Shown here: positions 1-64,000 of the stretch, in pieces
How the letters are laid out: every line of letters begins with the position of its first letter
How positions within the stretch are numbered: the first letter of the stretch is position 1
Origin: Boswellia sacra
Taxonomy: Eukaryota > Streptophyta > Magnoliopsida > Sapindales > Burseraceae
NCBI GenBank assembly: GCA_013180625.2
Contig: SNVD02014732.1
Span: 29,153 to 93,152 of the forward strand
Direction: 5' to 3'
Length of the DNA: 64,000 bases
Position numbers and translations under genes: made by a program
Notes under the pieces: generated by a model
What the model saw: only the letters and a program-made list of their open reading frames with translations
The model's database searches: none
What the model was told of the DNA's origin: nothing

Positions 1-213
1 CACTCATCTCCACGTGTGCTTACGACATGGGGTAGTCATATGGTTTGTCAAAAAGAAAACTTGAAATTAAAAACAAACAAAATCAACAAACAACAACAAC
101 ACAAAAACAACATTGATAATCAGATCAAACGAAACAAGAAAAAAAAATTGACAATAACAACACACATTCAAATATACAAGTAGTGTGATTGTGGCTCACA
201 TCTTCCTCTGGTT
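1..213 (-). promoter_or_regulatory. Spacer between zinc-ORF and LOG of element Z (cut by window edge)
   Basis: Reverse complement of the spacer that follows the zinc-ORF in elements A (about 5885-6100) and E (about 46905-47110). It holds a G/T-rich tract and, at 11-16, one CACTTG-free perfect G-box core (CACGTG), matching the first 67-bp repeat of A and E. By analogy the LOG gene of element Z should lie just beyond the left edge of the window. Nothing else is visible here. Confidence 0.7.
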
Positions 214-634
214 TTACGTCCAGTAACGGCTGAAACGCCTTCTATGAGTCGGGGATTTGCTTCCCATCCAGTTTTCTTATAAACTGGCAAACAGGGTCGT
301 TTTAGTCAGATTCCCTAGACTATAACACTGCAATTCATCACGAAATTGTGTCCATAGATTAAGCAATTCACGCTGAACAAGTCCACAAGAATGTGACTCG
401 AGAGTTAACAAAACATTATCCAGCGACTCATTACTCAAACCATTCTTAATAAATGAAAGTTTATCTTCTCTATTCCTGGACACAAAACCTAATGAACGAC
501 AAGTCTGGTTACAATTCCATCTAGCACATTTATAACATACTTGTAACCTTTTCGCTCTTCGCCTCTTGGCGTAGTAGCTCTTTCCTAGACCAGGCATGTA
601 TTTTGCGAGATTAATGTCCGGCTCACCGGACAAT
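214..634 (-). pseudogene. Zinc-ORF, 3' part (element Z), interrupted by element A
   Basis: Minus-strand copy of the 193-aa basic zinc-binding ORF, starting inside it at the segment LSGEPDINLAKYMPGLGK. The basic stretch KRRRAKR and the C-x2-C-x4-C-x3-C cluster (CYKCARWNCNQTC) are intact. A one-base deletion in an A-run near 300 shifts the frame before the C-terminal end seen in element E. The 5' part is absent because the plus-strand LTR of element A begins exactly at 635; the five bases before it (ACAAT, 630-634) would be the target-site duplication. Z is probably the distal half of element C (10968-17215): both are minus strand, and together they make one element split by the A/B insertion. 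Confidence 0.8.
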
Positions 635-2034
635 TGATAGGTGTCTATTTATGTATTACTTTTATATCAATTCGTCCATGTTTCTTTGCTATATTCCTTG
701 GTATTTTTATGTTTTTGTGTGGTTTTGATTTTGTAGGAGTTTTGGAGCAACTTGCACAAAAATGGAGTAAAACCCTTCATTTTCACCTCTGCTAGTCAGT
801 GATCTTCTCGGATTTAATTGTATTGATATACAATGAACCCGACGACATGTTATATACCGTTGGAAAGCTCTCGAAGTCTATTTTCTGGAGAAATTTACGG
901 TTTATAAATCCATTCAGTGTACCAAAAGTTGTAATCAAAACAGTGTGAGATGTATAGAAATATAATTCCACACAGCATGTATAATACGGGGCACTGTAGC
1001 AATTCACTGTAGCCGAGTATTTAAACACATTTTAGGGTTTTATTTTGATAACTTGAAGAGGGGAGAACGTGGAGGAGGCTGCATCTTTGGATTTCTCTCA
1101 TCTCTTGGAGGTCTTGAAGGAGATTGAAGGCTTGGAAAGAGGAAGAACTACAAATCCTAAGAGATTTCATCAAATTTGCTAAGTTTTCCCTTTCCCTTTC
1201 ATTTTCTGGAATGCCTCCATATTGTATTGTATTTGTATTCTATCTGAATATGTGTAACTAAATCTGAATTGGTTGAGGGTGATTCAAAGCCCTTGATATG
1301 GTTTTTGTGAATTGATTGTGCAAGGAATTGTTATCCAATTCTCTAATTGAAGTTGCTTGTATTTTCCCATGTTTAATGCTTATGATTGCTTGCTGGATTG
1401 TATTTGGTTGGCCAACTGAATATAATCTGGATATTGTCTATTGTAGACTAGAAATCTTGATCCGTAATTGTCTTGAATTTCTAATCATTAGTAGCAAAAT
1501 TGTGATCAGAGATTGCAATTGGAGAATATAACCTAAGTTAAATAATCCGAGCTGGTGGGTTTATTGCTTAGATCAACCTGTCTTTCTTTTCATAATGCAT
1601 CCATTGAATTAAATTTAGAGAGCTTGTTCTAGGTTGTTTAATGGATAGAGATTAAGTAAAGAGCCTATTTTATTTAACAACAAAGTAAGGAAAGATTGGG
1701 ATAACAGAGCTTGTTGTTATCTACGGTTGATAACTTCAATGCTGTAATTGGATTACAATTCTATGTTAATTCACAAATTCATATCTTGTGGCAGAGAATG
1801 AACTCTTAACCAAGTGTCTCTCATTGATTTTTCACTCAATTTAACTTTGCTTTGTGTTATTCTTCATTTGCTTTCGTATTAAGTTTAGTTAATCAATCAA
1901 CAAAACCCCACCTGTTTAGTTTATTATTGCTGGAAAATAACAAATTCAATTAGAATCAATCCTCGTGGGAACGATATCTACTTATCACTTTATTACTTGT
2001 GCGACTAGTATACTTGCTAGTTTCGAACGCAACA
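635..2034 (+). mobile_element. 5' LTR of element A (Athila-like family 1)
   Basis: Starts TGATAGGTGTC and ends GAACGCAACA (other copies end GCATCA), followed 6 bases later by a primer-binding site. It is about 1400 bp. Near-identical LTRs lie at 9025-10431, 42357-43766 and 50127-51542 on this strand and at 15793-17215 on the other. A TATA-like box TATTTAAAC at 1018-1026 follows copies of the motif CACTGTAGC. This LTR lacks one copy of that motif relative to its partner at 9025, so the two LTRs of A have diverged. Confidence 0.93.
1018..1026 (+). promoter_or_regulatory. LTR TATA-like box
   Basis: TATTTAAAC immediately downstream of tandem CACTGTAGC motifs and upstream of the conserved sequence TTTTAGGGTTTTATTTT. 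The same arrangement occurs in all family 1 LTRs (for example about 9415-9423 and 42746-42756). It is the best candidate for the RNA polymerase II promoter of the element. Inferred from sequence only. Confidence 0.5.
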
Positions 2035-2040
2035 AGTTTT

Positions 2041-2058
2041 TGGCGCCGTTGCCGGGGA
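2041..2058 (+). other. Primer-binding site, element A (tRNA-Asp type)
   Basis: TGGCGCCGTTGCCGGGGA is complementary to the 3' end of plant tRNA-Asp including CCA, the primer used by Athila and Calypso elements. It lies 6 bases after the LTR end. The same site occurs at 10437, 43773 and, reversed, at 15769-15786. Confidence 0.9.
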
Positions 2059-2147
2059 TTGATTTTCTAATCGATTTGTTATTTTGTTTTCATTGTTGAT
2101 TCATATTTTGTTTGTTTTTCTTTTTTGATTGTTTGTGTTTAGACGAC

Positions 2148-3743
2148 ATGGCAGTAAACTTCCATCAATTCAGTGGCGGATTTGAGCCACAACTACCATG
2201 GAGAGTAAATGAGGTAAGCACTCCGAACATTGAACAATAACTTTTTGAGTTAACTTCTCTTGTGGAAAACATGGCTGTAGGACATATGCAGAAATCTTAT
2301 GCATGTGAGGTATATTCTACCATGGAGCATCTAATCGACATGTATCCAATTTTGCAAGGAGAAATGGAACAAGCCAATACCATGGATGGATTTCCAGGAC
2401 AAACAAGGCAATGGTATGATCCCTTCTCTAACACTTGTAATGCTGGATGGGAAGATCACCTTAATTTCAGTTACTGAAATCATCAACCAATCGCCCCAAA
2501 TGCCATACCAAATCGGCCACAAGGTTTTAATCAACTTAGAGTGCAGCAACCATTTCAAATGCAACCACCACCAATGCCACAACCAGCAGCACAACCAGCT
2601 CCAGAAAGCTTAGGTATGTCACTCCAGGATATTGTTAATGCACTTGCCACTAACACAATGCAATTCCAGCAGGAAACTGGGGCAAGTATCCAAAACCTGG
2701 CAAATCAAATGGGACAATTGGCTACCAGCATGGGCAAATTCGAGGGCCAAGACTCAGAAAAATTATCTTCTCAAACGGTGATCAATCCAAGAGAGAATGC
2801 TTGTGTGATAAGTTTGCAAAATGGAGAGCAATTAGATGTCCTGCCAAAGAAATCACAAACTGATGAAGGAGATGACACCACTTTCACCATGAACAAAACA
2901 CTGACTTCTCAGGTAAATGAGGTAAGCACTCCGAACATTGAACAACAACTTTCTGAGCTAACCTCTCTTGTGGAAAACATGGCTGTAGGAGATATGCAAA
3001 AATCTTATGAATGTGGGATATATTCTACGATGGAGCATCCAATCGACATGTATCCAACTTTACAAGAAGAATATATGGAACAAGCCAATTCCATGGGTGG
3101 ATTTCCAGGACAAACGAGGCAATGGTATGATCCTTTCTCTAGCACTTACAATGCTGGATGGGAAAATCAACATAATTTCAGTTACTGGAATCATCAACCA
3201 ATCACTCCAAATGTGATACCAAATCGGCCACAAGGTTTCAATCAACCTAGAGTACAGCAACCATTTCAAATGCAACCACCACCAATGCCACATTCAGCAC
3301 CACAACCAGCTTTACAAAACTCAGGTATGTCTCTCCAAGATATTGTTAATGCACTTGCCACTAACACAATGCAATTCCAGCAGGAAACTGGGGCAAGTAT
3401 CCAAAAATCTCGCAAATCAAAGGACAATGGCTACTAGAATGAGCAAATTCGAGGGGCCAATGCTAGAAAAATTATTCTTCCTCAAACGGTGATCAATCCA
3501 AGAGAGAATTCTTGTTCGATAACTTTGCAAAATGGAGAGCAATTAGATGTCCTACCAAAGAAATCACAAATTGATGAAGGAGATGACACCACTTCCACCA
3601 TGAACAAAACACTGACTTCTCAGGTAAATCCTATAACTCCCATTCCTTCATATGTTTCTCCTCCACTTTTTCCTAGTAGATTTGCACAATCGAAGGAGAA
3701 ACAAGAACAGAAATCCTGGAAACTTCTCACAAAATCGAGGTAA
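2148..3743 (+). pseudogene. Shortened gag remnant of element A, with internal tandem duplication
   Basis: Begins at an ATG (MAVNF) that corresponds to a position about 275 residues into the full gag of element C, so the conserved Retrotrans_gag core is absent. In-frame stops occur at about 2238 and 2475, and there is a frameshift near 3410. The segment from about 2205 to 2910 is repeated at about 2910-3620 (708-bp period), joined at the sequence CTCAGGTAAAT. The zinc knuckle that reads C-x2-C-x4-H-x4-C in element C is C-x2-Y-x4-H-x4-Y in both copies here. Glutamine- and proline-rich segments follow, as in Athila gag. It cannot make a working capsid protein. Confidence 0.85.
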
Positions 3744-3755
3744 ATACACCACTAG

Positions 3756-4523
3756 ATGGCTATCAAGCAAGTGCCTCGTTATGCAAAATTTTTCAAAGAG
3801 TTATGCACCAACAAGAGGAAGTTGAAAGGAAATGAGAAGGTAAGTGTGGGGGAAAATGTTTCAGCTGTATTGCAAAGAAAAATTCCTCCGAAATGCAAAG
3901 ATCCAAGTACGTTCACCATTCCATGCACCATTGGTAATACCAAGTTTGAAAGAGCTATGTTAGATTTAGGAGCATTTATTAATGTCATGCCATATTCTAT
4001 ATGCTTCTTTAAATCTTGGACCTTTGCGAAAACTGGTATTACCATTCAGTTTGCTGATCATTTTAATGCATATCCCAAAAGAGTTGTGGAAGATGTGCTT
4101 GTGCAGGTGAATCAATTGGTTTTTCTAGCAGACTTTTATGTCCTTAAAATAGAGAATGAGACATCTCCTAATCCAACTCCGATTCTTTTAGGGAGACCAT
4201 CCTTGAAAACTGCTAGAACCAAGATTGATGTTCATGATGGCACTCTCGTCATAGAGTTTGATGGCAAAATGATCCGTTTCAATATTTTCGAGTCAATGAG
4301 GTACCCTAGTAACTTGCATTCTGTTTTTGCAGTTGACATTATTGATTCTTTGCCACAACACTATTTTGAGTTAACTCGCAAGGATGGATTGGAAATGGCT
4401 ATTAATGAGCTCATAGGGACAGAAAATTCCAAAGAACCAAGAAGGTTGATACAAATGTCCAAAGAAATGGAGGAAGCTATGGCATGCTTAGATAAGACCA
4501 TAGCCATAACTACAAATAGGTAG
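3756..4523 (+). pseudogene. Retroviral-type aspartic protease region, element A
   Basis: A 255-codon open stretch starting at AIKQVPRYAKF. The aspartic protease signature appears as LDLGAFINVMPYS (family consensus DLGASINVMPYS), followed by VVEDVLVQVNQLVFLADFYVL and the ILLGRP(S/F)LKTA motif. It continues in the usual Athila gag-pro layout. In G the matching protease is at 62812-63060, in C at 13205-13765. The catalytic Asp is present. The reading frame has lost its connection to gag by an upstream stop at 3743, and no RT follows. Beyond 4523 only decayed linker is seen, to about 4800. Confidence 0.85.
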
Positions 4524-5171
4524 ATGTTTTCATGCATCAATTTCCTTTAATCTATATGAAAGTCTCTTTCTGTGATGAAGCCAATACCGTGGAGCTTAAG
4601 TCCTTCCAGATCATTTGATCATGATTCTTGGGTGAGGAATGGTCTGTGTCAATAAATGAAAATGGCTTGCACGAATACAAGAAGAGAAAACTCGTCCGAA
4701 TACTTATAGATTCACAAAATAGATATGGGTGGACGGTGCTAACATCCAAGGTCCCAGCCATAGCATGCACCCATTATTGTTGAGAAGGATCCAAGCCATT
4801 AGAGAAGCACAAAAGAAATTGGATATCCCATGATGGAACCAACGTACGGGCTGAGGAGTAAACCAAGAGGCTTATTGTTGGGAGGCAACCCAATGTTTTT
4901 GAAAAATAAAAAAAAAGAAGAAAAGAAAAATAAAATGAGGGAATAATGATCGATTTTTGTGTCTCAAGGAGATTCCTTTCGTAGGCCATCAAATTGATCA
5001 GGTTTTATCTCTCTTTGCCATCTGTCTCATCTGTTTTTTATATTTTTTACTTGTTTTTGACTTTTGTTTGCTATTGTGTGGTTATCTCTTTTATGTGTCT
5101 TTAGTTTTGTTTTTGCTCTTTTCTTTTCCTTTCTTTTGTTTAATTTGATTACTCTGTGCTTTGAGCTCATT
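4524..5171 (+). other. Pol-deletion junction and T-rich intron-like region, element A
   Basis: 4524-4800 is a decayed copy of the protease-RT linker. At about 4800-4900 the sequence passes directly into a segment ending GGGAGGCAACCCAATG that in element F lies after integrase, so RT, RNase H and integrase are missing. Element E has the same join at about 45830-45915. From about 5000 to 5170 the sequence is strongly T-rich and ends TTGTGCAG|CAG, which looks like a plant 3' splice site in front of the zinc-ORF. Confidence 0.65.
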
Positions 5172-5276
5172 GTGCAGCAGCTTGTGGAAACATCCAAACG
5201 GAAGTTGAAGTCATTCGCCAAAGGTTTGAAACGTGCATATCTTGGAGAAAAACAAACTCGATCGCATTATCGGTAA
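5172..5276 (+). repeat. Duplicated protease-RT linker segment upstream of the zinc-ORF
   Basis: The frame ending at 5276 reads KRKLKSFAKGLKRAYLGEKQ. It matches, residue for residue in spacing, the protease-RT linker of element G near 62350-62430 (LELKPLPEGLKYAYLGENQ) and the linker of element E (LELKSLPDHLNYGFLGEN). A second copy of part of pol therefore lies between the pol end and the zinc-ORF. It is also present in E (46196-46304) and F (41747-41849, where it reads WELKPLLEGLKRAYL), but not visibly in G. Confidence 0.7.
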
Positions 5277-5299
5277 TATCTCATCTTTTCTCCTCTTCA

Positions 5300-5882
5300 A
5301 TGGATGCCGATATCTTTTTGTCAAACCTTCGTAAATATTTTCCTTCACTTCCTCAAAATGATGTGTTTAAAATTTATAAAGTACGGATGACTAGACTTTG
5401 GGCGTTGATGCTCCTAAATGTGCCTGCTGATATTCGATGGCTTATCGAAGCCAAGGTGAGATTGTCCGGTGAGCCGGACATTAATCTCGCAAAATAAATG
5501 CCTGGTCTAGGAAAGAGCTACTACGCCAAGAGGCGAAGAGCGAAAAGGTTACAAGTATGTTATAAATGTGCTAGATGGAATTGTAACCAGACTTGTCGTT
5601 CGTTAGGTTTTGCGTCCAGGAATAGAGAAGATAAACTTTCATTTATTAAGAATGGTTTGAGTAATGAGTCGCTGGATAATGTTTTGTTAACTCTCGAGTC
5701 ACATTCTTGTGGACTTGTCCAGCGTGAATTGCTTAATCTATGGACACAATTTCGTGATGAATTGCAGTGTTATAGTCTAGGGAATCTGACTAAAAACGAC
5801 CTTGTTTGCCAGTTTATAAGAAAACTGGATGGGAAGCAAATCCCCGACTCATAGAAGACATTTCAGCCGTTTACTGGACGTA
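5300..5882 (+). pseudogene. Basic zinc-binding ORF, element A (one internal stop)
   Basis: Starts MDADIFLSNLRKYFPSLPQN and is almost identical to the intact 193-aa copy at 46323-46904. A single nonsense change (TAC to TAA at about 5495-5497) splits it after residue 65, just before MPGLGK. The downstream half (5498-5854) keeps KRRRAKR and the cluster CYKCARWNCNQTC. A one-base insertion near the end (CAAATCCCCGACTC versus CAAATCCCGACTC in E) shifts the frame before the C-terminal HRRRFSRYW seen in E. Function is unknown. The basic patch plus four-Cys cluster suggests nucleic-acid binding. It lies between the pol remnant and LOG in every element of the window. Confidence 0.85.
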
Positions 5883-6074
5883 AAACCAGAGGAAGATGTG
5901 AGCCACAATCACAACTACTTGTATATTTGAATGTGTATTGTTGTTGTCGAATTTTATTTCTTTCTTGTTTCGTTTGATCGATTATCAATGTTGTTTTTGT
6001 GTTGTTGTTGTTTGTTGATTTTGTTTGTTTTAATTTCAAGTTTTCTTTTAGACAAACCATATGACTACACTATG

Positions 6075-6215
6075 GCATAAGTACACGTGGGAGACAAGTG
6101 TGGAGGTTTTGTCAACCTCCGCCGAAAGTGTATCTCCATTTTCCATGCTTCACGTGGGAGACACGTGTGTAGGTTTTGTCAAACCTCGCCGAAAGCATAT
6201 CTCATTTTTTCAAAT
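6075..6215 (+). repeat. 67-bp tandem repeats with G-box cores upstream of LOG (two units)
   Basis: Two imperfect copies of a unit built around CACGTGGGAGACA, a palindromic stretch AGGTTTTGTCAACCTCCGCCGAAAG, and a T-rich tail. CACGTG occurs at 6084-6089, 6151-6156 and 6162-6167; the first two are exactly 67 bp apart. CACGTG is the G-box core bound by plant bZIP and bHLH factors. Element E has three units with the same 67-bp spacing. The unit lies 200-320 bp upstream of the LOG ATG. Confidence 0.75.
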
Positions 6216-6295
6216 CTTGGGGCGATAAATCTGCATCGAGCAACCCCCACCAAAAGTATGTCCCCATGTGTAAAAATTTGAGAGTTTTATGGGTG

Positions 6296-6303
6296 TATAT
6301 ATA
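6296..6303 (+). promoter_or_regulatory. TATA-like box upstream of LOG, element A
   Basis: TATATATA at 105 bp before the LOG ATG, downstream of the G-box repeats. A matching box lies 113 bp before the ATG in element E (47378-47384), and CTATATAGG lies about 92 bp before the ATG in the unrelated-LTR element G (58642-58647). The shared position suggests a promoter dedicated to LOG. In F it has decayed. Confidence 0.5.
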
Positions 6304-6400
6304 CATTCTGCATATTTTCATATGTCATTCCATAACCTGTCTTGCAATTGAAAAGCATAATATCTAACGTTTCTTACACAAGATTAGAGCACTTGTAGAA

Positions 6401-7051
6401 ATGGAGAAAACACCAATTCGGCGATTCCGCAATATATGCGTATTTTGCGGATCGCAATTTGGTAAAGATGGAGAGTTTACCACAGCAGCTCTTGATCTTG
6501 GTAGGAAATTAGCTGCGAGGGGTATTAATTTGATTTATGGAGGGGGTAGTCTTGGGTTAATGGGGTGTGTGTCAACAGGTGCATCCCTAGGAGGGAGCAA
6601 AGTTCTCGGCATTATCCCTAAACCATTAGCTGTACGAGATATCGTAGGCAACACAATTGGGGAAGAGTTACAGGTCTCTAGTAGGCATGAGCGTATTGCA
6701 CATATGGTTGTTAAGTCCGATGCATTTATAGCTTTGCCGGGTGGTTATGGTACATTAGAGGAGATATTTCAAATCACCTCTTGGGCACAGCTAAACATCC
6801 ATCGGAAACCCATTGGTTTGTTAAATGTTAATAATTTTTTTGATGGTTTGTTGTCCTTTCTTGATCAAGCTGTAGAAAAAAATTTCATCTCACCGTCAGC
6901 GAGGCAAATCCTGGTTACAGCTTCAACTGCAGGGGAGTTAATTGATAAACTCCAAGAATTCGTCTATTCGCCTGATTCAACAATGGCTCGGATAGATTGG
7001 TTTGGAGAAGGCAATAAGAGGCGTAAACTCGATTTAACGCTCCATCTGTAA
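6401..7051 (+). CDS. LOG: Retrotransposon-borne LOG: cytokinin riboside 5'-monophosphate phosphoribohydrolase
   Basis: Intact, intronless 216-aa ORF of the LOG (lysine-decarboxylase-like, Rossmann) family. LOG enzymes hydrolyse cytokinin nucleoside 5'-monophosphates to the active free base and ribose 5-phosphate, in the cytosol and nucleus. Seen in order: ICVFCGSQFGK at 12-22, GGGSLGLMG at 47-55, LGIIPK at 69-74, the Arg-bearing HERIAHM at 96-102 (Arg98), [10 protein letters not shown] at 112-121 (ending at Glu121), and IHRKPIGLLN at 133-142. Arg98 and Glu121 align with the catalytic pair of plant LOGs. The C-terminus is unusual: KRRK (206-209) followed by LDLTLHL (210-216), an NLS-like stretch plus an EAR-like LxLxL motif. 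The start is fixed by the ATG before EKTPIRRFR, conserved in E. Host LOG genes have several introns; this copy has none, so it looks cDNA-derived. It lies inside element A, not beside it. Confidence 0.92.
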   Translation: MEKTPIRRFRNICVFCGSQFGKDGEFTTAALDLGRKLAARGINLIYGGGSLGLMGCVSTGASLGGSKVLGIIPKPLAVRDIVGNTIGEELQVSSRHERIAHMVVKSDAFIALPGGYGTLEEIFQITSWAQLNIHRKPIGLLNVNNFFDGLLSFLDQAVEKNFISPSARQILVTASTAGELIDKLQEFVYSPDSTMARIDWFGEGNKRRKLDLTLHL

Positions 7052-9024
7052 TCTCTATCTGCTGGTTTGTTTTGTTTTTGTTTGCTTTCTTTTTATTGTG
7101 TTTATTTGAGAGTTTTCATGTTATTTCTTTTGAGCTTTTTTAGGTTATTTCTTTCGTCCCAGGTAATATTTTCTAATCTCGGTTTTTAGAGTGGTGGCTT
7201 AAAAAGTTCAAGTTCTCTTGAAACGCATTCTGGATCTCTTCAATCCATAATGGCTGAATAAGGAGGCTAACTTCTAAACTTTTTAGACCCATTCTAACTA
7301 ACTTGTTTTTGTTTGCTGACTTGTTGAACTTTGTTATTTTATGAGTGAGTTTAGTTTTGCGTAATTTAGAGTTGTTATGTGTTTTTATCTTTATCAGTTT
7401 CGATTTAAAAAAAAATTGTGAAAAAACCTGAGAATGGCAGAATATAGGGTTTCCTTAACCCTTGAAACGCATTCTTCCTTAATAACTTTGTAGTTTGTTT
7501 ATTTCATGTTGTTTGAAGTGTCTTGTTTCTTGTTTTTTTCTTCATAATAAAGGTATATAGGCTGGAAACCTTAAGTCTGCGGGCTACTGGTCCTAAGGAT
7601 TGTTGAAATATACAATCTTGACTCAGGTGTAACAACGCCACGTACCTCTTTTCTTGCATTTGTGGGTCGATGATAAGATAATGATTGAATTAAGAATAAC
7701 TCTTGGAAAATGATAAATGATGCATGGATCTTTGTGCTTGAAATGTTAATTAGTTTTTGCTTGACCTTTGATTCCTTGCATAAAATTGAGCACCGAGCCA
7801 TTATCACTGAGTTATTTGTTTACTTAGAGAAAGTTTATGTAATTTAAGTGTTTCTCCAGATTTCAATGAATTCTAGAACTTGTTTGATGGTCACTCGAGG
7901 CGAAATCCTAGACTGTGCAACATTGGGGAAATGATTTAGCCATCTTTGGACCGTTTGAGCCTTAATAGCCAACCTTGACTGAAATTGATCCCTAGTTACC
8001 CCTTTGAGCCTTTGTAAGCCTTTTTCTTTGTTAACTCACTAAAAGATTTCCTAACCTCAAATGAAATTATTCCAAACAGTTTATCCCTTACCTATGAGCA
8101 TGTAGATCATTCACAATTAAATTCTGAGCTATGTTCTGGTTTTGGAAGGTTAGAGGAGGTCGGGATGTGTCATGCGCAATGCAAGTGAGTCCTATTATGT
8201 TTGTAAAAAGAAAAAAAAAAGAAAAGAAAAAAAAAATCTGTACTTATCTTTCACGTACTTAAACATTGAGGACAATGTATTGTTTAAGTGTGGGGGAGTG
8301 GAATTGCAGTTAAAAAAAAAAAAAGAAAAAAAAAGACTTCTATACCCTTGGGCGTTCTTAAAAAGAATGAAACGACAAAGTTTGGGGGTGTAGTTTCTTT
8401 TGCTTTCCACAAAAAAAAAGAAAAAAAGAAAAAAAGAAAAAAAAAGAGAGTTCGAGTGTTCTGAATAAGTTTGGGAGAGTCATTTGATGAATAAGAATGA
8501 ATTTTTATGTCATGGGCTTGAGCTCCACATAATATTGAATGATTTTATGTGTTTGTGGGTGATTTGAGCCTAATTATTATCCTTTATCATACCTTCACCC
8601 AAGCCAAACGTTACAAGCTTAATAAAGTCCTCTTGATCCTTGGTGTTGTATGTCTACATTAGTGGAGAGTGACTTGAAAAGCAAGCCTATGGAGTTCATT
8701 TATACACACATCTTCAATATTAAATATGATTCATTTTTATGCATAAAATCATCCGGGTTACAAGTGATTAGGTGAGAATGGCTCTACACACACACACACT
8801 TGAGGAATTGAAATGAAGCGAAACTAATCTTTGAGATAAAATTCTTGATCAAGTGCATTATTTTGAAGTTTTCCTTGGGTTATAATTAAGTACAATCTCT
8901 GAGGCCTATTTGCAAGATGAAGCATTTGTGTGTTTTAATTTTTTGTTGATTCTGTTTCGGTTTAGTTTTATTTCACATTGTCGTAGTTGCTCGAGGACTA
9001 GCAAAGTCTAAGTGTGGGGGAATT
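7052..9024 (+). other. Long 3' untranslated region of element A with polypurine tracts
   Basis: No credible ORF. It contains A-rich runs interrupted by G (8203-8236, 8312-8336, 8409-8446). Polypurine-tract-like blocks recur: GTGTGGGGGAG near 8291, GTTTGGGGGTG near 8381, GTTTGGGAGAG near 8470, and the terminal AAGTGTGGGGGAATT at about 9010-9024, directly before the LTR. A phrase TTGAAACGCATTCTGGATC (about 7219-7240) recurs in shortened form near 7463 and is recognisable, reversed, in the 3' UTR of G (about 57590-57660). Similar UTRs follow LOG in E (48139-50126) and F (38961-40033). Confidence 0.7.
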
Positions 9025-10431
9025 TGATAAGTGTTTATTTATATATCATTTCATATCAATTCGTCCATGTTTCTTTGCTATATTCATTGGTATTTGTATG
9101 TTTTTGTGTGGTTTTGATGTTTGTAGGAGTTTTGGAGCAACTTGCACAAAAATGGAGTAAAACCCTCATTTTCACCTCTGCTAGTCAGTGATCTTCTCGG
9201 ATTTAATTGTATTGATATACAATGAACCCGACGACATGTTATATACCGTTGGAAAGCTCTCGAAGTCTATTTTCTGGAGAAATTTACGGTTTATAAATCC
9301 ATTCAGTGTACCAATAGTTGTAATCAAAACAGTGTGAGATGTATAGAAATATAATTCCACAAGTCACTGTAGCATGTATAATACGGGGCACTGTAGCAAG
9401 TCACTGTAGCAGAGTATTTAAACACATTTAGGGTTTTATTTTCATAACTTGAAGAGGAGAGAACGTGGTGGAGGCTTCAGCTCTGGAATTCTTTCATCTC
9501 TTGGAGTTCTTGAAGGAGAAAGGAAGCTTGAAAAGAGGAAGAACTACAATCCAAAGAGAATTACATCAAATTTGCTAAGTTTTTCCCTTCCCTTTCATTT
9601 TCTGGAATGTCCCCATGTTGTATTGTATTTACCACGTTCTTAAACATGTGTAACTGAATCTGAATTGGTTGAGGGTGATTTCAAAGCCCCTGATATGGTT
9701 TTTGTAAATTGATTGTGCAAGAAGTTGTTATCCATTCTCTAATTGAATTTGCTTGTATTTTCCTATATCTAATGCTTATGATTGCTTACTGGATTGTATT
9801 TCGAATGGCCAACTGAATATAATCTGGTTGTTGTCTATTGCTAGACTAGAAATCTTGATCCGTAATTGTCTTGAATTTCTAATTCTTAGTAGCAAAATTG
9901 TGATCAGATATTGCAATTGGAGAATACAACCTAAGTTAAATAATCCGAGCTTGTGTGTTTATTGCTTAGATCAACCTATCTTTCTTATCGTAATGCATCC
10001 ATTGAATTAAATTTAGAGAGCGGTTCTAGGTTGTTTAATGGATAGAGATTAAATAAAGAGCCTGTTTTGTTTAACAACAAAGTAAGGAAAGATTGTGATA
10101 ACAGAGCTTGTTGTTATCTACGGTTGATAACTTCAATGCTGTAATTGGATTACAATTCTATGTTAATTCACAAATTCAAATCTTGTGGTAGAGAATGAAC
10201 TCTTAACCAAGTGTCTCTCATTGATTTTTCACTCCATTTAACTTTGCTTTGTGTTATTCTTCATTTGCTTTCGTATTAAGTGTAGTTAATCAATCAACAA
10301 AACCCCCCCTGTTTAGTTTATTATTGCTGGAAAATAACAAATTCAATTAGAATCAATCCTCGTGGGAACGATATCTACTTATCACTTTATTACTTGTGCG
10401 ACTAGTATACTTGCTAGTTTCGAACGCATCA
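9025..10431 (+). mobile_element. Shared LTR: 3' LTR of A and 5' LTR of tandem copy B
   Basis: Starts TGATAAGTGTTT and ends GAACGCATCA, 1407 bp, family 1. It is preceded by the polypurine tract of A and followed at 10437 by a complete tRNA-Asp primer-binding site and gag. It is therefore flanked by internal sequence on both sides, as in LTR-internal-LTR-internal arrays made by recombination between LTRs. It carries three CACTGTAGC motifs before TATTTAAAC. Confidence 0.9.
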
Positions 10432-10436
10432 AGTTT

Positions 10437-10454
10437 TGGCGCCGTTGCCGGGGA
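10437..10454 (+). other. Primer-binding site, copy B (tRNA-Asp type)
   Basis: TGGCGCCGTTGCCGGGGA five bases after the LTR end, identical to the site at 2041. Confidence 0.88.
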
Positions 10455-10546
10455 TTGATTTTCTAATCGATTTGTTATTTTGTTTTCATTGTTGATTCAT
10501 ATTTTTATTTGTTTTTCTTTTTTTTGATTGTTTGTGTTTAGACGAC

Positions 10547-10940
10547 ATGGCAGTAAACTTCCATCAATTCAGTGGCGGATTTGAGCCACAACTACCATGG
10601 ACAGTAAATGAGGTAAACACTCCGAACATTGAACAATAACTTTCTGAGTTAACTTCTCTTGTGGAAAACATGGCTGTAGGACATATGCAGAAATCTTATG
10701 CATGTGAGGTATATTCTACCATGGAGCATCTAATCGACATGTATCCAATTTTGCAAGGAGAAATGGAACAAGCCAATACCATGGATGGATTTCCAGGACA
10801 AACAAGGCAATGGTATGATCCCTTCTCTAACACTTGTAATGCTGGATGGGAAGATCACCTTAATTTCAGTTACTGAAATCATCAACCAATTGCCCCAAAT
10901 GCCATACCAAATCGGGCACAAGGTTTCAATCAACCTAGAA
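10547..10940 (+). pseudogene. Truncated gag of tandem copy B
   Basis: Nearly identical to 2148-2540 of element A, including the same in-frame stops (TAA in GAACAATAAC and in AGTTACTGAAAT) and the same Cys-to-Tyr changes in the zinc knuckle. It ends at AATCAACCTAGA. Then follow two copies of ATCTCGCAAAAAT and, from about 10968, minus-strand integrase of element C. This is a deletion or rearrangement breakpoint. Confidence 0.85.
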
Positions 10941-10967
10941 CGATCTCGCAAAAATCTCGCAAAAATG

Positions 10968-11536
10968 TTAGATTTCACAAAATCTACAACAACTTTAGAA
11001 TCATTAGTTCTCATAGCTCTTGCTTCCACCCATTTAGAAACATAATCCACAGCAAGTATAATGTAAACATTACCAAAAGATGAAGGAAAAGGACCCATGA
11101 AATCAATACCCCACACATCAAAAATCTCAACAACAAGTATAGGGGTTTGTGGCATTTGATTTTTGGCACTTAAATTACCTGTCCTTTGACAACGGTCACA
11201 AGCTTTGCAAAATAGATATGCATCTTTGAACAATGATGGCCAATAGAATCCACAATCAAGAACTTTCAGGGCTGTTCTTTTTGGTCCGAAGTGACCGCCA
11301 CATGCATAAGAATGACAGAGGGTCAAAATTGAATTAAATTCAGATTCAGAAACACACCTTCTTATCACTTGATCAGAACAATGCTTCCATAAGTATGGAT
11401 CATCCCATATGTAATATTTGGCAATGTTTTTGATCTTGTCTCTTTGAGCTCGAGTCAAGTCATGTGGTAGCTTCTTGGTAACTAAGTAATAAACAATATC
11501 TGCATACCAAGGGGCTGCTACATGTAGAGACAGCAA
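10968..11536 (-). pseudogene. Integrase, N-terminal part, element C (truncated)
   Basis: Reads from [17 protein letters not shown] into the HHCC zinc-binding domain (LCHSYACGGHFGPKRT ... FCKACDRCQ, all four ligands present) and the start of the catalytic core with the first Asp in [17 protein letters not shown]. It stops after FVKSNIFARF, before the second catalytic Asp, where it meets copy B in the opposite orientation. The frame overlaps that of RNase H upstream by one short shift near 11530. Athila-type integrase. Confidence 0.88.
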
Positions 11537-12258
11537 TTGTTCATCCGGAAAACTTTCTTGTAATGGCAGACATCCTCGTCATGGACAATGCGACTGAGAT
11601 GGTCTGCAACTAAGTTTTCACTTCCCTTCTTGTCTTTGATTTCCAAGTCAAACTCCTGTAAAAGGAGTATCCACCTAATAAGCCTTGGTTTAGCATCTTT
11701 CTTTGTGAGCAAGTACCTCAAAGCTGCATGATCAGAATAAACGGTTACTTTAGTACCAATCAAATAAGATCGAAACTTTTCTAAAGCAAAAATAACCGCT
11801 AGCAGCTCTTTCTCAGTGGTAGAATAATTAAGTTGAGCATCATTTAAAGTCCGAGATGCATAGTAAAGGGCATGTGGAATTTTGCCAATTCGTTGACCCA
11901 AAACAGCACCCACAGCGTAGTCACTTGCATTGCACATGATCTCGAATGGATGATTCCAATTCAGAGATTGGATTACTGGAGCCGAAGTCAAGAGTTCCTT
12001 CAGTTTCTCAAATGCCTCTTTGCATTTCTCATCAAATTCAAAGGCCACATCATTCTGTAATAAACTGCATAGGGGCAATGCTATCTTCGAGAAATCTTTG
12101 ATGAATCTACGATAAAAACCTGCATGACCACGAAAAGAACGAATATCCCGCACACTTGTGGGAGGTGGTAAGGAACATATAAGATCTATCTTAGATTTAT
12201 CAACCTCTAAACCCTTAGCAGAAATAACATGTCCCAAAACTATACCCTGATCTACCAT
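11518..12258 (-). pseudogene. RT C-terminal end and RNase H, element C
   Basis: Begins [23 protein letters not shown] (RT thumb), followed by [22 protein letters not shown] and the RNase H domain: [16 protein letters not shown] (first catalytic Asp region), [34 protein letters not shown] (catalytic Glu) and [12 protein letters not shown] (Asp). Ends in the connection domain [13 protein letters not shown]. About 246 codons are open. Upstream it is separated from the palm by a stop near 12290. Confidence 0.9.
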
Positions 12259-12294
12259 AAAATGACATTTCTCCCAATTCAGAACAAGGTTAGT

Positions 12295-12990
12295 TTATAT
12301 ACATCTTTGAATTATAAGGGTAAGGTTGTCAAGGCATTTATCAAAAGAATCACCAAAAACACTAAAGTCATCCATAAATACCTCAATAATGTTCTCAAAA
12401 TAATCAGAGAAAATACTTACCATACACCTTTGGAAAGTGGCAGGGGCATTGCAAAGACCGAATGGCATGCGTCGATAGGCAAATGTACCGAATGGGCATG
12501 TGAATGTAGTTTTCTTTTGATCCTCAGGGGCAATGACAATCTGATTATATCCTGAATAGCCATCAAGAAAACAATAATGAGAATGACCTACTAATCTCTC
12601 CAGCATTTGATCAATGAATGGCAAAGGAAAGTGATCCTTGCGAGTTACTGTATTTAGCTTCCGATAATCAATACAAACTCGCCAGCTAGTTTGGATACGA
12701 TGGGAACTAGCTCATTATTGTCATTCTTAACCACCGTAACACCAGATTTCTTCGGAACAGCTTGGACTGGGTTAAATCATGAGGAATCACCCAACTGACC
12801 TCCCACCTTGCCTGATCCGAAATTGCATAAATTCACACACACATCCTAACATTCAGGATTTCTTTCTGCACAACTTCATATCATTGGAGTGATTCATTAC
12901 CTCCGCTGTGCTTCTATGGGTGGCTTGGATCCTTTTCGGTCTATATGAAGTTTACGGTGCCATGCAGTATGGCGTTTCTTTTGGCTTAAT
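12295..12990 (-). pseudogene. Reverse transcriptase palm and fingers, element C
   Basis: 12295-12624 encodes the RT palm: YCFLDGYSGYNQI, FAYRRMPFGLCNAPATFQRC and the catalytic box VFMDDFSVFG, which is intact. Upstream (12625-12990) the fingers region is recognisable but broken by frameshifts and a small deletion. Typical Athila-type RT of Ty3/gypsy elements. Confidence 0.85.
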
Positions 12991-13003
12991 ATTTCCCGGG
13001 ATG

Positions 13004-13189
13004 TCAGCAATGTTTTCCACCCAAGGGCGGTTTTTTTGATTCTCGAAAGCACTGGATGAGTTTCTCTTCTTGACAATTTGGGGTAAGGCCCTGGCTATTA
13101 TTGATGGGCAAAAGTATCATTCTCACCAAGAATCCATAATTCAAATGATCTGGAAGTGACTTAAGCTCCAAGGTATTGGCTTTCATCAC
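13004..13189 (-). pseudogene. Protease-RT linker, element C
   Basis: The frame reads MKANTLELKSLPDHLNYGFL, the same linker seen at 45580-45660 in E. After it the frame is shifted. It connects protease with RT and is the source of the segment found duplicated upstream of the zinc-ORF in family 1. Confidence 0.75.
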
Positions 13190-13204
13190 AGAAGGAAGAA
13201 GTTT

Positions 13205-13765
13205 CTAATTAGATAAAGGCAATTCAATGTACAAAACATCATACCTATTTGTGGTGATAGCTATAGTCTCATCCAAGCTTGTCACAGCTTCCTCCACTTC
13301 TTTAGACACTTGTATCAGCTTCCTCGATTCTCTGGAATTTTCTGCCCCTATGTGCTCACTAATGGCTACTTCCAATGCATCCGTGCGAGTTAACTCAAAA
13401 AGTTGTTGTGCCAAAGAATCGATAACATCCACTGCAAAAACAGAATGCAAGACACTAGGGTACCTCATTGCCTCAAAAATATTGAAACGAATCACCTCGC
13501 CATCAAACTCCATGGTGAGAGTGCCATCATGAACATCAATCTTCGTTCGGGCAGTTTTCAAGAATGGCCTCCCCAAAAGAATCGGTGGTGGATTGGGAGA
13601 TGTCTCATCCTCCATTTCCAGAACATAGAAGTCTGCTGGAAAAACCAAATGATTCACCTGCACAAGCACATCTTCCACAACTCCCTTGGGATATGCATTA
13701 GAACGATCAGCAAGTTGAATGATAATACCAGTTTCCGCAAAGGGTCCAAGATTCAAAGGAAGCAT
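13205..13765 (-). pseudogene. Aspartic protease region, element C
   Basis: Reads GPFAETGIIIQLADRSNAYPKGVVEDVLVQV, then LVFPADFYVLEMEDE and ILLGRPFLKTARTKIDVHDG. The segment with the active-site Asp lies just upstream (about 13770-13830), where the frame is disturbed; in F and A it reads DLGA. Ends with TTNRYDVLYIELPLSN. Related to A (3756-4523) and F (54437-54886). Confidence 0.82.
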
Positions 13766-15686
13766 AAATAGAATGAGGCATCATGACATTATCGATGCTC
13801 CTAAATCTAAACATTCGCTCTTTCAAACTTGGTATTACCAAAATGGATGCAATGGAATGGTGAACGTACCTGGATCTTTGACATTCGGAGGAATTTTTCT
13901 TTGCAATACAGCTGAAAATTTTCCCCACACTTACCTTCTCATTTCCTTTCAACTTCCTCTTGTTGGTGCAAAACTCTTTGAGAAATTTTGCATAACGAGG
14001 CACTTGCTTGATAGCATCCAGAAGTGGTATGTTTACCTCGATCTTGCGAAAAGTTTCCAGGATTTCTTGTTCTTGTTCCTCCTTCTTTGATTTTGCAAAT
14101 CTGCTGGGAAAAGGTGGAGGGGTAACATATGAATGAATGGAACTTTTAGGATTTACCTTAGAAGTGGATGTTTTGTTCATGGTAGAAGTGGTATCATCCC
14201 CTTCATCAATTTGTGATTTCTTTGGTGGAATCTCTAATTGCTTTCCACTTCTCAAAGTTACAGCACTAGCATTCTCTCTTGGATTGATCACCGGCTGAGA
14301 AGGTAATTTTCCTGAGCTTTGACTCTCAAATTTGCTCATGTTAGTGGCCAATTGTCCCATTTGATTTTCCAGGTTTTGGATACTTGCCCTAGTTTCCTGC
14401 TGAAATTGCATTGTGTTAGTGGCAAGTGCTTTAACAATATCCTGGAGAGACATACCTGAATTTTGTGGAGCTGGTTGTGATGCTGGTTGTGGTTGTGCTT
14501 TGAAATGGTTGCTGCACCCTTGGTTGATTAAAACCTGGTGGTCGATTTGGTATGGCATTTGGGGCAATTGGTTGATGATTCCCATATCTTAAATTAGGGT
14601 GATCTCTCCATCCAGCATTGTAAGTATTGGAGAAAGGTCATACCTTTGCCTTGGTTGTCCTGGAAATCCACCCATAGCATTGGCTTGTTCTGTATCTCCT
14701 TCTTGCAAAGTTGGACACATGTCGGTTGGATGGTCCATGGCAGAACATACTCCACATGCATAAGATTGCTGCATATGTCCTACAGCCATTTTTTTTACAA
14801 GAGAGGTAAGTTCACAAAGTTGATGTTCAATATTTGAAGTACTTACCTCATTTACTCTTTTTGGTAGTTGTGGCTCAAATTGATTGCTGAATTGTTGGGA
14901 GTTCGCTGCCATGTCACTAATCAAACGTCTTGCAACGTTCGGTGTTTTATTAACTAGTGCTCCACCACTAGCAGCATCAATGATACTCCTTTCCATTGGT
15001 AAGAGACCCTCATAGAAATATTGAATTAGGAGTCCATCACTAATTTGGTGGTTTGGACAGCTAGCACATAACCTTTTAAATCTCTCCCAATATTCATGAA
15101 GTGATTCTCCATTGTGTTGTCGAATGCCACTAATATCTTTTCTAATATTTGTAACTTTCGAGGCTGGAAAGTATTTCTCCAAAAAGAGTTTACTCATCTC
15201 ATTCCAAGTGGTAATGGTACCTGGTGGTAGGTAGTATAACCAATCTTTTGCCGAATCTGCTAATGAGAATGGGAAAGCTCTCAATTTAATTTGCTCTTCA
15301 GAAACGCCGGTTGGCTTCATACTTGAGCATACCACATGAAATTCTTTGAGGTGTTTGTTCGGATCCTCTCCTGCAAAACCATGAAATGTAGGCAAGAGAT
15401 GAATCAGTCCAGATTTAAGTTCAAAATCTATCTCAAAATTGGTGCTTATGCATAGCGGTTGTTGATCAATAATTGGAGCCGCTAACTCCTTAAGAGTCTG
15501 ATCGTTTTCCATCGCCATTGCTTCCGATTCAGATTTGATTGAACTGCAAGAAGATGGGAGGGAAGTATGTCGTGCAAGGTCAAATTCTGGAGGTGGAGTT
15601 GAAATTGACCGATTTAGCCTTAAATTCGAGGATTGGAGAAACTCCTTAATTCTCTTAAGTCGCTGATCCGCTTCTCCCTCGGACAT
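13766..15686 (-). pseudogene. gag, element C (nearly full length)
   Basis: Starts MSEGEADQRLKRIKEFLQSS shortly after the primer-binding site. The Retrotrans_gag core is visible around residues 110-260 (LLPTFHGFAGEDPNKHLKEF, DWLYYLPPGTITTWNEMSKLF, ESLHEYWERFKRLC). The zinc knuckle (about residues 320-333) is C-x2-C-x4-H-x4-C and intact. A frameshift near 14590 splits gag into two frames; the second (13766-14585) carries the Gln/Pro-rich and protease-proximal part. This copy shows what A, B and E have lost: they begin at the equivalent of residue 275 or so. Confidence 0.9.
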
Positions 15687-15768
15687 AAAAGCCTAAACAC
15701 AAACAATCAGGAAATAACAATCAAGAATCAGTAGTAAAAACAGAATAACAAATTGATTAGAAAATCAA

Positions 15769-15786
15769 TCCCCGGCAACGGCGCCA
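15769..15786 (-). other. Primer-binding site, element C (tRNA-Asp type)
   Basis: The plus strand reads TCCCCGGCAACGGCGCCA, the reverse complement of the site at 2041, located 6 bases from the LTR. Confidence 0.9.
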
Positions 15787-15792
15787 AAAACT

Positions 15793-17215
15793 TGATGCGT
15801 TCGAAACTAGCAAGTATACTAGTCGCACAAGTAATAAAGTGATGAGTGAGATATCGTTCCCACGAGGATTGATTCTAATTAAATTTGTTATTTTTCAGCA
15901 ACAATAAACTAAATATGGGGGGTTTTGTTGAATGATTAATTAAACTGAATACGAAGGCAAATAAAGAATAACACAACACAATATTAAATGAATTGAAAAT
16001 TCAATGAGAGACACTTGGTTAAGGGTTCTTTCTCTGCCACAAGATATGAATTTGTGAATTAACATAGAATTGTAATCCAATTACAGCATTGAAGTTATCA
16101 ACCGTAGATAACAACAAGCTCTGTTATCCCAATCTTTCCTTACTTTGTTGTTAAATAAAACAAGCTCTTTATTTAATCTCTATCCATTAAACAACCTAGA
16201 ACAAGCTCTCTAAGTTTAATTCAATAGAAGCATTACGATGAGAAAGATAGGTTGATCTAAGCAATAATCACACAAGTTCGGATTATTTAACCTAGGTTGT
16301 ATTTTCCAATTGCAATCTCTGATCACAATTTTGCTACTAATGATTGGAAATTCATGACAATTACGGATCAAGATTTCTAATCTAGCAATAGACAACAACA
16401 GATTATATTCAGTTGGCCATTCCAAATACAATCAGTAAGCAATCATAAGCATTAGATATGGGAAAATACAAGCAACTTCAATTAGAGAATTGGATAACAA
16501 TTTCTTACACAATCAACTCACAAAATCCATATCAAGGGCTTTGAAATCACCCTCAACCAATTCAGATTTAGTTACACATATTCAATCAGAATAACAAATA
16601 CAATACAGAGAAATTCCAGAATTGAAAAGGAAAGAAAGAACTTAGCAAATTCTTTGAAAATCTTCTTTGTAGATGAATCTTCTTGGAATTGTAGTTCCTC
16701 CTCTTTCAAAATCTTCTTTCTCCTTCAAGAACTCCAAGGGATGAGAGAAATCCAGAAATGCAGCCTCCTCCCACGTTTTCCCCTTCAAGTTATGAAAATA
16801 AAACCCTAAAATGTGTTTAAATACTCTGCTACAGTGAATTGCTACAGTGCCCCGTATTATACATGCTACAGTGACTTGTGGAATTATATTTCTATACATC
16901 TCACACTGTTTTGATTAGAACTTTTGGTACACTGAATGGATTTATAAACCGTAAATTTCTCCAGAAAATAGACTTCGAGAGCTTTCCAACGGTATATAAC
17001 ATGTCGTCGGGTTCATTGTATATCAATACAATTAAATCCGAGAAGATCACTGACTAGCAGAGGTGAAAATGAAGGGTTTTACTCCATTTTTGTGCAAGTT
17101 GCTCCAAAACTCCTACAAACATCAAAACCACACAAAAACATAAAAATACCACGGAATATAGCAAAGAAACATGGACGAATTGATATAAAAGTAATACATA
17201 AATAGACACCTATCA
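15793..17215 (-). mobile_element. 5' LTR of element C (family 1)
   Basis: On the minus strand it starts TGATAGGTGTCTATTTATG (17215) and ends GAACGCATCA (15793), 1423 bp. It includes the CACTGTAGC motifs and TATA-like box near 16815-16830. The five bases outside it, 17216-17220 (AAAAG), should be its target duplication; the partner end lies off the window if C and Z are one element. Confidence 0.92.
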
Positions 17216-17401
17216 AAAAGTATTTTGTAGATTGTAACAACTTAAAAGCAAGTGTTTAAGAAATGGATCTGAATAATTAATGAGAAGTTTCTTTGTATTT
17301 CCAAGGGAAACAAACGAAACAATTATCACCTTAAAACAATCTAACAAACCAAATATATACAACATCAACAACTAAACTAGAAGAAAAACAGGAAAAATCT
17401 A

Positions 17402-17544
17402 ACCTGAATAGCCAATTCCCTTGTAGGACAGATGCAAAGAGCTTGAGGTGCCTTGAGGTTTGGATCAACCCGACTCAACATGCCAAGCACAAAACAAGTG
17501 GCCTTCCCAGAACCATTGTGCGCCTGAGCTATCAAATTCTTGTA
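17402..17544 (-). pseudogene. LOS4: DBP5/LOS4-like DEAD-box RNA helicase exon fragment
   Basis: One exon of the DBP5 (plant LOS4/RH38) mRNA-export helicase. It reads KNLIAQAHNGSGKATCFVLG, then MLSRVDPNLKAPQALCICPT and RELAIQ, followed by a GT splice donor. It contains motif I (Walker A) and the PTRELA motif Ia. In motif I the residue after GK is Ala (GSGKAT) instead of the usual Thr, which should weaken nucleotide binding. No other helicase exon is visible. It lies 10 bp from the last eIF3e exon and in the same orientation, so it is a captured fragment. Confidence 0.85.
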
Positions 17545-17553
17545 AACACTTAC

Positions 17554-19726
17554 CACTCAATTCGCTGATGAATTCTGCAATAGGTCTCAAAGATAAATAG
17601 CCGGGCATTTTCAAGGAACTCCTCTCTCAATGGCATAGTAGAAAAGTTACCTTCTTCTACTCGTTTGTCGAGGAAGGGATCATTCAATATCACCTCTATT
17701 CACATATAAGGTTAGGACAATCTGAAACCTAAGCTTCAGGCTAACAATTTAGTAGCCACTTAAAAAAAAAATTTAGGTGCAGAAAAAGAGATAATTTTAG
17801 TAGCTAATACTCAGTACTTTAACGTAGATACAAATATAGAAAACTTACTTCTTCACACTCCCTCATCTTCTTTTGTGCCCCATCAAAGTCATAATTGACA
17901 TACACACATGCCAAAAACTCTATAATGGGATCTTTGTAAGAGTACTATTCTTGCTAAATAACCTTAATAAAATCTTTGAATTGCGGTCTCCTCCTTTTGT
18001 TGACAATGAATGCAGTGGCTAAGTAACGTAAGATATGGGGAGCATTGGTTTGAATGGCATTCAGATACCTGAATTTAAAATTCCCATCTTAGATTACATG
18101 GAAAAAAATAAAAAAAAAAACAAGAAACCGAGCAGCAGATAAAACATCATGGTTTCACTTTGCTTCCAAGAGAAAAGTACAAATGACATACTTATCCTGA
18201 TTGAAGAGGCCAATGATCTGTGTTCTTCCATTATCATGATTGAAAAATATGAAGAGACTCCAATGCATCAACCATATTCTACTTTGCATCTGACTCAAAG
18301 GTGAAGTGAAACTCTGTAACAAAAACAATCCATTGTTATACAATTTAAGCTAAAACAAACAAAAGGGTTTTACGATATAAAAATAAAAAACAATAATTAA
18401 AGAAAGACCTTTGAATCATCAACTTTTTCTTTCAATTGATTAAGTTCTTCAAGAGCGATGTCCCAGTTCTGCATTAATATCTCAGCTGCCAACTTTCCCC
18501 ATAGTGCACTCAGTCTTCTTTCACGGTTTGTGCACAAAGCCCTGTACTGATACAAATAGTCAGCAGTGCCAGAGTAGTTCCCACACTCAAACTGAAATTT
18601 GGCATACTTATCTAATGCCTCTATCTGGTCTGGACCAATCTGTGCAAAACAAAAGCGATAATACATGAAAAAAGTTAATCTACGTACAAAGGAAAATGCA
18701 CATTTACTACCACATTAAAACAAAAAGTTTACATTTCAACCCCAATAGCTTAACACCATTACTAAGTAAATCATCAAACTCCTCCTAATATTCATAGATG
18801 CCAAGACTAAAACAAAATTCTGCCAACTAGGACCAATTTTATCTGCTCTTCAGGGGACACAGAAATCCTTAAAAAAATGTTACTTCACCGATTCAGATAA
18901 CTTTTTTTTGTTTGAATACTAGAAACATCAAAAGTCCATACAACGATAAGCATAAGCACAAGTGTACCACTCTCGGGCAAAACAATGTGCAAAATTCTTC
19001 AACCTTACAAAGAATTACCAAACCCTAACATTGTATAAACTAGAAATTAAATCCAACAACAACAACCCAGTAATACATTGAGCAATTCTAAAGCATTACC
19101 CACTAGTTTGGCCTCATTAAATAAAATAAAGCTGAAACACAACCAGAAGATAACAACCCACCTAATAGTAAACTTCTAAAAAAAATCTTTTGATTTCTAT
19201 TTTGCTTCTCGCATTAAAAAAAAAAACTTTCAACAAATAATAAACGAAACAATGAATTTTAACCATACCCACGAAAGCAGAAACTAATAAATTCACAAAA
19301 AGTACACAAATTTCCCATCTAATCATTTAAAAAAAAACCCAGAAAAAATTAAGAAAAAAGAACCTGGTAGCGTTCGTTGAGCATCTGCAAATTGTAGTGT
19401 TTATCAGCCCTCAACTCCTGGACGGCGCTAGCATTCTGCAAGAAGGAGACAAGGAGGACAGCAGCCTCCTCCAAGGCCTTCAATTTGGCAACAACCTCAA
19501 CCCTCCGATCGATCATCTCCTGAGGGACGTCGTCGGTGCGGTAGAGGCTCTTGTAGATGTCCATGGCGTAGTCAACCATGTTGGTCTTGTTGAGCAACTC
19601 GATCTTGGACTTAAGGATCTGCTCATCAGGGTAGACTTGGCGCTCCTGGAGGAACTCGAGGAGAGGGAAGACTAAGTGGCGGTCGAGGTTGGGAGTGATG
19701 CGCTGCGTCAAGTCGTAGCTCGCCAT
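17554..19726 (-). pseudogene. TIF3E1: eIF3e (INT6) gene fragment, 5' five exons, with nonsense codons
   Basis: Subunit e of translation initiation factor 3. The ATG is at 19726 (MASYDLTQRITPNLDRHLVF). Exons, from splice signals: 19364-19726, 18409-18639, 18192-18313, 17849-18068 and 17554-17693. Exon 2 reads IGPDQIEALDKYAKFQFECG. Exon 4 carries two in-frame TAG codons ([12 protein letters not shown], about 17950-17963), each where a Gln is expected. Exon 5 ends [14 protein letters not shown] and a GTAAGT donor. The C-terminal half with the PCI domain is missing and is replaced by the DBP5 exon and then the LTR of C. GC content is high in exon 1 compared with the surroundings. It is a broken copy; a functional gene must exist elsewhere. 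Confidence 0.9.
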
Positions 19727-20226
19727 GGTTAGGGCTCTATCGGCTGCTGAAGAGTGCAAGACAACTAATAACTTTCTCTTCTAAGAGGCGAGGCTGTTAG
19801 AGTCAGTGCCTTTTTGGGGCTGCTGGAGTCGGCGAGTCGCAAAGGAGGTGCTGCGGCGCTGGAGAGAACGAGAGAGAGAGGGCTTACGTTAGGTTCTAGG
19901 TAATTAGGTTTTTGGAAATTATTTTGTTTATATGGTTTAGTAAAATTACGTGAATTTTTAATATATTATAATTTATCATAATCACCCCTAAAAATTACTT
20001 CTAAGTTTAAATATTTTATTTGCTTACATATGTATCCTAATTACTTGTTAATTACTTGTCACTATCTAAAAATGTGAGAAATATGTAATATAATCAAAAC
20101 AACAAGTGACAAGTATGAAAAAAATATGGGTTTGACTTCCAAATCAATGTTATATTTCTCACTTTTTTAAAAAAACGTCAAATGAAAAAATACAAAGCGA
20201 CAAATATGTGAAAATTTCTTGTAGTG

Positions 20227-20816
20227 CTTTTTCATATTTCTTCAGCAATTTTTCAAATTTCTCTCTCTCTCGCTCTTCAGGAGTTGTGTCAAGTGCAATA
20301 CATATGTTCTTGAGTTTTTTTATTATACCAAGATTAATGTCATGAGTTTGAATGGTGTAGATGTCAAATACGCTAGTAAAATACAAATTATAATGCACAA
20401 TGCCATTAGGAAAGACATCACACAATAAGCAAACTGACTCTTTATTGCATCAAATTTAGAAATATAAACAATGTCCTTTTCTTTAAAGAGGTTGGGTATA
20501 AGTACATCCTCATAAAATACATCTTTGATTCCTTCTTCGATGAAGACGACAAGGTCGATGGATGGGTCCATTGGTGATGCTTGATCTTGAGACTTCTCCT
20601 TTTTGATGGTCATCTTTCCATTTTCTCAACCAAGTCATTCCACTTGGCGATTCCTACTTGAAGGATATCCCTAAAGATCTCAAATCCGGACTTTAACATT
20701 CCCTTGAAAACCCATGGTTCAGCAGTTGCCACATAATTTGTATCTTGAGCCTTGACAAATTTGATGAATCTATCCTTATTGGGTTCAAAATCTTCTTCTT
20801 CCCCTTCAAATCTCAT
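20227..20816 (-). pseudogene. Tat-like element H: protease-RT connection, cut by the CACTA end
   Basis: Minus-strand frames MRFEGEEEDFEPNKDRFIKF (20610-20816) and DIVYISKFDAIKSQFAY ... TTPEEREREKFEKLLKKYEK (to 20227). The latter matches the plus-strand copy in element J (33457-33720). In J the sequence continues into an RT N-terminus (FAWSDDDMPGID); here it stops at the CACTA terminal repeat. Several frameshifts are present. Confidence 0.75.
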
Positions 20817-21640
20817 AACCTAACCCTCTTTTAGAAGTTTGGCCTTTGAAATTTGGAAAGGATGGCAAACCATGTCCATTCCTCCCAAGCCCAGTTCCTG
20901 ACAAATATCCTTGTTTCTTCATTATTCTAGCTACAATTAGGCTAACTTTGTCTATCATGGCTACCTAAAAGCCTCCCATGTAGGGTATCTCTCTAACATT
21001 CACACTTAATGTAGTTGGTGCAATAGTTGAAGCCGCATGAATGGTCACAATCTTCCCATCCATATTGAATTGAATCTTCTGATGTAAGGTGGAAGGAACT
21101 TAACCGAACAGATGGAACCATGCTCATCCTAGAAGGCAACAAATGTGACTGGAATGTCAAGAACTATAAATTATGTCATTACTTCAATTAGTCTAGTCTT
21201 CACTAACACCTTGAAGATCCCAATGGTACTCCTTTTTTAGTCATCACAGGCCCTGATCACTATCTCACAAGGCTCAAGCTTATCTTTACTGACCTCATGC
21301 TTGTGCAAAATCTTCTTTGGCACAATGTTAATGGCGGATCTATCATCCACCATGATACAAGGAGATGTCTTCCCACTAAAATTTATGCAGTGATAAACAG
21401 CGGCTTGTTATGATTCCTTCCTTCGAAAGATAGATCTCCATCAGTGAAGGTGATCACACCCTTCTCATTTATCCCATTGGGTTCTCTTCCAGTCAAGGCG
21501 GTCAACATTTCATTTGTAGTAGTAGCCATTGATATTTCCACCTCTACCAAAGCCTTCGCCATGACTTCTCTATGCTTTGCCGATGATATCAACAAATCCC
21601 AAATGCTAGCATTTGCTTGAGTCTTCTTTAATTGCTTGAT
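20817..21640 (-). pseudogene. Tat-like element H: protease and G-patch region
   Basis: On the minus strand one can read a decayed aspartic protease motif (CIMVDDRSAINIVPKKIL, near 21310-21370) and further on a glycine-rich G-patch-like stretch (GTGLGRNGHGLPSF ... KRGLGY, near 20835-20925). Both are normal parts of Tat-lineage polyproteins. Stops and frameshifts are frequent. Confidence 0.6.
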
Positions 21641-24526
21641 CACTTGATCTTCTTTTCTTTAGTTTCTTCTATGGCAACTTCTTTGCCATTCTCGATAGTT
21701 TTCTCAATTGACTTCTTCTTTTCCTTCTTATGGTAAAATCTACCACTCTTTATTACTCCTTGGACACTCTTACTCTCACCCTTAAGTGTTTCTCCCTTAT
21801 GCGTTTCTTTTTCAACTATCACTTCTTCTTCTTTATCACTACTAAAGTTAACCTAAAAGTTTGGAAGGGTCTTGACTTTAGCAATGTCATCCCAAATTTC
21901 CATGACTCTCACTTCTTTGCATCTTCTAGGTAAGCCCTCTCTCCACTAAATGCTCTCAACTCGCTTCCCTCTCCTAACTTTGCAACCCTTCTTCACTTTA
22001 AGCCTTCTAGATGGTGGGCCTTTTCCAGCCCTTTTTCTAGCATCCACTTCTTGGCAAAAGCACTTGAAGGTGTAGACTTTTGCTTGGCAGGTGCCACTTC
22101 ATCTTCCATCTCTACTTCTTCTTCTTTTCCTTGTTCTTTTTCTTCATGGTCACTGAGGCACACAAATTCAGGTTTTAAGCTTTGCTTGACTCCCTTTATT
22201 GCAATATTGCTCCATCCACCATTCTTTATGAAAATATAGGCTGCCAATGGAACGAGCTCATCTTCTACCCTCTCAATGATCTCTTTGGCTCTTTTTCTTT
22301 GGACTCTTTGACCTTGGGCTCTTCAGTCTTGGGATCTCCCTTCTTACGTTTCTTCTTCGTGGCAACCTTTCTAGTCGACCCTTCTTGTTGTTCAGTTTTA
22401 AACTTCTCTTTCTCTTGGCTCTCTCGGTTCTGCTCGATTTACTTTCTTTAAAAGAGTTCATGGCTTGCTCCTCGGTCAAACTTAACCCAATCATGCTGGT
22501 GGCTAGAGGAGGTACCCGATTGTAAGTGGGTAGCAGATTACTTCTTATATTAGGCTCATACGCCTCTAGGTCAGGAATCTAGCCCTTGTCGATCAAGTCT
22601 TGGATCTCATGATGGAGATGAGTGCAATGATCAGTCTTGTGATCAGTCACTTGGTGGAGTTCACACTTCTCGTGATACCTCCAATTCCTTGGTAATGGAT
22701 TTAAAAACTCTCTTGCACAATGGCAACAAGATCCCTTCAGCTCTTGATCTTGTAAAGATCTTGGATAGTGGTCCCCTTAAACGATTAAACTTTCTTTGTG
22801 GGGCGACTACCTTCACCTCAACATGCTTCGTGCTAGACCCACTAGCTTGTTGATACTGCCCTTGACTTCTTCGAGGGTAGTTATTATTTCTTCTTTTCTG
22901 CCTTGGTTCTTTAAAAAAAAAAAAAAAATCTTCTATTTGGATGCCCAAGTCATACAAGTCTTCAAATGTTTTGATAGAGAAGCCCACCAATCTATCACTG
23001 ATAAAGGTGTGGGCTCCATTGATCACCATGCGGACCTGGTTCTTCTCTACAGGCTTAGTGGTCATTTTGGCGGCCTTGGCCGTCTAATAGACTAGATACT
23101 CTGAGAAAGTCTCGTTGGGCTTGTTGTCTCTAAATCCCTCAAGGTTTACCCCCAGTTGGGTATTGTGATGGTACTACTCTACAAATTGCTCAAAATGCTC
23201 CTCCCAATCTCCTCGAATTCTCTTAGAGAGGTCATGGTACTATATTACCGCATCATCTTCTAAGGATAACATGAAGTACTTCATTATATGCTCCTTTCAC
23301 AAACGAATGGTGGCCATGACAGCTGCATATTATCTCAAATGTGTCTTCATATTGCCCTCGCTATTAAACTTGGGCAAGTATGACATTCGAAATTTGGAAG
23401 GCAAATCATTGTTCCCAAATGAGCAAAACATCGTCCAAGTCTTCAACCCCTTTCAGTCCCTTCGTCTTCAAGAAGGACTGAACCTTCTCCATGTCTTTGG
23501 CCAACTGCTTGACCGATTCAGACTTTTCTTGATTGATTGGGCTTTTCTCCCTATCTCTGCCTTGGCTAGGCTCACCATCACCATCACCATCACCCCTCCG
23601 GTGGAGGTTGAATCATGCGGTTGGGCCTATTTCATAGAGCTTCAATGAGTTGGCCACTTGTTGTTAGAGCGCGATAATGTCAAGCCTCACCTAAGCCATT
23701 TCAGCATTGTTATTATTGGGTGTAGCCATTTCATTAATTGGTTCTTCTTGCCTTGTCAAACGACCACCTTATCTAACCCAAGCTATGATGGCTGCAAAAC
23801 AAAGGTGTTAATGGCATGTATGCATGCATGTATGCATCATATGATGCATGCTCATACAAGGGCATAGACACACTTTCAGCCTTCTAACTTGATTTCTCCC
23901 ACACACGCGAGGTCGAGTCTCTTTTCGTAGGATGTTTGCCCTCTAAGTCATCGTCATGGGATATGGGAATGCGAGATTCTCTCATCTGTTTCTAACAAAC
24001 ATGTTGATATTGGATTCTCCATGATTATCATAACATGGCTTTCTAAACATCATGATAACCTTAACTTATAACACATGTCCCTATGTTGTTCTTATGGGTG
24101 AATCAAAATGTGGCATTAATTCATGGTTCCATGAGGTTTGAGTTGATGTTATTCTAATCATGGGGAATTTACGTCCATAGACATGCATAACGTGGGTTTT
24201 GGATATTCATCCTGTTGAAAATTTCTAGAGTCATCTATATGGGCTTGAGTCTCAAGGATCCAATGGTTTGGGCTCTTCCAAGTAAGAGATGCCTCTTTTG
24301 GATCAGTCTTTTTTTAATACCAATTCAATGGTACGTGCTCAAAAGTGGTGACAACAATATGAGTCATCTAGGGGTCGAATGGAGCCAAAGACTTACTCAT
24401 GCCAATGCCACACGACTGGTTTAGGCAGTTCTTGCTCATTGTGTACAAAAGTGTAGCGATGCAAGGACTCAAAATGTCAATATGAGCTATTTGAATTTGA
24501 TATCCCAATCGGAGTCAACTTCTCTT
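21641..24526 (-). pseudogene. Tat-like element H: gag and spacer
   Basis: Minus-strand fragments include VEKNQVRMVINGAHTFISDR (22661-23065), MIGLSLTEEQAMNSF (22273-22494), a Lys/Glu-rich stretch (21993-22247), and TQANASIWDLLISSAKHREV (21383-21643), which opens the protease-side region. The CX2H-like motif near 22600-22700 (YHEKCELHQ ... CTHLHH) matches element J. Many frameshifts. About 23900-24526 is the leader next to the primer-binding site, with no gene. Confidence 0.75.
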
Positions 24527-24545
24527 ATCCCCAGTGGAGTTGCTA
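24527..24545 (-). other. Primer-binding site of element H
   Basis: On the minus strand TAGCAACTCCACTGGGGAT lies 3 bases after the LTR end. It resembles the TGGCGACTCCACTGGGGA-type site of Tat/Ogre elements with two changes. The tRNA assignment (Arg in those elements) is from memory and not certain. Confidence 0.55.
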
Positions 24546-24548
24546 CTA

Positions 24549-26361
24549 TGAATAGGGGCTTTCATCCCACTAGAGTGTTTGCAACCATGACACTGTGTTA
24601 AAGCTTCTTTCGAGACTCAAGGGAAAAGAAACAAGCTATAGACACGTTTGGATAAATGGAGTCGCCACTCAATTATTCAATTGGGAATGAATAGGAAAAA
24701 TCGGATCCCTTACTTCGGGACTTAAACTACCCTCATTCCTTCAGAGATGGGTTTAGGAAACTACATACGAGTCATTCAACCACCTGGATCAAAATTTGGC
24801 CTCCACTAGCATATGCCAAATTAAAATACCTCATATTGACATACAGTCCACTTAAGTTGTTTATTTTACACAAATTTCCATTTTTGTCTTTATTAAGCAT
24901 GTAAGTGATTATTCAATCAAATATCAGTTATAAATTCATCCTTGGAAAGAGAAAGGAGAGTGGATTACATTTTCGTCAAACATGGGGAATAGGGGAATAG
25001 AATTACTTCATTTGCTCTTCAAAAATAAAACAAACTCTACTTCTAATACTTCAATTATTCAATGACGTAAAATATTCCATACATAGCATATTCATGCAAA
25101 TCATACATTTAATAAGCAATCAATTTGAGATTTGATAAATATGGAATTCCTCACCACCATATGTGAGTCTATTCCACGCATATTAAGCCTCTTCATACAT
25201 ATTCATGTTCATACATTCATATCAATAAGTTAGAACTCAATATAAAGCCATAATCTAGAATTATGGCATTCTAGCATAGATTTGATAATTGTATCATAGG
25301 AATTCTACCCTAGCATGGCAATTTTAGCCTATTCATATTAATTATAATAAATCATGGCAATTCTAACCTAAGCATAGCATTTCTAGCCTAATTCAATCAA
25401 TCAACATCAAATAAGGCCCTATATTATTTCCTAGCATACTTTAAAGGAATTATAAATTCTCCTGGCATGATTCTTAATCATGTGCTCCTAAGCATGATTC
25501 TAAGCAGTTACAAAGAAAATTAAACTCCTAGACATGTTTCTAATAAAGAAGAGATAGCAGACTTAACTCAACACGCTTATCCATCTTAAAAAACAAATAA
25601 GGGTTAGAACAATTTATAATAACCCTAGATATGCTCTTAAGAATAAAATTAAACCCTAAACATTCTTCTTCTAAGCAAGAAAAGTAAATAAGAAAATAGG
25701 AGGGAGATGAGAGCACTGCTCTCACGACGTACCCTTTTCAGGTTTAGAGCAATAGAACGCCTAAAAATCTTTGAACTGGAAAAGACTTCTTGAATTCTCG
25801 AGTGTGTCTTCAAGAAGGAGAAGAGATGATTATATTCCATAATCAATGTGTCTTGAAAGTGAGGAGAAGGGGTGTTTATATAGTGGAGGGTTTGAGTTAA
25901 AAAAGGAAGCAAAGTCTAAAAAAAGAAGGTTTCAATTGAAAATTTCCAAAATTATGAGACCAATAGTGGGTGACTATCACTTAATAGTCAGATCGTTGTC
26001 TGACTATCGGCCAACTATTGGTCAATAGTCGGGCTACTGTTTGATACCTGACGATTGTCCTCCCTCTGGCCCTTCCATTTTTGGCACTTTGCTTTGCAAT
26101 CCCTGTCGACGTTCATCTATTCGATTGCACATAACTTTTGAAATTTAACTCTGATTTATGATCCATAAATTTCTACAAAAGCTCGACATCCGTAGCTTCA
26201 AATGGTATTTGATTCATTATCAAATTCATTCTAAATTAATTTTTGTGATTTTTTGAATTCAGATGTTAGTTTTCGAGACCTTTCATCGATTCCTTTTCAC
26301 CTTTCCTTCCTTGATATTCATTTTCATTTCATTATTGAGCCTAAAAAACTTAGTGTCTACA
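24549..26361 (-). mobile_element. 5' LTR of element H (Tat-like)
   Basis: On the minus strand it starts TGTAGACACTAAG (26361) and ends CCCCTATTCA (24549), 1813 bp. Related LTRs occur at 27178-29099, 29239-31186, 31272-33199 and 37015-37865. It borders plus-strand gag of element J at 26362, so H was inserted into J. Confidence 0.85.
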
Positions 26362-27177
26362 GCAATCAACCAAGACGAGCCTGAATCGGTCAGGCAGTTG
26401 GCGAATGACATGGAAAAGGTCTAATCTCTCTTGGAGAAGAAGGGGTTGAAAGAGATCGAAGAGCTGAATGATATTTTGCTGATTGGAGACAATGACTTGC
26501 CACCAAAATTTTGCATTCCAGATTTGCCCAAGTTCAATGGAGAGGGCAATCTGTAGACACATTTGAGACAGTATGCTACTGTCATTGCCACCAATCCTTT
26601 GTTAAAGGAGTATATATTGAAGTACTTCATGCTATCCTTAGAAGATGATGTAGTAGTGTGGTATCATGACCTTCCCAAAAGAGTTTAAGATGATTTGGAG
26701 GAGCTATTTGAATAGTTCATGGAATAATATTGCCACAATGCCCAATTAGGGGTAGCCTTGAGGGATTTGGAGGCGACTTACCAAAAGCCCAATGAGACTT
26801 TTTTAGAGTACATTATCTGTTGGAGGGCTAAAGCTGTTAAGGTGACCACGAGGCCTACGAAGAAGGACCAGGTTCGTAGGGTGATCAATGGGGCCCATGC
26901 TTTATTGGAGATTGGCTTGCGAGCTTTCCAATCAAAACATTCAAAGATTTGTATGATTCGGGCATCCAAATAGAAAGGTTAGAGGCCAAGCAAAAAAGAA
27001 GCGACAAAAGTTACCCTCAAAGAAATCAAAAGTAGTATTATCAAACTGGTGGGTCTAGCCTGAAGCATGTTCAGGTGAAAGCAGTCGCTTAACAAAGGAA
27101 GTTTAGTCATTTAGGAAGGCCAATGTCAAAAATCTTTGCAACGTTGAAAGCCGAAGGGTTTTGCAGCCATTGCCACC
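26362..27177 (+). pseudogene. Element J gag, part 1 (Tat-like)
   Basis: The plus-strand frame reads PPKFCIPDLPKFNGEGNL, then KYFMLSLEDDVVVWYHDLPK and KKDQVRRVINGAHALLEIG. This is the Retrotrans_gag core of a Tat-like element, homologous to H (22661-23400). In-frame stops and frameshifts are present. It is interrupted at 27178 by solo LTR K1 and resumes at 29100. Confidence 0.8.
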
Positions 27178-29099
27178 TATAGACACTGGATTTTTTAGGC
27201 TTGATGATGAAATGAAGATGAATGTTAAGCAATATAAATGATCGAAATACCCTTGGAAGCAAAAGGAAGAAAGGTTTTTAAAAACTAACACATGACTTCA
27301 AAAAATCACAGAAATTAATCCAAGAGGAATCTATTAATGAGTTTATACCATTATAAAGCTACGGATGTCTAGTTTTCATAGAATTTTATGAATCACAAAT
27401 CAGTGTTGAACTCAAAAAATTACGCGCGATCGAACAAATGAGAGTTGAAGAAACATTGCATTAAAAAAATGTGAAACAAGAGGGATTGGTGGGCCACAAC
27501 CAGCTGACAGTTGTAGGACAGCTGGCCGGCTATCCACCCACAGCCATTCGGTTGTTCTACTATTGACTGGTGGTCCTAACACAGTCGGCCGGCTGTTCTT
27601 CATGTATTCTTGAAAAATTTCGGTTGGATCCTTCCTTTTTTGTTTTCTACTTCTTTTTTCAACTTCAATCCTCAACTATGTAAACCCCCCTCCTTCTCAC
27701 TTTTCAACACACATCAAAATCATCTCTTCTCCCTCTTCAAGACACACTCGAGAATTCAATGAGTCTTTTCTAGTTCAATATTTTTTTAGGCATTCTATTG
27801 CTCTAAACCCGAAAAGGGTATGTCATAACAGTAGTAATCTTTTCGCTCTCCACTTTTCTTTTTTATTTATCTTGCTTTAGATTAAGCATGGGTATGTTTA
27901 TTTTTGCTTAGAATGAGCATGTTTATGATTTATTTTTATAATTAGATGCATGTTTAGGGTTATTTTGAATTGTTCTAACCCTTGTTTGTTTTGCAAGATG
28001 GATAAGCATGCTAAGGTAAGTCCTCATTCCCTTCCTTATTTAGAATCATGCTAGGAATTTATTTTCTTTGTGAATGTCTATAATCATGCTTAAGAGTATA
28101 TGATTAGAATCATGCTAGGAAGACTTATAATTTTTGAAGCATGCTAGAAAATAGTAAAGAATATGTAAGAATCGTCATGTTTACCCATAATTGCTAGAAT
28201 TGGGCTAGAATAGCCATGATTGATAATGATTGATTGAATTAGGCTAGAAATGCCATGCTAGGTAAGAACTGCCATATTTAGAATTATCACCATCAATTGA
28301 ATTGTGCTAGAATAGTAATAGGTAGAGTTACCATGATAAAATTATCAAATCTAGGTAGAGGTGCCATTATTCTAGATCATAGCTTTGTTTGAATTTTAAT
28401 TAATTGATTTATGAATGTGTAAATAAAATATGCTATGACTTGAATGATGGGATGAAAGAGGCTCGATAGACATTGAATAGACTCACATATGATGGCAAGG
28501 AATTCACTATCAATCGAATCTCGACTTGAGTCTTTATGTTGTATTTATAATATGCATGAATATGCAAGAATTGTAGGTATGAATGAATGAGATATATGAA
28601 GTGTTAGAAGTAGAATTTACTTTAATGTTGAATAACAATTATTGTAATCCTCTTCCCTATCCCCCATGTTTGCAAGGAAATGTAACTCTATTCTCCTCTC
28701 TCTTTCTTTGTATGAATACATAACTGCTATGATTTAAAGTCACGTTATTTGTTTAATGAAGATAAAATTGGAAGTGTGCATAAAATGAATAACTTAGGTG
28801 GACTATATAATAACCTAAGTTATTTTTATTTGATACACCCTAGTAGAGATCGAATTTTGATCTGGGTGAGGTGAATGGCTCGTACCTAACTTTTTGAACC
28901 CATCTCTGAAGGAATGAGGGTAGTTTAAGTTCTGAAGTGAGGGTCGAGTTACCCCATTCATTCCCAATTAAATAATTGGGTAGCAACTCCATTTCTCTAG
29001 ACGTGCCCATGGCTCGTTTGTGTTCCCTTGAGTCTCAAATACACTTTGACATAGTGTCGTGATCGCAAACGCTCTGGCAAAATAAAAACCCTGTTCACA
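27178..29099 (+). mobile_element. Solo LTR K1 inserted in element J
   Basis: Starts TATAGACACTGGATTTTTTAG and ends GCTCTGG ... CTGTTCACA, in the same orientation as J. Flanking 5-mers are CCACC (27173-27177) and CTACC (29100-29104), a target duplication with one mismatch. J gag continues on both sides. No internal retroelement sequence is attached. Confidence 0.78.
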
Positions 29100-29238
29100 C
29101 TACCAAGAAAGCTTCCAAATCCATTGCCAAGGAATTGGAGGCATCATGAGAAATGTGAGTTTCATCAAGTGTTTAGTCACAAGACCGATGATTGCACTCA
29201 TCTTCATCATGACATTCAAGACTTGATTGACAAGGGTC
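29100..29238 (+). pseudogene. Element J gag, part 2 (zinc-knuckle segment)
   Basis: The frame reads YHEKCEFHQVFSHKTDDCTH then LHHDIQDLIDKG, the zinc-knuckle-like segment of Tat gag, matching H near 22600-22700. It lies between solo LTRs K1 and K2. Confidence 0.75.
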
Positions 29239-31186
29239 TGTGAATGGGCCTTTTATCCTGTTAGAGTGTTTGTGACCACGACACTGTGTCAAAGCCTATT
29301 TTGAGACTTAAGGGAACACAAACAAGCCATGGGCATGTTTGGAGCAAGGAGTCGCTACCCAATTATTCAATTGGGAATGAATGGAGCTAATCTGATCCCT
29401 CACTTCAGGACCTAAACTACCCTCATCCCTTCAGAGATGGGTTTGGGAAGTTAGGTACGAGTCTTTCAACTCGCCCGAATGTGAATATGGTCTCCACTTG
29501 GGAAACACCAAATAAGAATATCTCGTGTTGTTACTTAGTCCCCTTAAATGGCTCATTTTATGCACACATTCTCATTTTTATCTTTATTAGGCATGCTAAG
29601 TGATTGTTCAATCAAAATAATTGTATATTCATACAAAGAAAGAGGGAGAAGAATAGATTACATTTCCATCATACATCGGGGAAGGTGAGAGGATTACAAT
29701 AGTTGTTATTCAACAATCAAGTAAATTCTACTTTAACACTTCAAAAATTCATTCAATTATACAATTAAAATATTCAATAATAGAAAGTATATTCATGCAT
29801 ACAAAGTCAATCAATTCGAGACTCGATAAATAATGAATTCCTTACCATCACATGTGAGTCTATTCAATGCTCATTAAGCCTCTTACATGGCATTATACAA
29901 TCATTCAATTATACTTTTAATCATAGTATGTTCATACATTCATAATCAAACAAAGTCATAATCTAATATCATGGCATTCTAGCCTAAATTTTGATAAATT
30001 TTATCATGGCAATTCTACCAATGGTTACTCTAGCATAATTCATATCATGTATCACCATGGCATTTCTAGCCTAAAACATAGTATTCATGGCATATTCTAG
30101 CCTAATCCATGGTATTCATGGCATATTCTAGCCTATCAAATAATAACCAATCATAGCATTGAAGGACAAAATGGTAATTATACCTATTCTATATATTCCT
30201 AGCATTTATCAAAGCAAGTAAGTTTTCCTAGCATGATTCTAATCACGTACTCCTAAGCATGATTTTAAACATGTTCTCCTAATCATGGTTCTAAGCATTC
30301 GTAAAGAAAGTAAATTCCTAAACTTGATTGTAAAAAAGGAAAGTTCGTAGACTTACCTCGACACGCTTATCCACCTTACAAAATAAATGGGATTAGCACA
30401 ATTCATAATAACCCTAAACATGCTCTTAAGCATAAAATATGACCCTAAATATGTTTTTTCTAAGCAAGAAAAGTAAAAGGGAGAACAGGAGGGAGCAGAG
30501 AATTCTGCTCTCACAATGTACCCTTTTTGGGTTTAGAGCAATAAAATGCCTAAGAAAATTATACTGAAAAAGACTTCTCAAATTCTTGACCATGTCTTCA
30601 AGAGGGAGAAACAAATGATTATATTCGACAATCGATGTGAATTACAAAGTGAAAGAAGTAAGGTTTATATAGGAGAGGGGTGCAGACCAAAAAGGAAGTT
30701 TTTCAAGCTAATTTCTGAAAACAAACCCAAGAGGGTCGGACGACCATCTCCAGATAGCTAGACAACCATCTGATGGACCGCCGACCATTGGCCAATTGTC
30801 GAGCCGCTGTTAGATGGTCTTGCGGCTGCTTGATGGCCTGTCGGCTAATTTCCCATTGACCCATTCCTTTTTTATCGTCCTTTGATGTAGTCCCTTCGAA
30901 CCTTTGTTCCTTCAATCGCGTATAACTTTTGGAATTTAACTCTAATTTGCGATCCTTAAATTTCTATGAAACTAGACATCTGTAGCTTTGCAATGGTATA
31001 TGACTCATCACTAGATTCCTCTAAGATTAATTTATATTGATTTTTCTAAGTTATATATTAGTTTCTAGACTCCTCACCAACTTCTTTTCACCCTTCTCTT
31101 CTTGACTCTCGAGGGCATTTTGATCATTTTTTTGCTCGACATTGATCTTCATTTCATCCTTGAGCCATAAAAAACTAGTGTCTATA
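29239..31186 (-). mobile_element. Solo LTR K2 inserted in element J
   Basis: Opposite orientation to K1. The plus strand starts TGTGAATGGGCC and ends GTGTCTATA. Flanks are GGGTC (29234-29238) and GGGTT (31187-31191), a duplication with one mismatch. Length is 1948 bp. Confidence 0.78.
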
Positions 31187-31271
31187 GGGTTAGATTCCTG
31201 ATCCAGAGCTGGAAAAGCCCAACACATAAAGCAAACCCATTACCCAACGATAACCAGGTCCAACGGTTAGC
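31187..31271 (+). pseudogene. Element J gag, part 3
   Basis: About 85 bp. The translation (G*IPDPELEKPNT) aligns with the minus-strand H sequence IPDLEAYEPNIRSN, which in H follows the zinc-knuckle segment directly. It continues J between solo LTRs K2 and K3. Confidence 0.65.
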
Positions 31272-33199
31272 TATAAACACTAGATTTTTTAGGCTCGAGA
31301 ATAAAGTGAAGATGAATGTCGAACAAAGAAAATGACTAAAATTCCCTTGGGAGTCAAGAAGACAAGAGTGAAGGGAAGTGGTGAAGAGTCTGAAAAACTG
31401 ACACATAGCTTTGAAAAATCATAGAAAATAATCCAGAAGGAATCTAATGGTGAGTCATATATCATCTGCGGGTGTCTAGTTTTCATAGAAATTTACGGAT
31501 CATAAATTGGAGTTGAATTCCAAAAGTTATGTGCGATCAAAGGAGCAAAGGTTCAAAGGGACTACATCGAAGGATGATAAAAAAGGAACAGGTCAAAAGG
31601 AAATTGGTCGACCAACCCTCAAACAGCCACTCGGCTGTCCAAGATAGTCGTCTGACCATCTGACAACTACCCAGCTATTGGCCAATGGCCGGGTGTCTAT
31701 CAGATGGCCGCCTGACCCTTGTTGGTTTATTTCCAAAAATTTGCTTAGAAATATTCCTTTTTCATTTGCACCCCTCTCCTATATAAACCCTACTCCCTCC
31801 ACTTTGTAATTCACACCGATTGTCAAATACAATCATCTCTTTCTCCCTTTTGAAGACAAGCTCGAGAATTCGAGAAGTCTTTTCTAGTATAAATTTTTTG
31901 AGGTATTTTATTGCTCTAAACCTAGAAAAGGTACGTCTTGAGAGCAGAATTCTCTACTCCCTCCCATTCCCTTTTATTTTACTTGCTTCGAAAAAGCATG
32001 TTTAGGACTTTATTTCTGTGCTTAGAAGCATGATTACGGTTATTATGCATTGTCCTAACCCAATTTGTTTTGTAAGCTGGAAATCCTTGTCAAGGTAAGT
32101 CATCTTTCCTTTCCTTATTTAGAAATATGTTTAAGAATTTAATTTCTTCGTGAATGCTTACAAATATGCTTAGGTACACATGCTTAGAATCATACTTAAG
32201 AACACATGATTAGAATCATACTAAGGAGAACTTATATTTACTTTGATGTATGCTAGAAAATAGCATATAATAGGTAGAATTATCATGTTGCCCTTGAATG
32301 TCTTCTTTGAGCTAGAATAGCTGTGATTGATTTCAATTATTTGATTTAGGCTAGAAATGCCATGATTAGGCTAGAATATGCCATGATAATTATAATTAGG
32401 CTAGAAATGCTATGATTCTTAATAAATTGATATGAATTATGCTTGAATAGCACTAGGTAGAATACCATGACACTAGGTTATGGCTTTGTTTGATTTATAA
32501 TTTATGAATGTAGAAATGTTTGTATATTATAAAGTGTAATTGTATGATGCCATGAAGAGATGATGTTCTCACAATGATGGTGAAGTCTATCACTAAGAAT
32601 GTATGCCTTAGCTATGGATATGTAGGAAGCTTGAATAGATGTTGAATAGACTCACACATGGTAGTGAGGAATTCATCATCTATTAAGTTTCGAATGTATG
32701 CGAATGTGTGAAACATTATATTATTGTTGAATAGCAATGTTGTAATCCTCTCCCCTTCCCCCTTGTATAACGGAAATGTAATCTATTCTCCTCTCTCTTT
32801 CTTTATATGAATATACAACTGTTTTGATTGAACAATCACTCAACATGTTTAGTAAAGATAAAAATGAGAATGTGTGCATAAAATGAACAATTTAAGTGGA
32901 CTAAGTAACAACACAAGATATTCTTATTTGGTATTTCCTAAGTGGAGGTCGGATTTACATCCAATGGGTCGAAAGACTCGTACCTAACTTCCCGAACCCA
33001 TCTCTAAAGGAATGAAGGTAATTTAAGTCCTGAAGCGAGGGATCGTATTACCACCGTTCATTACCAATTGAATAATTAGGTGGCGACTCTTTTCTCTAAA
33101 CGTGCCCATGGCTCGTTTGTATTCCCTTAAGTCTCAAAAGAGGCTTTGACACAGTGTCCTGGTCACAAATGCTCTGGTGGGATGAAAGCCCTGTTCACA
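31272..33199 (+). mobile_element. Solo LTR K3 inserted in element J
   Basis: Starts TATAAACACTAGATTTTTTAG and ends GTTCACA. The flanking 5-mers (TTAGC and CCAAC) do not match, so the duplication has decayed or the ends are mis-set. J coding continues on both sides: the right flank reads NMIGSGLTEEEVINSF, which follows part 3 in the H order. Confidence 0.72.
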
Positions 33200-33720
33200 C
33201 CAACATGATTGGGTCGGGCTTGACCGAGGAAGAAGTAATAAACTCTTTTGAAGAAAATGGTGGATCGAGTCAGGCTGAGAGGGCCAAAAGAAGGGAGAAG
33301 TCCAAGCTTAAACAATGGGAAGGATCCATTAGAAAGGTGACCATAAAGAAGAAGCCCAAGGAAGAGAAGCTTCAGGGTTAAGCACCACCAATTGACTCGC
33401 CTGTTAACCTTGCTGCCTAAAGAGGGGATCAAAGATTCTATTATGAGGAACTATTTGTGCCGAATAAGGAAGATATTGTATACATTTCCAAGTTTAATGC
33501 AATGAAAAATCAATTTGCTTATTTGTGTGATGTCTTTCTTGATGGAATCGCACATGATAATTTGCATTTCACTAGCATATTTGATATCCACGCCATTCAA
33601 ACTCATGAAATTAATTTTGATACAATTGAAAAACCCAAGAGCCTAAGCATTACACTTGATAGAACTCCTGAAGAGAGAGAGAGAGATTTGAAAAATTACT
33701 AAAGAAACATGAATAAGTCT
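33200..33720 (+). pseudogene. Element J gag end and protease-RT connection
   Basis: 33204-33381 reads NMIGSGLTEEEVINSFEENG and a Lys/Arg-rich stretch. 33457-33702 reads NKEDIVYISKFNAMKNQFAY ... TPEERERDLKNY. Compared with H, the protease and G-patch segment (about 1.5 kb) is missing between these two blocks, so J is internally deleted. Confidence 0.72.
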
Positions 33721-34540
33721 TCGCCTGGTCTGATGATGACATGCCTGGAATCGATAGAAGTATCACTAAGCACAAAATTCCAATGTATCTGTATATGAAG
33801 CCAGTCAAGTAAAAGTTAAGACTAGAATGGGCTTAGAAGATAAAGAAAGAAGTATCCAAGTAGATTGAAGCTAAGTTCCTAAATGTGGTGAACCATCCGA
33901 AATGGTTAGCCAACATCGTGCCAATGCCACAGAAGGATGGAAAGATCCAAACGTGTGTTGATTACCGAGACTTGAACAAGGCCTCACCGAATGATGACTT
34001 TCTTTTTGCCTCACAATTGATGTGTTCGTAGACAACGCCGCCACCAGTATAATGTTCTCTTTTGTAGATAGGTTTTTTAGTTACAACCAGATAATGATGA
34101 TCAATGAAGACATGATGAAAACAGATGTCATCATTGAGTAAGGAACATATGATTGCAAGCTGATGCCCTTCGATGGAGTTAAAGACTGCAGAGGCAACCT
34201 ACCAATGAATGGTGACGATGCTATTCCACGATATGATGCATAAGGAGATAAAAGTATTTATAGATGACATGATGGTGAAATCCGAGACTCAAGATGTCAC
34301 TTTGAAGTATTAAATAGATTCTTAGAAAGAGTGAAGAAGCATAAGCTGCAGCTTAATCCAAAGAAATTCGTTTTTGGAGTCACCTTAAGGAAGCTATCGG
34401 TGTTCGTAGTTGGCAAGAAAGGGATAGAGTTAGATCTCAACAAGGTTAATGTGATTACGAAGATGCCATCGTCCAAAAAAAGAAGTTAGAGGGGTTCTTG
34501 GGAATATCCAATACATCAGTCGTTTCATTGCCAAATTGGC
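33700..34540 (+). pseudogene. Element J reverse transcriptase, degenerate
   Basis: Recognisable RT landmarks in broken frames: HE*VFAWSDDDMPGIDRSI (33712-33770), PKWLANIVPMPQKDGKIQTC and DYRDLNKASPNDD (33890-34000), a decayed catalytic box (FIDDMMVKSE near 34255-34280), and QYISRFIAKLA (34510-34545). Many stops. Not functional. Confidence 0.72.
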
Positions 34541-35110
34541 AATAGTTTGTGCACCAATCTACATACTCCTAAAGAAAGATCAGCCAGTGACGTGAAATGA
34601 TCAGTGGCAAGAAGCATTTGAGAAGATTAAGAAGTATTTACAAAATCTGCCAATTTTGAGATTGCCAAAACATGGCAAGAATCTAATTCTCTACTTGACT
34701 CTTGACGAGGAAGCCATTGGTGTTATGCTAGCACAAGAAGACGAGAATGGCATAAAGCATGCCATTTACTATCATAGTAAGAGTTGCTACTGCATAAAAG
34801 AAAGTACAGTTACATAAAGAAGACGTATTTAACCATGGTGTGGCACTCCAAGAAGTTAAGGCATTATTTTCAATCTTATAAGATTAAGGCTGTCTCGAAG
34901 GAGGATCCAATGAAGTATCTTTATAAAGCACCTTCCTTGGTGGGGAAGCTAGCAAGATGGCTCGTCCAGTTGTCAGAATTTGACATTGAGTACGTCACCA
35001 AGAATGTAGTGAAAGGAAAAGTAGTTACAAAATTCTCAACGATGAATTTGGCTGACAATGATGAACCATTGGAGTTGGATTTCCTATATAAACATCTGGG
35101 GCAATCTTAG
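34541..35110 (+). pseudogene. Element J RNase H and connection
   Basis: LPILRLPKHGKNLILYLTLD and AIGVMLAQEDENGIKHAIYY (RNase H start), then HSKKLRHYFQSYKIKAVSKE and LVQLSEFDIEYVTKNVVKGK (connection domain). Stops interrupt it. Confidence 0.75.
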
Positions 35111-35450
35111 TAATAGGATGGAGGATAATCTTTAAAGGAGTTGTTAATAGAAATGGTGTTGGAATAGGAGTTATTCTAGTCTCATTGACTGAAGAAGTCA
35201 TTCCTTTTGCTAAGATTCTAGAATTTGGAGTCACTAATAACGTGACTGAATATGAGGCCTGTGCCTTTAGGTTAGAAATTGTGAGTACGATGGGCACCGA
35301 TGAAATAGAAGTGATGGAAGATTCAAAGTTAGTTAACTCTGAAGTCAATAAAGATTGGGATTTCAGAGAAAGAAGGTTAAAGTTGTATCTGGAGCACATT
35401 AGAAGGCTAATTGGGAGGTTCAAGCACATTAGATGGTCGACGCTTTAGCT
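35111..35450 (+). pseudogene. Element J second (archaeal-type) RNase H domain
   Basis: Reads RNGVGIGVILVSLTEEVIPF, then LEFGVTNNVTEYEACAFRLE and IEVMEDSKLVNSEVNK. This is the plant aRH domain that Tat-lineage elements carry between the usual RNase H and integrase. TNNVTEYEA holds the catalytic Glu. It identifies J as Tat lineage. Confidence 0.72.
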
Positions 35451-36809
35451 TTTTTGATATCAATTTGGGTGAGTACTCAAGAGTTGTTAGTGAGGCCAAT
35501 AATGATATCACAAGCAGAGGGTCCTTGTTACATGGAACTTCATGTAATAGAAGTCGAAGTGGATGAGAAGCCATGGTTCTATGATCTGAAGAGATACTTC
35601 GAAGACAAAATTCTACTAGATAGGGCAAACGAGAAAGACAGAGCTATACTGCGAAGGTTGGCCCAACAATTTACTTGTCATCAAGGAGTGATGTATAATA
35701 GAATGCCAGAAGCGATGTAATTAAGGAATGTCGATGAGCAAGGAGCTAGAAGACTCATGGAGGAAATCCATAGTAGTGTATGTGGGCCACACATGAATAG
35801 GCTAACGCTTATAAAGAAGATAATAGGGTAGGGCTTTTATTAGCTAACCATAGAGATGGATTGTGTCCAATTTGTGAAGAGGTGTTACTAGTGCCAAATC
35901 AATGAAAATTTGATTCACCAACCACCCTTGGAGGTACAATGATAGCACTGTAGCCCTTTGCTACATGGGGCATTGATATTATAGGTGAAATAAGGCCGTT
36001 AGCCTCAATAGATATCGATATATAGTGGTGGGGATTAACTACTTCACCAAATGGATAAAAGCTAACTCCTACAGTAAATTGGGGATAAGGCAGATGGTGA
36101 AGTTCATTAAGAGGAACATTACATACAGATTTGGAGTGCCACATCACATCGTGACTAACAATGGGGTTCATTTCAAGGCTGAGACTAACGACTTATTTGA
36201 GAAGTATGGGATTGAACACCATAAGTCATCTCCATATCGATCACAAGCAAATAGGGCATTAGAAGTGGCCAATAAGAACATAAAGAAGATGTTGGTCAAA
36301 ACGATGCAGACATACAAAGATTGGGCTGAGAAGTTATTATTTGTGATATAGGGTTATAGAACGGCACTTAAAAGCTCAACAAGCATGATGCCCTTTTCGT
36401 TGATGTATGGTTCAGAAGCAGTCCTACCAATTTAGACAGAAATGAAATCAGCGAGGGCTCTGATGCAAGCAAAAATTCCTGAAGGGGAGTGGATTTAAAA
36501 TAGATTTGAATGGCCTTTATTGATGAGAAAAGAATAAAGGCTAGATATCATATGAAACTATATCAGAAGTGGGTTGTTCGAGCCTTTAACAAGGGAATAA
36601 GGGCAAAAAGGTTTAAAGAAGAGGAATTAGTCCTTAAACAGGCTAGGCCAGTAGTGTTTGATCCGAGAGGGAAGCTTAAGCCTAACTGGGAAGGCCTATT
36701 CATTGTGACGAAGGTCATGTCTAACAAAGCTATCATATTATTAGACATAGAAAGGAATGAGTTCACTGAGCCTATCAACATGGACAAGCTGAAGACATAC
36801 TATTTGTAA
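35451..36809 (+). pseudogene. Element J integrase
   Basis: HHCC-domain remnants near 35720-35900 (ARRLMEEIHSSVCGPHMNRL ... CVQFVKRCY). Core 36025-36351: YRFGVPHHIVTNNGVHFKAE (second Asp replaced by Asn: TNNG for the usual SDNG) and EVANKNIKKMLVK (Glu). C-terminal part 36510-36809: VLKQARPVVFDPRGKLKPNW EGLFIV. In-frame stops in the core and between segments. Confidence 0.75.
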
Positions 36810-37014
36810 AAGTGAAAAAAATAAAGAAAAAAGAAAAAATGGAGAGTGAGAGGAAAAAATAATTAATAAGAAAAAAAAATGGCTAATTAATGACAAGGGT
36901 TATCTCATTGTGCACATATTGTTCAAAAAACAAATGATTGTAAATTTATTAATGAAATGAAATTGTTTAGAAACAAATATGCCTTTGAAATGTTTTATTA
37001 TTTTGCATGATAAC
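36810..37014 (+). other. A-rich tail downstream of element J pol
   Basis: A-rich sequence after the integrase stop, ending at the start of the truncated LTR M. No gene. Confidence 0.5.
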
Positions 37015-37865
37015 TGGAATGAGGCTTTCATCTCGCCAGAGCGTTTGTGATCACGGCACTGTGTCAAAGCCTCTTTTGAGACTTAAAGGAACAGAAACGA
37101 GCTATAGGCACATTTGGAGAAAAGAGTCACCATCTAATTATTCGATTGGGAATGAATGGAGGCAATCTGATCCCTTGCTTTGGGACCTAAACTATGCTCA
37201 TCCCTTCAGAGATGGGTTCGGAAAGTTACATACCAGTCTTTCGACTCGCCCGAATGCAAATCCGGCCTCCACTTAGGAAATACCAAATATTGTTACATAA
37301 TTTGCTTAGATTGTTCGTTTGATGCACACATTTTCGTTTTTATCTTCTTTAGACATGCAAGTGATTATTCAATAAAAAATAATTGTATATTCATACAAAG
37401 AAAGAGGGAGGATAATAGATTACGTTTCTGTCATACATGGGGAAAAGGGAGAGGTTTACAACATTTGTTCTTCAATAATAAAATAATGAAATATTCGATA
37501 CATTCATATGTTTAAATATTCATTCTAAGTAATAGTCCCTCACTATCAATGTGAGTCCACCATCACTTCATGGCATCACACAATTACACTTCTTAATATA
37601 CAAACTTTCATACATAAACAAACGAGTAATAAATCAAACAAAGCTATAGTCTAGTATCATAGCACTTCTACCTAGATTTGATAATTCTATCGTGCATTCT
37701 ACCTATTGCTATTCTAACATAATTCATATCAATTCGTATTATCATGACATTTCTAGCCTAACATGATTATCATGACATATTCTAGCCTAATCATGGCATT
37801 TTCAGCCTAATTCAAACAATTGAAATCAATCATAGCTGTTCTATTCAAACAAGATATTTAAGGGC
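37015..37865 (-). mobile_element. Truncated Tat-like LTR M
   Basis: The plus strand starts TGGAATGAGGCTTTCATC and follows the sequence of K2/H LTRs (CACTGTGTCAAAGCCTC..., CATCCCTTCAGAGATGGG) for about 850 bp. It is cut at 37866 by the LTR end of element F, so F inserted here; the rest of M should lie beyond the right edge of the window. Confidence 0.7.
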
Positions 37866-38960
37866 TGATGCATTCAAAACTAGCAAGTATACTACACAAG
37901 TAATAAAGTGATGAGTAAGATATCATTCCCACGAGGATTGTTGCTAATTAAATTTGTTATTCGATAGCAACAATATAATAAATGGGGGGTTTTGTTCATT
38001 GAATAAATAAATGAAATATGGATACAAATGAAGAATAACACAATACAAAGTCAAATGGAGTGAGAAATAATCAATGAGAGAAACATGGTTAAGGGATCAT
38101 TCTCTGCCACAAGATATGAATTTGCAAATTAACTATAGAATTGTCATCCAATTATAACATTGAAATTATCAATCGTAGATAACAACAAGCTCTGTTAACT
38201 TAATCTTTCCTCACTTTGTTGTTAAATAAAACAAGCTCTTTATTTAATCTTTATCTATTAAACAACCCAGAATAAGCTCTCTAAATTTAATTCAATGGAA
38301 GCATTATGATAAGAAAGATAGGCTGATCTAAGCAATAAACACACAAGTTCGGATTATTTAACTTAGGTTATATTTTTCAATTGCAATGTCCGATCACAAT
38401 TTTGCTACTAACGATTAGAAATTCAAGACGATTACGGATCAAGATTTCTACTCTAATAATAGACAACAACTAGATTCTATTTAGTTGGCCACCCAAATAA
38501 AATCAACAAGCAATCAGAAGCATTGAATATAGGAAAGTACAAGCAACTTCAATTATTGAATCAGATAACAATTTCTTCAACAATCAACTCACAAAAACCA
38601 TATCTAGGGCTTTGAAATCACCCTCAACCAAATCAGATTTAGTTACACATGTTCAAACACAACATAAATGCAATACAACATAGAGACATTCCCGAAAATG
38701 AAAAGAAAGGAAAACACTTAGCAAATCCCTTGAAAACCTCCTCCGTAGATGAATCTCCTTAGGATTGTAGTTCCTCCTCTTTCCAAGCCCTTATTTCTCC
38801 TTCAAAACTCCAGAAGATGAGAGAAATCAAGAGAGGCAACCTCTAACTCGTTCTTCCCCCTTCTTGTTATGAAAATAAAACCCTAAAATATGTTTATATA
38901 CTATGCTACAATAACCTACTATAGTGCCTCGAATAATAACATGCTACAGTGATTTGTAAT
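37866..38960 (-). mobile_element. Partial 3' LTR of element F (family 1)
   Basis: The plus strand begins TGATGCATTCAAAACTAGC (LTR 3' end) and runs to the CACTGTAGC region, ending about GTGATTTGTAAT. The first 300 bp of the LTR and the adjoining UTR end are deleted: 3' UTR sequence follows directly. It is more diverged from the other family 1 LTRs than they are from each other, so F looks older. Confidence 0.8.
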
Positions 38961-40033
38961 CGTAGCATAGCTCAAAATGTAATCGTGAATGATCTACATG
39001 CTCATAGATATGGGATAAACTGTTTGAAAAAATATTCGTTTGAGGTGAGGAAATCCTTCAGTGAATTAACAAGGAAAAAGGCTTAAAAAGGCTCAAAGGG
39101 TAACTAGGGATCAATTTCATTCAAGGTTGGCTAAGAAGGCTCAAACGATCCAAAGATGGCCTAAATCATTTCCGTAATCTTGCACAGTCTAGGATTTCGC
39201 CTTGAGGGACCATCAAACAAGTTCTAAAATTCATTGAAATCTAAAGGAACACTTAAATTGCATAAACCTTCTCTAAGTAAATAAATAACTCAGTGATTAC
39301 GGCCAAGTGTTTAATATTGTGCAAGGAATCAAAAGCAAAGCAAAAGCCAATAAAAATTTCAAGCACTCAGATCTATGCATCATTTATCGTTTTTCAAGAG
39401 TTATTCTCAATTTAATCATTGCCTTATCATCAGCCCACAAAATGCAAGAAAAGAAGTGCGTGGTGTTTTTAGACCTGAGTCAAGATTGTATGTTTCAACA
39501 ATCCTTAGGACCAGTAGCCCACAGACTTAAGGTTTCCAACCTATATACCTTTATTATGAATGAACAAAACAAGATACAAGATACTTTAAACAACAGTAAA
39601 TAAACAAACTACAAATTTATTTAGGTAGAATGTGTTTCAAGGGTTAAAGAAACCCCATATTCTGCCATTCTCAAATTTTTCACAATTTTTTTTTTTTGAA
39701 TCAGACCAAATAGAGACAAAAACACAAAACAACTTTAAATTACATAAAACTAAACATATTAATAAAATAACAAAATCCAACAGTTAGTAAACAAAAACAA
39801 GTTAGTTAGAATAGGTCTCAAAAGTTCAGAAGTTAGCCTCCTTATTCAGCCACTATCGATTGAAGAGATCCAGAATGCGTTTCAAGAGAACTTGAGTTTT
39901 TTAAGCGACCACTTTGAAGGCAAGATTAGAAAATATTACTTGGGGCGAAAGTCAAAAGAAATAACCTGAAAAATCTCAAATAAACACAATAAAAAGAAAG
40001 CAAACAAAAGTGAAGCAAACTAGCAGATAAAGA
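38961..40033 (-). other. 3' untranslated region of element F
   Basis: Reverse complement of the UTR after LOG in A (about 7052-8140), including the TTGAAACGCATTCTGGATC phrase near 39870-39890. No gene. Confidence 0.75.
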
Positions 40034-40684
40034 TTACAAGTGGAGCGTCAAATCTAGTTTACGCCTCTTACTACCTTTCGTAAACCAATCTATCCAAGTT
40101 GTTGCTGGATCAGGTGAATGGACAAATTCCTATAGTTTGTCAATCAAATCGTCTGCAGTTGAAGTTGTAACCCAGATTTGAGTCGCCGACTGTGAGATGA
40201 AGTTTTGTTCTACAGTTTGATCAAGAAAAGACAACAAACCATCAAAAAAATTATTGACATTTAACAAACCAATGGGTTTTCGGTGGATGTTTAGCTATGC
40301 CCAAGAGGTGATTTGAAATATTTTCTCTAATGTACCATAACCACCCGGCAAAGCTATAAATGCATCAGAGTTAAAAAGCATAAGTGTAACACGCTCATGC
40401 ATGCTCGAGACCTGTTACTCTTCCCCTATTGTGTTGCCTATGACGTGTCATATAACCAATGGTTTGGGGATAATGCCGAGAACCTAGCTTCCTCCTAAGT
40501 TTGCAACTATTGGCACATACCCCATTAACCTAAAGCTACCCCCTCCGTAAACCAAATGAATACGCCTCTCAGCTAATACCCTGACAAGATCAAGAACTGC
40601 TACTGTAAACTCTCGATCTTTACCAAATTGAGATCCACTAAATATGCATATATTTCGAAATCGCCGAATTAGTGTTTTCTCTAT
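40034..40684 (-). pseudogene. LOG: LOG pseudogene, element F
   Basis: Third family 1 copy of LOG. The start ATG has become ATA (40682-40684), so it reads IEKTLIRRFRNICIFSGSQF. GGGSFRLMG replaces GGGSLGLMG, and there is a stop after NLGGS near 40484. Further on, PGGYGTLE and IHRKPIGLLN are readable (40270-40360), and the C-terminus GSKRRKLDLTLHL is retained up to the stop at 40034. The unusual tail is therefore conserved even in a decayed copy. Not functional. Confidence 0.87.
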
Positions 40685-41140
40685 TTCTACATGTGCCCTA
40701 ACCATATGTAAGACAATGACACATATAAGGTGTTGTGTTTTTCAAAGGCAAAAGAGGTTATAATAATGACATTTGAAAATATGGAGAATGGACAGATACA
40801 AACGTAATACTCTTAGATTTGACATATGGGGACATAATTTCGGTGGGGGTTGCTCAATGCATATTTATTGCCCCAAGATTTGAAAAATTGAGATATGCTT
40901 TCGGCGGCGGTTGACAAAACCTCCACACTTCTCTCCCACGTATGCTTACGTTATGGGTAGTCGTGTGGTTGGTCAAAAAGATAACTTGAAATTAAAAGAA
41001 ACAAAATTAACAAACAACAACAACACAAAGACAACAATAATAATCAAATCAAACAAAACAAGAAAAATAAATTTTAATAATAATAACACATATTCAAATA
41101 TACAAGTCATTGTGATTGTGGCTCACATCTTCCTCTGGTT
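40685..41140 (-). other. Spacer between zinc-ORF and LOG, element F
   Basis: Homologous to 5885-6400 in A. It holds a single degenerate 67-bp unit (CACGTA in place of CACGTG near 40937). The TATA-like box is decayed to TGTATCTG. No gene. Confidence 0.65.
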
Positions 41141-41723
41141 TTACGTCTTGTAACGGCTGAAATGCCTTCTATGAGTTCGGGATAGGCTTCCCACCTAGTT
41201 TGCTTATAAACTAGCAAATAGGGTCTTTTTTAGTCAGATTCCCTAGACTATAACGCTGCAGTTCATCACGAAATTTTGTTCATAGATGAAGCAATTCACG
41301 GTGAACAAGTCCACAAGAATGTGACTCAGGAGTTAGTAAAATATTATCCAGAGACTCATTACTCAGACCATTCTTAATGAATGAAAGTTTATCTTCTCTA
41401 TTCCTGGACACAAAACCTAATGACCGACAACTCTGGTTGCAATTCCATCGAGCACATTTATAACAAACTTGTAACCTCTTTGCTCTTTGCCTTTAGGCGT
41501 AATAACTCTTTCCTAGACTAGGCATGTATACTATGAGATTAATATTAGGCTCACCAGACAATCTTACCCTGGCTTCGATAAGCCACCGGATATCCACAGG
41601 ATTTTTTAGGAGCATCAACATCCAAAGTCTAGTCATTCGTACTTTATAAATTTTGAACACAGTATTTTGAAGAAGTGAAGGGAAATATTTACGAAGGTTG
41701 GACAAAAAGATATCAATATCCAT
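41141..41723 (-). pseudogene. Zinc-ORF pseudogene, element F
   Basis: Starts MDIDIFLSNLRKYFPSLLQN at 41723. The basic/zinc part is readable (CYKCARWNCNQSCRSLGF) after a stop following KSYYA (41493). Length and order match the intact copy in E. The duplicated pol linker lies just upstream (41747-41849). Confidence 0.83.
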
Positions 41724-41746
41724 TGAAGAGAAGAAAAGGAAAGATA

Positions 41747-41849
41747 TTACTGATAATGCATTTGAGCCTGTTCTTCTCTAAGATATGCACGCTTCAAACC
41801 TTCAAGCAATGGCTTTAGTTCCCATTTGGGTGTTTCCTCAAGCTGTTGC
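41747..41849 (-). repeat. Duplicated protease-RT linker, element F
   Basis: Reads QQLEETPKWELKPLLEGLKR then AYL. Of the family 1 copies, this is the closest to the pol linker of G (LELKPLPEGLKYAYL), as expected if F is older. It ends with TAA at the same place as A and E. Confidence 0.7.
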
Positions 41850-42175
41850 ACAAATGAGCGCAGAGCATGGAATAATCAAATTAAACAAAAGAAAAGAGAA
41901 AGAAAATAAAGACACATAAAAAGAAATAAAAACACAACAGTAAACAAGTCAAAAACAAACAACAAAGCAAATGAGACAGATGGCAAAGAGAGATAAAACC
42001 TTATCAATTATGATGGATAGAGCTCACGAGAGGAATCTCCTCGAGACACAAAAATTGATCATTACTACCTTTTTTCCTTCTTCTTTCTTTTATTATTATT
42101 TTTATTTTTCAAAAACATTGGTTTGCCTCCCAATAAGCGCTTGGTTTAACGTCCTCAGCCTAACGTTACCTGCCC
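41850..42175 (-). other. Intron-like region between integrase and zinc-ORF, element F
   Basis: Minus-strand counterpart of the T-rich region at 4900-5170 of A, including the GGGAGGCAAACC phrase (about 42117-42131) and a T-rich stretch before GTGCAACAG. No gene. Confidence 0.6.
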
Positions 42176-42356
42176 TCACCCATGAAGATAAGTTGGCTTG
42201 TAGAGAGGTACCTCCTCGATGTACTGCACCACTGAATTTTCATAGTACACCTTGAATACTTTGTCAGTTTTTAAGCTCTTGATTTCCACTGCACCATGAG
42301 AAAAGACATCAGTAATAACAAAGGGTCCAACCCATCGAGAACATAATTTACCTGGA
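42176..42356 (-). pseudogene. Integrase C-terminal end, element F (distal to the E insertion)
   Basis: Reads [20 protein letters not shown] then [17 protein letters not shown], ending YLHG and a stop at 42176. It matches the C-terminal integrase segment of G (59562-59760). The upstream part is at 51543-52368; the reading frame is restored when element E and one copy of CTGGA are removed. Confidence 0.85.
42352..42356. repeat. Target-site duplication of element E, left copy (CTGGA)
   Basis: CTGGA directly before the LTR start at 42357, repeated at 51543-51547. Confidence 0.92.
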
Positions 42357-43766
42357 TGATAGGTGTCTATTTATGTATTACTTTTATATCAATTCGTCCA
42401 TGTTTCTTTGCTATATTCCTTGGTATTTTTATGTTTTTGTGTGGTTTTGATGTTTGTAGGAGTTTTGGAGCAACTTGCACAAAAATGGAGTAAAACCCTT
42501 CATTTTCACCTCTGCTAGTCAGTGATCTTCTCGGATTTAATTGTATTGATATACAATGAACCCGACGACATGTTATATACCGTTGGAAAGCTCTCGAAGT
42601 CTATTTTCTGGAGAAATTTACGGTTTATAAATCCATTCAGTGTACCAAAAGTTCTAATCAAAACAGTGTGAGATGTATAGAAATATAATTCCACAAGTCA
42701 CTGTAGCATGTATAATACGGGGCACTGTAGCAATTCACTGTAGCAGAGTATTTAAACACATTTTAGGGTTTTATTTTCATAACTTGAAGAGGGGAGAACG
42801 TGGTGGAGGCTTCAGCTCTGGAATTCTTTCATCTCTTGGAGTTCTTGAAGGAGAAAGGAAGCTTGGAAAGAGGAAGAACTACAATCAAAGAGAATTACAT
42901 CAAATTTGCTAAGTTTTTCCCTTCCCTTTCATTTTCTGGAATGTCTCCATGTTGTATTGTATTTACCACGTTCTTAAACATGTGTAACTGAATCTGAATT
43001 GGTTGAGGGTGATTTCAAAGCCCCTGATATGGTTTTTGTGAGTTGATTGTGCAAGAAGTTGTTATCCAATTCTCTAATTGAAGTTGCTTGTATTTTCCCA
43101 TATCTAATGCTTATGATTGCTTGCTGATTGTATTTGGAATGGCCAACTGAATATAATCTGGTTGTTGTCTATTGCTAGAGTAGAAATCTTGATCCGTAAT
43201 TGTCTTGAATTTCTAATCCTTAGTAGCAAAATTGTGATCAGAGATTGCAATTGGAGAATACAACCTAAGTTAAATAATCCGAGCTTGTGTGTTTATTGCT
43301 TAGATCAACCTATCTTTCTTATCGTAATGCATCCATTGAATTAAATTTAGAGAGCTTGTTCTAGGTTGTTTAATGGATAGAGATTAAATAAAGAGCCTGT
43401 TTTGTTTAACAACAAAGTAAGGAAAGATTGGGATAACAGAGCTTGTTGTTATCTACGGTTGATAATTTCAATGGTGTAATTGGATGACAATTCTATGATT
43501 AATTCGCAAATCCATATCTTGTGGTAGAGAAGGATCCCTTAACCAGATTTCGCTCATTGATCTTTTATTCAAATTAACTTCTGTTTTGTTATTCTTAATT
43601 TGCATTCTTATTTCATTTAGTTAATCATTCAACAAAACCCCCCCTGTTTAGTTATTGTTGTTGGAAAATAACAAATTCAATTAGAATCAATCATCGTGGG
43701 AACGATATCTTACTCATCACTTTATTACTTGTGCGACTAGTATACTTGCTAGTTTCGAACGCATCA
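42357..43766 (+). mobile_element. 5' LTR of element E (family 1)
   Basis: TGATAGGTGTC ... GAACGCATCA, 1410 bp, with three CACTGTAGC motifs and TATTTAAAC near 42748. The complete element E is 42357-51542 (9186 bp). Confidence 0.95.
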
Positions 43767-43772
43767 AGTTTT

Positions 43773-43790
43773 TGGCGCCGTTGCCGGGGA
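43773..43790 (+). other. Primer-binding site, element E (tRNA-Asp type)
   Basis: TGGCGCCGTTGCCGGGGA six bases after the LTR. Confidence 0.9.
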
Positions 43791-43879
43791 TTGATTTTCT
43801 AATCGATTTGTTATTTTGTTTTCATTGTTGATTCATATTTTCTTTGTTTTTCTTTTCTGATTGTTTGTGTTTAGACAAC

Positions 43880-44871
43880 ATGGCAGTAAACTTCTATCAA
43901 TTCAGTAGCGGATTTGAGCCACAAGTACCATGGAGAGTAAATGAGGTAAGCACTCCGAACATTGAACAACAACTTTCTGAGCTAACCTCTCTTGTGGAAA
44001 ACATGGCTGTAGGAGATATGCAAAAATCTTATGAATGTGGGATATATTCTATGATGGAGCATCCAATCGACATGTATCCAACTTTACAAGAAGAATATAT
44101 GGAACAGCCAATGCCATGGGTGGATTTCCAGGACAAACAAGGCAATGGTATGATCCTTTCTCTAGCACTTACAATGCTGGATGGGAAGATCAACATAATT
44201 TCAGTTACTGGAATCATCAACCAATCACTCCAAATGTGATACCAAATCGGCCACAAAGTTTCAATCAACCTAGAGTGCAGCAACCATTTCAAATGCAACC
44301 ACCACCAATGCCACATCCAGCACCGCAACCAGCTTCGCAAAACTCAGGTATGTCTCTCGAAGATATTGTTAATGCACTTGCCACTAACACAATGCAATTC
44401 CAGCAGGAAACTGGGGCAAGTATCCAAAACCTGGCAAATCAAATGGGACAATTGGCTACTAGCATGAGCAAATTCGAGGGCCAAGACTCAGAAAAATTAT
44501 CTTCTCAAGCGGTGATCAATCCAGGAGAGACTGTTAGTGCGATAACTTCGCAAGGTGGAGAGCAATTAGATATCTTGCCAAGAAAATCACAAACTGATGA
44601 AGGAGATGACACCACTTCCACCATGAACAAAACATTGACTTCTCAGATAAATCCTATAACCCTCATTCCTTCATATGTTTCTCCTCCACCTTTTCCTAGT
44701 AGATTTGTAAAATCGAAGAAGAAGGAACAAGAACAGGAAATCTTGAAAACTTTTCGTAAGATCGAGGTAAATATACCACTTCTGGATGCTATCAAGCAAT
44801 TACCTCGTTATGCAAAATTTCTCAAGGAGTTATGTACCAACAAGAGAAAGTTGAAGGAAATGAGAAGGTAA
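43880..44871 (+). pseudogene. Shortened gag remnant, element E
   Basis: Starts MAVNFYQFSSGFEPQ at the same internal position as A and lacks the gag core. One unit only; the 708-bp duplication of A is absent. The zinc knuckle reads C-x2-Y-x4-H-x4-Y. A frameshift near 44105 separates two frames. The second (to 44871) is open through the Gln/Pro-rich part and KKEQEQEILKTFRKIEVNIP to the protease boundary. Confidence 0.85.
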
Positions 44872-45803
44872 GTGTGGGGGAAAATGTTTCAACTGTTTTA
44901 CAAAGAAAAATTCCTCCGAAATACAAAGATTCAGGTACGTTCACCATTACATGCACCATTGGTAAAACAAAGTTTGAAAGAGCTACGTTAGATTTAGAAG
45001 CATTTATTAACATCATGCCATATTCTATTTATGCTTCTTCAAATCTTGGACCTTTTGCGAAAACTGATATTACCATTCAACTTACCAAAAGTGTTGTGGA
45101 AGATGTGCTTGTGCAGGTGAATCAATTAGTTTTTCCAGCAAACTTCTATGTCCTTGAAATAGAGGATGAGACATCCCCTAATCCAACACCGATTCTTTTA
45201 GGGAGACCATTCTTGAAAACTGCTAGAACCAAGATTGATGTTCATGATGGCACTCTGACCATAGAGTTTGATGGCAAGGTGATGTGTTTTAATATTTTTG
45301 AGGAAATGAAGTACTCTAATGACTTACATTCTGTTTTTGCAATTGACATTATTGATTATTTGCCACAACAATGTTTTGAGTTAACTCGCAAGAATGGAGT
45401 GGATGTTGCTATTAGTGAACACATAAGGATAGAAAGTTTCAAATAACCAAGAAATCTGATACAAGTGTCTAAAGAAGTGGAGGAAGCTGTGACAAGCTTG
45501 GATGAGACTATAGCTATCACCACAAATAGGTATGATGTTTCGTACATTGAATTGCCTTTATCTAATGAGAAACTTCTTCCTTCTGTGATGAAAGCCAATA
45601 CCTTGGAGCTTAAGTCACTTCCAGATCATTTGAATTATGGATTCTTGGGTGAGAATGATACTTTGCGAGTTACAATGGAAATGGGCCTTGCACGAATACA
45701 AGAAGATAAACTCGTCCGAATACTTACAGATCACAAAATAGCTATTGAGTGGACAATTTTGAAATCCAAGGCCCATCCATATGCATTGACCGTATCTTGT
45801 TAG
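44832..45803 (+). pseudogene. Aspartic protease and linker, element E
   Basis: Protease frame 44832-45446. The active-site motif is altered: LDLEAFINIMPYS, with Glu after DL where Gly is expected, and a short deletion follows ITIQLT. Then VVEDVLVQVNQLVFPANFYV and ILLGRPFLKTA. A stop follows IESFK, and the frame 45465-45803 continues through TLELKSLPDHLNYGFLGEND to ALTVSC. No RT follows. The altered protease signature suggests loss of function. Confidence 0.85.
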
Positions 45804-46195
45804 AAGAGGGATCCAAGCCCATTAGAGAAGCACAACAGAAATTGGATCCTCCCATGATGGAACCAACGTCGGGCTGAGGACGTTAAACCAAGCGCTTATT
45901 GGGAGGCAACCCAATGTTTTTGAAAAATAAAAAAAAGAAAAGAAAAGAAAAATAAAATGAGGTAATAATGATCGATTTTTGTGTCTCGAGGAGATTCCTT
46001 TCGTAGGCCATCAAATTGATCAGGTTTTATCTCTCTTTGCCATCTGTCTTATTTGTTTTTATATTTCTTTTACTTGTTTTGACTTTTGTTTGCTATTGTG
46101 TTGTTATCTCTTTTATGTGTCTTTAGTTTCGTTTCTGCTCTTTTCTTTTCCTTTCTTTTGTTTAATTTGATTACTCTGTGCTTTGAGCTCATTTG
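45804..46195 (+). other. Pol-deletion junction and T-rich intron-like region, element E
   Basis: The same join as A (GATGGAACCAACGTCGGGCTGAGGACG ... GGGAGGCAACCCAATG at 45856-45914), then a T-rich tract to TTTGTGCAG at 46199, a plausible 3' splice site before the zinc-ORF. Confidence 0.65.
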
Positions 46196-46304
46196 TGCAG
46201 CAGCTTGTGGAAACATCCAAACGGAAGTTGAAGTCATTCGCCAAAGGTTTGAAACGTGCATATCTTGGAGAAAAACAAACCCGATCGCATTATCGGTAAT
46301 ATCT
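46196..46304 (+). repeat. Duplicated protease-RT linker, element E
   Basis: Same sequence and end point as in A (KRKLKSFAKGLKRAYLGEKQ), matching the protease-RT linker of pol. Confidence 0.7.
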
Positions 46305-46322
46305 CTTCTTTTCTCCTCTTTA

Positions 46323-46904
46323 ATGGATGCCGATATCTTTCTGTCGAACCTTCGTAAATATTTCCCTTCACTTCCTCAAAATGCTGTGTTTAAAATTTAT
46401 AAAGTACGGATGACTAGACTTTGGGCATTGATGCTCCTAAATGTGCCTGCTGATATCCGATGGCTTATCGAAGCCAAGGTGAGATTGTCCGGTGAGCCGG
46501 ACATTAATCTCGCAAAATACATGCCTGGTCTAGGAAAGAGCTACTACGCCAAGAGGCGAAGAGCGAAAAGGTTACAAGTATGTTATAAATGTGCTAGATG
46601 GAATTGTAACCAGACTTGTCGTTCATTAGGTTTTGCGTCCAGGAATAGAGAAGATAAACTTTCATTTATTAAGAATGGTTTGAGTAATGAGTCGCTGGAT
46701 AATGTTTTGTTAACTCTCGAGTCACATTCTTGTGGACTTGTTCAGCGTGAATTGCTTAATCTATGGACACAATTTCGTGATGAATTGCAGTGTTATAGTC
46801 TAGGGAATCTGACTAAAAACGACCCTGTTTGCCAGTTTATAAGAAAACTGGATGGGAAGCAAATCCCGACTCATAGAAGGCGTTTCAGCCGTTACTGGAC
46901 GTAA
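46323..46904 (+). CDS. Intact 193-aa basic zinc-binding protein (env-position ORF 1)
   Basis: Complete ORF from MDADIFLSNLRKYFPSLPQN to HRRRFSRYWT. A hydrophobic/helical N-terminal region (residues 1-60, with TRLWALMLLNVPADIRWLIE) is followed by GKSYYAKRRRAKR (71-83) and a four-Cys cluster (Cys87, 90, 95, 99: C-x2-C-x4-C-x3-C). A helical region 104-175 and a basic end (185-191) follow. An Arg-rich patch directly before a compact Cys cluster is the layout of the small cysteine-rich nucleic-acid-binding proteins of some filamentous plant RNA viruses (Viral_NABP family). That similarity is a layout resemblance only and is unproven. The start is the ATG shared with A, F and G; the frame open further upstream in E alone is chance. 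It lies 586 bp before LOG. Function is unknown; RNA or DNA binding is inferred. Confidence 0.85.
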   Translation: MDADIFLSNLRKYFPSLPQNAVFKIYKVRMTRLWALMLLNVPADIRWLIEAKVRLSGEPDINLAKYMPGLGKSYYAKRRRAKRLQVCYKCARWNCNQTCRSLGFASRNREDKLSFIKNGLSNESLDNVLLTLESHSCGLVQRELLNLWTQFRDELQCYSLGNLTKNDPVCQFIRKLDGKQIPTHRRRFSRYWT

Positions 46905-47089
46905 AACCAGAGGAAGATGTGAGCCACAATCACAACTACTTGTATATTTGAATGTGTGTTGTTGTTGTCGAATTTTTTTCTTGTTTCGTTTGATCTGATT
47001 ATCAATGTTGTTTTTGTGTTGTTGTTGTTTGTTGATTTTGTTTGTTTTAATTTCAAGTTTTCTTTTTGACAAACCATATGACTACCCCA

Positions 47090-47290
47090 TGGCATAAGCA
47101 CACGTGGGAGACAAGTGTGGAGGTTTTGTCAACCTCCGCCGAAAGTATATCTTTACTTTTCATGCTTCACGTGGGAGACAAGTGTGGCGGTTTTTTTCAA
47201 ACCCCACCGAAAGTTTATCTCCATTTTTCATGCACACGTGGGCGACAAGTGGTGGAGGTTTTGTCAAACCCCACGAAAGCATATCTATTT
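47090..47290 (+). repeat. 67-bp tandem repeats with G-box cores upstream of LOG (three units)
   Basis: Three copies of the unit seen in A. CACGTG at 47101-47106, 47168-47173 and 47235-47240, spaced exactly 67 bp. Each unit continues with GGGAGACAAGTG and a TTTTGTCAA(A)CC(T/C)C(C)GCCGAAAG-like segment. A has two units and F one. Confidence 0.8.
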
Positions 47291-47377
47291 TTTCAAATCT
47301 CGGGGCGATAAATCTGCATCGAGCAACCCCCACCGAAATTATGTCCCCATGTGTCAAATTTGAGAGTTTTACGTGTG

Positions 47378-47384
47378 TATATAT
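47378..47384 (+). promoter_or_regulatory. TATA-like box upstream of LOG, element E
   Basis: TATATAT 113 bp before the LOG ATG, at the same place as in A, preceded by ACGTGTG. Confidence 0.45.
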
Positions 47385-47490
47385 CCATGCTGCATATTTT
47401 GAAATGTCATTTTATAACCTGTCTTGCACTTGAATCGCATAATACCTAACGTGTATCATTGTCTTACACAAGGTTAGAGCACTTGTAGAA

Positions 47491-48138
47491 ATGGAGAAAA
47501 CACCAATTCGGCGACTCCAAAATATATGCGTATTTTGTGGATCGCAATTGGTAAAGATGGAGAGTTTACAACAGCAGCTCTTGATCTTGGTAGGACATTA
47601 GCTGCGAGGGGTATTCATTTGATTTATGGAGGGGTAGTCTTGGGTTAATGGGGTGTGTGTCGACAGTTGCATCCTTGGGAGGAAGTAAAGTTCTCGGCAT
47701 TATCCCTAAACCATTAGCTGTGCGAGATATCATAGGCAACACAATGGGGGAAGAGTTACAGGTCTCTAGCATGCATGAGCGTATTGCACATATGGTTGTT
47801 AAGTCCGATGCATTTATAGCTTGCCTGGTGGTTATGGTACATTAGAGGAGATATTTCAAATCACCTCTTGGGCACAGCTAAACATCCATCGGAAACCCAT
47901 TGGTTTGTTAAATGTCAATAATTTTTTTGAGGGTTTGTTGTCTTTTCTTGATCAAGCAGTAGAAAAAAACTTCATCTCACAGTCAGCGAGGCAAATCCTG
48001 GTTACAGCTTCAAATGCAGGGGAGTTAATTGACAAATTACAAGAATTCGTCTATTCGCCTGATTCAACAATGGCTCGGATAGATTGGTTTGGAGAAGGCA
48101 ATAAGAGGCGTAAACTGGATTTAACGCTCCATCTGTAA
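47491..48138 (+). pseudogene. LOG: LOG pseudogene, element E (single-base deletions)
   Basis: Almost identical to the intact copy at 6401-7051, starting MEKTPIRRL. Three one-base deletions break the frame: in GCAATT(T)GGTAAAG near 47548, in the G-run of GGAGGGG(G)TAG near 47632, and in GCTT(T)GCCTGG near 47822. Between them MHERIAHM (with the catalytic Arg) and PGGYGTLEE are intact; this copy keeps the usual Met before His where A has Arg. The last frame (47821-48138) ends KRRKLDLTLHL as in A. The small number of lesions points to recent inactivation. Confidence 0.92.
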
Positions 48139-50126
48139 TCTCTATCTGCTGGTTTGCTTCATTTTCATTTGCTTTCTTTTTAGTGTGTTTATTTGAGATT
48201 TTTTATGTCATTTCTTTTGATTTTTTTTTTTCAGGTTGTTTCTTTCATCCCAGGTAATATTTTCTAATCTTGGTTTTTAGAGTGGTGGCTAAAAAAGTTC
48301 AATTCCTCTTGAAACGCATTCTGGATCTCTTCAATCCATAATGGCTGAATAAGGAGGCTAACTTCTAAACTTTTTAGACCTATTCTAACTGCCTTGTTTG
48401 TGTTTACTGATTTGTTGGACTTTGTTATTTTATTAGTAAGTTTGGTTTTATGTAATTTAGAGTTGTTATGTGTTGTCTTTATTAGTTTCGATTCAAAAAG
48501 AGAAATTTGTGGAAAACAACTTGAGGATGGCAGAATATGGGGTTTCTTGAACCCTTGAAACGCATTCTCTCTAAATAAGTCTGTAGTTTGTTTATTTCAT
48601 GTTTTTGAAGTGTCTTGTTTCTTGTTTTGTTCTTTCATAATAAAGGTATATAGGCTGGAAACCTTAAGTCTGCGGGCTACTGGTCCTAAGGATTGTTGAA
48701 ATATACAATCTTGAATCAGGTGTAACAACGCCACGTACCTCTTTTCTTGCATTTTGTGGGTCGATGATAAGATAATGATTGAATTAAGAATAACTCTTGG
48801 AAAATGATAAATGATGCATGGATCTGTGTGCTTGAAATGTTTATTAGTTTTCGCTTTGTCTTTGATTCCTTATACAACATTGAGCACTGAGCTATTATCA
48901 CTGAGTTATTTGTTTACTTAGAGAAGGTTTATGTAATTTAAATGTTTCTTCAGATTTCAATGAATTCTAGAACTTGTTTGATGGTCACTCGAGGCGAAAT
49001 CCTATACTGTGCAACATTGGGGAAATGATTTAGGCCATCTTTGGACCGTTTGAGCCTTAATAGCCAACCTTGACTGAAATTGATCCCTAGTTACCCCTTT
49101 GAGCCTTTGTAAGCTTTTTTCATTGTTAACTCACTAAAAGATTTCCTAACCTCAAATGAATTTGTTCCAAACAGTTTATCCCTTACCTACGAGCATGTAG
49201 ATCATTTGCAATTAAATTTTGAGCTATGTTCTGGTTTTGGGAAGTTAGAGGAGGTTGGGATGTGTCATGAGCAATGCAAGTGAGTTCTATTGTGTTTGAA
49301 AAAAAAAAAAAAAAGAAAAAAGCCAATATGTACTTATTGTCCACATACTTATACATTGGGGACAATGTATTGTTTAAGTGTGGGGGAGGGGAAATGTAAT
49401 AAAAAAAAAGAAAGAAAAAAGAAAAAAAAGAAAAAAAAAAAGAACAAAAGAAGAAGAATAAGAGATCTATGCCCTTAAGTGTTCTTAAAAAGAATAAAAT
49501 AACAAAGTGTGAGGGTATAGTTTTCTTTTGTTTTCTGTAAAAAAAAAAAAAGATTGAGTGTTCTAAATAAGTTTGGGGGAGTAACCTAGTGAATTGAGAT
49601 GAAATTGTGTTATAGGGTTGAGCTCTACATAGTCTTGAATGATTTATGTGTTTGCGGGTGATTTGAGCCAAATTATTATCCTTTATCATACCTTCACCCA
49701 AGCCAAACGTTACAAGCTTAATAAAGTCCTACTTGATCTTTGGTGTAGTGCATGTCTACATTAGTGGAGAGTGACTTGAAAAGCAGGCCTATAGAGTTTA
49801 TTTATACACATATCTTCAATATTAAATATGATTCATTTTTATGCATAAACTCATCCGGGTTACAAGTGATTAGGTGAGAATGGCTCTACACACACACACT
49901 TGAGGAATTGAAGTGAAGCGAAACTAATCTTTGAGATAAAATTCTTGATCAAGTGCATTATTTTGAAGTTTTCCTTGGGTTATAATTAAGTACAATCTTT
50001 GAGGCCTATTTGCAAGTTGAAGCATTTGTGTGTGTTTTAATGTTTTCTTTGATTCTGTTTCGGTTTAGTTTTGTTTCGTATCATTTTAGTTGCTCGAGGA
50101 CTAGCAAAGTCTAAGGTGGGGGAATT
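48139..50126 (+). other. 3' untranslated region of element E with polypurine tracts
   Basis: Homologous to 7052-9024 of A. A-rich runs at 49299-49320 and 49399-49460. Polypurine-like blocks at about 49379 (GTGTGGGGGAGGGG), 49508, 49569 (GTTTGGGGGAG) and, directly before the LTR, AAGGTGGGGGAATT (50113-50126). No gene. Confidence 0.72.
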
Positions 50127-51542
50127 TGATAGGTGTCTATTTATGTATTAATTTTGTATATCAATTCGTCCATGTTTCTTTGCTATATTCCTTGGTATTT
50201 TTATGTTTTTGTGTGGTTTTGATGTTTGTAGGAGTTTTGGAGCAACTTGCACAAAAATGGAGTAAAACCCTTCATTTTCACCTCTGCTAGTCAGTGATCT
50301 TCTCGGATTTAATTGTATTGATATACAATGAACCCGATGACATGTTATATAACGTTGGAAAGCTCTCGAAGTCTATTTTCTGGAGAAATTTACGGTTTAT
50401 AAATACATTCAGTGTACCAAAAGTTGTAATCAAAACAGTGTGAGAAGTATAGAAATGTAATTCCACAAATCACTGTAGCATGTATAATAAGGGACACTAT
50501 AGCAGGTTACTGTAGCAGAGTATTTAAACACATTTTAGGGTTTTATTTTGATAACTGGAAGAGGGGAGAACGTGGTGGAGGCTGTAGCTCTGGAATTCGT
50601 TCATCTCCTGGAGTTCTTGAAGGAGAAAGGAAGCTTGGAAAGAGGAAGAACTACAATCCAAAGAGAATTACATCAAATTTGCTAAGTTTTTCCCTTCACT
50701 TTCATTTTCTGGAATGTCTCCATGTTGTATTGTATTTACCACGTTCTTAAACATGTGTAACTGAATCTGAATTGGTTGAGGGTGATTTCAAAGCCCTTGA
50801 TATGGTTTTTGTGAGTTGATTGTGCAAGAAGTTATTATCCAATTCTCTAATGAAGTTGCTTGTATTTTCCCATATCTAATGCTTATGATTGCTTGCTGAT
50901 TGTATTTGGAATGGCCAACTGAATATAATCTGGTCGTTGTCTATTGCTAGAGTAGAAATCTTGATCCGTAATTGTCTTGAATTTCTAATCCTTAGTAGCA
51001 AAATTGTGATCAGAGATTGCAATTGGAGAATACAACCTAAGTTAAATAATACGAGCTTGTGTGTTTATTGCTTAGATCAACCTATCTTTCTTATCGTAAT
51101 GCATCCATTGAATTAACTTTAGAGAGCTTGTTCTAGGTTGTTTAATGGATAGAGATTAAATAAAGAGCCTGTTTTGTTTAACAACAAAGTAAGGAAAGAT
51201 TGGGGATAACAGAGCTTGTTGTTATCTACGGTTGGTAATTTCAATGGTGTAATTGGATGACAATTCTACAATTAATTCGCAAATCCATATCATGTGGTAG
51301 AGAAGGATCCCTTAACCAGAGTTTCTCTCATTGATCTTTTATTCAAATTAACTTCTGTTTTGTTATTCTTAATTTGCATTCTTATTTCATTTAGTTAATC
51401 ATTCAACAAAACCCCCCCCCATTTAGTTAATTGTGGTTGGAAAATAAAAAATTCAGTTAGAATCAATCCTCGTGGGAACGATATCTTACTTATCACTTTA
51501 TTACTTGTGCGACTAGTATACTTGCTAGTTTCGAACGCATCA
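50127..51542 (+). mobile_element. 3' LTR of element E
   Basis: TGATAGGTGTC ... GAACGCATCA, 1416 bp, followed by the CTGGA duplication. Confidence 0.95.
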
Positions 51543-51547
51543 CTGGA
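51543..51547. repeat. Target-site duplication of element E, right copy (CTGGA)
   Basis: CTGGA, matching 42352-42356. Confidence 0.92.
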
Positions 51548-52500
51548 AATAACTTGAGGCGGGAATGAAATAAAAGGACTTTCTGTCCTACTTCAAAATT
51601 CATCTAGGAGATCATCTTACCATGAAATGCCTTAGTTCTCTCCTTGTAAATGTTTGAATTCTCATAGGCATCATTTCTAAGTTCTTCCAATTCTTGCAGT
51701 TGAAGCTTCCTTTGTTCACTAACAGCATCCATCTCCATGTTACAAAGCTTTACTACCTACCATGCTTTGTGTTCGAGCTCTATTGAAAGGTGGCATGACT
51801 TAACATATACTAACCTATACAAAGACATACCAATAGGTGTCTTGTAAGCAGTCCGGTATGCCTATTGTACATCATCAAGTCATAGGCTCCAATCTTTTAT
51901 GCTCGGATTCACTGTCTTCTTGAGGATGGACTTGACTTCTCGAATTGAAACTTCAACTTGACCACTGGTTTGTGGATGATAAGCAGTAGACACCCTGTGA
52001 GTAATGTTGTATTTCTTGAGCAAGGCTTCAAATGATCTGTTGCAGAAGTATGTTCCTTTATCGCTAATTATGGCTCTTAGTGTTCCAAATCTTACAAAAA
52101 TGTTAGATTTCACAAAATCTACAACGACTTTAGAATCATTAGTTCTCGTAGCTTTTGCTTCCACCCATTTAGAAACACAATCCACAGCAAGTATAATGTA
52201 AACATTACCAAAAGATGAAGGAAAAGGACCCATGAAATCAATACCCCACACATCAAAATTTTCAACAATAAGTATAGAGGTTTGTGGCATTTGATTTTTG
52301 GCACTTAAATTACCTGTCCTTTGATAACGATCACAGGCTTTGCAAAAGAGATATGCATCTTTGAACAATAATGGCTAGTAGAATCCACAATCAAGAACTT
52401 TGAGGGCTGCTCTTTTTGGTCCAAAGTGACCTCCACATGTATAACAATAACAGAAGGTTAAAACTGAATTAAATTCATATTAAAAAATGCACATTCTTAT
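51543..52500 (-). pseudogene. Integrase, element F (proximal to the E insertion)
   Basis: HHCC remnant near 52330-52450 (CGGHFGPKR ... FCKACDRYQ; the last Cys is Tyr), catalytic core [17 protein letters not shown] (Asp), [11 protein letters not shown] (Asp) and [18 protein letters not shown] (Glu), so the DDE triad is readable. The C-terminal segment [20 protein letters not shown] runs to 51543. Stops near 51880 and 51605. It continues at 42356. Confidence 0.85.
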
Positions 52501-53397
52501 CAGTTGGTCAGAACAATGCTTCCATAAGTATCGATCATCCCATATATAGTGCTTTGCAATGTTTTTGATCTTCTCTCTTTGAGCTCGAGTCAAGTCATGT
52601 GGTAGTTTCTTGGTAATTAAGTAGTTGACAATATTTGCATACCAAGGGGCTACTACACTTAGAGACAGTAATTGTTCATCCGAAAAACTTTCTTGTAACA
52701 GTAATGCATCCTTATCATGGCCAAGGTGATTAAGATGGTCTGCAACTAAGTTTGCACTTGCCCTCTTATCTTTGATCTCCAAGTCAAATTCTTGTAAGAG
52801 GAGTATCCACCTGATAAGCCTTAGTTTAGCATCTTTCTTTGTGAGCAAGTACCTCAAGGCTGCATGATCAGAATAAATGGTTACTTTAGTACCATCAAAT
52901 TAATAAGAACGGAACTTTTCTAAAGCAAAAATAACTGGAAACAGCTCTTTCTCAGTGGTGGAATAATTAAGCTGAGCATCATTTAAAGTCTGAGATACAT
53001 AGTAAATGTCATGTGAAATTTTGCCAATTCGTTGACCCAAGACGACACCCAAAGTATAGTCACTTGCATCGCACATGATCGCGAATGGATCATCCCAATT
53101 TGGAGATTGGATCACTGGAGCCAAAGTCAAGAGTTCCCTTAGTTTCTCAAATGCCTTATTGCATTTCTCAGCAAATTCAAAGGTCACATCATTCTGTAGC
53201 AATCTGCATAAGGGCAATGCTATCTTCAAAAAATCTTTTATGAACCTAGGATAAAAACCTACATGACCAAGAAAAAAAAGAATATCCCTCACAATTGTGG
53301 GGAGTGGTAAGGAACATATAAGGTCTATCTTAGATTTATCAACTTCTATACCTTTAGCAGAAATAACATGTCCCATAACTATACCCTGATCTACCAT
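52480..53397 (-). pseudogene. RT C-terminal end and RNase H, element F
   Basis: [40 protein letters not shown], then RNase [40 protein letters not shown] and, after a frame break at 52890, [20 protein letters not shown]. Ends in the connection ASANLVADHLNHL and continues to the integrase N-terminus. Confidence 0.85.
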
Positions 53398-53412
53398 AAA
53401 ATTACATTTTTT

Positions 53413-54007
53413 CTAATTCAGAACAAGGTTAGTTTCCATACATCTTTGAAGCATAAGTGTAAGGTTGTCAAGACATTTATCAAAAGAATCACCAAAAACA
53501 CTAAAGTCTTCCATAAATACCTCAATGATGTTCTCGACGTAATCAGAGAAAATACTTACCACACACCTTTGGAAAGTGGCAAGGGCATTGCAAAGACCAA
53601 ATGGAATGCGTTGATAGGCAAACGTACCAAATAGGCATGTGAAGGCAGATTTCTCTTGGTCCTTAAGGGCAATGACAATCTGATTATATCCTGAGTAACC
53701 ATCAATAAAACAATAGTGAGAATGACTTGCTAACCCTCTCAAGCATTTGATCAATGAATGGCAAGGGAAAGTGATCCTTGCGAGTTGCTGAATTGAGCTT
53801 CCGATAATCAATGTAAACTTGCGACCTGGTTTGAATACGAGTGGGAACTAGCTCATTATTATCATTCTTAACCACTGTAACACCAAATTTCTTGGGAACA
53901 ACTTGGACTGGGGTCACCCACTTGCTATTTGAAATTCGATAAATCACACCTATATCTAACATTTTGAGGATCTCCTTCTTGGCAACTTCCATCATTGGAG
54001 GATTCAA
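53413..54007 (-). pseudogene. Reverse transcriptase, element F
   Basis: Fingers: ISNSKWVTPVQVVPKKFGVT, YIDYRKLNSATRKDHFPLPF. Palm: YCFIDGYSGYNQI, IPFGLCNALATFQRC. The catalytic box is VFMEDFSVFG: the first Asp of the DD pair has become Glu. One frame break near 53720. Inactive by both criteria. Confidence 0.86.
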
Positions 54008-54436
54008 CCTCTGTTGTGCTTCTCTAGTGGGCTTGGAATTTTATTCTAACAAGATACGGTGCGTGCATATGGCTGGACTAATACCTTTGAGGTCAGCAAT
54101 TGTCCACCTAATAGCTGTTTTGTGATCTCTAAGTACTTAGATGAGTTTCTCTTCTTGTAGTGGTGCAAGGCCCTTTGCTATTATGACTGGCAAAGTATCT
54201 TTCTCACCCAAGAATACATGATTCAAATGATCTAGAAAAGGCTTGAGCTCCAAGGTAGGGGCTTTCATCACAGAAGGAAGAAGTTTCTCATTAGATAAAG
54301 GCAATTCAATGTAAGAAACATCATACTTATTTGTGGTTATAGCTATAGTCTCATCTAAGCTTGCCACAGCTTCCTCCACTTCTTTAGACACTTGTATCAA
54401 CCTTCTTGGTTCTTTGAAATTTTTCGTCCCTCTCAC
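54008..54436 (-). pseudogene. Protease-RT linker, element F
   Basis: Frame 54137-54436: EVEEAVASLDETIAITTNKY, APTLELKPFLDHLNHVFLGE and KDTLPVIIAKGLAPLQEEKL. Here the linker is in its normal place. Confidence 0.78.
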
Positions 54437-54886
54437 TAATAGCTACTTCCAATCCATCCTTGTGAGTTAACTCAAAAAGCTATTGTGCCAAAGAATCAAT
54501 AACATCAGCTTCAAAAATAGAATGAAAGTCACTAGGGTACCTCATTGCCTCAAAAATATTGAAACGGAACACCTCCCCATCAAACTTCATGGTGAGAGTG
54601 CCATCATGAACATCAATCCCGATTTGAGCAGTTTTCAATAAGGGTCTCCATAAAAGAATCGGTGTTGGATTGGGAGATGCTTATCCTCCATTTCAAGAAC
54701 ATAGAAATCTACTGGGAAAACCAATTGATTCACCTCCACAAGCACATCTTCCACAATTCCCTTGGGATATGCATTAGAACGATTAGCAAGTTGAATGATA
54801 ATACCAGTTTTTGCAAAGGGTCCAAGACTCAAAGAAGCATAAACAGAATATGGCATAACATTAATAGATGCTCCTAAATCTAACAT
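54437..54886 (-). pseudogene. Aspartic protease, element F
   Basis: MLDLGASINVMPYSVYASLS is an intact protease active-site motif, followed by GIVEDVLVEVNQLVFPVDFY; a frameshift near 54680 breaks it before ILLGRP. Confidence 0.83.
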
Positions 54887-55175
54887 AGCTCTTTCAAACT
54901 TGGTATTACCAATGGTGCATGGAATGGTAAATGTACCTGGATCTTTGCACTTTGGAGGAATTTTTCTTTATAGTACAGCTGAAACATTTTCCCCCACACT
55001 TACTTTCTCATTTCCTTTTAACTTTTTCTTGTTAGTACATGACTCCTTGAGAAATTTTGCAAAACGAGTTACTTGCTTGATAGCATCCAAAAGTGGTATA
55101 TTTACCTTGATCTTGTGAAAAGTCTCCAAGAATTCTTGTTCTTATTCCTTGATTTTGCAAATCTATCAGAAAAAG
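54887..55175 (-). pseudogene. gag 3' end, element F, interrupted by element G
   Basis: The minus strand contains the gag/protease boundary (CTNKKKLKGNEKVSVGENVS; LDAIKQVTRFAKFLKESC) and continues upstream to about 55175, where the LTR end of element G begins. The rest of F gag and its 5' LTR should lie beyond G, outside the window. Confidence 0.72.
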
Positions 55176-56577
55176 TGACACATCCGAAAAAGGATTATCT
55201 CCCAAGTATAGGAGTGTTGAAGTAATAAACCCGGTGAGACTGAGTTTGATCCACGAGGAAGGAGATTTTAGCACTACAAATTAAAAGGTAAGCAAATATG
55301 ATATGAATAATCAAGATGATATTAACAAAAGGTGGTAAAACCATCCATGGAAATAGAAGGTAAAACCTACCATAGCAAATGAAAGAACAATTTCATAAGC
55401 AATAAATAAGAATAATTAAAGTACAAAAGTAAGAGGAATTAACACAATAATAATGAAAGCTAAGGTCAGGGGATCCGCCCTTGATATTTGAAATAAGGAT
55501 AAGTAGCCCATTTTAGTTATATGAATTATATTTGTTTCGTTACCAATATTTATACCACTTGTTGTAAATGGGTTCAAGCATCCAATGTGTAAATCACCAT
55601 ATGTCTACAACAAATCAAGGTTCCTAACAAGACTTGTGTCGGTAAGGAAGAACCATATGACATCTAAAAAGGATCCAAGCATTTGATGTGCCAAGGATTG
55701 TCTATAATGGATCAAGATCACCACTTTACGAGTGGTGCCAATATTGATTAAGAAAATAAATATAAATCATAAAAAATAAACAACACAAGATTATGATTAT
55801 TAAGCACATGTCAAGGGTTAGAAAATCCTTATTCTCATATCAAGGGTTTCACCCTTTCACCTTAGCAAGAGATAATTTAGCAAGACATTATAAAAAAAAA
55901 GAAAACAAATTGCAAGAAAAAGAAAATTCATTAATAACATTAAAGCAGAAGAGAGAAAAACACAATAACAAGATATCTCAGCCAAGGCCAAGATGCCCTA
56001 ACGGGTCACAAGGCACCTTTATTTATAGATATATTTAGGGGCAAACTTGTCAAATTACAAAGGAACAATTGTCAAATATTTTGTTGACAATTGGGATCAT
56101 TAGGTGCAATGACTTTGACCACCGATTTCGGCATCGAATTATTGAGAATTTTGATGACATGTCGCCATAAAAGTTGTAGATATTTCTCTCAACTTTCTAG
56201 AACATCTTGATTCATATGATTTGGATACTATATCAAGAGATATTATCAAAATACTGAGGCATGGTCAAGCTGGGCCGAAACTGCAAATGGGTTCACTTCA
56301 AGCCCATTTTTGGTCCACTAAGAGCCCGAATTTGATGATGCTTGTAAATACAATCTTGTAAATAATTTAATCATCTTTCCAAAGCATCGAGATTTGCACT
56401 ATTCAGATCTATAAATAGAAAGTTATGCCCATTTTACTGAACCACCAAAATTAAGAGAAAGTTAATTTAAAAGATGCAAAGGCTACAAATATGCTTAAGT
56501 TGAGGAATTTAATGACACTATTAATGCAATATGATGAATTAAGCTCTTATTAAGCATATATATTTAAGTGTTCATCA
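55176..56577 (-). mobile_element. 3' LTR of element G (second LOG-bearing family)
   Basis: On the minus strand it starts TGATGAACACTTAAATATAT (56577) and ends TTTTCGGATGTGTCA (55176), 1402 bp, preceded by the polypurine tract GGTTGGGGGTG. I see no similarity to the family 1 LTR beyond terminal TG/CA. It is inserted in gag of F; the candidate target duplication is AAAAG (55171-55175). Confidence 0.78.
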
Positions 56578-57909
56578 CACCCCCAACCAGCTTATTGCTA
56601 GTCTCTAGCAATTAAAGCGTTATTATTTAGAAGTGATTTATAGAATTTTACATCAAAGGTAATCATTATTGCACTCTCTTTGATTTTATCCAAATAAACA
56701 AACTCTCAACCGATTTTTTTTTCCTTTCTCTCTTTTTTTTTCAAAGGACTCATGTACCCTTCAATCAAGATATTAACGACCTTCTTTTTGTGCTCAGTTG
56801 ACACATGACTATGCGGCTTATTAGAAAGAAGCCATATCGGTTCTAATATTTGTTAAGGCTAACAACCTTAGGTAGGGGGTATTCATTCATCATTGTTTAT
56901 ATATTTTTTTCTTCTTTTTTTTTTTTGAAAGAATGTATCTTTAACACATGTAGCGAGCCTTAGGCTAATGACTCCCAGACCAGTTGGCCTTAAGGCATTA
57001 GGTGTTAAGACACCCCTACGAGCTTAACGACTCGAGTTGTCGATGCTTTATTTTTGCTTAGAAAGTTGTGGATAGTGAAATGTTCAATCCCATTAAGCTT
57101 TCTCCTTAATCCATGTAAAGAGCTCCAATAGCTCCCAAACTAGTTGGTCTTAGGGTATTAGGTGTTGAGGCACCCCTTGGGCTTAATTGCTCAAATTAAG
57201 GAGGCTACGAGACCAAACTTATCCACGATTGCCTTTCTTTTTGCTTCTTTTTTTTCACTTTTTTTTTTTACTTTCCCCTTCCTTTTGTTGTTATCCTAAA
57301 CAAAACAAAAGAACTCAAATATTGCAACATTTCATTTTGCAACCCACAATCATGCATCAAGGTATGTGTGTGTGTGAAGAAAGGTTCATAAATACTTGCT
57401 TAATGAGTACGTGAGCACACAGTTTATTAAATGATAAGGTTGTGAGAGTTCATAGATTTGAATAATTCAAAGTGAAGTGAATAGGACCTCCTTGTTATGA
57501 AATTCAAAAATCAAAACTAAAAATATCAAGTTAGTTAAAATAAGTCTTTAAAAATGCAAAAACAAAATGACAAATTGGTTAGAGTGTGTTTCAAGAGTTC
57601 AAACTGACCTTCTTTACTCTGCCATTCTGGACCCAGAATGTGTCTCAAGAGGATTTGAACTCCTTACACCGCACTCTGAATCTAATTACTAACTCGCTTT
57701 CTTTTTTTTTTTGCAAGAAAAAGAAAATTTAAGACACACTTATGTCTACTATCCTTTCCCCCCAACCAAATGGAACATTGTCCTCAATGTTTAAATGTAG
57801 AGAGATAAAGCATGGGAGACATTACCTGAAGCTTCTGTTATTCAAGAGAGACGACCTGAAAGACTCATAAAATAAAATGTTAAAAATAAAATAAAAGACA
57901 AGAAAAAAA
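56578..57909 (-). other. 3' untranslated region of element G
   Basis: No ORF of interest. It contains T-rich runs and an imperfect direct repeat of about 160-bp period (about 56960-57050 and 57120-57205: CTCCCA(G/A)AC(C/T)AGTTGG(C/T)CTTA(A/G)GG(C/T)ATTAGGTGTT). A phrase related to the family 1 UTR (GTGTGTTTCAAGAGTTC; CCATTCTGGACCCAGAATG) lies near 57590-57640. Confidence 0.6.
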
Positions 57910-58552
57910 TTACAAACGGAGATTCATATCCAATTTGCACTTTTTGTTTTGTCCCCCTGAATAATTTGAGTTATAGCTGGGTCAAGTTCATACTTCATTG
58001 CTTGTAATTTGTCAAGTGACTCACTAGCAGAAGTGGCAGAAACAAGGATCTATTGCACTGGATGAGGGATAAAATTTTGTTCTACAACTGCATTAACAAA
58101 ACTTATCAAAGGATCAAAGAAAGTTTTAACATTCAACAAACCTATGGGTTTCTGATGGAGATTTAGTTGGGCCCAAGAGACAATTTGAAAAATTCCTTCG
58201 AGAGTACCAAAGCCACTTGGTAAAGCAATAAAGGCATCCAAATTGATAACCATATATGCCATGCGTTCATGCATAAAGGAGACATGTAACTCCTTCCCAA
58301 CCGTTTTTCTAATGATGCTTTCTACAGCCAAAGCTTTAGGAATAATACCTAAAAATTGCCTCCTACGAGTGCAGTTGTTGATACACAACCCATTAACCCA
58401 AGGCTACCTCCCCCATAAACAACATGAATCTTTCTTTCAGCTAATAGCCTACCAAGATAATTTGCTACTGCTACAAACTCTTCACTTTTTTCAGGTCGAG
58501 ATCCACAGAATACACATATCTTTTGGATTCGAAGTTTTGAGGTTCCCTCCAT
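57910..58552 (-). pseudogene. LOG: LOG pseudogene, element G (diverged copy)
   Basis: Begins MEGTSKLRIQKICVFCGSRP at 58552, with VVYGGGSLGLMGCVSTTALV next. A frameshift near 58370 moves it into the second frame: LGIIPKALAVESIIRKTVGK, MHERMAYM (catalytic Arg kept), and ALPSGFGTLEGIFQIVSWAQ, where PGGYGTLEE has become PSGFGTLEG, so the catalytic Glu position is Gly. A stop follows at 58050. The homologous sequence continues (ILVSATSASESLDKLQAMKY) and, after one more shift, ends KCKLDMNLRL and a stop at 57910, aligned to KRRKLDLTLHL of family 1. TATATA lies about 92 bp upstream. Clearly diverged from the family 1 copies but in the same genetic position. Confidence 0.9.
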
Positions 58553-58641
58553 GTGTATGCAACTCTCTAACTATATGTGTGAAGAGAAGAACAACATATG
58601 TCATATTTATGGAGTGCAAAAAGTATCCTAATGATGACACC

Positions 58642-58647
58642 TATATA
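58642..58647 (-). promoter_or_regulatory. TATA-like box upstream of LOG, element G
   Basis: CTATATAGG about 92 bp upstream of the LOG ATG, comparable in position with the TATA-like boxes of A and E although the surrounding sequence differs and no G-box repeats are seen. Confidence 0.4.
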
Positions 58648-58855
58648 GGTAGCTCGGTTGTTAGTTGAAAAAGTTTGACAATAATGCATAGGAATTCAAA
58701 AAAAACAATGACATAAATAAGATGCCATAAATGCATAAGTCAAACAAAAGCTATAAATACAAAAATGACAACTGTAAGGCATTAAAATTCAAAAATGATG
58801 GCACACATGCATATGTGTAGGTAGTTGTGACTGTGGCTCACATCTTCCTCTGGTT

Positions 58856-59430
58856 TTACGTCCAAAAACGGCTTAAACACCTTTTATGAGATGGGGATAT
58901 GCTTCCCATCCAGTTTTCTTATAAACTGGTAAACATGGTCGTTTTGAGTCAGATTCCCAAGACTATAACGTTCCTACTCGTCTTGGAATTGTGTCCACAA
59001 TTTAAAAATTTCATGCTGCACAAGTCACAAGAATGCATCTCAAGAGTCAATCGGATATCATCCAAAGACTCCCTACTCAGGCCATTCATGATGAATTGTG
59101 GCTTATCCTCTCGATTGTTAGACAAATATCCCAAGAAGCGGCAACGCTGGTTACAAGTCCATCATGCACATTTGTGACAAACTTGTAACCTTTTCGCTCT
59201 TTGCTTTTTGGCATAAGAGCTTTTTCTCAAACCTGGCATGTGGGAACAAGATTATCTGAAAACTCACAAGAAAATCGAACCTTGGCTTCAATTAACCATC
59301 TTAAATCAGCAGGAATACCCTTGCGCATCAACATCCTTAGTCTTTCTGTGTGAGCTTTGTAAATTTTAAGCAAATCATTTTGAGGAAGAGAGGGAAAACG
59401 TTTGTGCAGATTTGAAAGAATAGTATCCAT
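58856..59430 (-). pseudogene. Zinc-ORF pseudogene, element G (diverged copy)
   Basis: Starts MDTILSNLHKRFPSLPQNDL at 59430, aligned to MDADIFLSNLRKYFPSLPQN of family 1; GIPADLRWLIEAKVRFS follows. After a frame break: SSYAKKQRAKRLQVCHKCA*WTCNQRC (the same C-x2-C-x4-C-x3-C spacing, with one TGA in place of an Arg codon), then NNREDKPQFIMNGLSRESLD. The same length and end point. The cluster and flanking basic residues are conserved across two families with unrelated LTRs. Confidence 0.85.
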
Positions 59431-59561
59431 GTGAAAAAAAAAAACAAGAGAGAAGAAAAGAAAATGAATGTAGGGTGAGCAACAGTTTTTAGGGAACTGA
59501 AAAATCGACTTTAAAAGCCATGGAGTACCGTATCCGCCACTTGACCGGGAAAAATCAATCC
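59431..59561 (-). other. Integrase to zinc-ORF spacer, element G
   Basis: Only about 130 bp between the integrase stop and the zinc-ORF ATG. No duplicated pol linker is visible here, in contrast to family 1. Confidence 0.55.
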
Positions 59562-60040
59562 TTAAAAAGGATCGACTAAAGCAATGGTCTCTTCAATTTG
59601 ATCAAAATTTTCAAAGAATGGTTTTAACCGTTGTCCATTAACTTTAAAAACGTTACCATTCTTTAGGTTTTCAATTTCAATAGCTCCATGAGAGAAAATA
59701 TTTTTAACAATGAAAGGCCTAGTCCAACGACACCGAAGTTTACCAGGAAACAAATGCAATCTTGAATCATACAAAAGAACTCTTTGTAAAGGTTCAAAAG
59801 ATTTTCTAACAATGAATTTGTCATGAAAAACCTTCATTTTTTCTTTGTAGATTTTAGAATTTTCATAAGCCTCATTCCTGATTTCTTCAAGTTCACTCAG
59901 TTGGAGTTTACGTAACTTGCAAGTATCATTCAAATTTGTGTTAAATGTTTTTATGGCTCAATAAGCTTTATGCTCAATTTCCACAGGCAAGTCACAAGGT
60001 TTTCCATAAACTATCTATAAGGAGACATTCCCAATGATGT
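59562..60040 (-). pseudogene. Integrase C-terminal domain, element G
   Basis: [20 protein letters not shown], then [40 protein letters not shown] and a stop after ALVDPF. This is the Athila-type integrase tail; frame breaks separate it from the core at about 59935-60010. Confidence 0.85.
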
Positions 60041-60800
60041 TTTGAAAGCAGTTCGGTAAGCCCAAAGTGCATCATTAAGTCTTAAAGACCAATCTTTATG
60101 ATTTGGGTTAACTGTTTTTTCTAAGATCTGTTTTATCTCCCTATTAGCTAATTCAACTTGCCCACTTGTTTGCGGGTGATAAGGTGTAGAAATTTTATGG
60201 GTTATTCCATATTTCTTCATTAAAGTTTCGAATGGCTTATTACAAAAATGTGTACCCCCATCACTAATAATGGCTCGAGGAATTCCAAATCTACACAAGA
60301 TATTCTCTTTCAAGAATTTGATAACTGTTTTGTGATCATTGTTTCGACATGGAATTGCCTCGACCCATTTTGAAACATAGTCTACTGCAACAAGAATGTA
60401 CACAAAACCAAATGATGGTGAAAAAGGTCCCATAAAATCAATACCCAACAATCAAATATTTCAACAACAAGAATGGGATTCAAAGGCATCATGTTTCGTT
60501 TTGAAATGGATCCCAAATTTTGACAATTTTCACAAGTTTTGCAAAATGCATGTGCATCTTTAAATAAGGTGGGCCAATAAAATCCACATTGCAAGATTTT
60601 AGCAGCTGTTTTTTTAGATAAAAAATGTCCTCCACATGCTTCAGAATAACAAAAATTAATGACACTACTTACCTCATTGTTGGGTATGCATCTTCTAATT
60701 ATTTGGTCCGGACAATATTTGGACAGATATGGGTCATCCCAATAAAATTTTTTCACCTCGGTCAAAAACTTCCTTTTGTCTTGAACATTCCAATGAGGTG
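60011..60800 (-). pseudogene. Integrase zinc-binding domain and catalytic core, element G
   Basis: Zinc domain: [20 protein letters not shown] ... [11 protein letters not shown], in which the first His is Tyr (element C has LCHSYACGGHF). Core 60011-60451: [17 protein letters not shown] (Asp), [13 protein letters not shown] (Asp), [18 protein letters not shown] (Glu), then [19 protein letters not shown]. The DDE triad is intact. One frameshift near 60440. Confidence 0.88.
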
Positions 60801-61427
60801 GCATTTTTCCTGTTGCAAGGAAATTTACAATGTTAGCAAACCAAGGTACAACAGCAACAAAGAATAAAAATTCATCAGGAAAAGAATCGTTGACAGATGA
60901 AGTTTCAATTAATCTATCTATCGTTAATCTTGACAGATGATCTGCAACGACATTTTCGGCTCCTTTCTTATCCTTTATTGTGATGTTGAATTTTTGGAGC
61001 AATAAATCCCACCATATCAATCTAGGTTTTGCATCCTGTTTAGACATTAAATATCTCACGGCTGCATGGTCAGTGTAGAAAATGCAAATACGACTGCAAG
61101 TAGTTCTTTTTCAGTTGTTGTGTAATTCATTTGTGCATCATTTAAAGTCCTACTTGCATAGTATATCACATAAGGCTTACCTTCTTTTCTTTGTCCTAAG
61201 ATAGCACCAATGGCATAATCACTTGCATCACACATCAATTCAAAAGGCAAGGACCAATCGAGAGATTGCATAATTGGAGTAGTTGTTACAAGTCCAATTA
61301 ACTTGTCAAAGGCATTTTGACATTCTTGAGTCTATTCAAAAGAAGTGTCTTTTATTAAGAGGTTACAAAAAGGTTTAGATATAGCACTGAAATTTCTTAT
61401 GAACCTCCTATAAAATCCAGCATGCCC
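60801..61427 (-). pseudogene. RNase H and connection, element G
   Basis: [47 protein letters not shown], a frame break at about 61060, [20 protein letters not shown] and [17 protein letters not shown]. Catalytic residues D and E are readable. The region 61272-61427 holds the RT/RNase H tether with a stop. Confidence 0.87.
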
Positions 61428-62330
61428 TTAGAATGAACGGACTTCTTTGACTATTTTTGGTGGAGGCAAATGGGAAATTAATTCCACTTTTGCTTTGTCC
61501 ACTTCAATTCCCTTAGAAGACACCACATGACCTAAGGCAATTCCCAAAGTGACCATATAATGACATTTTTCCCAATTCAAAATAAGACCTTTTTCTACAC
61601 ACCTTTTTAGGACTTTTTCTAAGTTTTCAAGACAATTCTCAAAAGAATTTCCAAAGATAGTTAAATCATCCATAAAAACTTCTAAACAATGCTCAACCAT
61701 GTCACTAAAAATGCATAACATGCATCTTTGAAAAGTGGCTGGGGCATTACAAAGTCCAAAAGCCATCCTCCTAATTGCAAAAGTGCCGAAGTGAATGTGG
61801 CCTTTTCTTGGTTTTCAAGTGCAATGGGAATTTGATAATAGCCTGAATATCCATCAAGAAAGCAGTAGTAAGAGTGCCCTGCTACTCTTTCCAGAATTTG
61901 GTCAAGGAATGGTAAGGGAAAATGTTCTTTTCTGGTGACAGCATTTAATTTTCTATAATCAATGCACATCCTCCAACTAGATGAGACTCGAGTTGGCAAT
62001 GATTCCCCCTTTTCATTTTTGACTACTGTAATACCATATTTCTTAGGTACTACTTGTGTAGGGCTTACCCACTTACTATTAGAGATAGGGTAGATAATTC
62101 TCACATCAAGTAGTTTGAGAACTTCGGCCCTAATGACCTCTTTCATGTGGGGATTTAATCTCCTTTGAGGTTGTTGGGATGTTTTGGTATTTTCTTCTAA
62201 ATGTATTTTATGTGTACAAATCAAAGGGTTAATGTCTTTTATGTCTTTTAAAGTCCATCCGATTGCATTTTTATGCCTTTTAAGTACGTGTATCAACTTA
62301 CCTTGTTGCTCGCTTGTGAGGGATGAAGAA
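61428..62330 (-). pseudogene. Reverse transcriptase, element G
   Basis: ISNSKWVSPTQVVPKKYGIT, MCIDYRKLNAVTRKEHFPLP, YCFLDGYSGYYQIPIALENQ, frame break at about 61790, FGLCNAPATFQRCMLCIFSD and the catalytic box VFMDDLTIFG (intact), then LGHVVSSKGIEVDKAKVELI. The best preserved RT in the window: one frameshift and no catalytic loss seen. Confidence 0.9.
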
Positions 62331-62811
62331 ATTACCACCGGATATGTCTGATTCTCCCCAAGATATGCGTATTTCAGTCCTTCAGGTAAGGGCTTCAGTT
62401 CTAACTTGGGAGGTTCCTCTTCCTTGCTTTCATTCATTTGCCCCAATTCTTCGAATCTTGGTTTTGAGCCTTTTTCTAACATCTGTGCACAATCCAGTAA
62501 AGAACACATATCAGAAAGATCAGGTTCTAGTTCCATACTTGATTCTAATGAATTCACTAAACAAGTTTCCAAAGGGTCAGAAGAACTCCCTTTTGGATGT
62601 GGTCTTCCACAATAGTTTCAATCATATTAGCCTCCTCAATTTCATCATCTTCTTCATGTGGTTATTTGCACATATTAAAAACATTAAGTTCCAATGTCAT
62701 GTTCCCAAATGATAGCTTCATGACTTCATTCCTGCAATTAATCAAAGCAATAGAGGTAGCTAGAAATGGACACCCTAAAATAACAGAAATTGAATTGCAT
62801 ACTTCCACTGG
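62331..62811 (-). pseudogene. Protease-RT linker, element G
   Basis: Includes LELKPLPEGLKYAYLGENQT YPVVISSSL, the clean version of the segment that is duplicated in front of the zinc-ORF of A, E and F. Upstream to 62811 is an acidic stretch in broken frames. Confidence 0.8.
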
Positions 62812-63190
62812 TTATGTGTCCAAGACGATAAAATCCACTGGATAAATGAATTTATCAACTTGAACTAACACATCTTCTACTACTCCTCTTGGTACTTTAA
62901 TTGATCTATCAGCAAGCAAAAGAGTCACAGAAGTCGGTTTTAACTCACCTCGATTGAGTTTCTGAAAAACCGAGTATGGAAGCAAATTCACACTAGCACC
63001 AAGATCAAGTAAAGCTTGTTCAATTTTATGGTCTCTAAAACACATGAAATTGTAGGACAACCTCGATCCTTATATTTTACTGTATTATTGTTTTGAAGAA
63101 TAGCACTTACTTGCTCGGCTAGAAAAGCCTTCTTTTTCACATTCAATTTTCTTTTCACAGTGCATAAATCTTTCAAAAATTTTGCATAAG
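62812..63190 (-). pseudogene. Aspartic protease, element G
   Basis: Preceded by KDLCTVKRKLNVKKKAFLAE. Active site ALLDLGASVNLLPYSVFQKL (intact), then VVEDVLVQVDKFIYPVDFIV. A frameshift near 63050 separates it from gag. Confidence 0.85.
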
Positions 63191-64000
63191 AAGGTACCTA
63201 TTTGATTATATCTAGCAAGGGAATGTTGACCTTTACCTGTTTGAAAGTTTCAAAGATTTCAAAATTGTGAGTTGGCTTCTTTTGTGTGGCTAATGCTTGA
63301 GGAAATGGAGGCACAGATAGGGATTTGGTTTCTTCTTCGCTAGGTGTTGGTTTGGCAACCTTTTCCTGCCCTTTAGAGATCGATTCTTCTTCTTTCTCAT
63401 AAGGGTTAGGAATGTGTTTTTCAACAATCTTACCATTGCGAAAGGTCATTAATGATTTGACTTGGTCAAAATAATGGTTACTTGAACTCCCTGTATTTGA
63501 GTTAGATTGATCTTTAGGGTTTTGCAATATTTGAGAAGGAAATTTCCCTTTTTCTTGGATGCTAAATGTAGATGCAAATTTTGCAAGAGTCTTTGACAAA
63601 TTTTCTAATGTTTGAGCAGTTTGACTATTGAAAGTCTATTGCTTTGTAATGAATGAATGCAATGTCTCTTCAAGGTCATTCCTAGAAGGAGGAGCTTTGC
63701 ATGATCATGAGAATTTTGAAAATTTTGTCGTGTTTGAAAAGGGACTTGTGAAGATTTTGCATGATTATCATTTTTCCAACTAAAATTTGGATGATTTCTC
63801 CAACCGGGATTGTAAGTGTATGAGTATGGATTGTGATTTGGCCTTTTGAAAGTGTTCAAGGCGTTGGCTTCTTCATGGAGACATTCCCTAAAGGCAGGCA
63901 AAGTTGGGTAATCATCAGTAGAATGGTCATTATCATTACAAATGTGACAGACAATTTCTTGAATAGAATTCAATTGAACACTCTTTTTCATTTCTAAAGC
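63191..64000 (-). pseudogene. gag 3' half, element G (runs off the window)
   Basis: 63605-63991: IVCHICNDNDHSTDDYPTLP, a zinc knuckle C-x2-C-x4-H-x4-Y whose last Cys is Tyr, then NPYSYTYNPGWRNHPNFSW, as in Athila gag. 63198-63599: low-complexity Glu/Lys/Pro region ending FKQVKVNIPLLDIIK at the protease boundary. Frame break at about 63600. The 5' part, primer site and 5' LTR are outside the window. Confidence 0.85.

Follow-up and report, generated by a model that had tools for sequence, protein, structure and literature searches.

Boswellia sacra carries a lineage of LTR retrotransposons in which a cysteine-rich zinc ORF is followed by a LONELY GUY (LOG) gene, an arrangement that is repeated across the genome and shared by two families whose LTRs are unrelated. 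The LOG copies form a single clade, both proteins match known families, residues of the LOG pocket are replaced and dN/dS between the families is below 1 for both genes. The zinc ORF and LOG most likely form an ancient 3' module of two genes that purifying selection maintains, with a predicted action on host silencing and nuclear gene control. Our judgement is evenly balanced on the fuller reading, namely that a flexivirus-type Cys-rich protein and an altered LOG would jointly relax silencing by the host and turn its gene control to the benefit of the element.

LOG-carrying elements in the window and in the genome

The window, the whole stretch of 64,000 nucleotides analysed, contains exactly four LOG copies (tblastn), in elements A and E on the plus strand and F and G on the minus strand (Table 1), as the sequence-only reading had it. 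That reading also placed each LOG within an LTR element, in sense orientation behind the zinc ORF and ahead of a polypurine tract and LTR. All four do lie behind a zinc-ORF copy; the description of what follows LOG does not hold for F, which has lost the polypurine tract together with the start of its 3' LTR. Only A has an open LOG frame, the other three being broken. A fifth LOG belongs to element B, in which A is nested, and lies just left of the window (locus L037). A TATA-like stretch before LOG, considered as an internal promoter, is present in A and E and not kept in F, and was dropped.

Table 1. Parts of the LOG-carrying elements, by position in the window
Feature	Position	Strand	Remarks
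5' LTR of A	635..2033	+	pairs with 9025-10431, 94.0% identity
Primer binding site of A	2041..2057	+	tRNA-Asp type
gag end of A	2148..3131	+	two partly repeated pieces; capsid part absent
Protease-region ORF of A	3756..4523	+	identity by place after gag; homologous pieces in B, E, F, G (tblastn)
Zinc ORF (NABP/CRP-like) of A	5300..5850	+	broken by stop
LOG-like gene of A	6401..7051	+	open, 216 aa, C-terminus RRKLDLTLHL; PF03641 E 1.4e-37; TIGR00730 172.7 bits (cut-off 96.35)
3' LTR of A	9025..10431	+	followed by second primer site (10437) and partial second internal region to about 10939
Zinc ORF of B	217..636	-	remainder of B (LOG, 3' LTR) left of window in L037
RT/RNase H/integrase region of B	10733..12773	-	Pfam and homology
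gag ORF of B	14589..15686	-	Retrotrans_gag
Element E, complete, no pol	42357..51542	+	nested in F; 5-bp duplication CTGGA on both sides
Zinc ORF (NABP/CRP-like) core of E	46323..46904	+	open, 193 aa; PF05515 and PF01623 above cut-offs
LOG of E	47491..48135	+	frameshifts; tail intact; tblastn
3' LTR of F	37866..38957	-	start lost; polypurine tract also lost
LOG of F	40037..40684	-	5 stops; tblastn
Zinc ORF of F	41160..41723	-	with stops
Integrase, RNase H, RT pieces of F	51544..54259	-	across E from the rest of F
3' LTR of G	55176..56578	-	LTR family unrelated to A/E/F
LOG of G	57963..58552	-	frameshift and 1 stop; tail continues in another frame; tblastn
Zinc ORF of G	58859..59427	-	broken
Integrase, RNase H, RT pieces of G	59700..62572	-

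The 3' LTR of G was placed at 56578-55176 because it matches a complete element of the G type at another place in the genome. It shares no match longer than 14 bp with the LTR of A and E (blastn), and the zinc ORF-LOG order is found with both unrelated LTRs, bearing out the earlier claims that the G LTR is unrelated and that the arrangement exists in two families.

A primer site of the tRNA-Asp type is associated with Athila elements, and the site of A at 2041 is of this type. The lineage is likely a Ty3/gypsy LTR retrotransposon of the Athila type: E has an LTR pair (42357-43764 and 50127-51542, 97.3% identical) and the CTGGA duplication, B and G show the PR-RT-RH-INT order and B has gag. In B, RNase H runs straight into integrase with no second RNase H; according to PMC6317226, such a second domain (aRH) marks Tat and is absent from Athila. 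A Pfam scan of the protease-region ORF of A gave no match.

Since at least 150 stop-free, full-length LOG domains are present in the 638.6-Mb genome, chance is no issue for the arrangement. Among the LOG loci read with their context, the zinc ORF lies upstream in 34 of 36, and the same LTR lies downstream in 19 of 20 long loci, contrary to the possibility raised in the sequence-only reading that LOGs elsewhere are never flanked by these LTRs. A host-type LOG DNA pattern occurred at 15 genomic sites (control 0), and the best 150 matches to a 61-aa host LOG piece were retro copies, with no host genes among them.

Non-autonomous plant LTR elements go by names such as LARD and TR-GAG. In the same way, the RT core, RNase H and integrase are missing from A, E and 13 of 20 sampled copies, all of which have LTRs; the difference is that these copies still have the protease region along with the zinc ORF and LOG. 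A, E and 11 of the 13 pol-less copies reaching the 5' LTR are also without the capsid part of gag, so TR-GAG is an unfit label for them and was ruled out for A and E.

Related arrangements were found in other plants. Zinc-ORF and LOG domains are joined in one protein in 10 gene models among the matches listed (nine from Orobanche, one from Rhamnella), an integrase end is fused to the zinc ORF in Rhamnella, and LOG adjoins a gag-PR piece in Xanthoceras. Scans of IMG/VR yielded only five distant loci with the LOG alignment (28-31% identity) and no loci with the zinc-ORF alignment.

The zinc ORF and the altered LOG protein

Two flexivirus families, Viral_NABP and Carla_C4 (PF05515 and PF01623), are matched by the zinc ORF. 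Its core in E gave 1.8e-10 and 41.6 bits (cut-off 23) with PF05515 and 3.6e-5 and 24.1 bits (cut-off 20.9) with PF01623; the longer frame of E likewise matches both. At E ≤0.01, PF01623 was matched by all 15 relatives scanned and PF05515 by 14 of them. The basic stretch beside a zinc-type Cys cluster expected of NABP/CRP proteins is present, with R79, R80, K82, C87, C90, C95 and C99 invariant or nearly so in 51 sequences. By profile match, the basic stretch directly before the Cys cluster is a likeness to the Cys-rich proteins of carlaviruses, vitiviruses and trichoviruses (PF01623, PF05515), from which the zinc ORF differs in its length (about 182 aa, compared with mostly 100-140 for the viral matches in BFVD), its C-x2-C-x4-C-x3-C spacing and its residence in a retrotransposon. 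A low-confidence model (pLDDT 65, pTM 0.31) had flexivirus proteins as its four best BFVD matches, and two of these bear the name of silencing suppressor; the best E was 0.039, none reached E 0.001 and TM was ≤0.28 in the best nine. A PDB sequence search gave no match up to E 1. Judged by sequence, the zinc-ORF protein resembles RNA-virus silencing suppressors and, by analogy with such viral proteins, it may bind nucleic acid and blunt RNA silencing.

The retro-LOG protein belongs to the LOG family by PF03641 and TIGR00730 (both over cut-off), the PGGxGTxxE motif (104/121 retro-LOGs versus 108/120 host LOGs) and the catalytic Arg and Glu, R99 being kept in 111 and E122 in 113 of 118 copies. 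In the same set K100 is replaced in 108 copies and E125 in 109 (kept in 10 and 9, respectively), with M96 kept in 101, H97 in 48 and W129 in 117; each of these five residues is present in 120/120 host LOGs. The prenyl pocket of cytokinin-activating LOGs, as these residues are named in PMC4979012, is thus not preserved in full in the retro-LOGs.

Compared to the plant enzymes AtLOG3 and At2g37210, the retro-LOG is alike in fold, PGGxGTxxE and catalytic Arg and Glu (about 50% identity), and unlike in being a single uninterrupted frame within an element, in the replacement of K100 and E125, in its tail and in forming its own clade. A C-terminal basic patch with LxLxL is found in 96/121 retro-LOGs versus 0/120 host LOGs. 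LxLxL is the motif of EAR-type repressors, which these tails match. Neither this tail nor the family match of the zinc ORF had figured in the sequence-only reading. Both K100 and E125 survive in nine retro-LOGs, five of them Xanthoceras sequences, and LxLxL is missing from eight of the nine, so neither pocket nor tail is diagnostic of the lineage as a whole. In Orobanche, R99 and E121 are absent from the six LOGs compared, and catalysis may therefore be lost there. The curated NCBIfam cytokinin-LOG model (cut-off 300) decides nothing about the retro-LOG (112 bits), since AtLOG3 (132 bits) also falls below its cut-off. We suggest that the protein would retain phosphoribohydrolase chemistry on a substrate altered on the N6 side, and, from motif matches, that the basic patch could direct it into the nucleus and the EAR-like tail could bind TOPLESS-type corepressors.

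Origin, selection and competing explanations

In a tree of retro-LOGs from several plant genomes and host LOGs (LOG1/LOG3-like genes and one LOG8), all 53 retro-LOGs fall into one clade apart from the sampled host genes (support 99/96 with outgroups), the outcome that the sequence-only reading had named as support for its claim, as opposed to copies scattered among host LOGs. The clade is retained at 100/100 when columns of the tail and pocket are removed. An element may have captured the spliced transcript of a host LOG once, with pocket and tail changes following. Repeated capture of host LOGs by different elements draws some room from the narrow host sampling, but we regard it as very improbable given this clade and the zinc-ORF partner and gene order common to the copies.

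Purifying selection is indicated for LOG between A and G (dN/dS 0.37, 0.23-0.56) and for the zinc ORF between E and G (0.30, 0.17-0.46). The upper bound for LOG between E and F is 0.92; for the zinc ORF, two pairings that involve the decayed copy in B yielded 0.80 and 1.96. The copies in the pooled LOG pN/pS were chosen for absence of stops; pN/pS in the LOG tail, which lies outside the Pfam span by which the 29 copies were picked, is 0.22.

These ratios bear on the idea that the pair was caught by chance and rides along, apparent constraint reflecting copies of recent sources. Three of the four window LOGs are broken and 14/25 zinc ORFs are not open, as would be expected of passengers; moreover, E and L047 share a LOG frameshift and identical zinc ORFs, so broken-LOG copies have multiplied and some copies can do without a working LOG in cis. 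However, both genes have ratios far under 1 when the long-diverged families A and G are compared, the pair is retained with two kinds of LTR and across several plant orders, and both genes persist in 13/13 pol-less copies (found via an open LOG), including the 11 without the capsid part. We therefore consider mere passage unlikely.

The chief rival holds that the retro-LOG is an ordinary cytokinin-activating enzyme, releasing free cytokinin bases where expressed so that more cells divide and inherit copies, with the zinc ORF a separate nucleic-acid-binding protein. The fold match to At2g37210 (TM 0.97 on the chain, rmsd 0.7), the kept catalytic residues and dN/dS below 1 are all consistent with this, and a Mycobacterium LOG with other pocket residues is still classed as LOG by its authors (PMC4979012). 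Against it stand the replacement of K100 and E125, invariant in host LOGs, and the retention of H97 in only 48 of 118 copies; in the same paper, alanine at AMP-binding and catalytic residues of a Corynebacterium LOG nearly abolished activity, and by that section's wording these changes seem to include K100, named as adenine-binding. The new tail would also stay without explanation. We hold this rival to be possible, at well under an even chance. To judge from its sequences, the pair probably benefits the element through an effect on gene control in the host. Only tentatively do we extend this to a two-gene host-control cassette, in which a silencing suppressor shared with flexiviruses would act beside a hormone enzyme that, once captured, became a nuclear factor whose nucleotide substrate is new and whose tail binds corepressors. 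On this reading the cassette, kept by copies stripped of capsid and pol, would be what gives the element its advantage.

Relation to known elements and biological meaning

The sequence-only reading took LOG to be an undescribed retrotransposon cargo, which the literature does not support. Steinbauerova et al. reportedly noted similarity to LOGL4 in Athila-like elements. Citrus and Populus have published LTR elements with LOG/YgdH domains (PMC9289625, 2022, citing Steinbauerova et al. 2011, Genetica 139:1543), and these share with the present elements an extra LOG-family domain in plant Gypsy-type elements; likened by description rather than sequence, they are probably the same lineage. Section 12 of that account makes no mention of selection, of changes in the pocket, of a tail with LxLxL or of a virus-type zinc ORF as partner. 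The same paper describes Gypsy elements of orchids that carry an AlkB/2-ODD m6A demethylase; they likewise gained a host-type enzyme gene as an extra ORF and differ in enzyme, host group and element (25-kb giants). We found no report pairing a virus CRP or an EAR motif with an LTR retrotransposon in the literature searched, mostly outside subscription journals.

Most extra genes of plant LTR retrotransposons have, to our knowledge, no known domains; here two are nameable, linked and under constraint. Certain gene models annotated as LOG enzymes in plants (e.g. LOGL10 in Populus) group with the mobile copies, which could lead work on cytokinin genes astray. The zinc ORF would link plant retrotransposons and plant RNA viruses through a common gene family and, if the cassette reading is true, a mobile element would interfere both with small-RNA silencing and with hormone- or nucleotide-linked host transcription.

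LOG and zinc ORF in the elements of the window

Within the window, a tblastn search with the protein of 6401-7051 recovered four LONELY GUY-type (LOG) copies, at the positions where the sequence-only reading had placed them. Every copy is preceded, in the same sense, by a zinc ORF (a cysteine-rich frame of NABP/CRP type), and the claim that LOG follows this ORF in sense inside LTR elements is right for all four. Since the LOG and 3' LTR of element B sit to the left of the window (L037), five LOG-bearing elements are present in and beside it, A and E on the plus strand and B, F and G on the minus strand. The LOG frame is open in A only; E carries frameshifts, F five stops, and G one frameshift and one stop. 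A, whose LTRs are 94.0% identical, is nested in B, and E, a complete insertion (LTRs 97.3% identical, duplication CTGGA), is nested in F between the integrase end and the zinc ORF of the latter. A polypurine tract and LTR had been described after each LOG, which does not apply to F, where the tract and the start of the 3' LTR are gone.

An RT core, RNase H and integrase were found in B, F and G and are missing from A and E, with E keeping a short piece of the stretch that precedes the RT core. Where the end of the B integrase ORF matched A and E, the match was antisense, fell within the gag-end region and was rejected as ORF run-on. The capsid part of gag is also missing from A and E, which keep the gag end alone. 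A primer site, TGGCGCCGTTGCCGGGG, was found in A, E and B and presumably fits tRNA-Asp. Between RNase H and integrase, no second RNase H was detected; this domain separates Tat from Athila, which has none, according to PMC6317226.

Positions of features in the window and at locus L013
Feature	Position	Strand	Remark
B zinc ORF	636-217	minus	
Short repeats (~60 bp)	6090-6220		spacer between zinc ORF and LOG, also in the matching part of E; number differs among A, E and F
Second primer site and internal-region start	10437-10939		after A 3' LTR; tandem LTR-internal-LTR-internal remnant
Host gene exon, eIF3 subunit 6/e	19352-19780	minus	PF09440, E 5.1e-41; between retrotransposon clusters
Pieces of another Gypsy element	34479-36809	plus	RNase H, an additional RNase H-like domain (RVT_3) and integrase, resembling Tat elements
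G 3' LTR	56578-55176	minus	placed by match to L013 element
L013 element LTRs	L034:4847-6374, L035:1514-3044		98.1% identical
L013 element primer site	L035:1491		same as in A, E and B

Linkage of LOG and zinc ORF in the host genome and in relatives

In the assembly containing the window (638.6 Mb, 7431 contigs), searches gave 10,198 first-look candidates for PF03641 and 15,257 for the zinc ORF. Scoring covered the best candidates only, so the 150 scored in each search are lower bounds. For PF03641, every one of the 150 covers the model over its whole length and is free of stops, and the 150 scored for the zinc ORF are all 94-100% identical to that of E. The host-type motif MH[QE]RKAEM was matched by pattern at 15 sites in the genome, and the control at 0. 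We then considered the context of 20 of the 150 LOG loci, chosen by the size of the surrounding contig, over 10 kb around each (less at contig ends). A zinc ORF lies upstream of LOG in 19 of these (exception L025) and an A-type LTR about 2 kb downstream in 19 (exception L017; in L014 it consists of two short pieces). With 16 shorter loci added (L006-L013, L038-L045), a zinc ORF or a piece of one was present at 34/36 LOG loci, being absent from L025 and L041 and reduced to a 20-residue piece in L006. An upstream integrase was found in four of the 20 loci, as the integrase end only in L022. Thirteen loci extend back to a 5' LTR and contain nothing that matches the RT core, RNase H or integrase; in 11 of these 13 the capsid part of gag is missing too. 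The LTR pairs of 11 of the 20 loci show 94.9-99.5% identity across their first 1000 bases, so some of the pol-less copies have moved recently.

L013 is a G-type locus. The element there is flanked on both sides by the duplication CTCTC (read from the flanks) and contains an open gag frame (PF03732, 76 bits), a zinc ORF with stops near its end, and LOG; between its LTRs, RT, RNase H and integrase queries gave no match. Window element G matches it at about 85%, and comparison with this element positions the G 3' LTR. The L013 LTR has nothing in common with that of A beyond 14 bp. By sequence comparison, two families whose LTRs are unrelated share the LOG/zinc-ORF arrangement, as had been claimed.

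The zinc-ORF core of E (193 aa) scored 41.6 bits against PF05515 Viral_NABP (cut-off 23) and 24.1 bits against PF01623 Carla_C4 (cut-off 20.9). In a protein search, 145 relatives were recovered, of which 120 were listed; the named sources include Populus, Xanthoceras, Acer, Rhamnella and three Orobanche species. Of those listed, 15 were scanned, and PF01623 was found in 15 and PF05515 in 14. Among the matches listed, at least 10 gene models (nine from Orobanche, one from Rhamnella) contain both zinc-ORF and LOG domains in precomputed Pfam assignments. For this Rhamnella model (P0294), our own domain scan detected LOG alone, the zinc-ORF part being recognized by 60% identity to the E zinc ORF. 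Rhamnella P0320 leads from an integrase end with 66% identity to its counterpart in G into a zinc ORF, and in Xanthoceras P0002 two LOG segments enclose a piece that has 68% identity to the window gag-PR region 63314-63213. Four LOG/zinc-ORF match pairs lie on contigs of equal size (40 and 36 listed matches compared), suggesting that the two are linked in those pairs. The predicted zinc-ORF structure is poor (pLDDT 64.7, pTM 0.31). Against BFVD it gave no significant match (best E 0.039), but flexivirus proteins take the top four places, and two of these bear the name of silencing suppressors. In PMC12172455, viral CRPs are described as having a nuclear signal, a zinc finger and silencing suppressor action, and the chrysanthemum virus B CRP as a transcription factor that causes hyperplasia. 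By analogy, the zinc-ORF protein of the elements may have a role like that of viral CRPs.

Tail, pocket and descent of the retro-LOGs

The predicted model of the element-borne LOG (retro-LOG; pLDDT 88.2, low in the tail) superposes on At2g37210 with an rmsd of 0.7 and a TM of 0.97 on the chain. Its search gave 7823 significant relatives among 7998 scored; the 120 listed include Xanthoceras, Melia, Diplodiscus, Reevesia, Pterospermum, Populus and Rehmannia sequences, and some are clusters with tens to hundreds of members. LOG-family genes on IMG/VR viral contigs (L001-L005) are 28-31% identical, too low for plant elements. An LxLxL motif within the last 14 residues occurs in 96/121 retro-LOGs (those listed plus the window protein), in 94 of them after a basic patch, and in 0/120 host LOG1/LOG3-type proteins. 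The usual tail in this genome is KRR[KQR]LDLTLHL or a close variant, and that of G is KKCKLDMNLRL. Three Populus models named LOGL10 (P0043, P0053, P0097) have the retro-LOG tail, with P0043 inside the retro-LOG clade, and are probably mobile copies.

Pocket residues, with sites taken from PMC4979012, were compared between 118 retro-LOGs (three chimeric models excluded) and 120 host LOGs, which are 120/120 conserved at the seven positions that follow. In the retro-LOGs, catalytic R99 is retained in 111 and E122 in 113. K100, of the adenine and prenyl pockets, is retained in 10 and replaced by I, L or M in the remaining 108. Only 9 retain E125, which the other subunit contributes to the prenyl pocket; H97 is found in 48, M96 in 101 and W129 in 117. 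The PGGxGTxxE motif is intact in 104/121 retro-LOGs and 108/120 host LOGs.

An ML tree was built from 53/121 retro-LOGs, 20/120 host LOGs (of LOG1/LOG3 type), AtLOG8 and two bacterial LOGs. All 53 retro-LOGs form one clade (support 99/96, bootstrap not fully settled), and the host LOGs and retro-LOGs of Populus and Diplodiscus are separate. The split between retro-LOGs and host LOGs is 100/100 without tail columns, pocket columns and outgroups. In the full tree AtLOG8 groups with the host LOGs (86/95) and the retro-LOGs branch off outside this group, so either LOG capture would predate the host LOG/AtLOG8 split or the tree is misled by long branches. The reduced tree without tail, pocket and outgroups needs three changes for the tail, two for K100 and one for E125. 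Because Xanthoceras-type retro-LOGs, which keep K100 and E125 and lack LxLxL, lie at the clade base, capture seems to have preceded the changes in tail and pocket. Host LOG genes have introns; since the retro-LOG frame is uninterrupted, this would make it a captured transcript.

Selection and the role of LOG in the elements

By NG86, dN/dS between window LOG copies was 0.37 for A-G (0.23-0.56) and E-G, 0.39 for F-G, 0.41 for A-E, 0.42 for A-F and 0.59 for E-F (0.40-0.92). For the zinc ORF it was 0.31 (A-G), 0.30 (E-G), 0.26 (F-G), 0.27 (B-G), 0.28 (A-E), 0.29 (A-F), 0.32 (E-F) and 0.41 (F-B), with high values for A-B (0.80) and E-B (1.96), the B alignment being partly out of frame. The protease region gave 0.46-0.63. 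Pooled pN/pS for LOG was 0.26 in 29 copies, which had been chosen as free of stops; in the tail of these copies, outside the Pfam span used to choose them, it was 0.22. For the zinc ORF, pN/pS was 0.54 over all 25 copies and 0.27 when the 11 with an open frame were taken by themselves.

LOG in such elements, which had been called undescribed, is already known. The abstract of Steinbauerova et al. 2011 reportedly mentions two Athila-like elements similar to LOGL4. In PMC9289625, consensus sequences of LTR elements from Citrus sinensis and C. clementina and, without the filter, from Populus trichocarpa are listed as having YgdH/LOG domains; the paper calls this in line with that earlier study and places all extra domains passing the filter in Gypsy-type elements. 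The main text of PMC7264820 contains no occurrence of LOG, LONELY GUY or cytokinin, and the virus-type partner, the LxLxL tail, the pocket change and selection did not turn up among the papers listed in our literature searches.

The elements had been proposed to make free cytokinin bases, which was too quick. Because R99 and E122 are mostly retained and K100 and E125 mostly replaced, the phosphate, ribose and catalytic side of the retro-LOG is mostly kept, consistent with plain cytokinin activation, but the N6 side is changed, which argues against it; we regard this explanation as less likely than not and rank it below a two-gene module. R99 and E121 are both missing from six Orobanche LOG models (P0321, P0330, P0331, P0336, P0349, P0356), of which four also carry a substitution at a PGG glycine, so that catalysis has possibly been lost in LOGs from elements of parasitic plants. 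Since E (L046) and L047 share a LOG frameshift and have identical zinc ORFs, copies with a broken LOG have multiplied, which counts against LOG being needed in every copy. We give an even chance to the whole statement that zinc ORF and LOG form a conserved two-gene module for host control with an altered, nuclear LOG; the part of it that concerns LOG is put forward tentatively and is somewhat doubtful.
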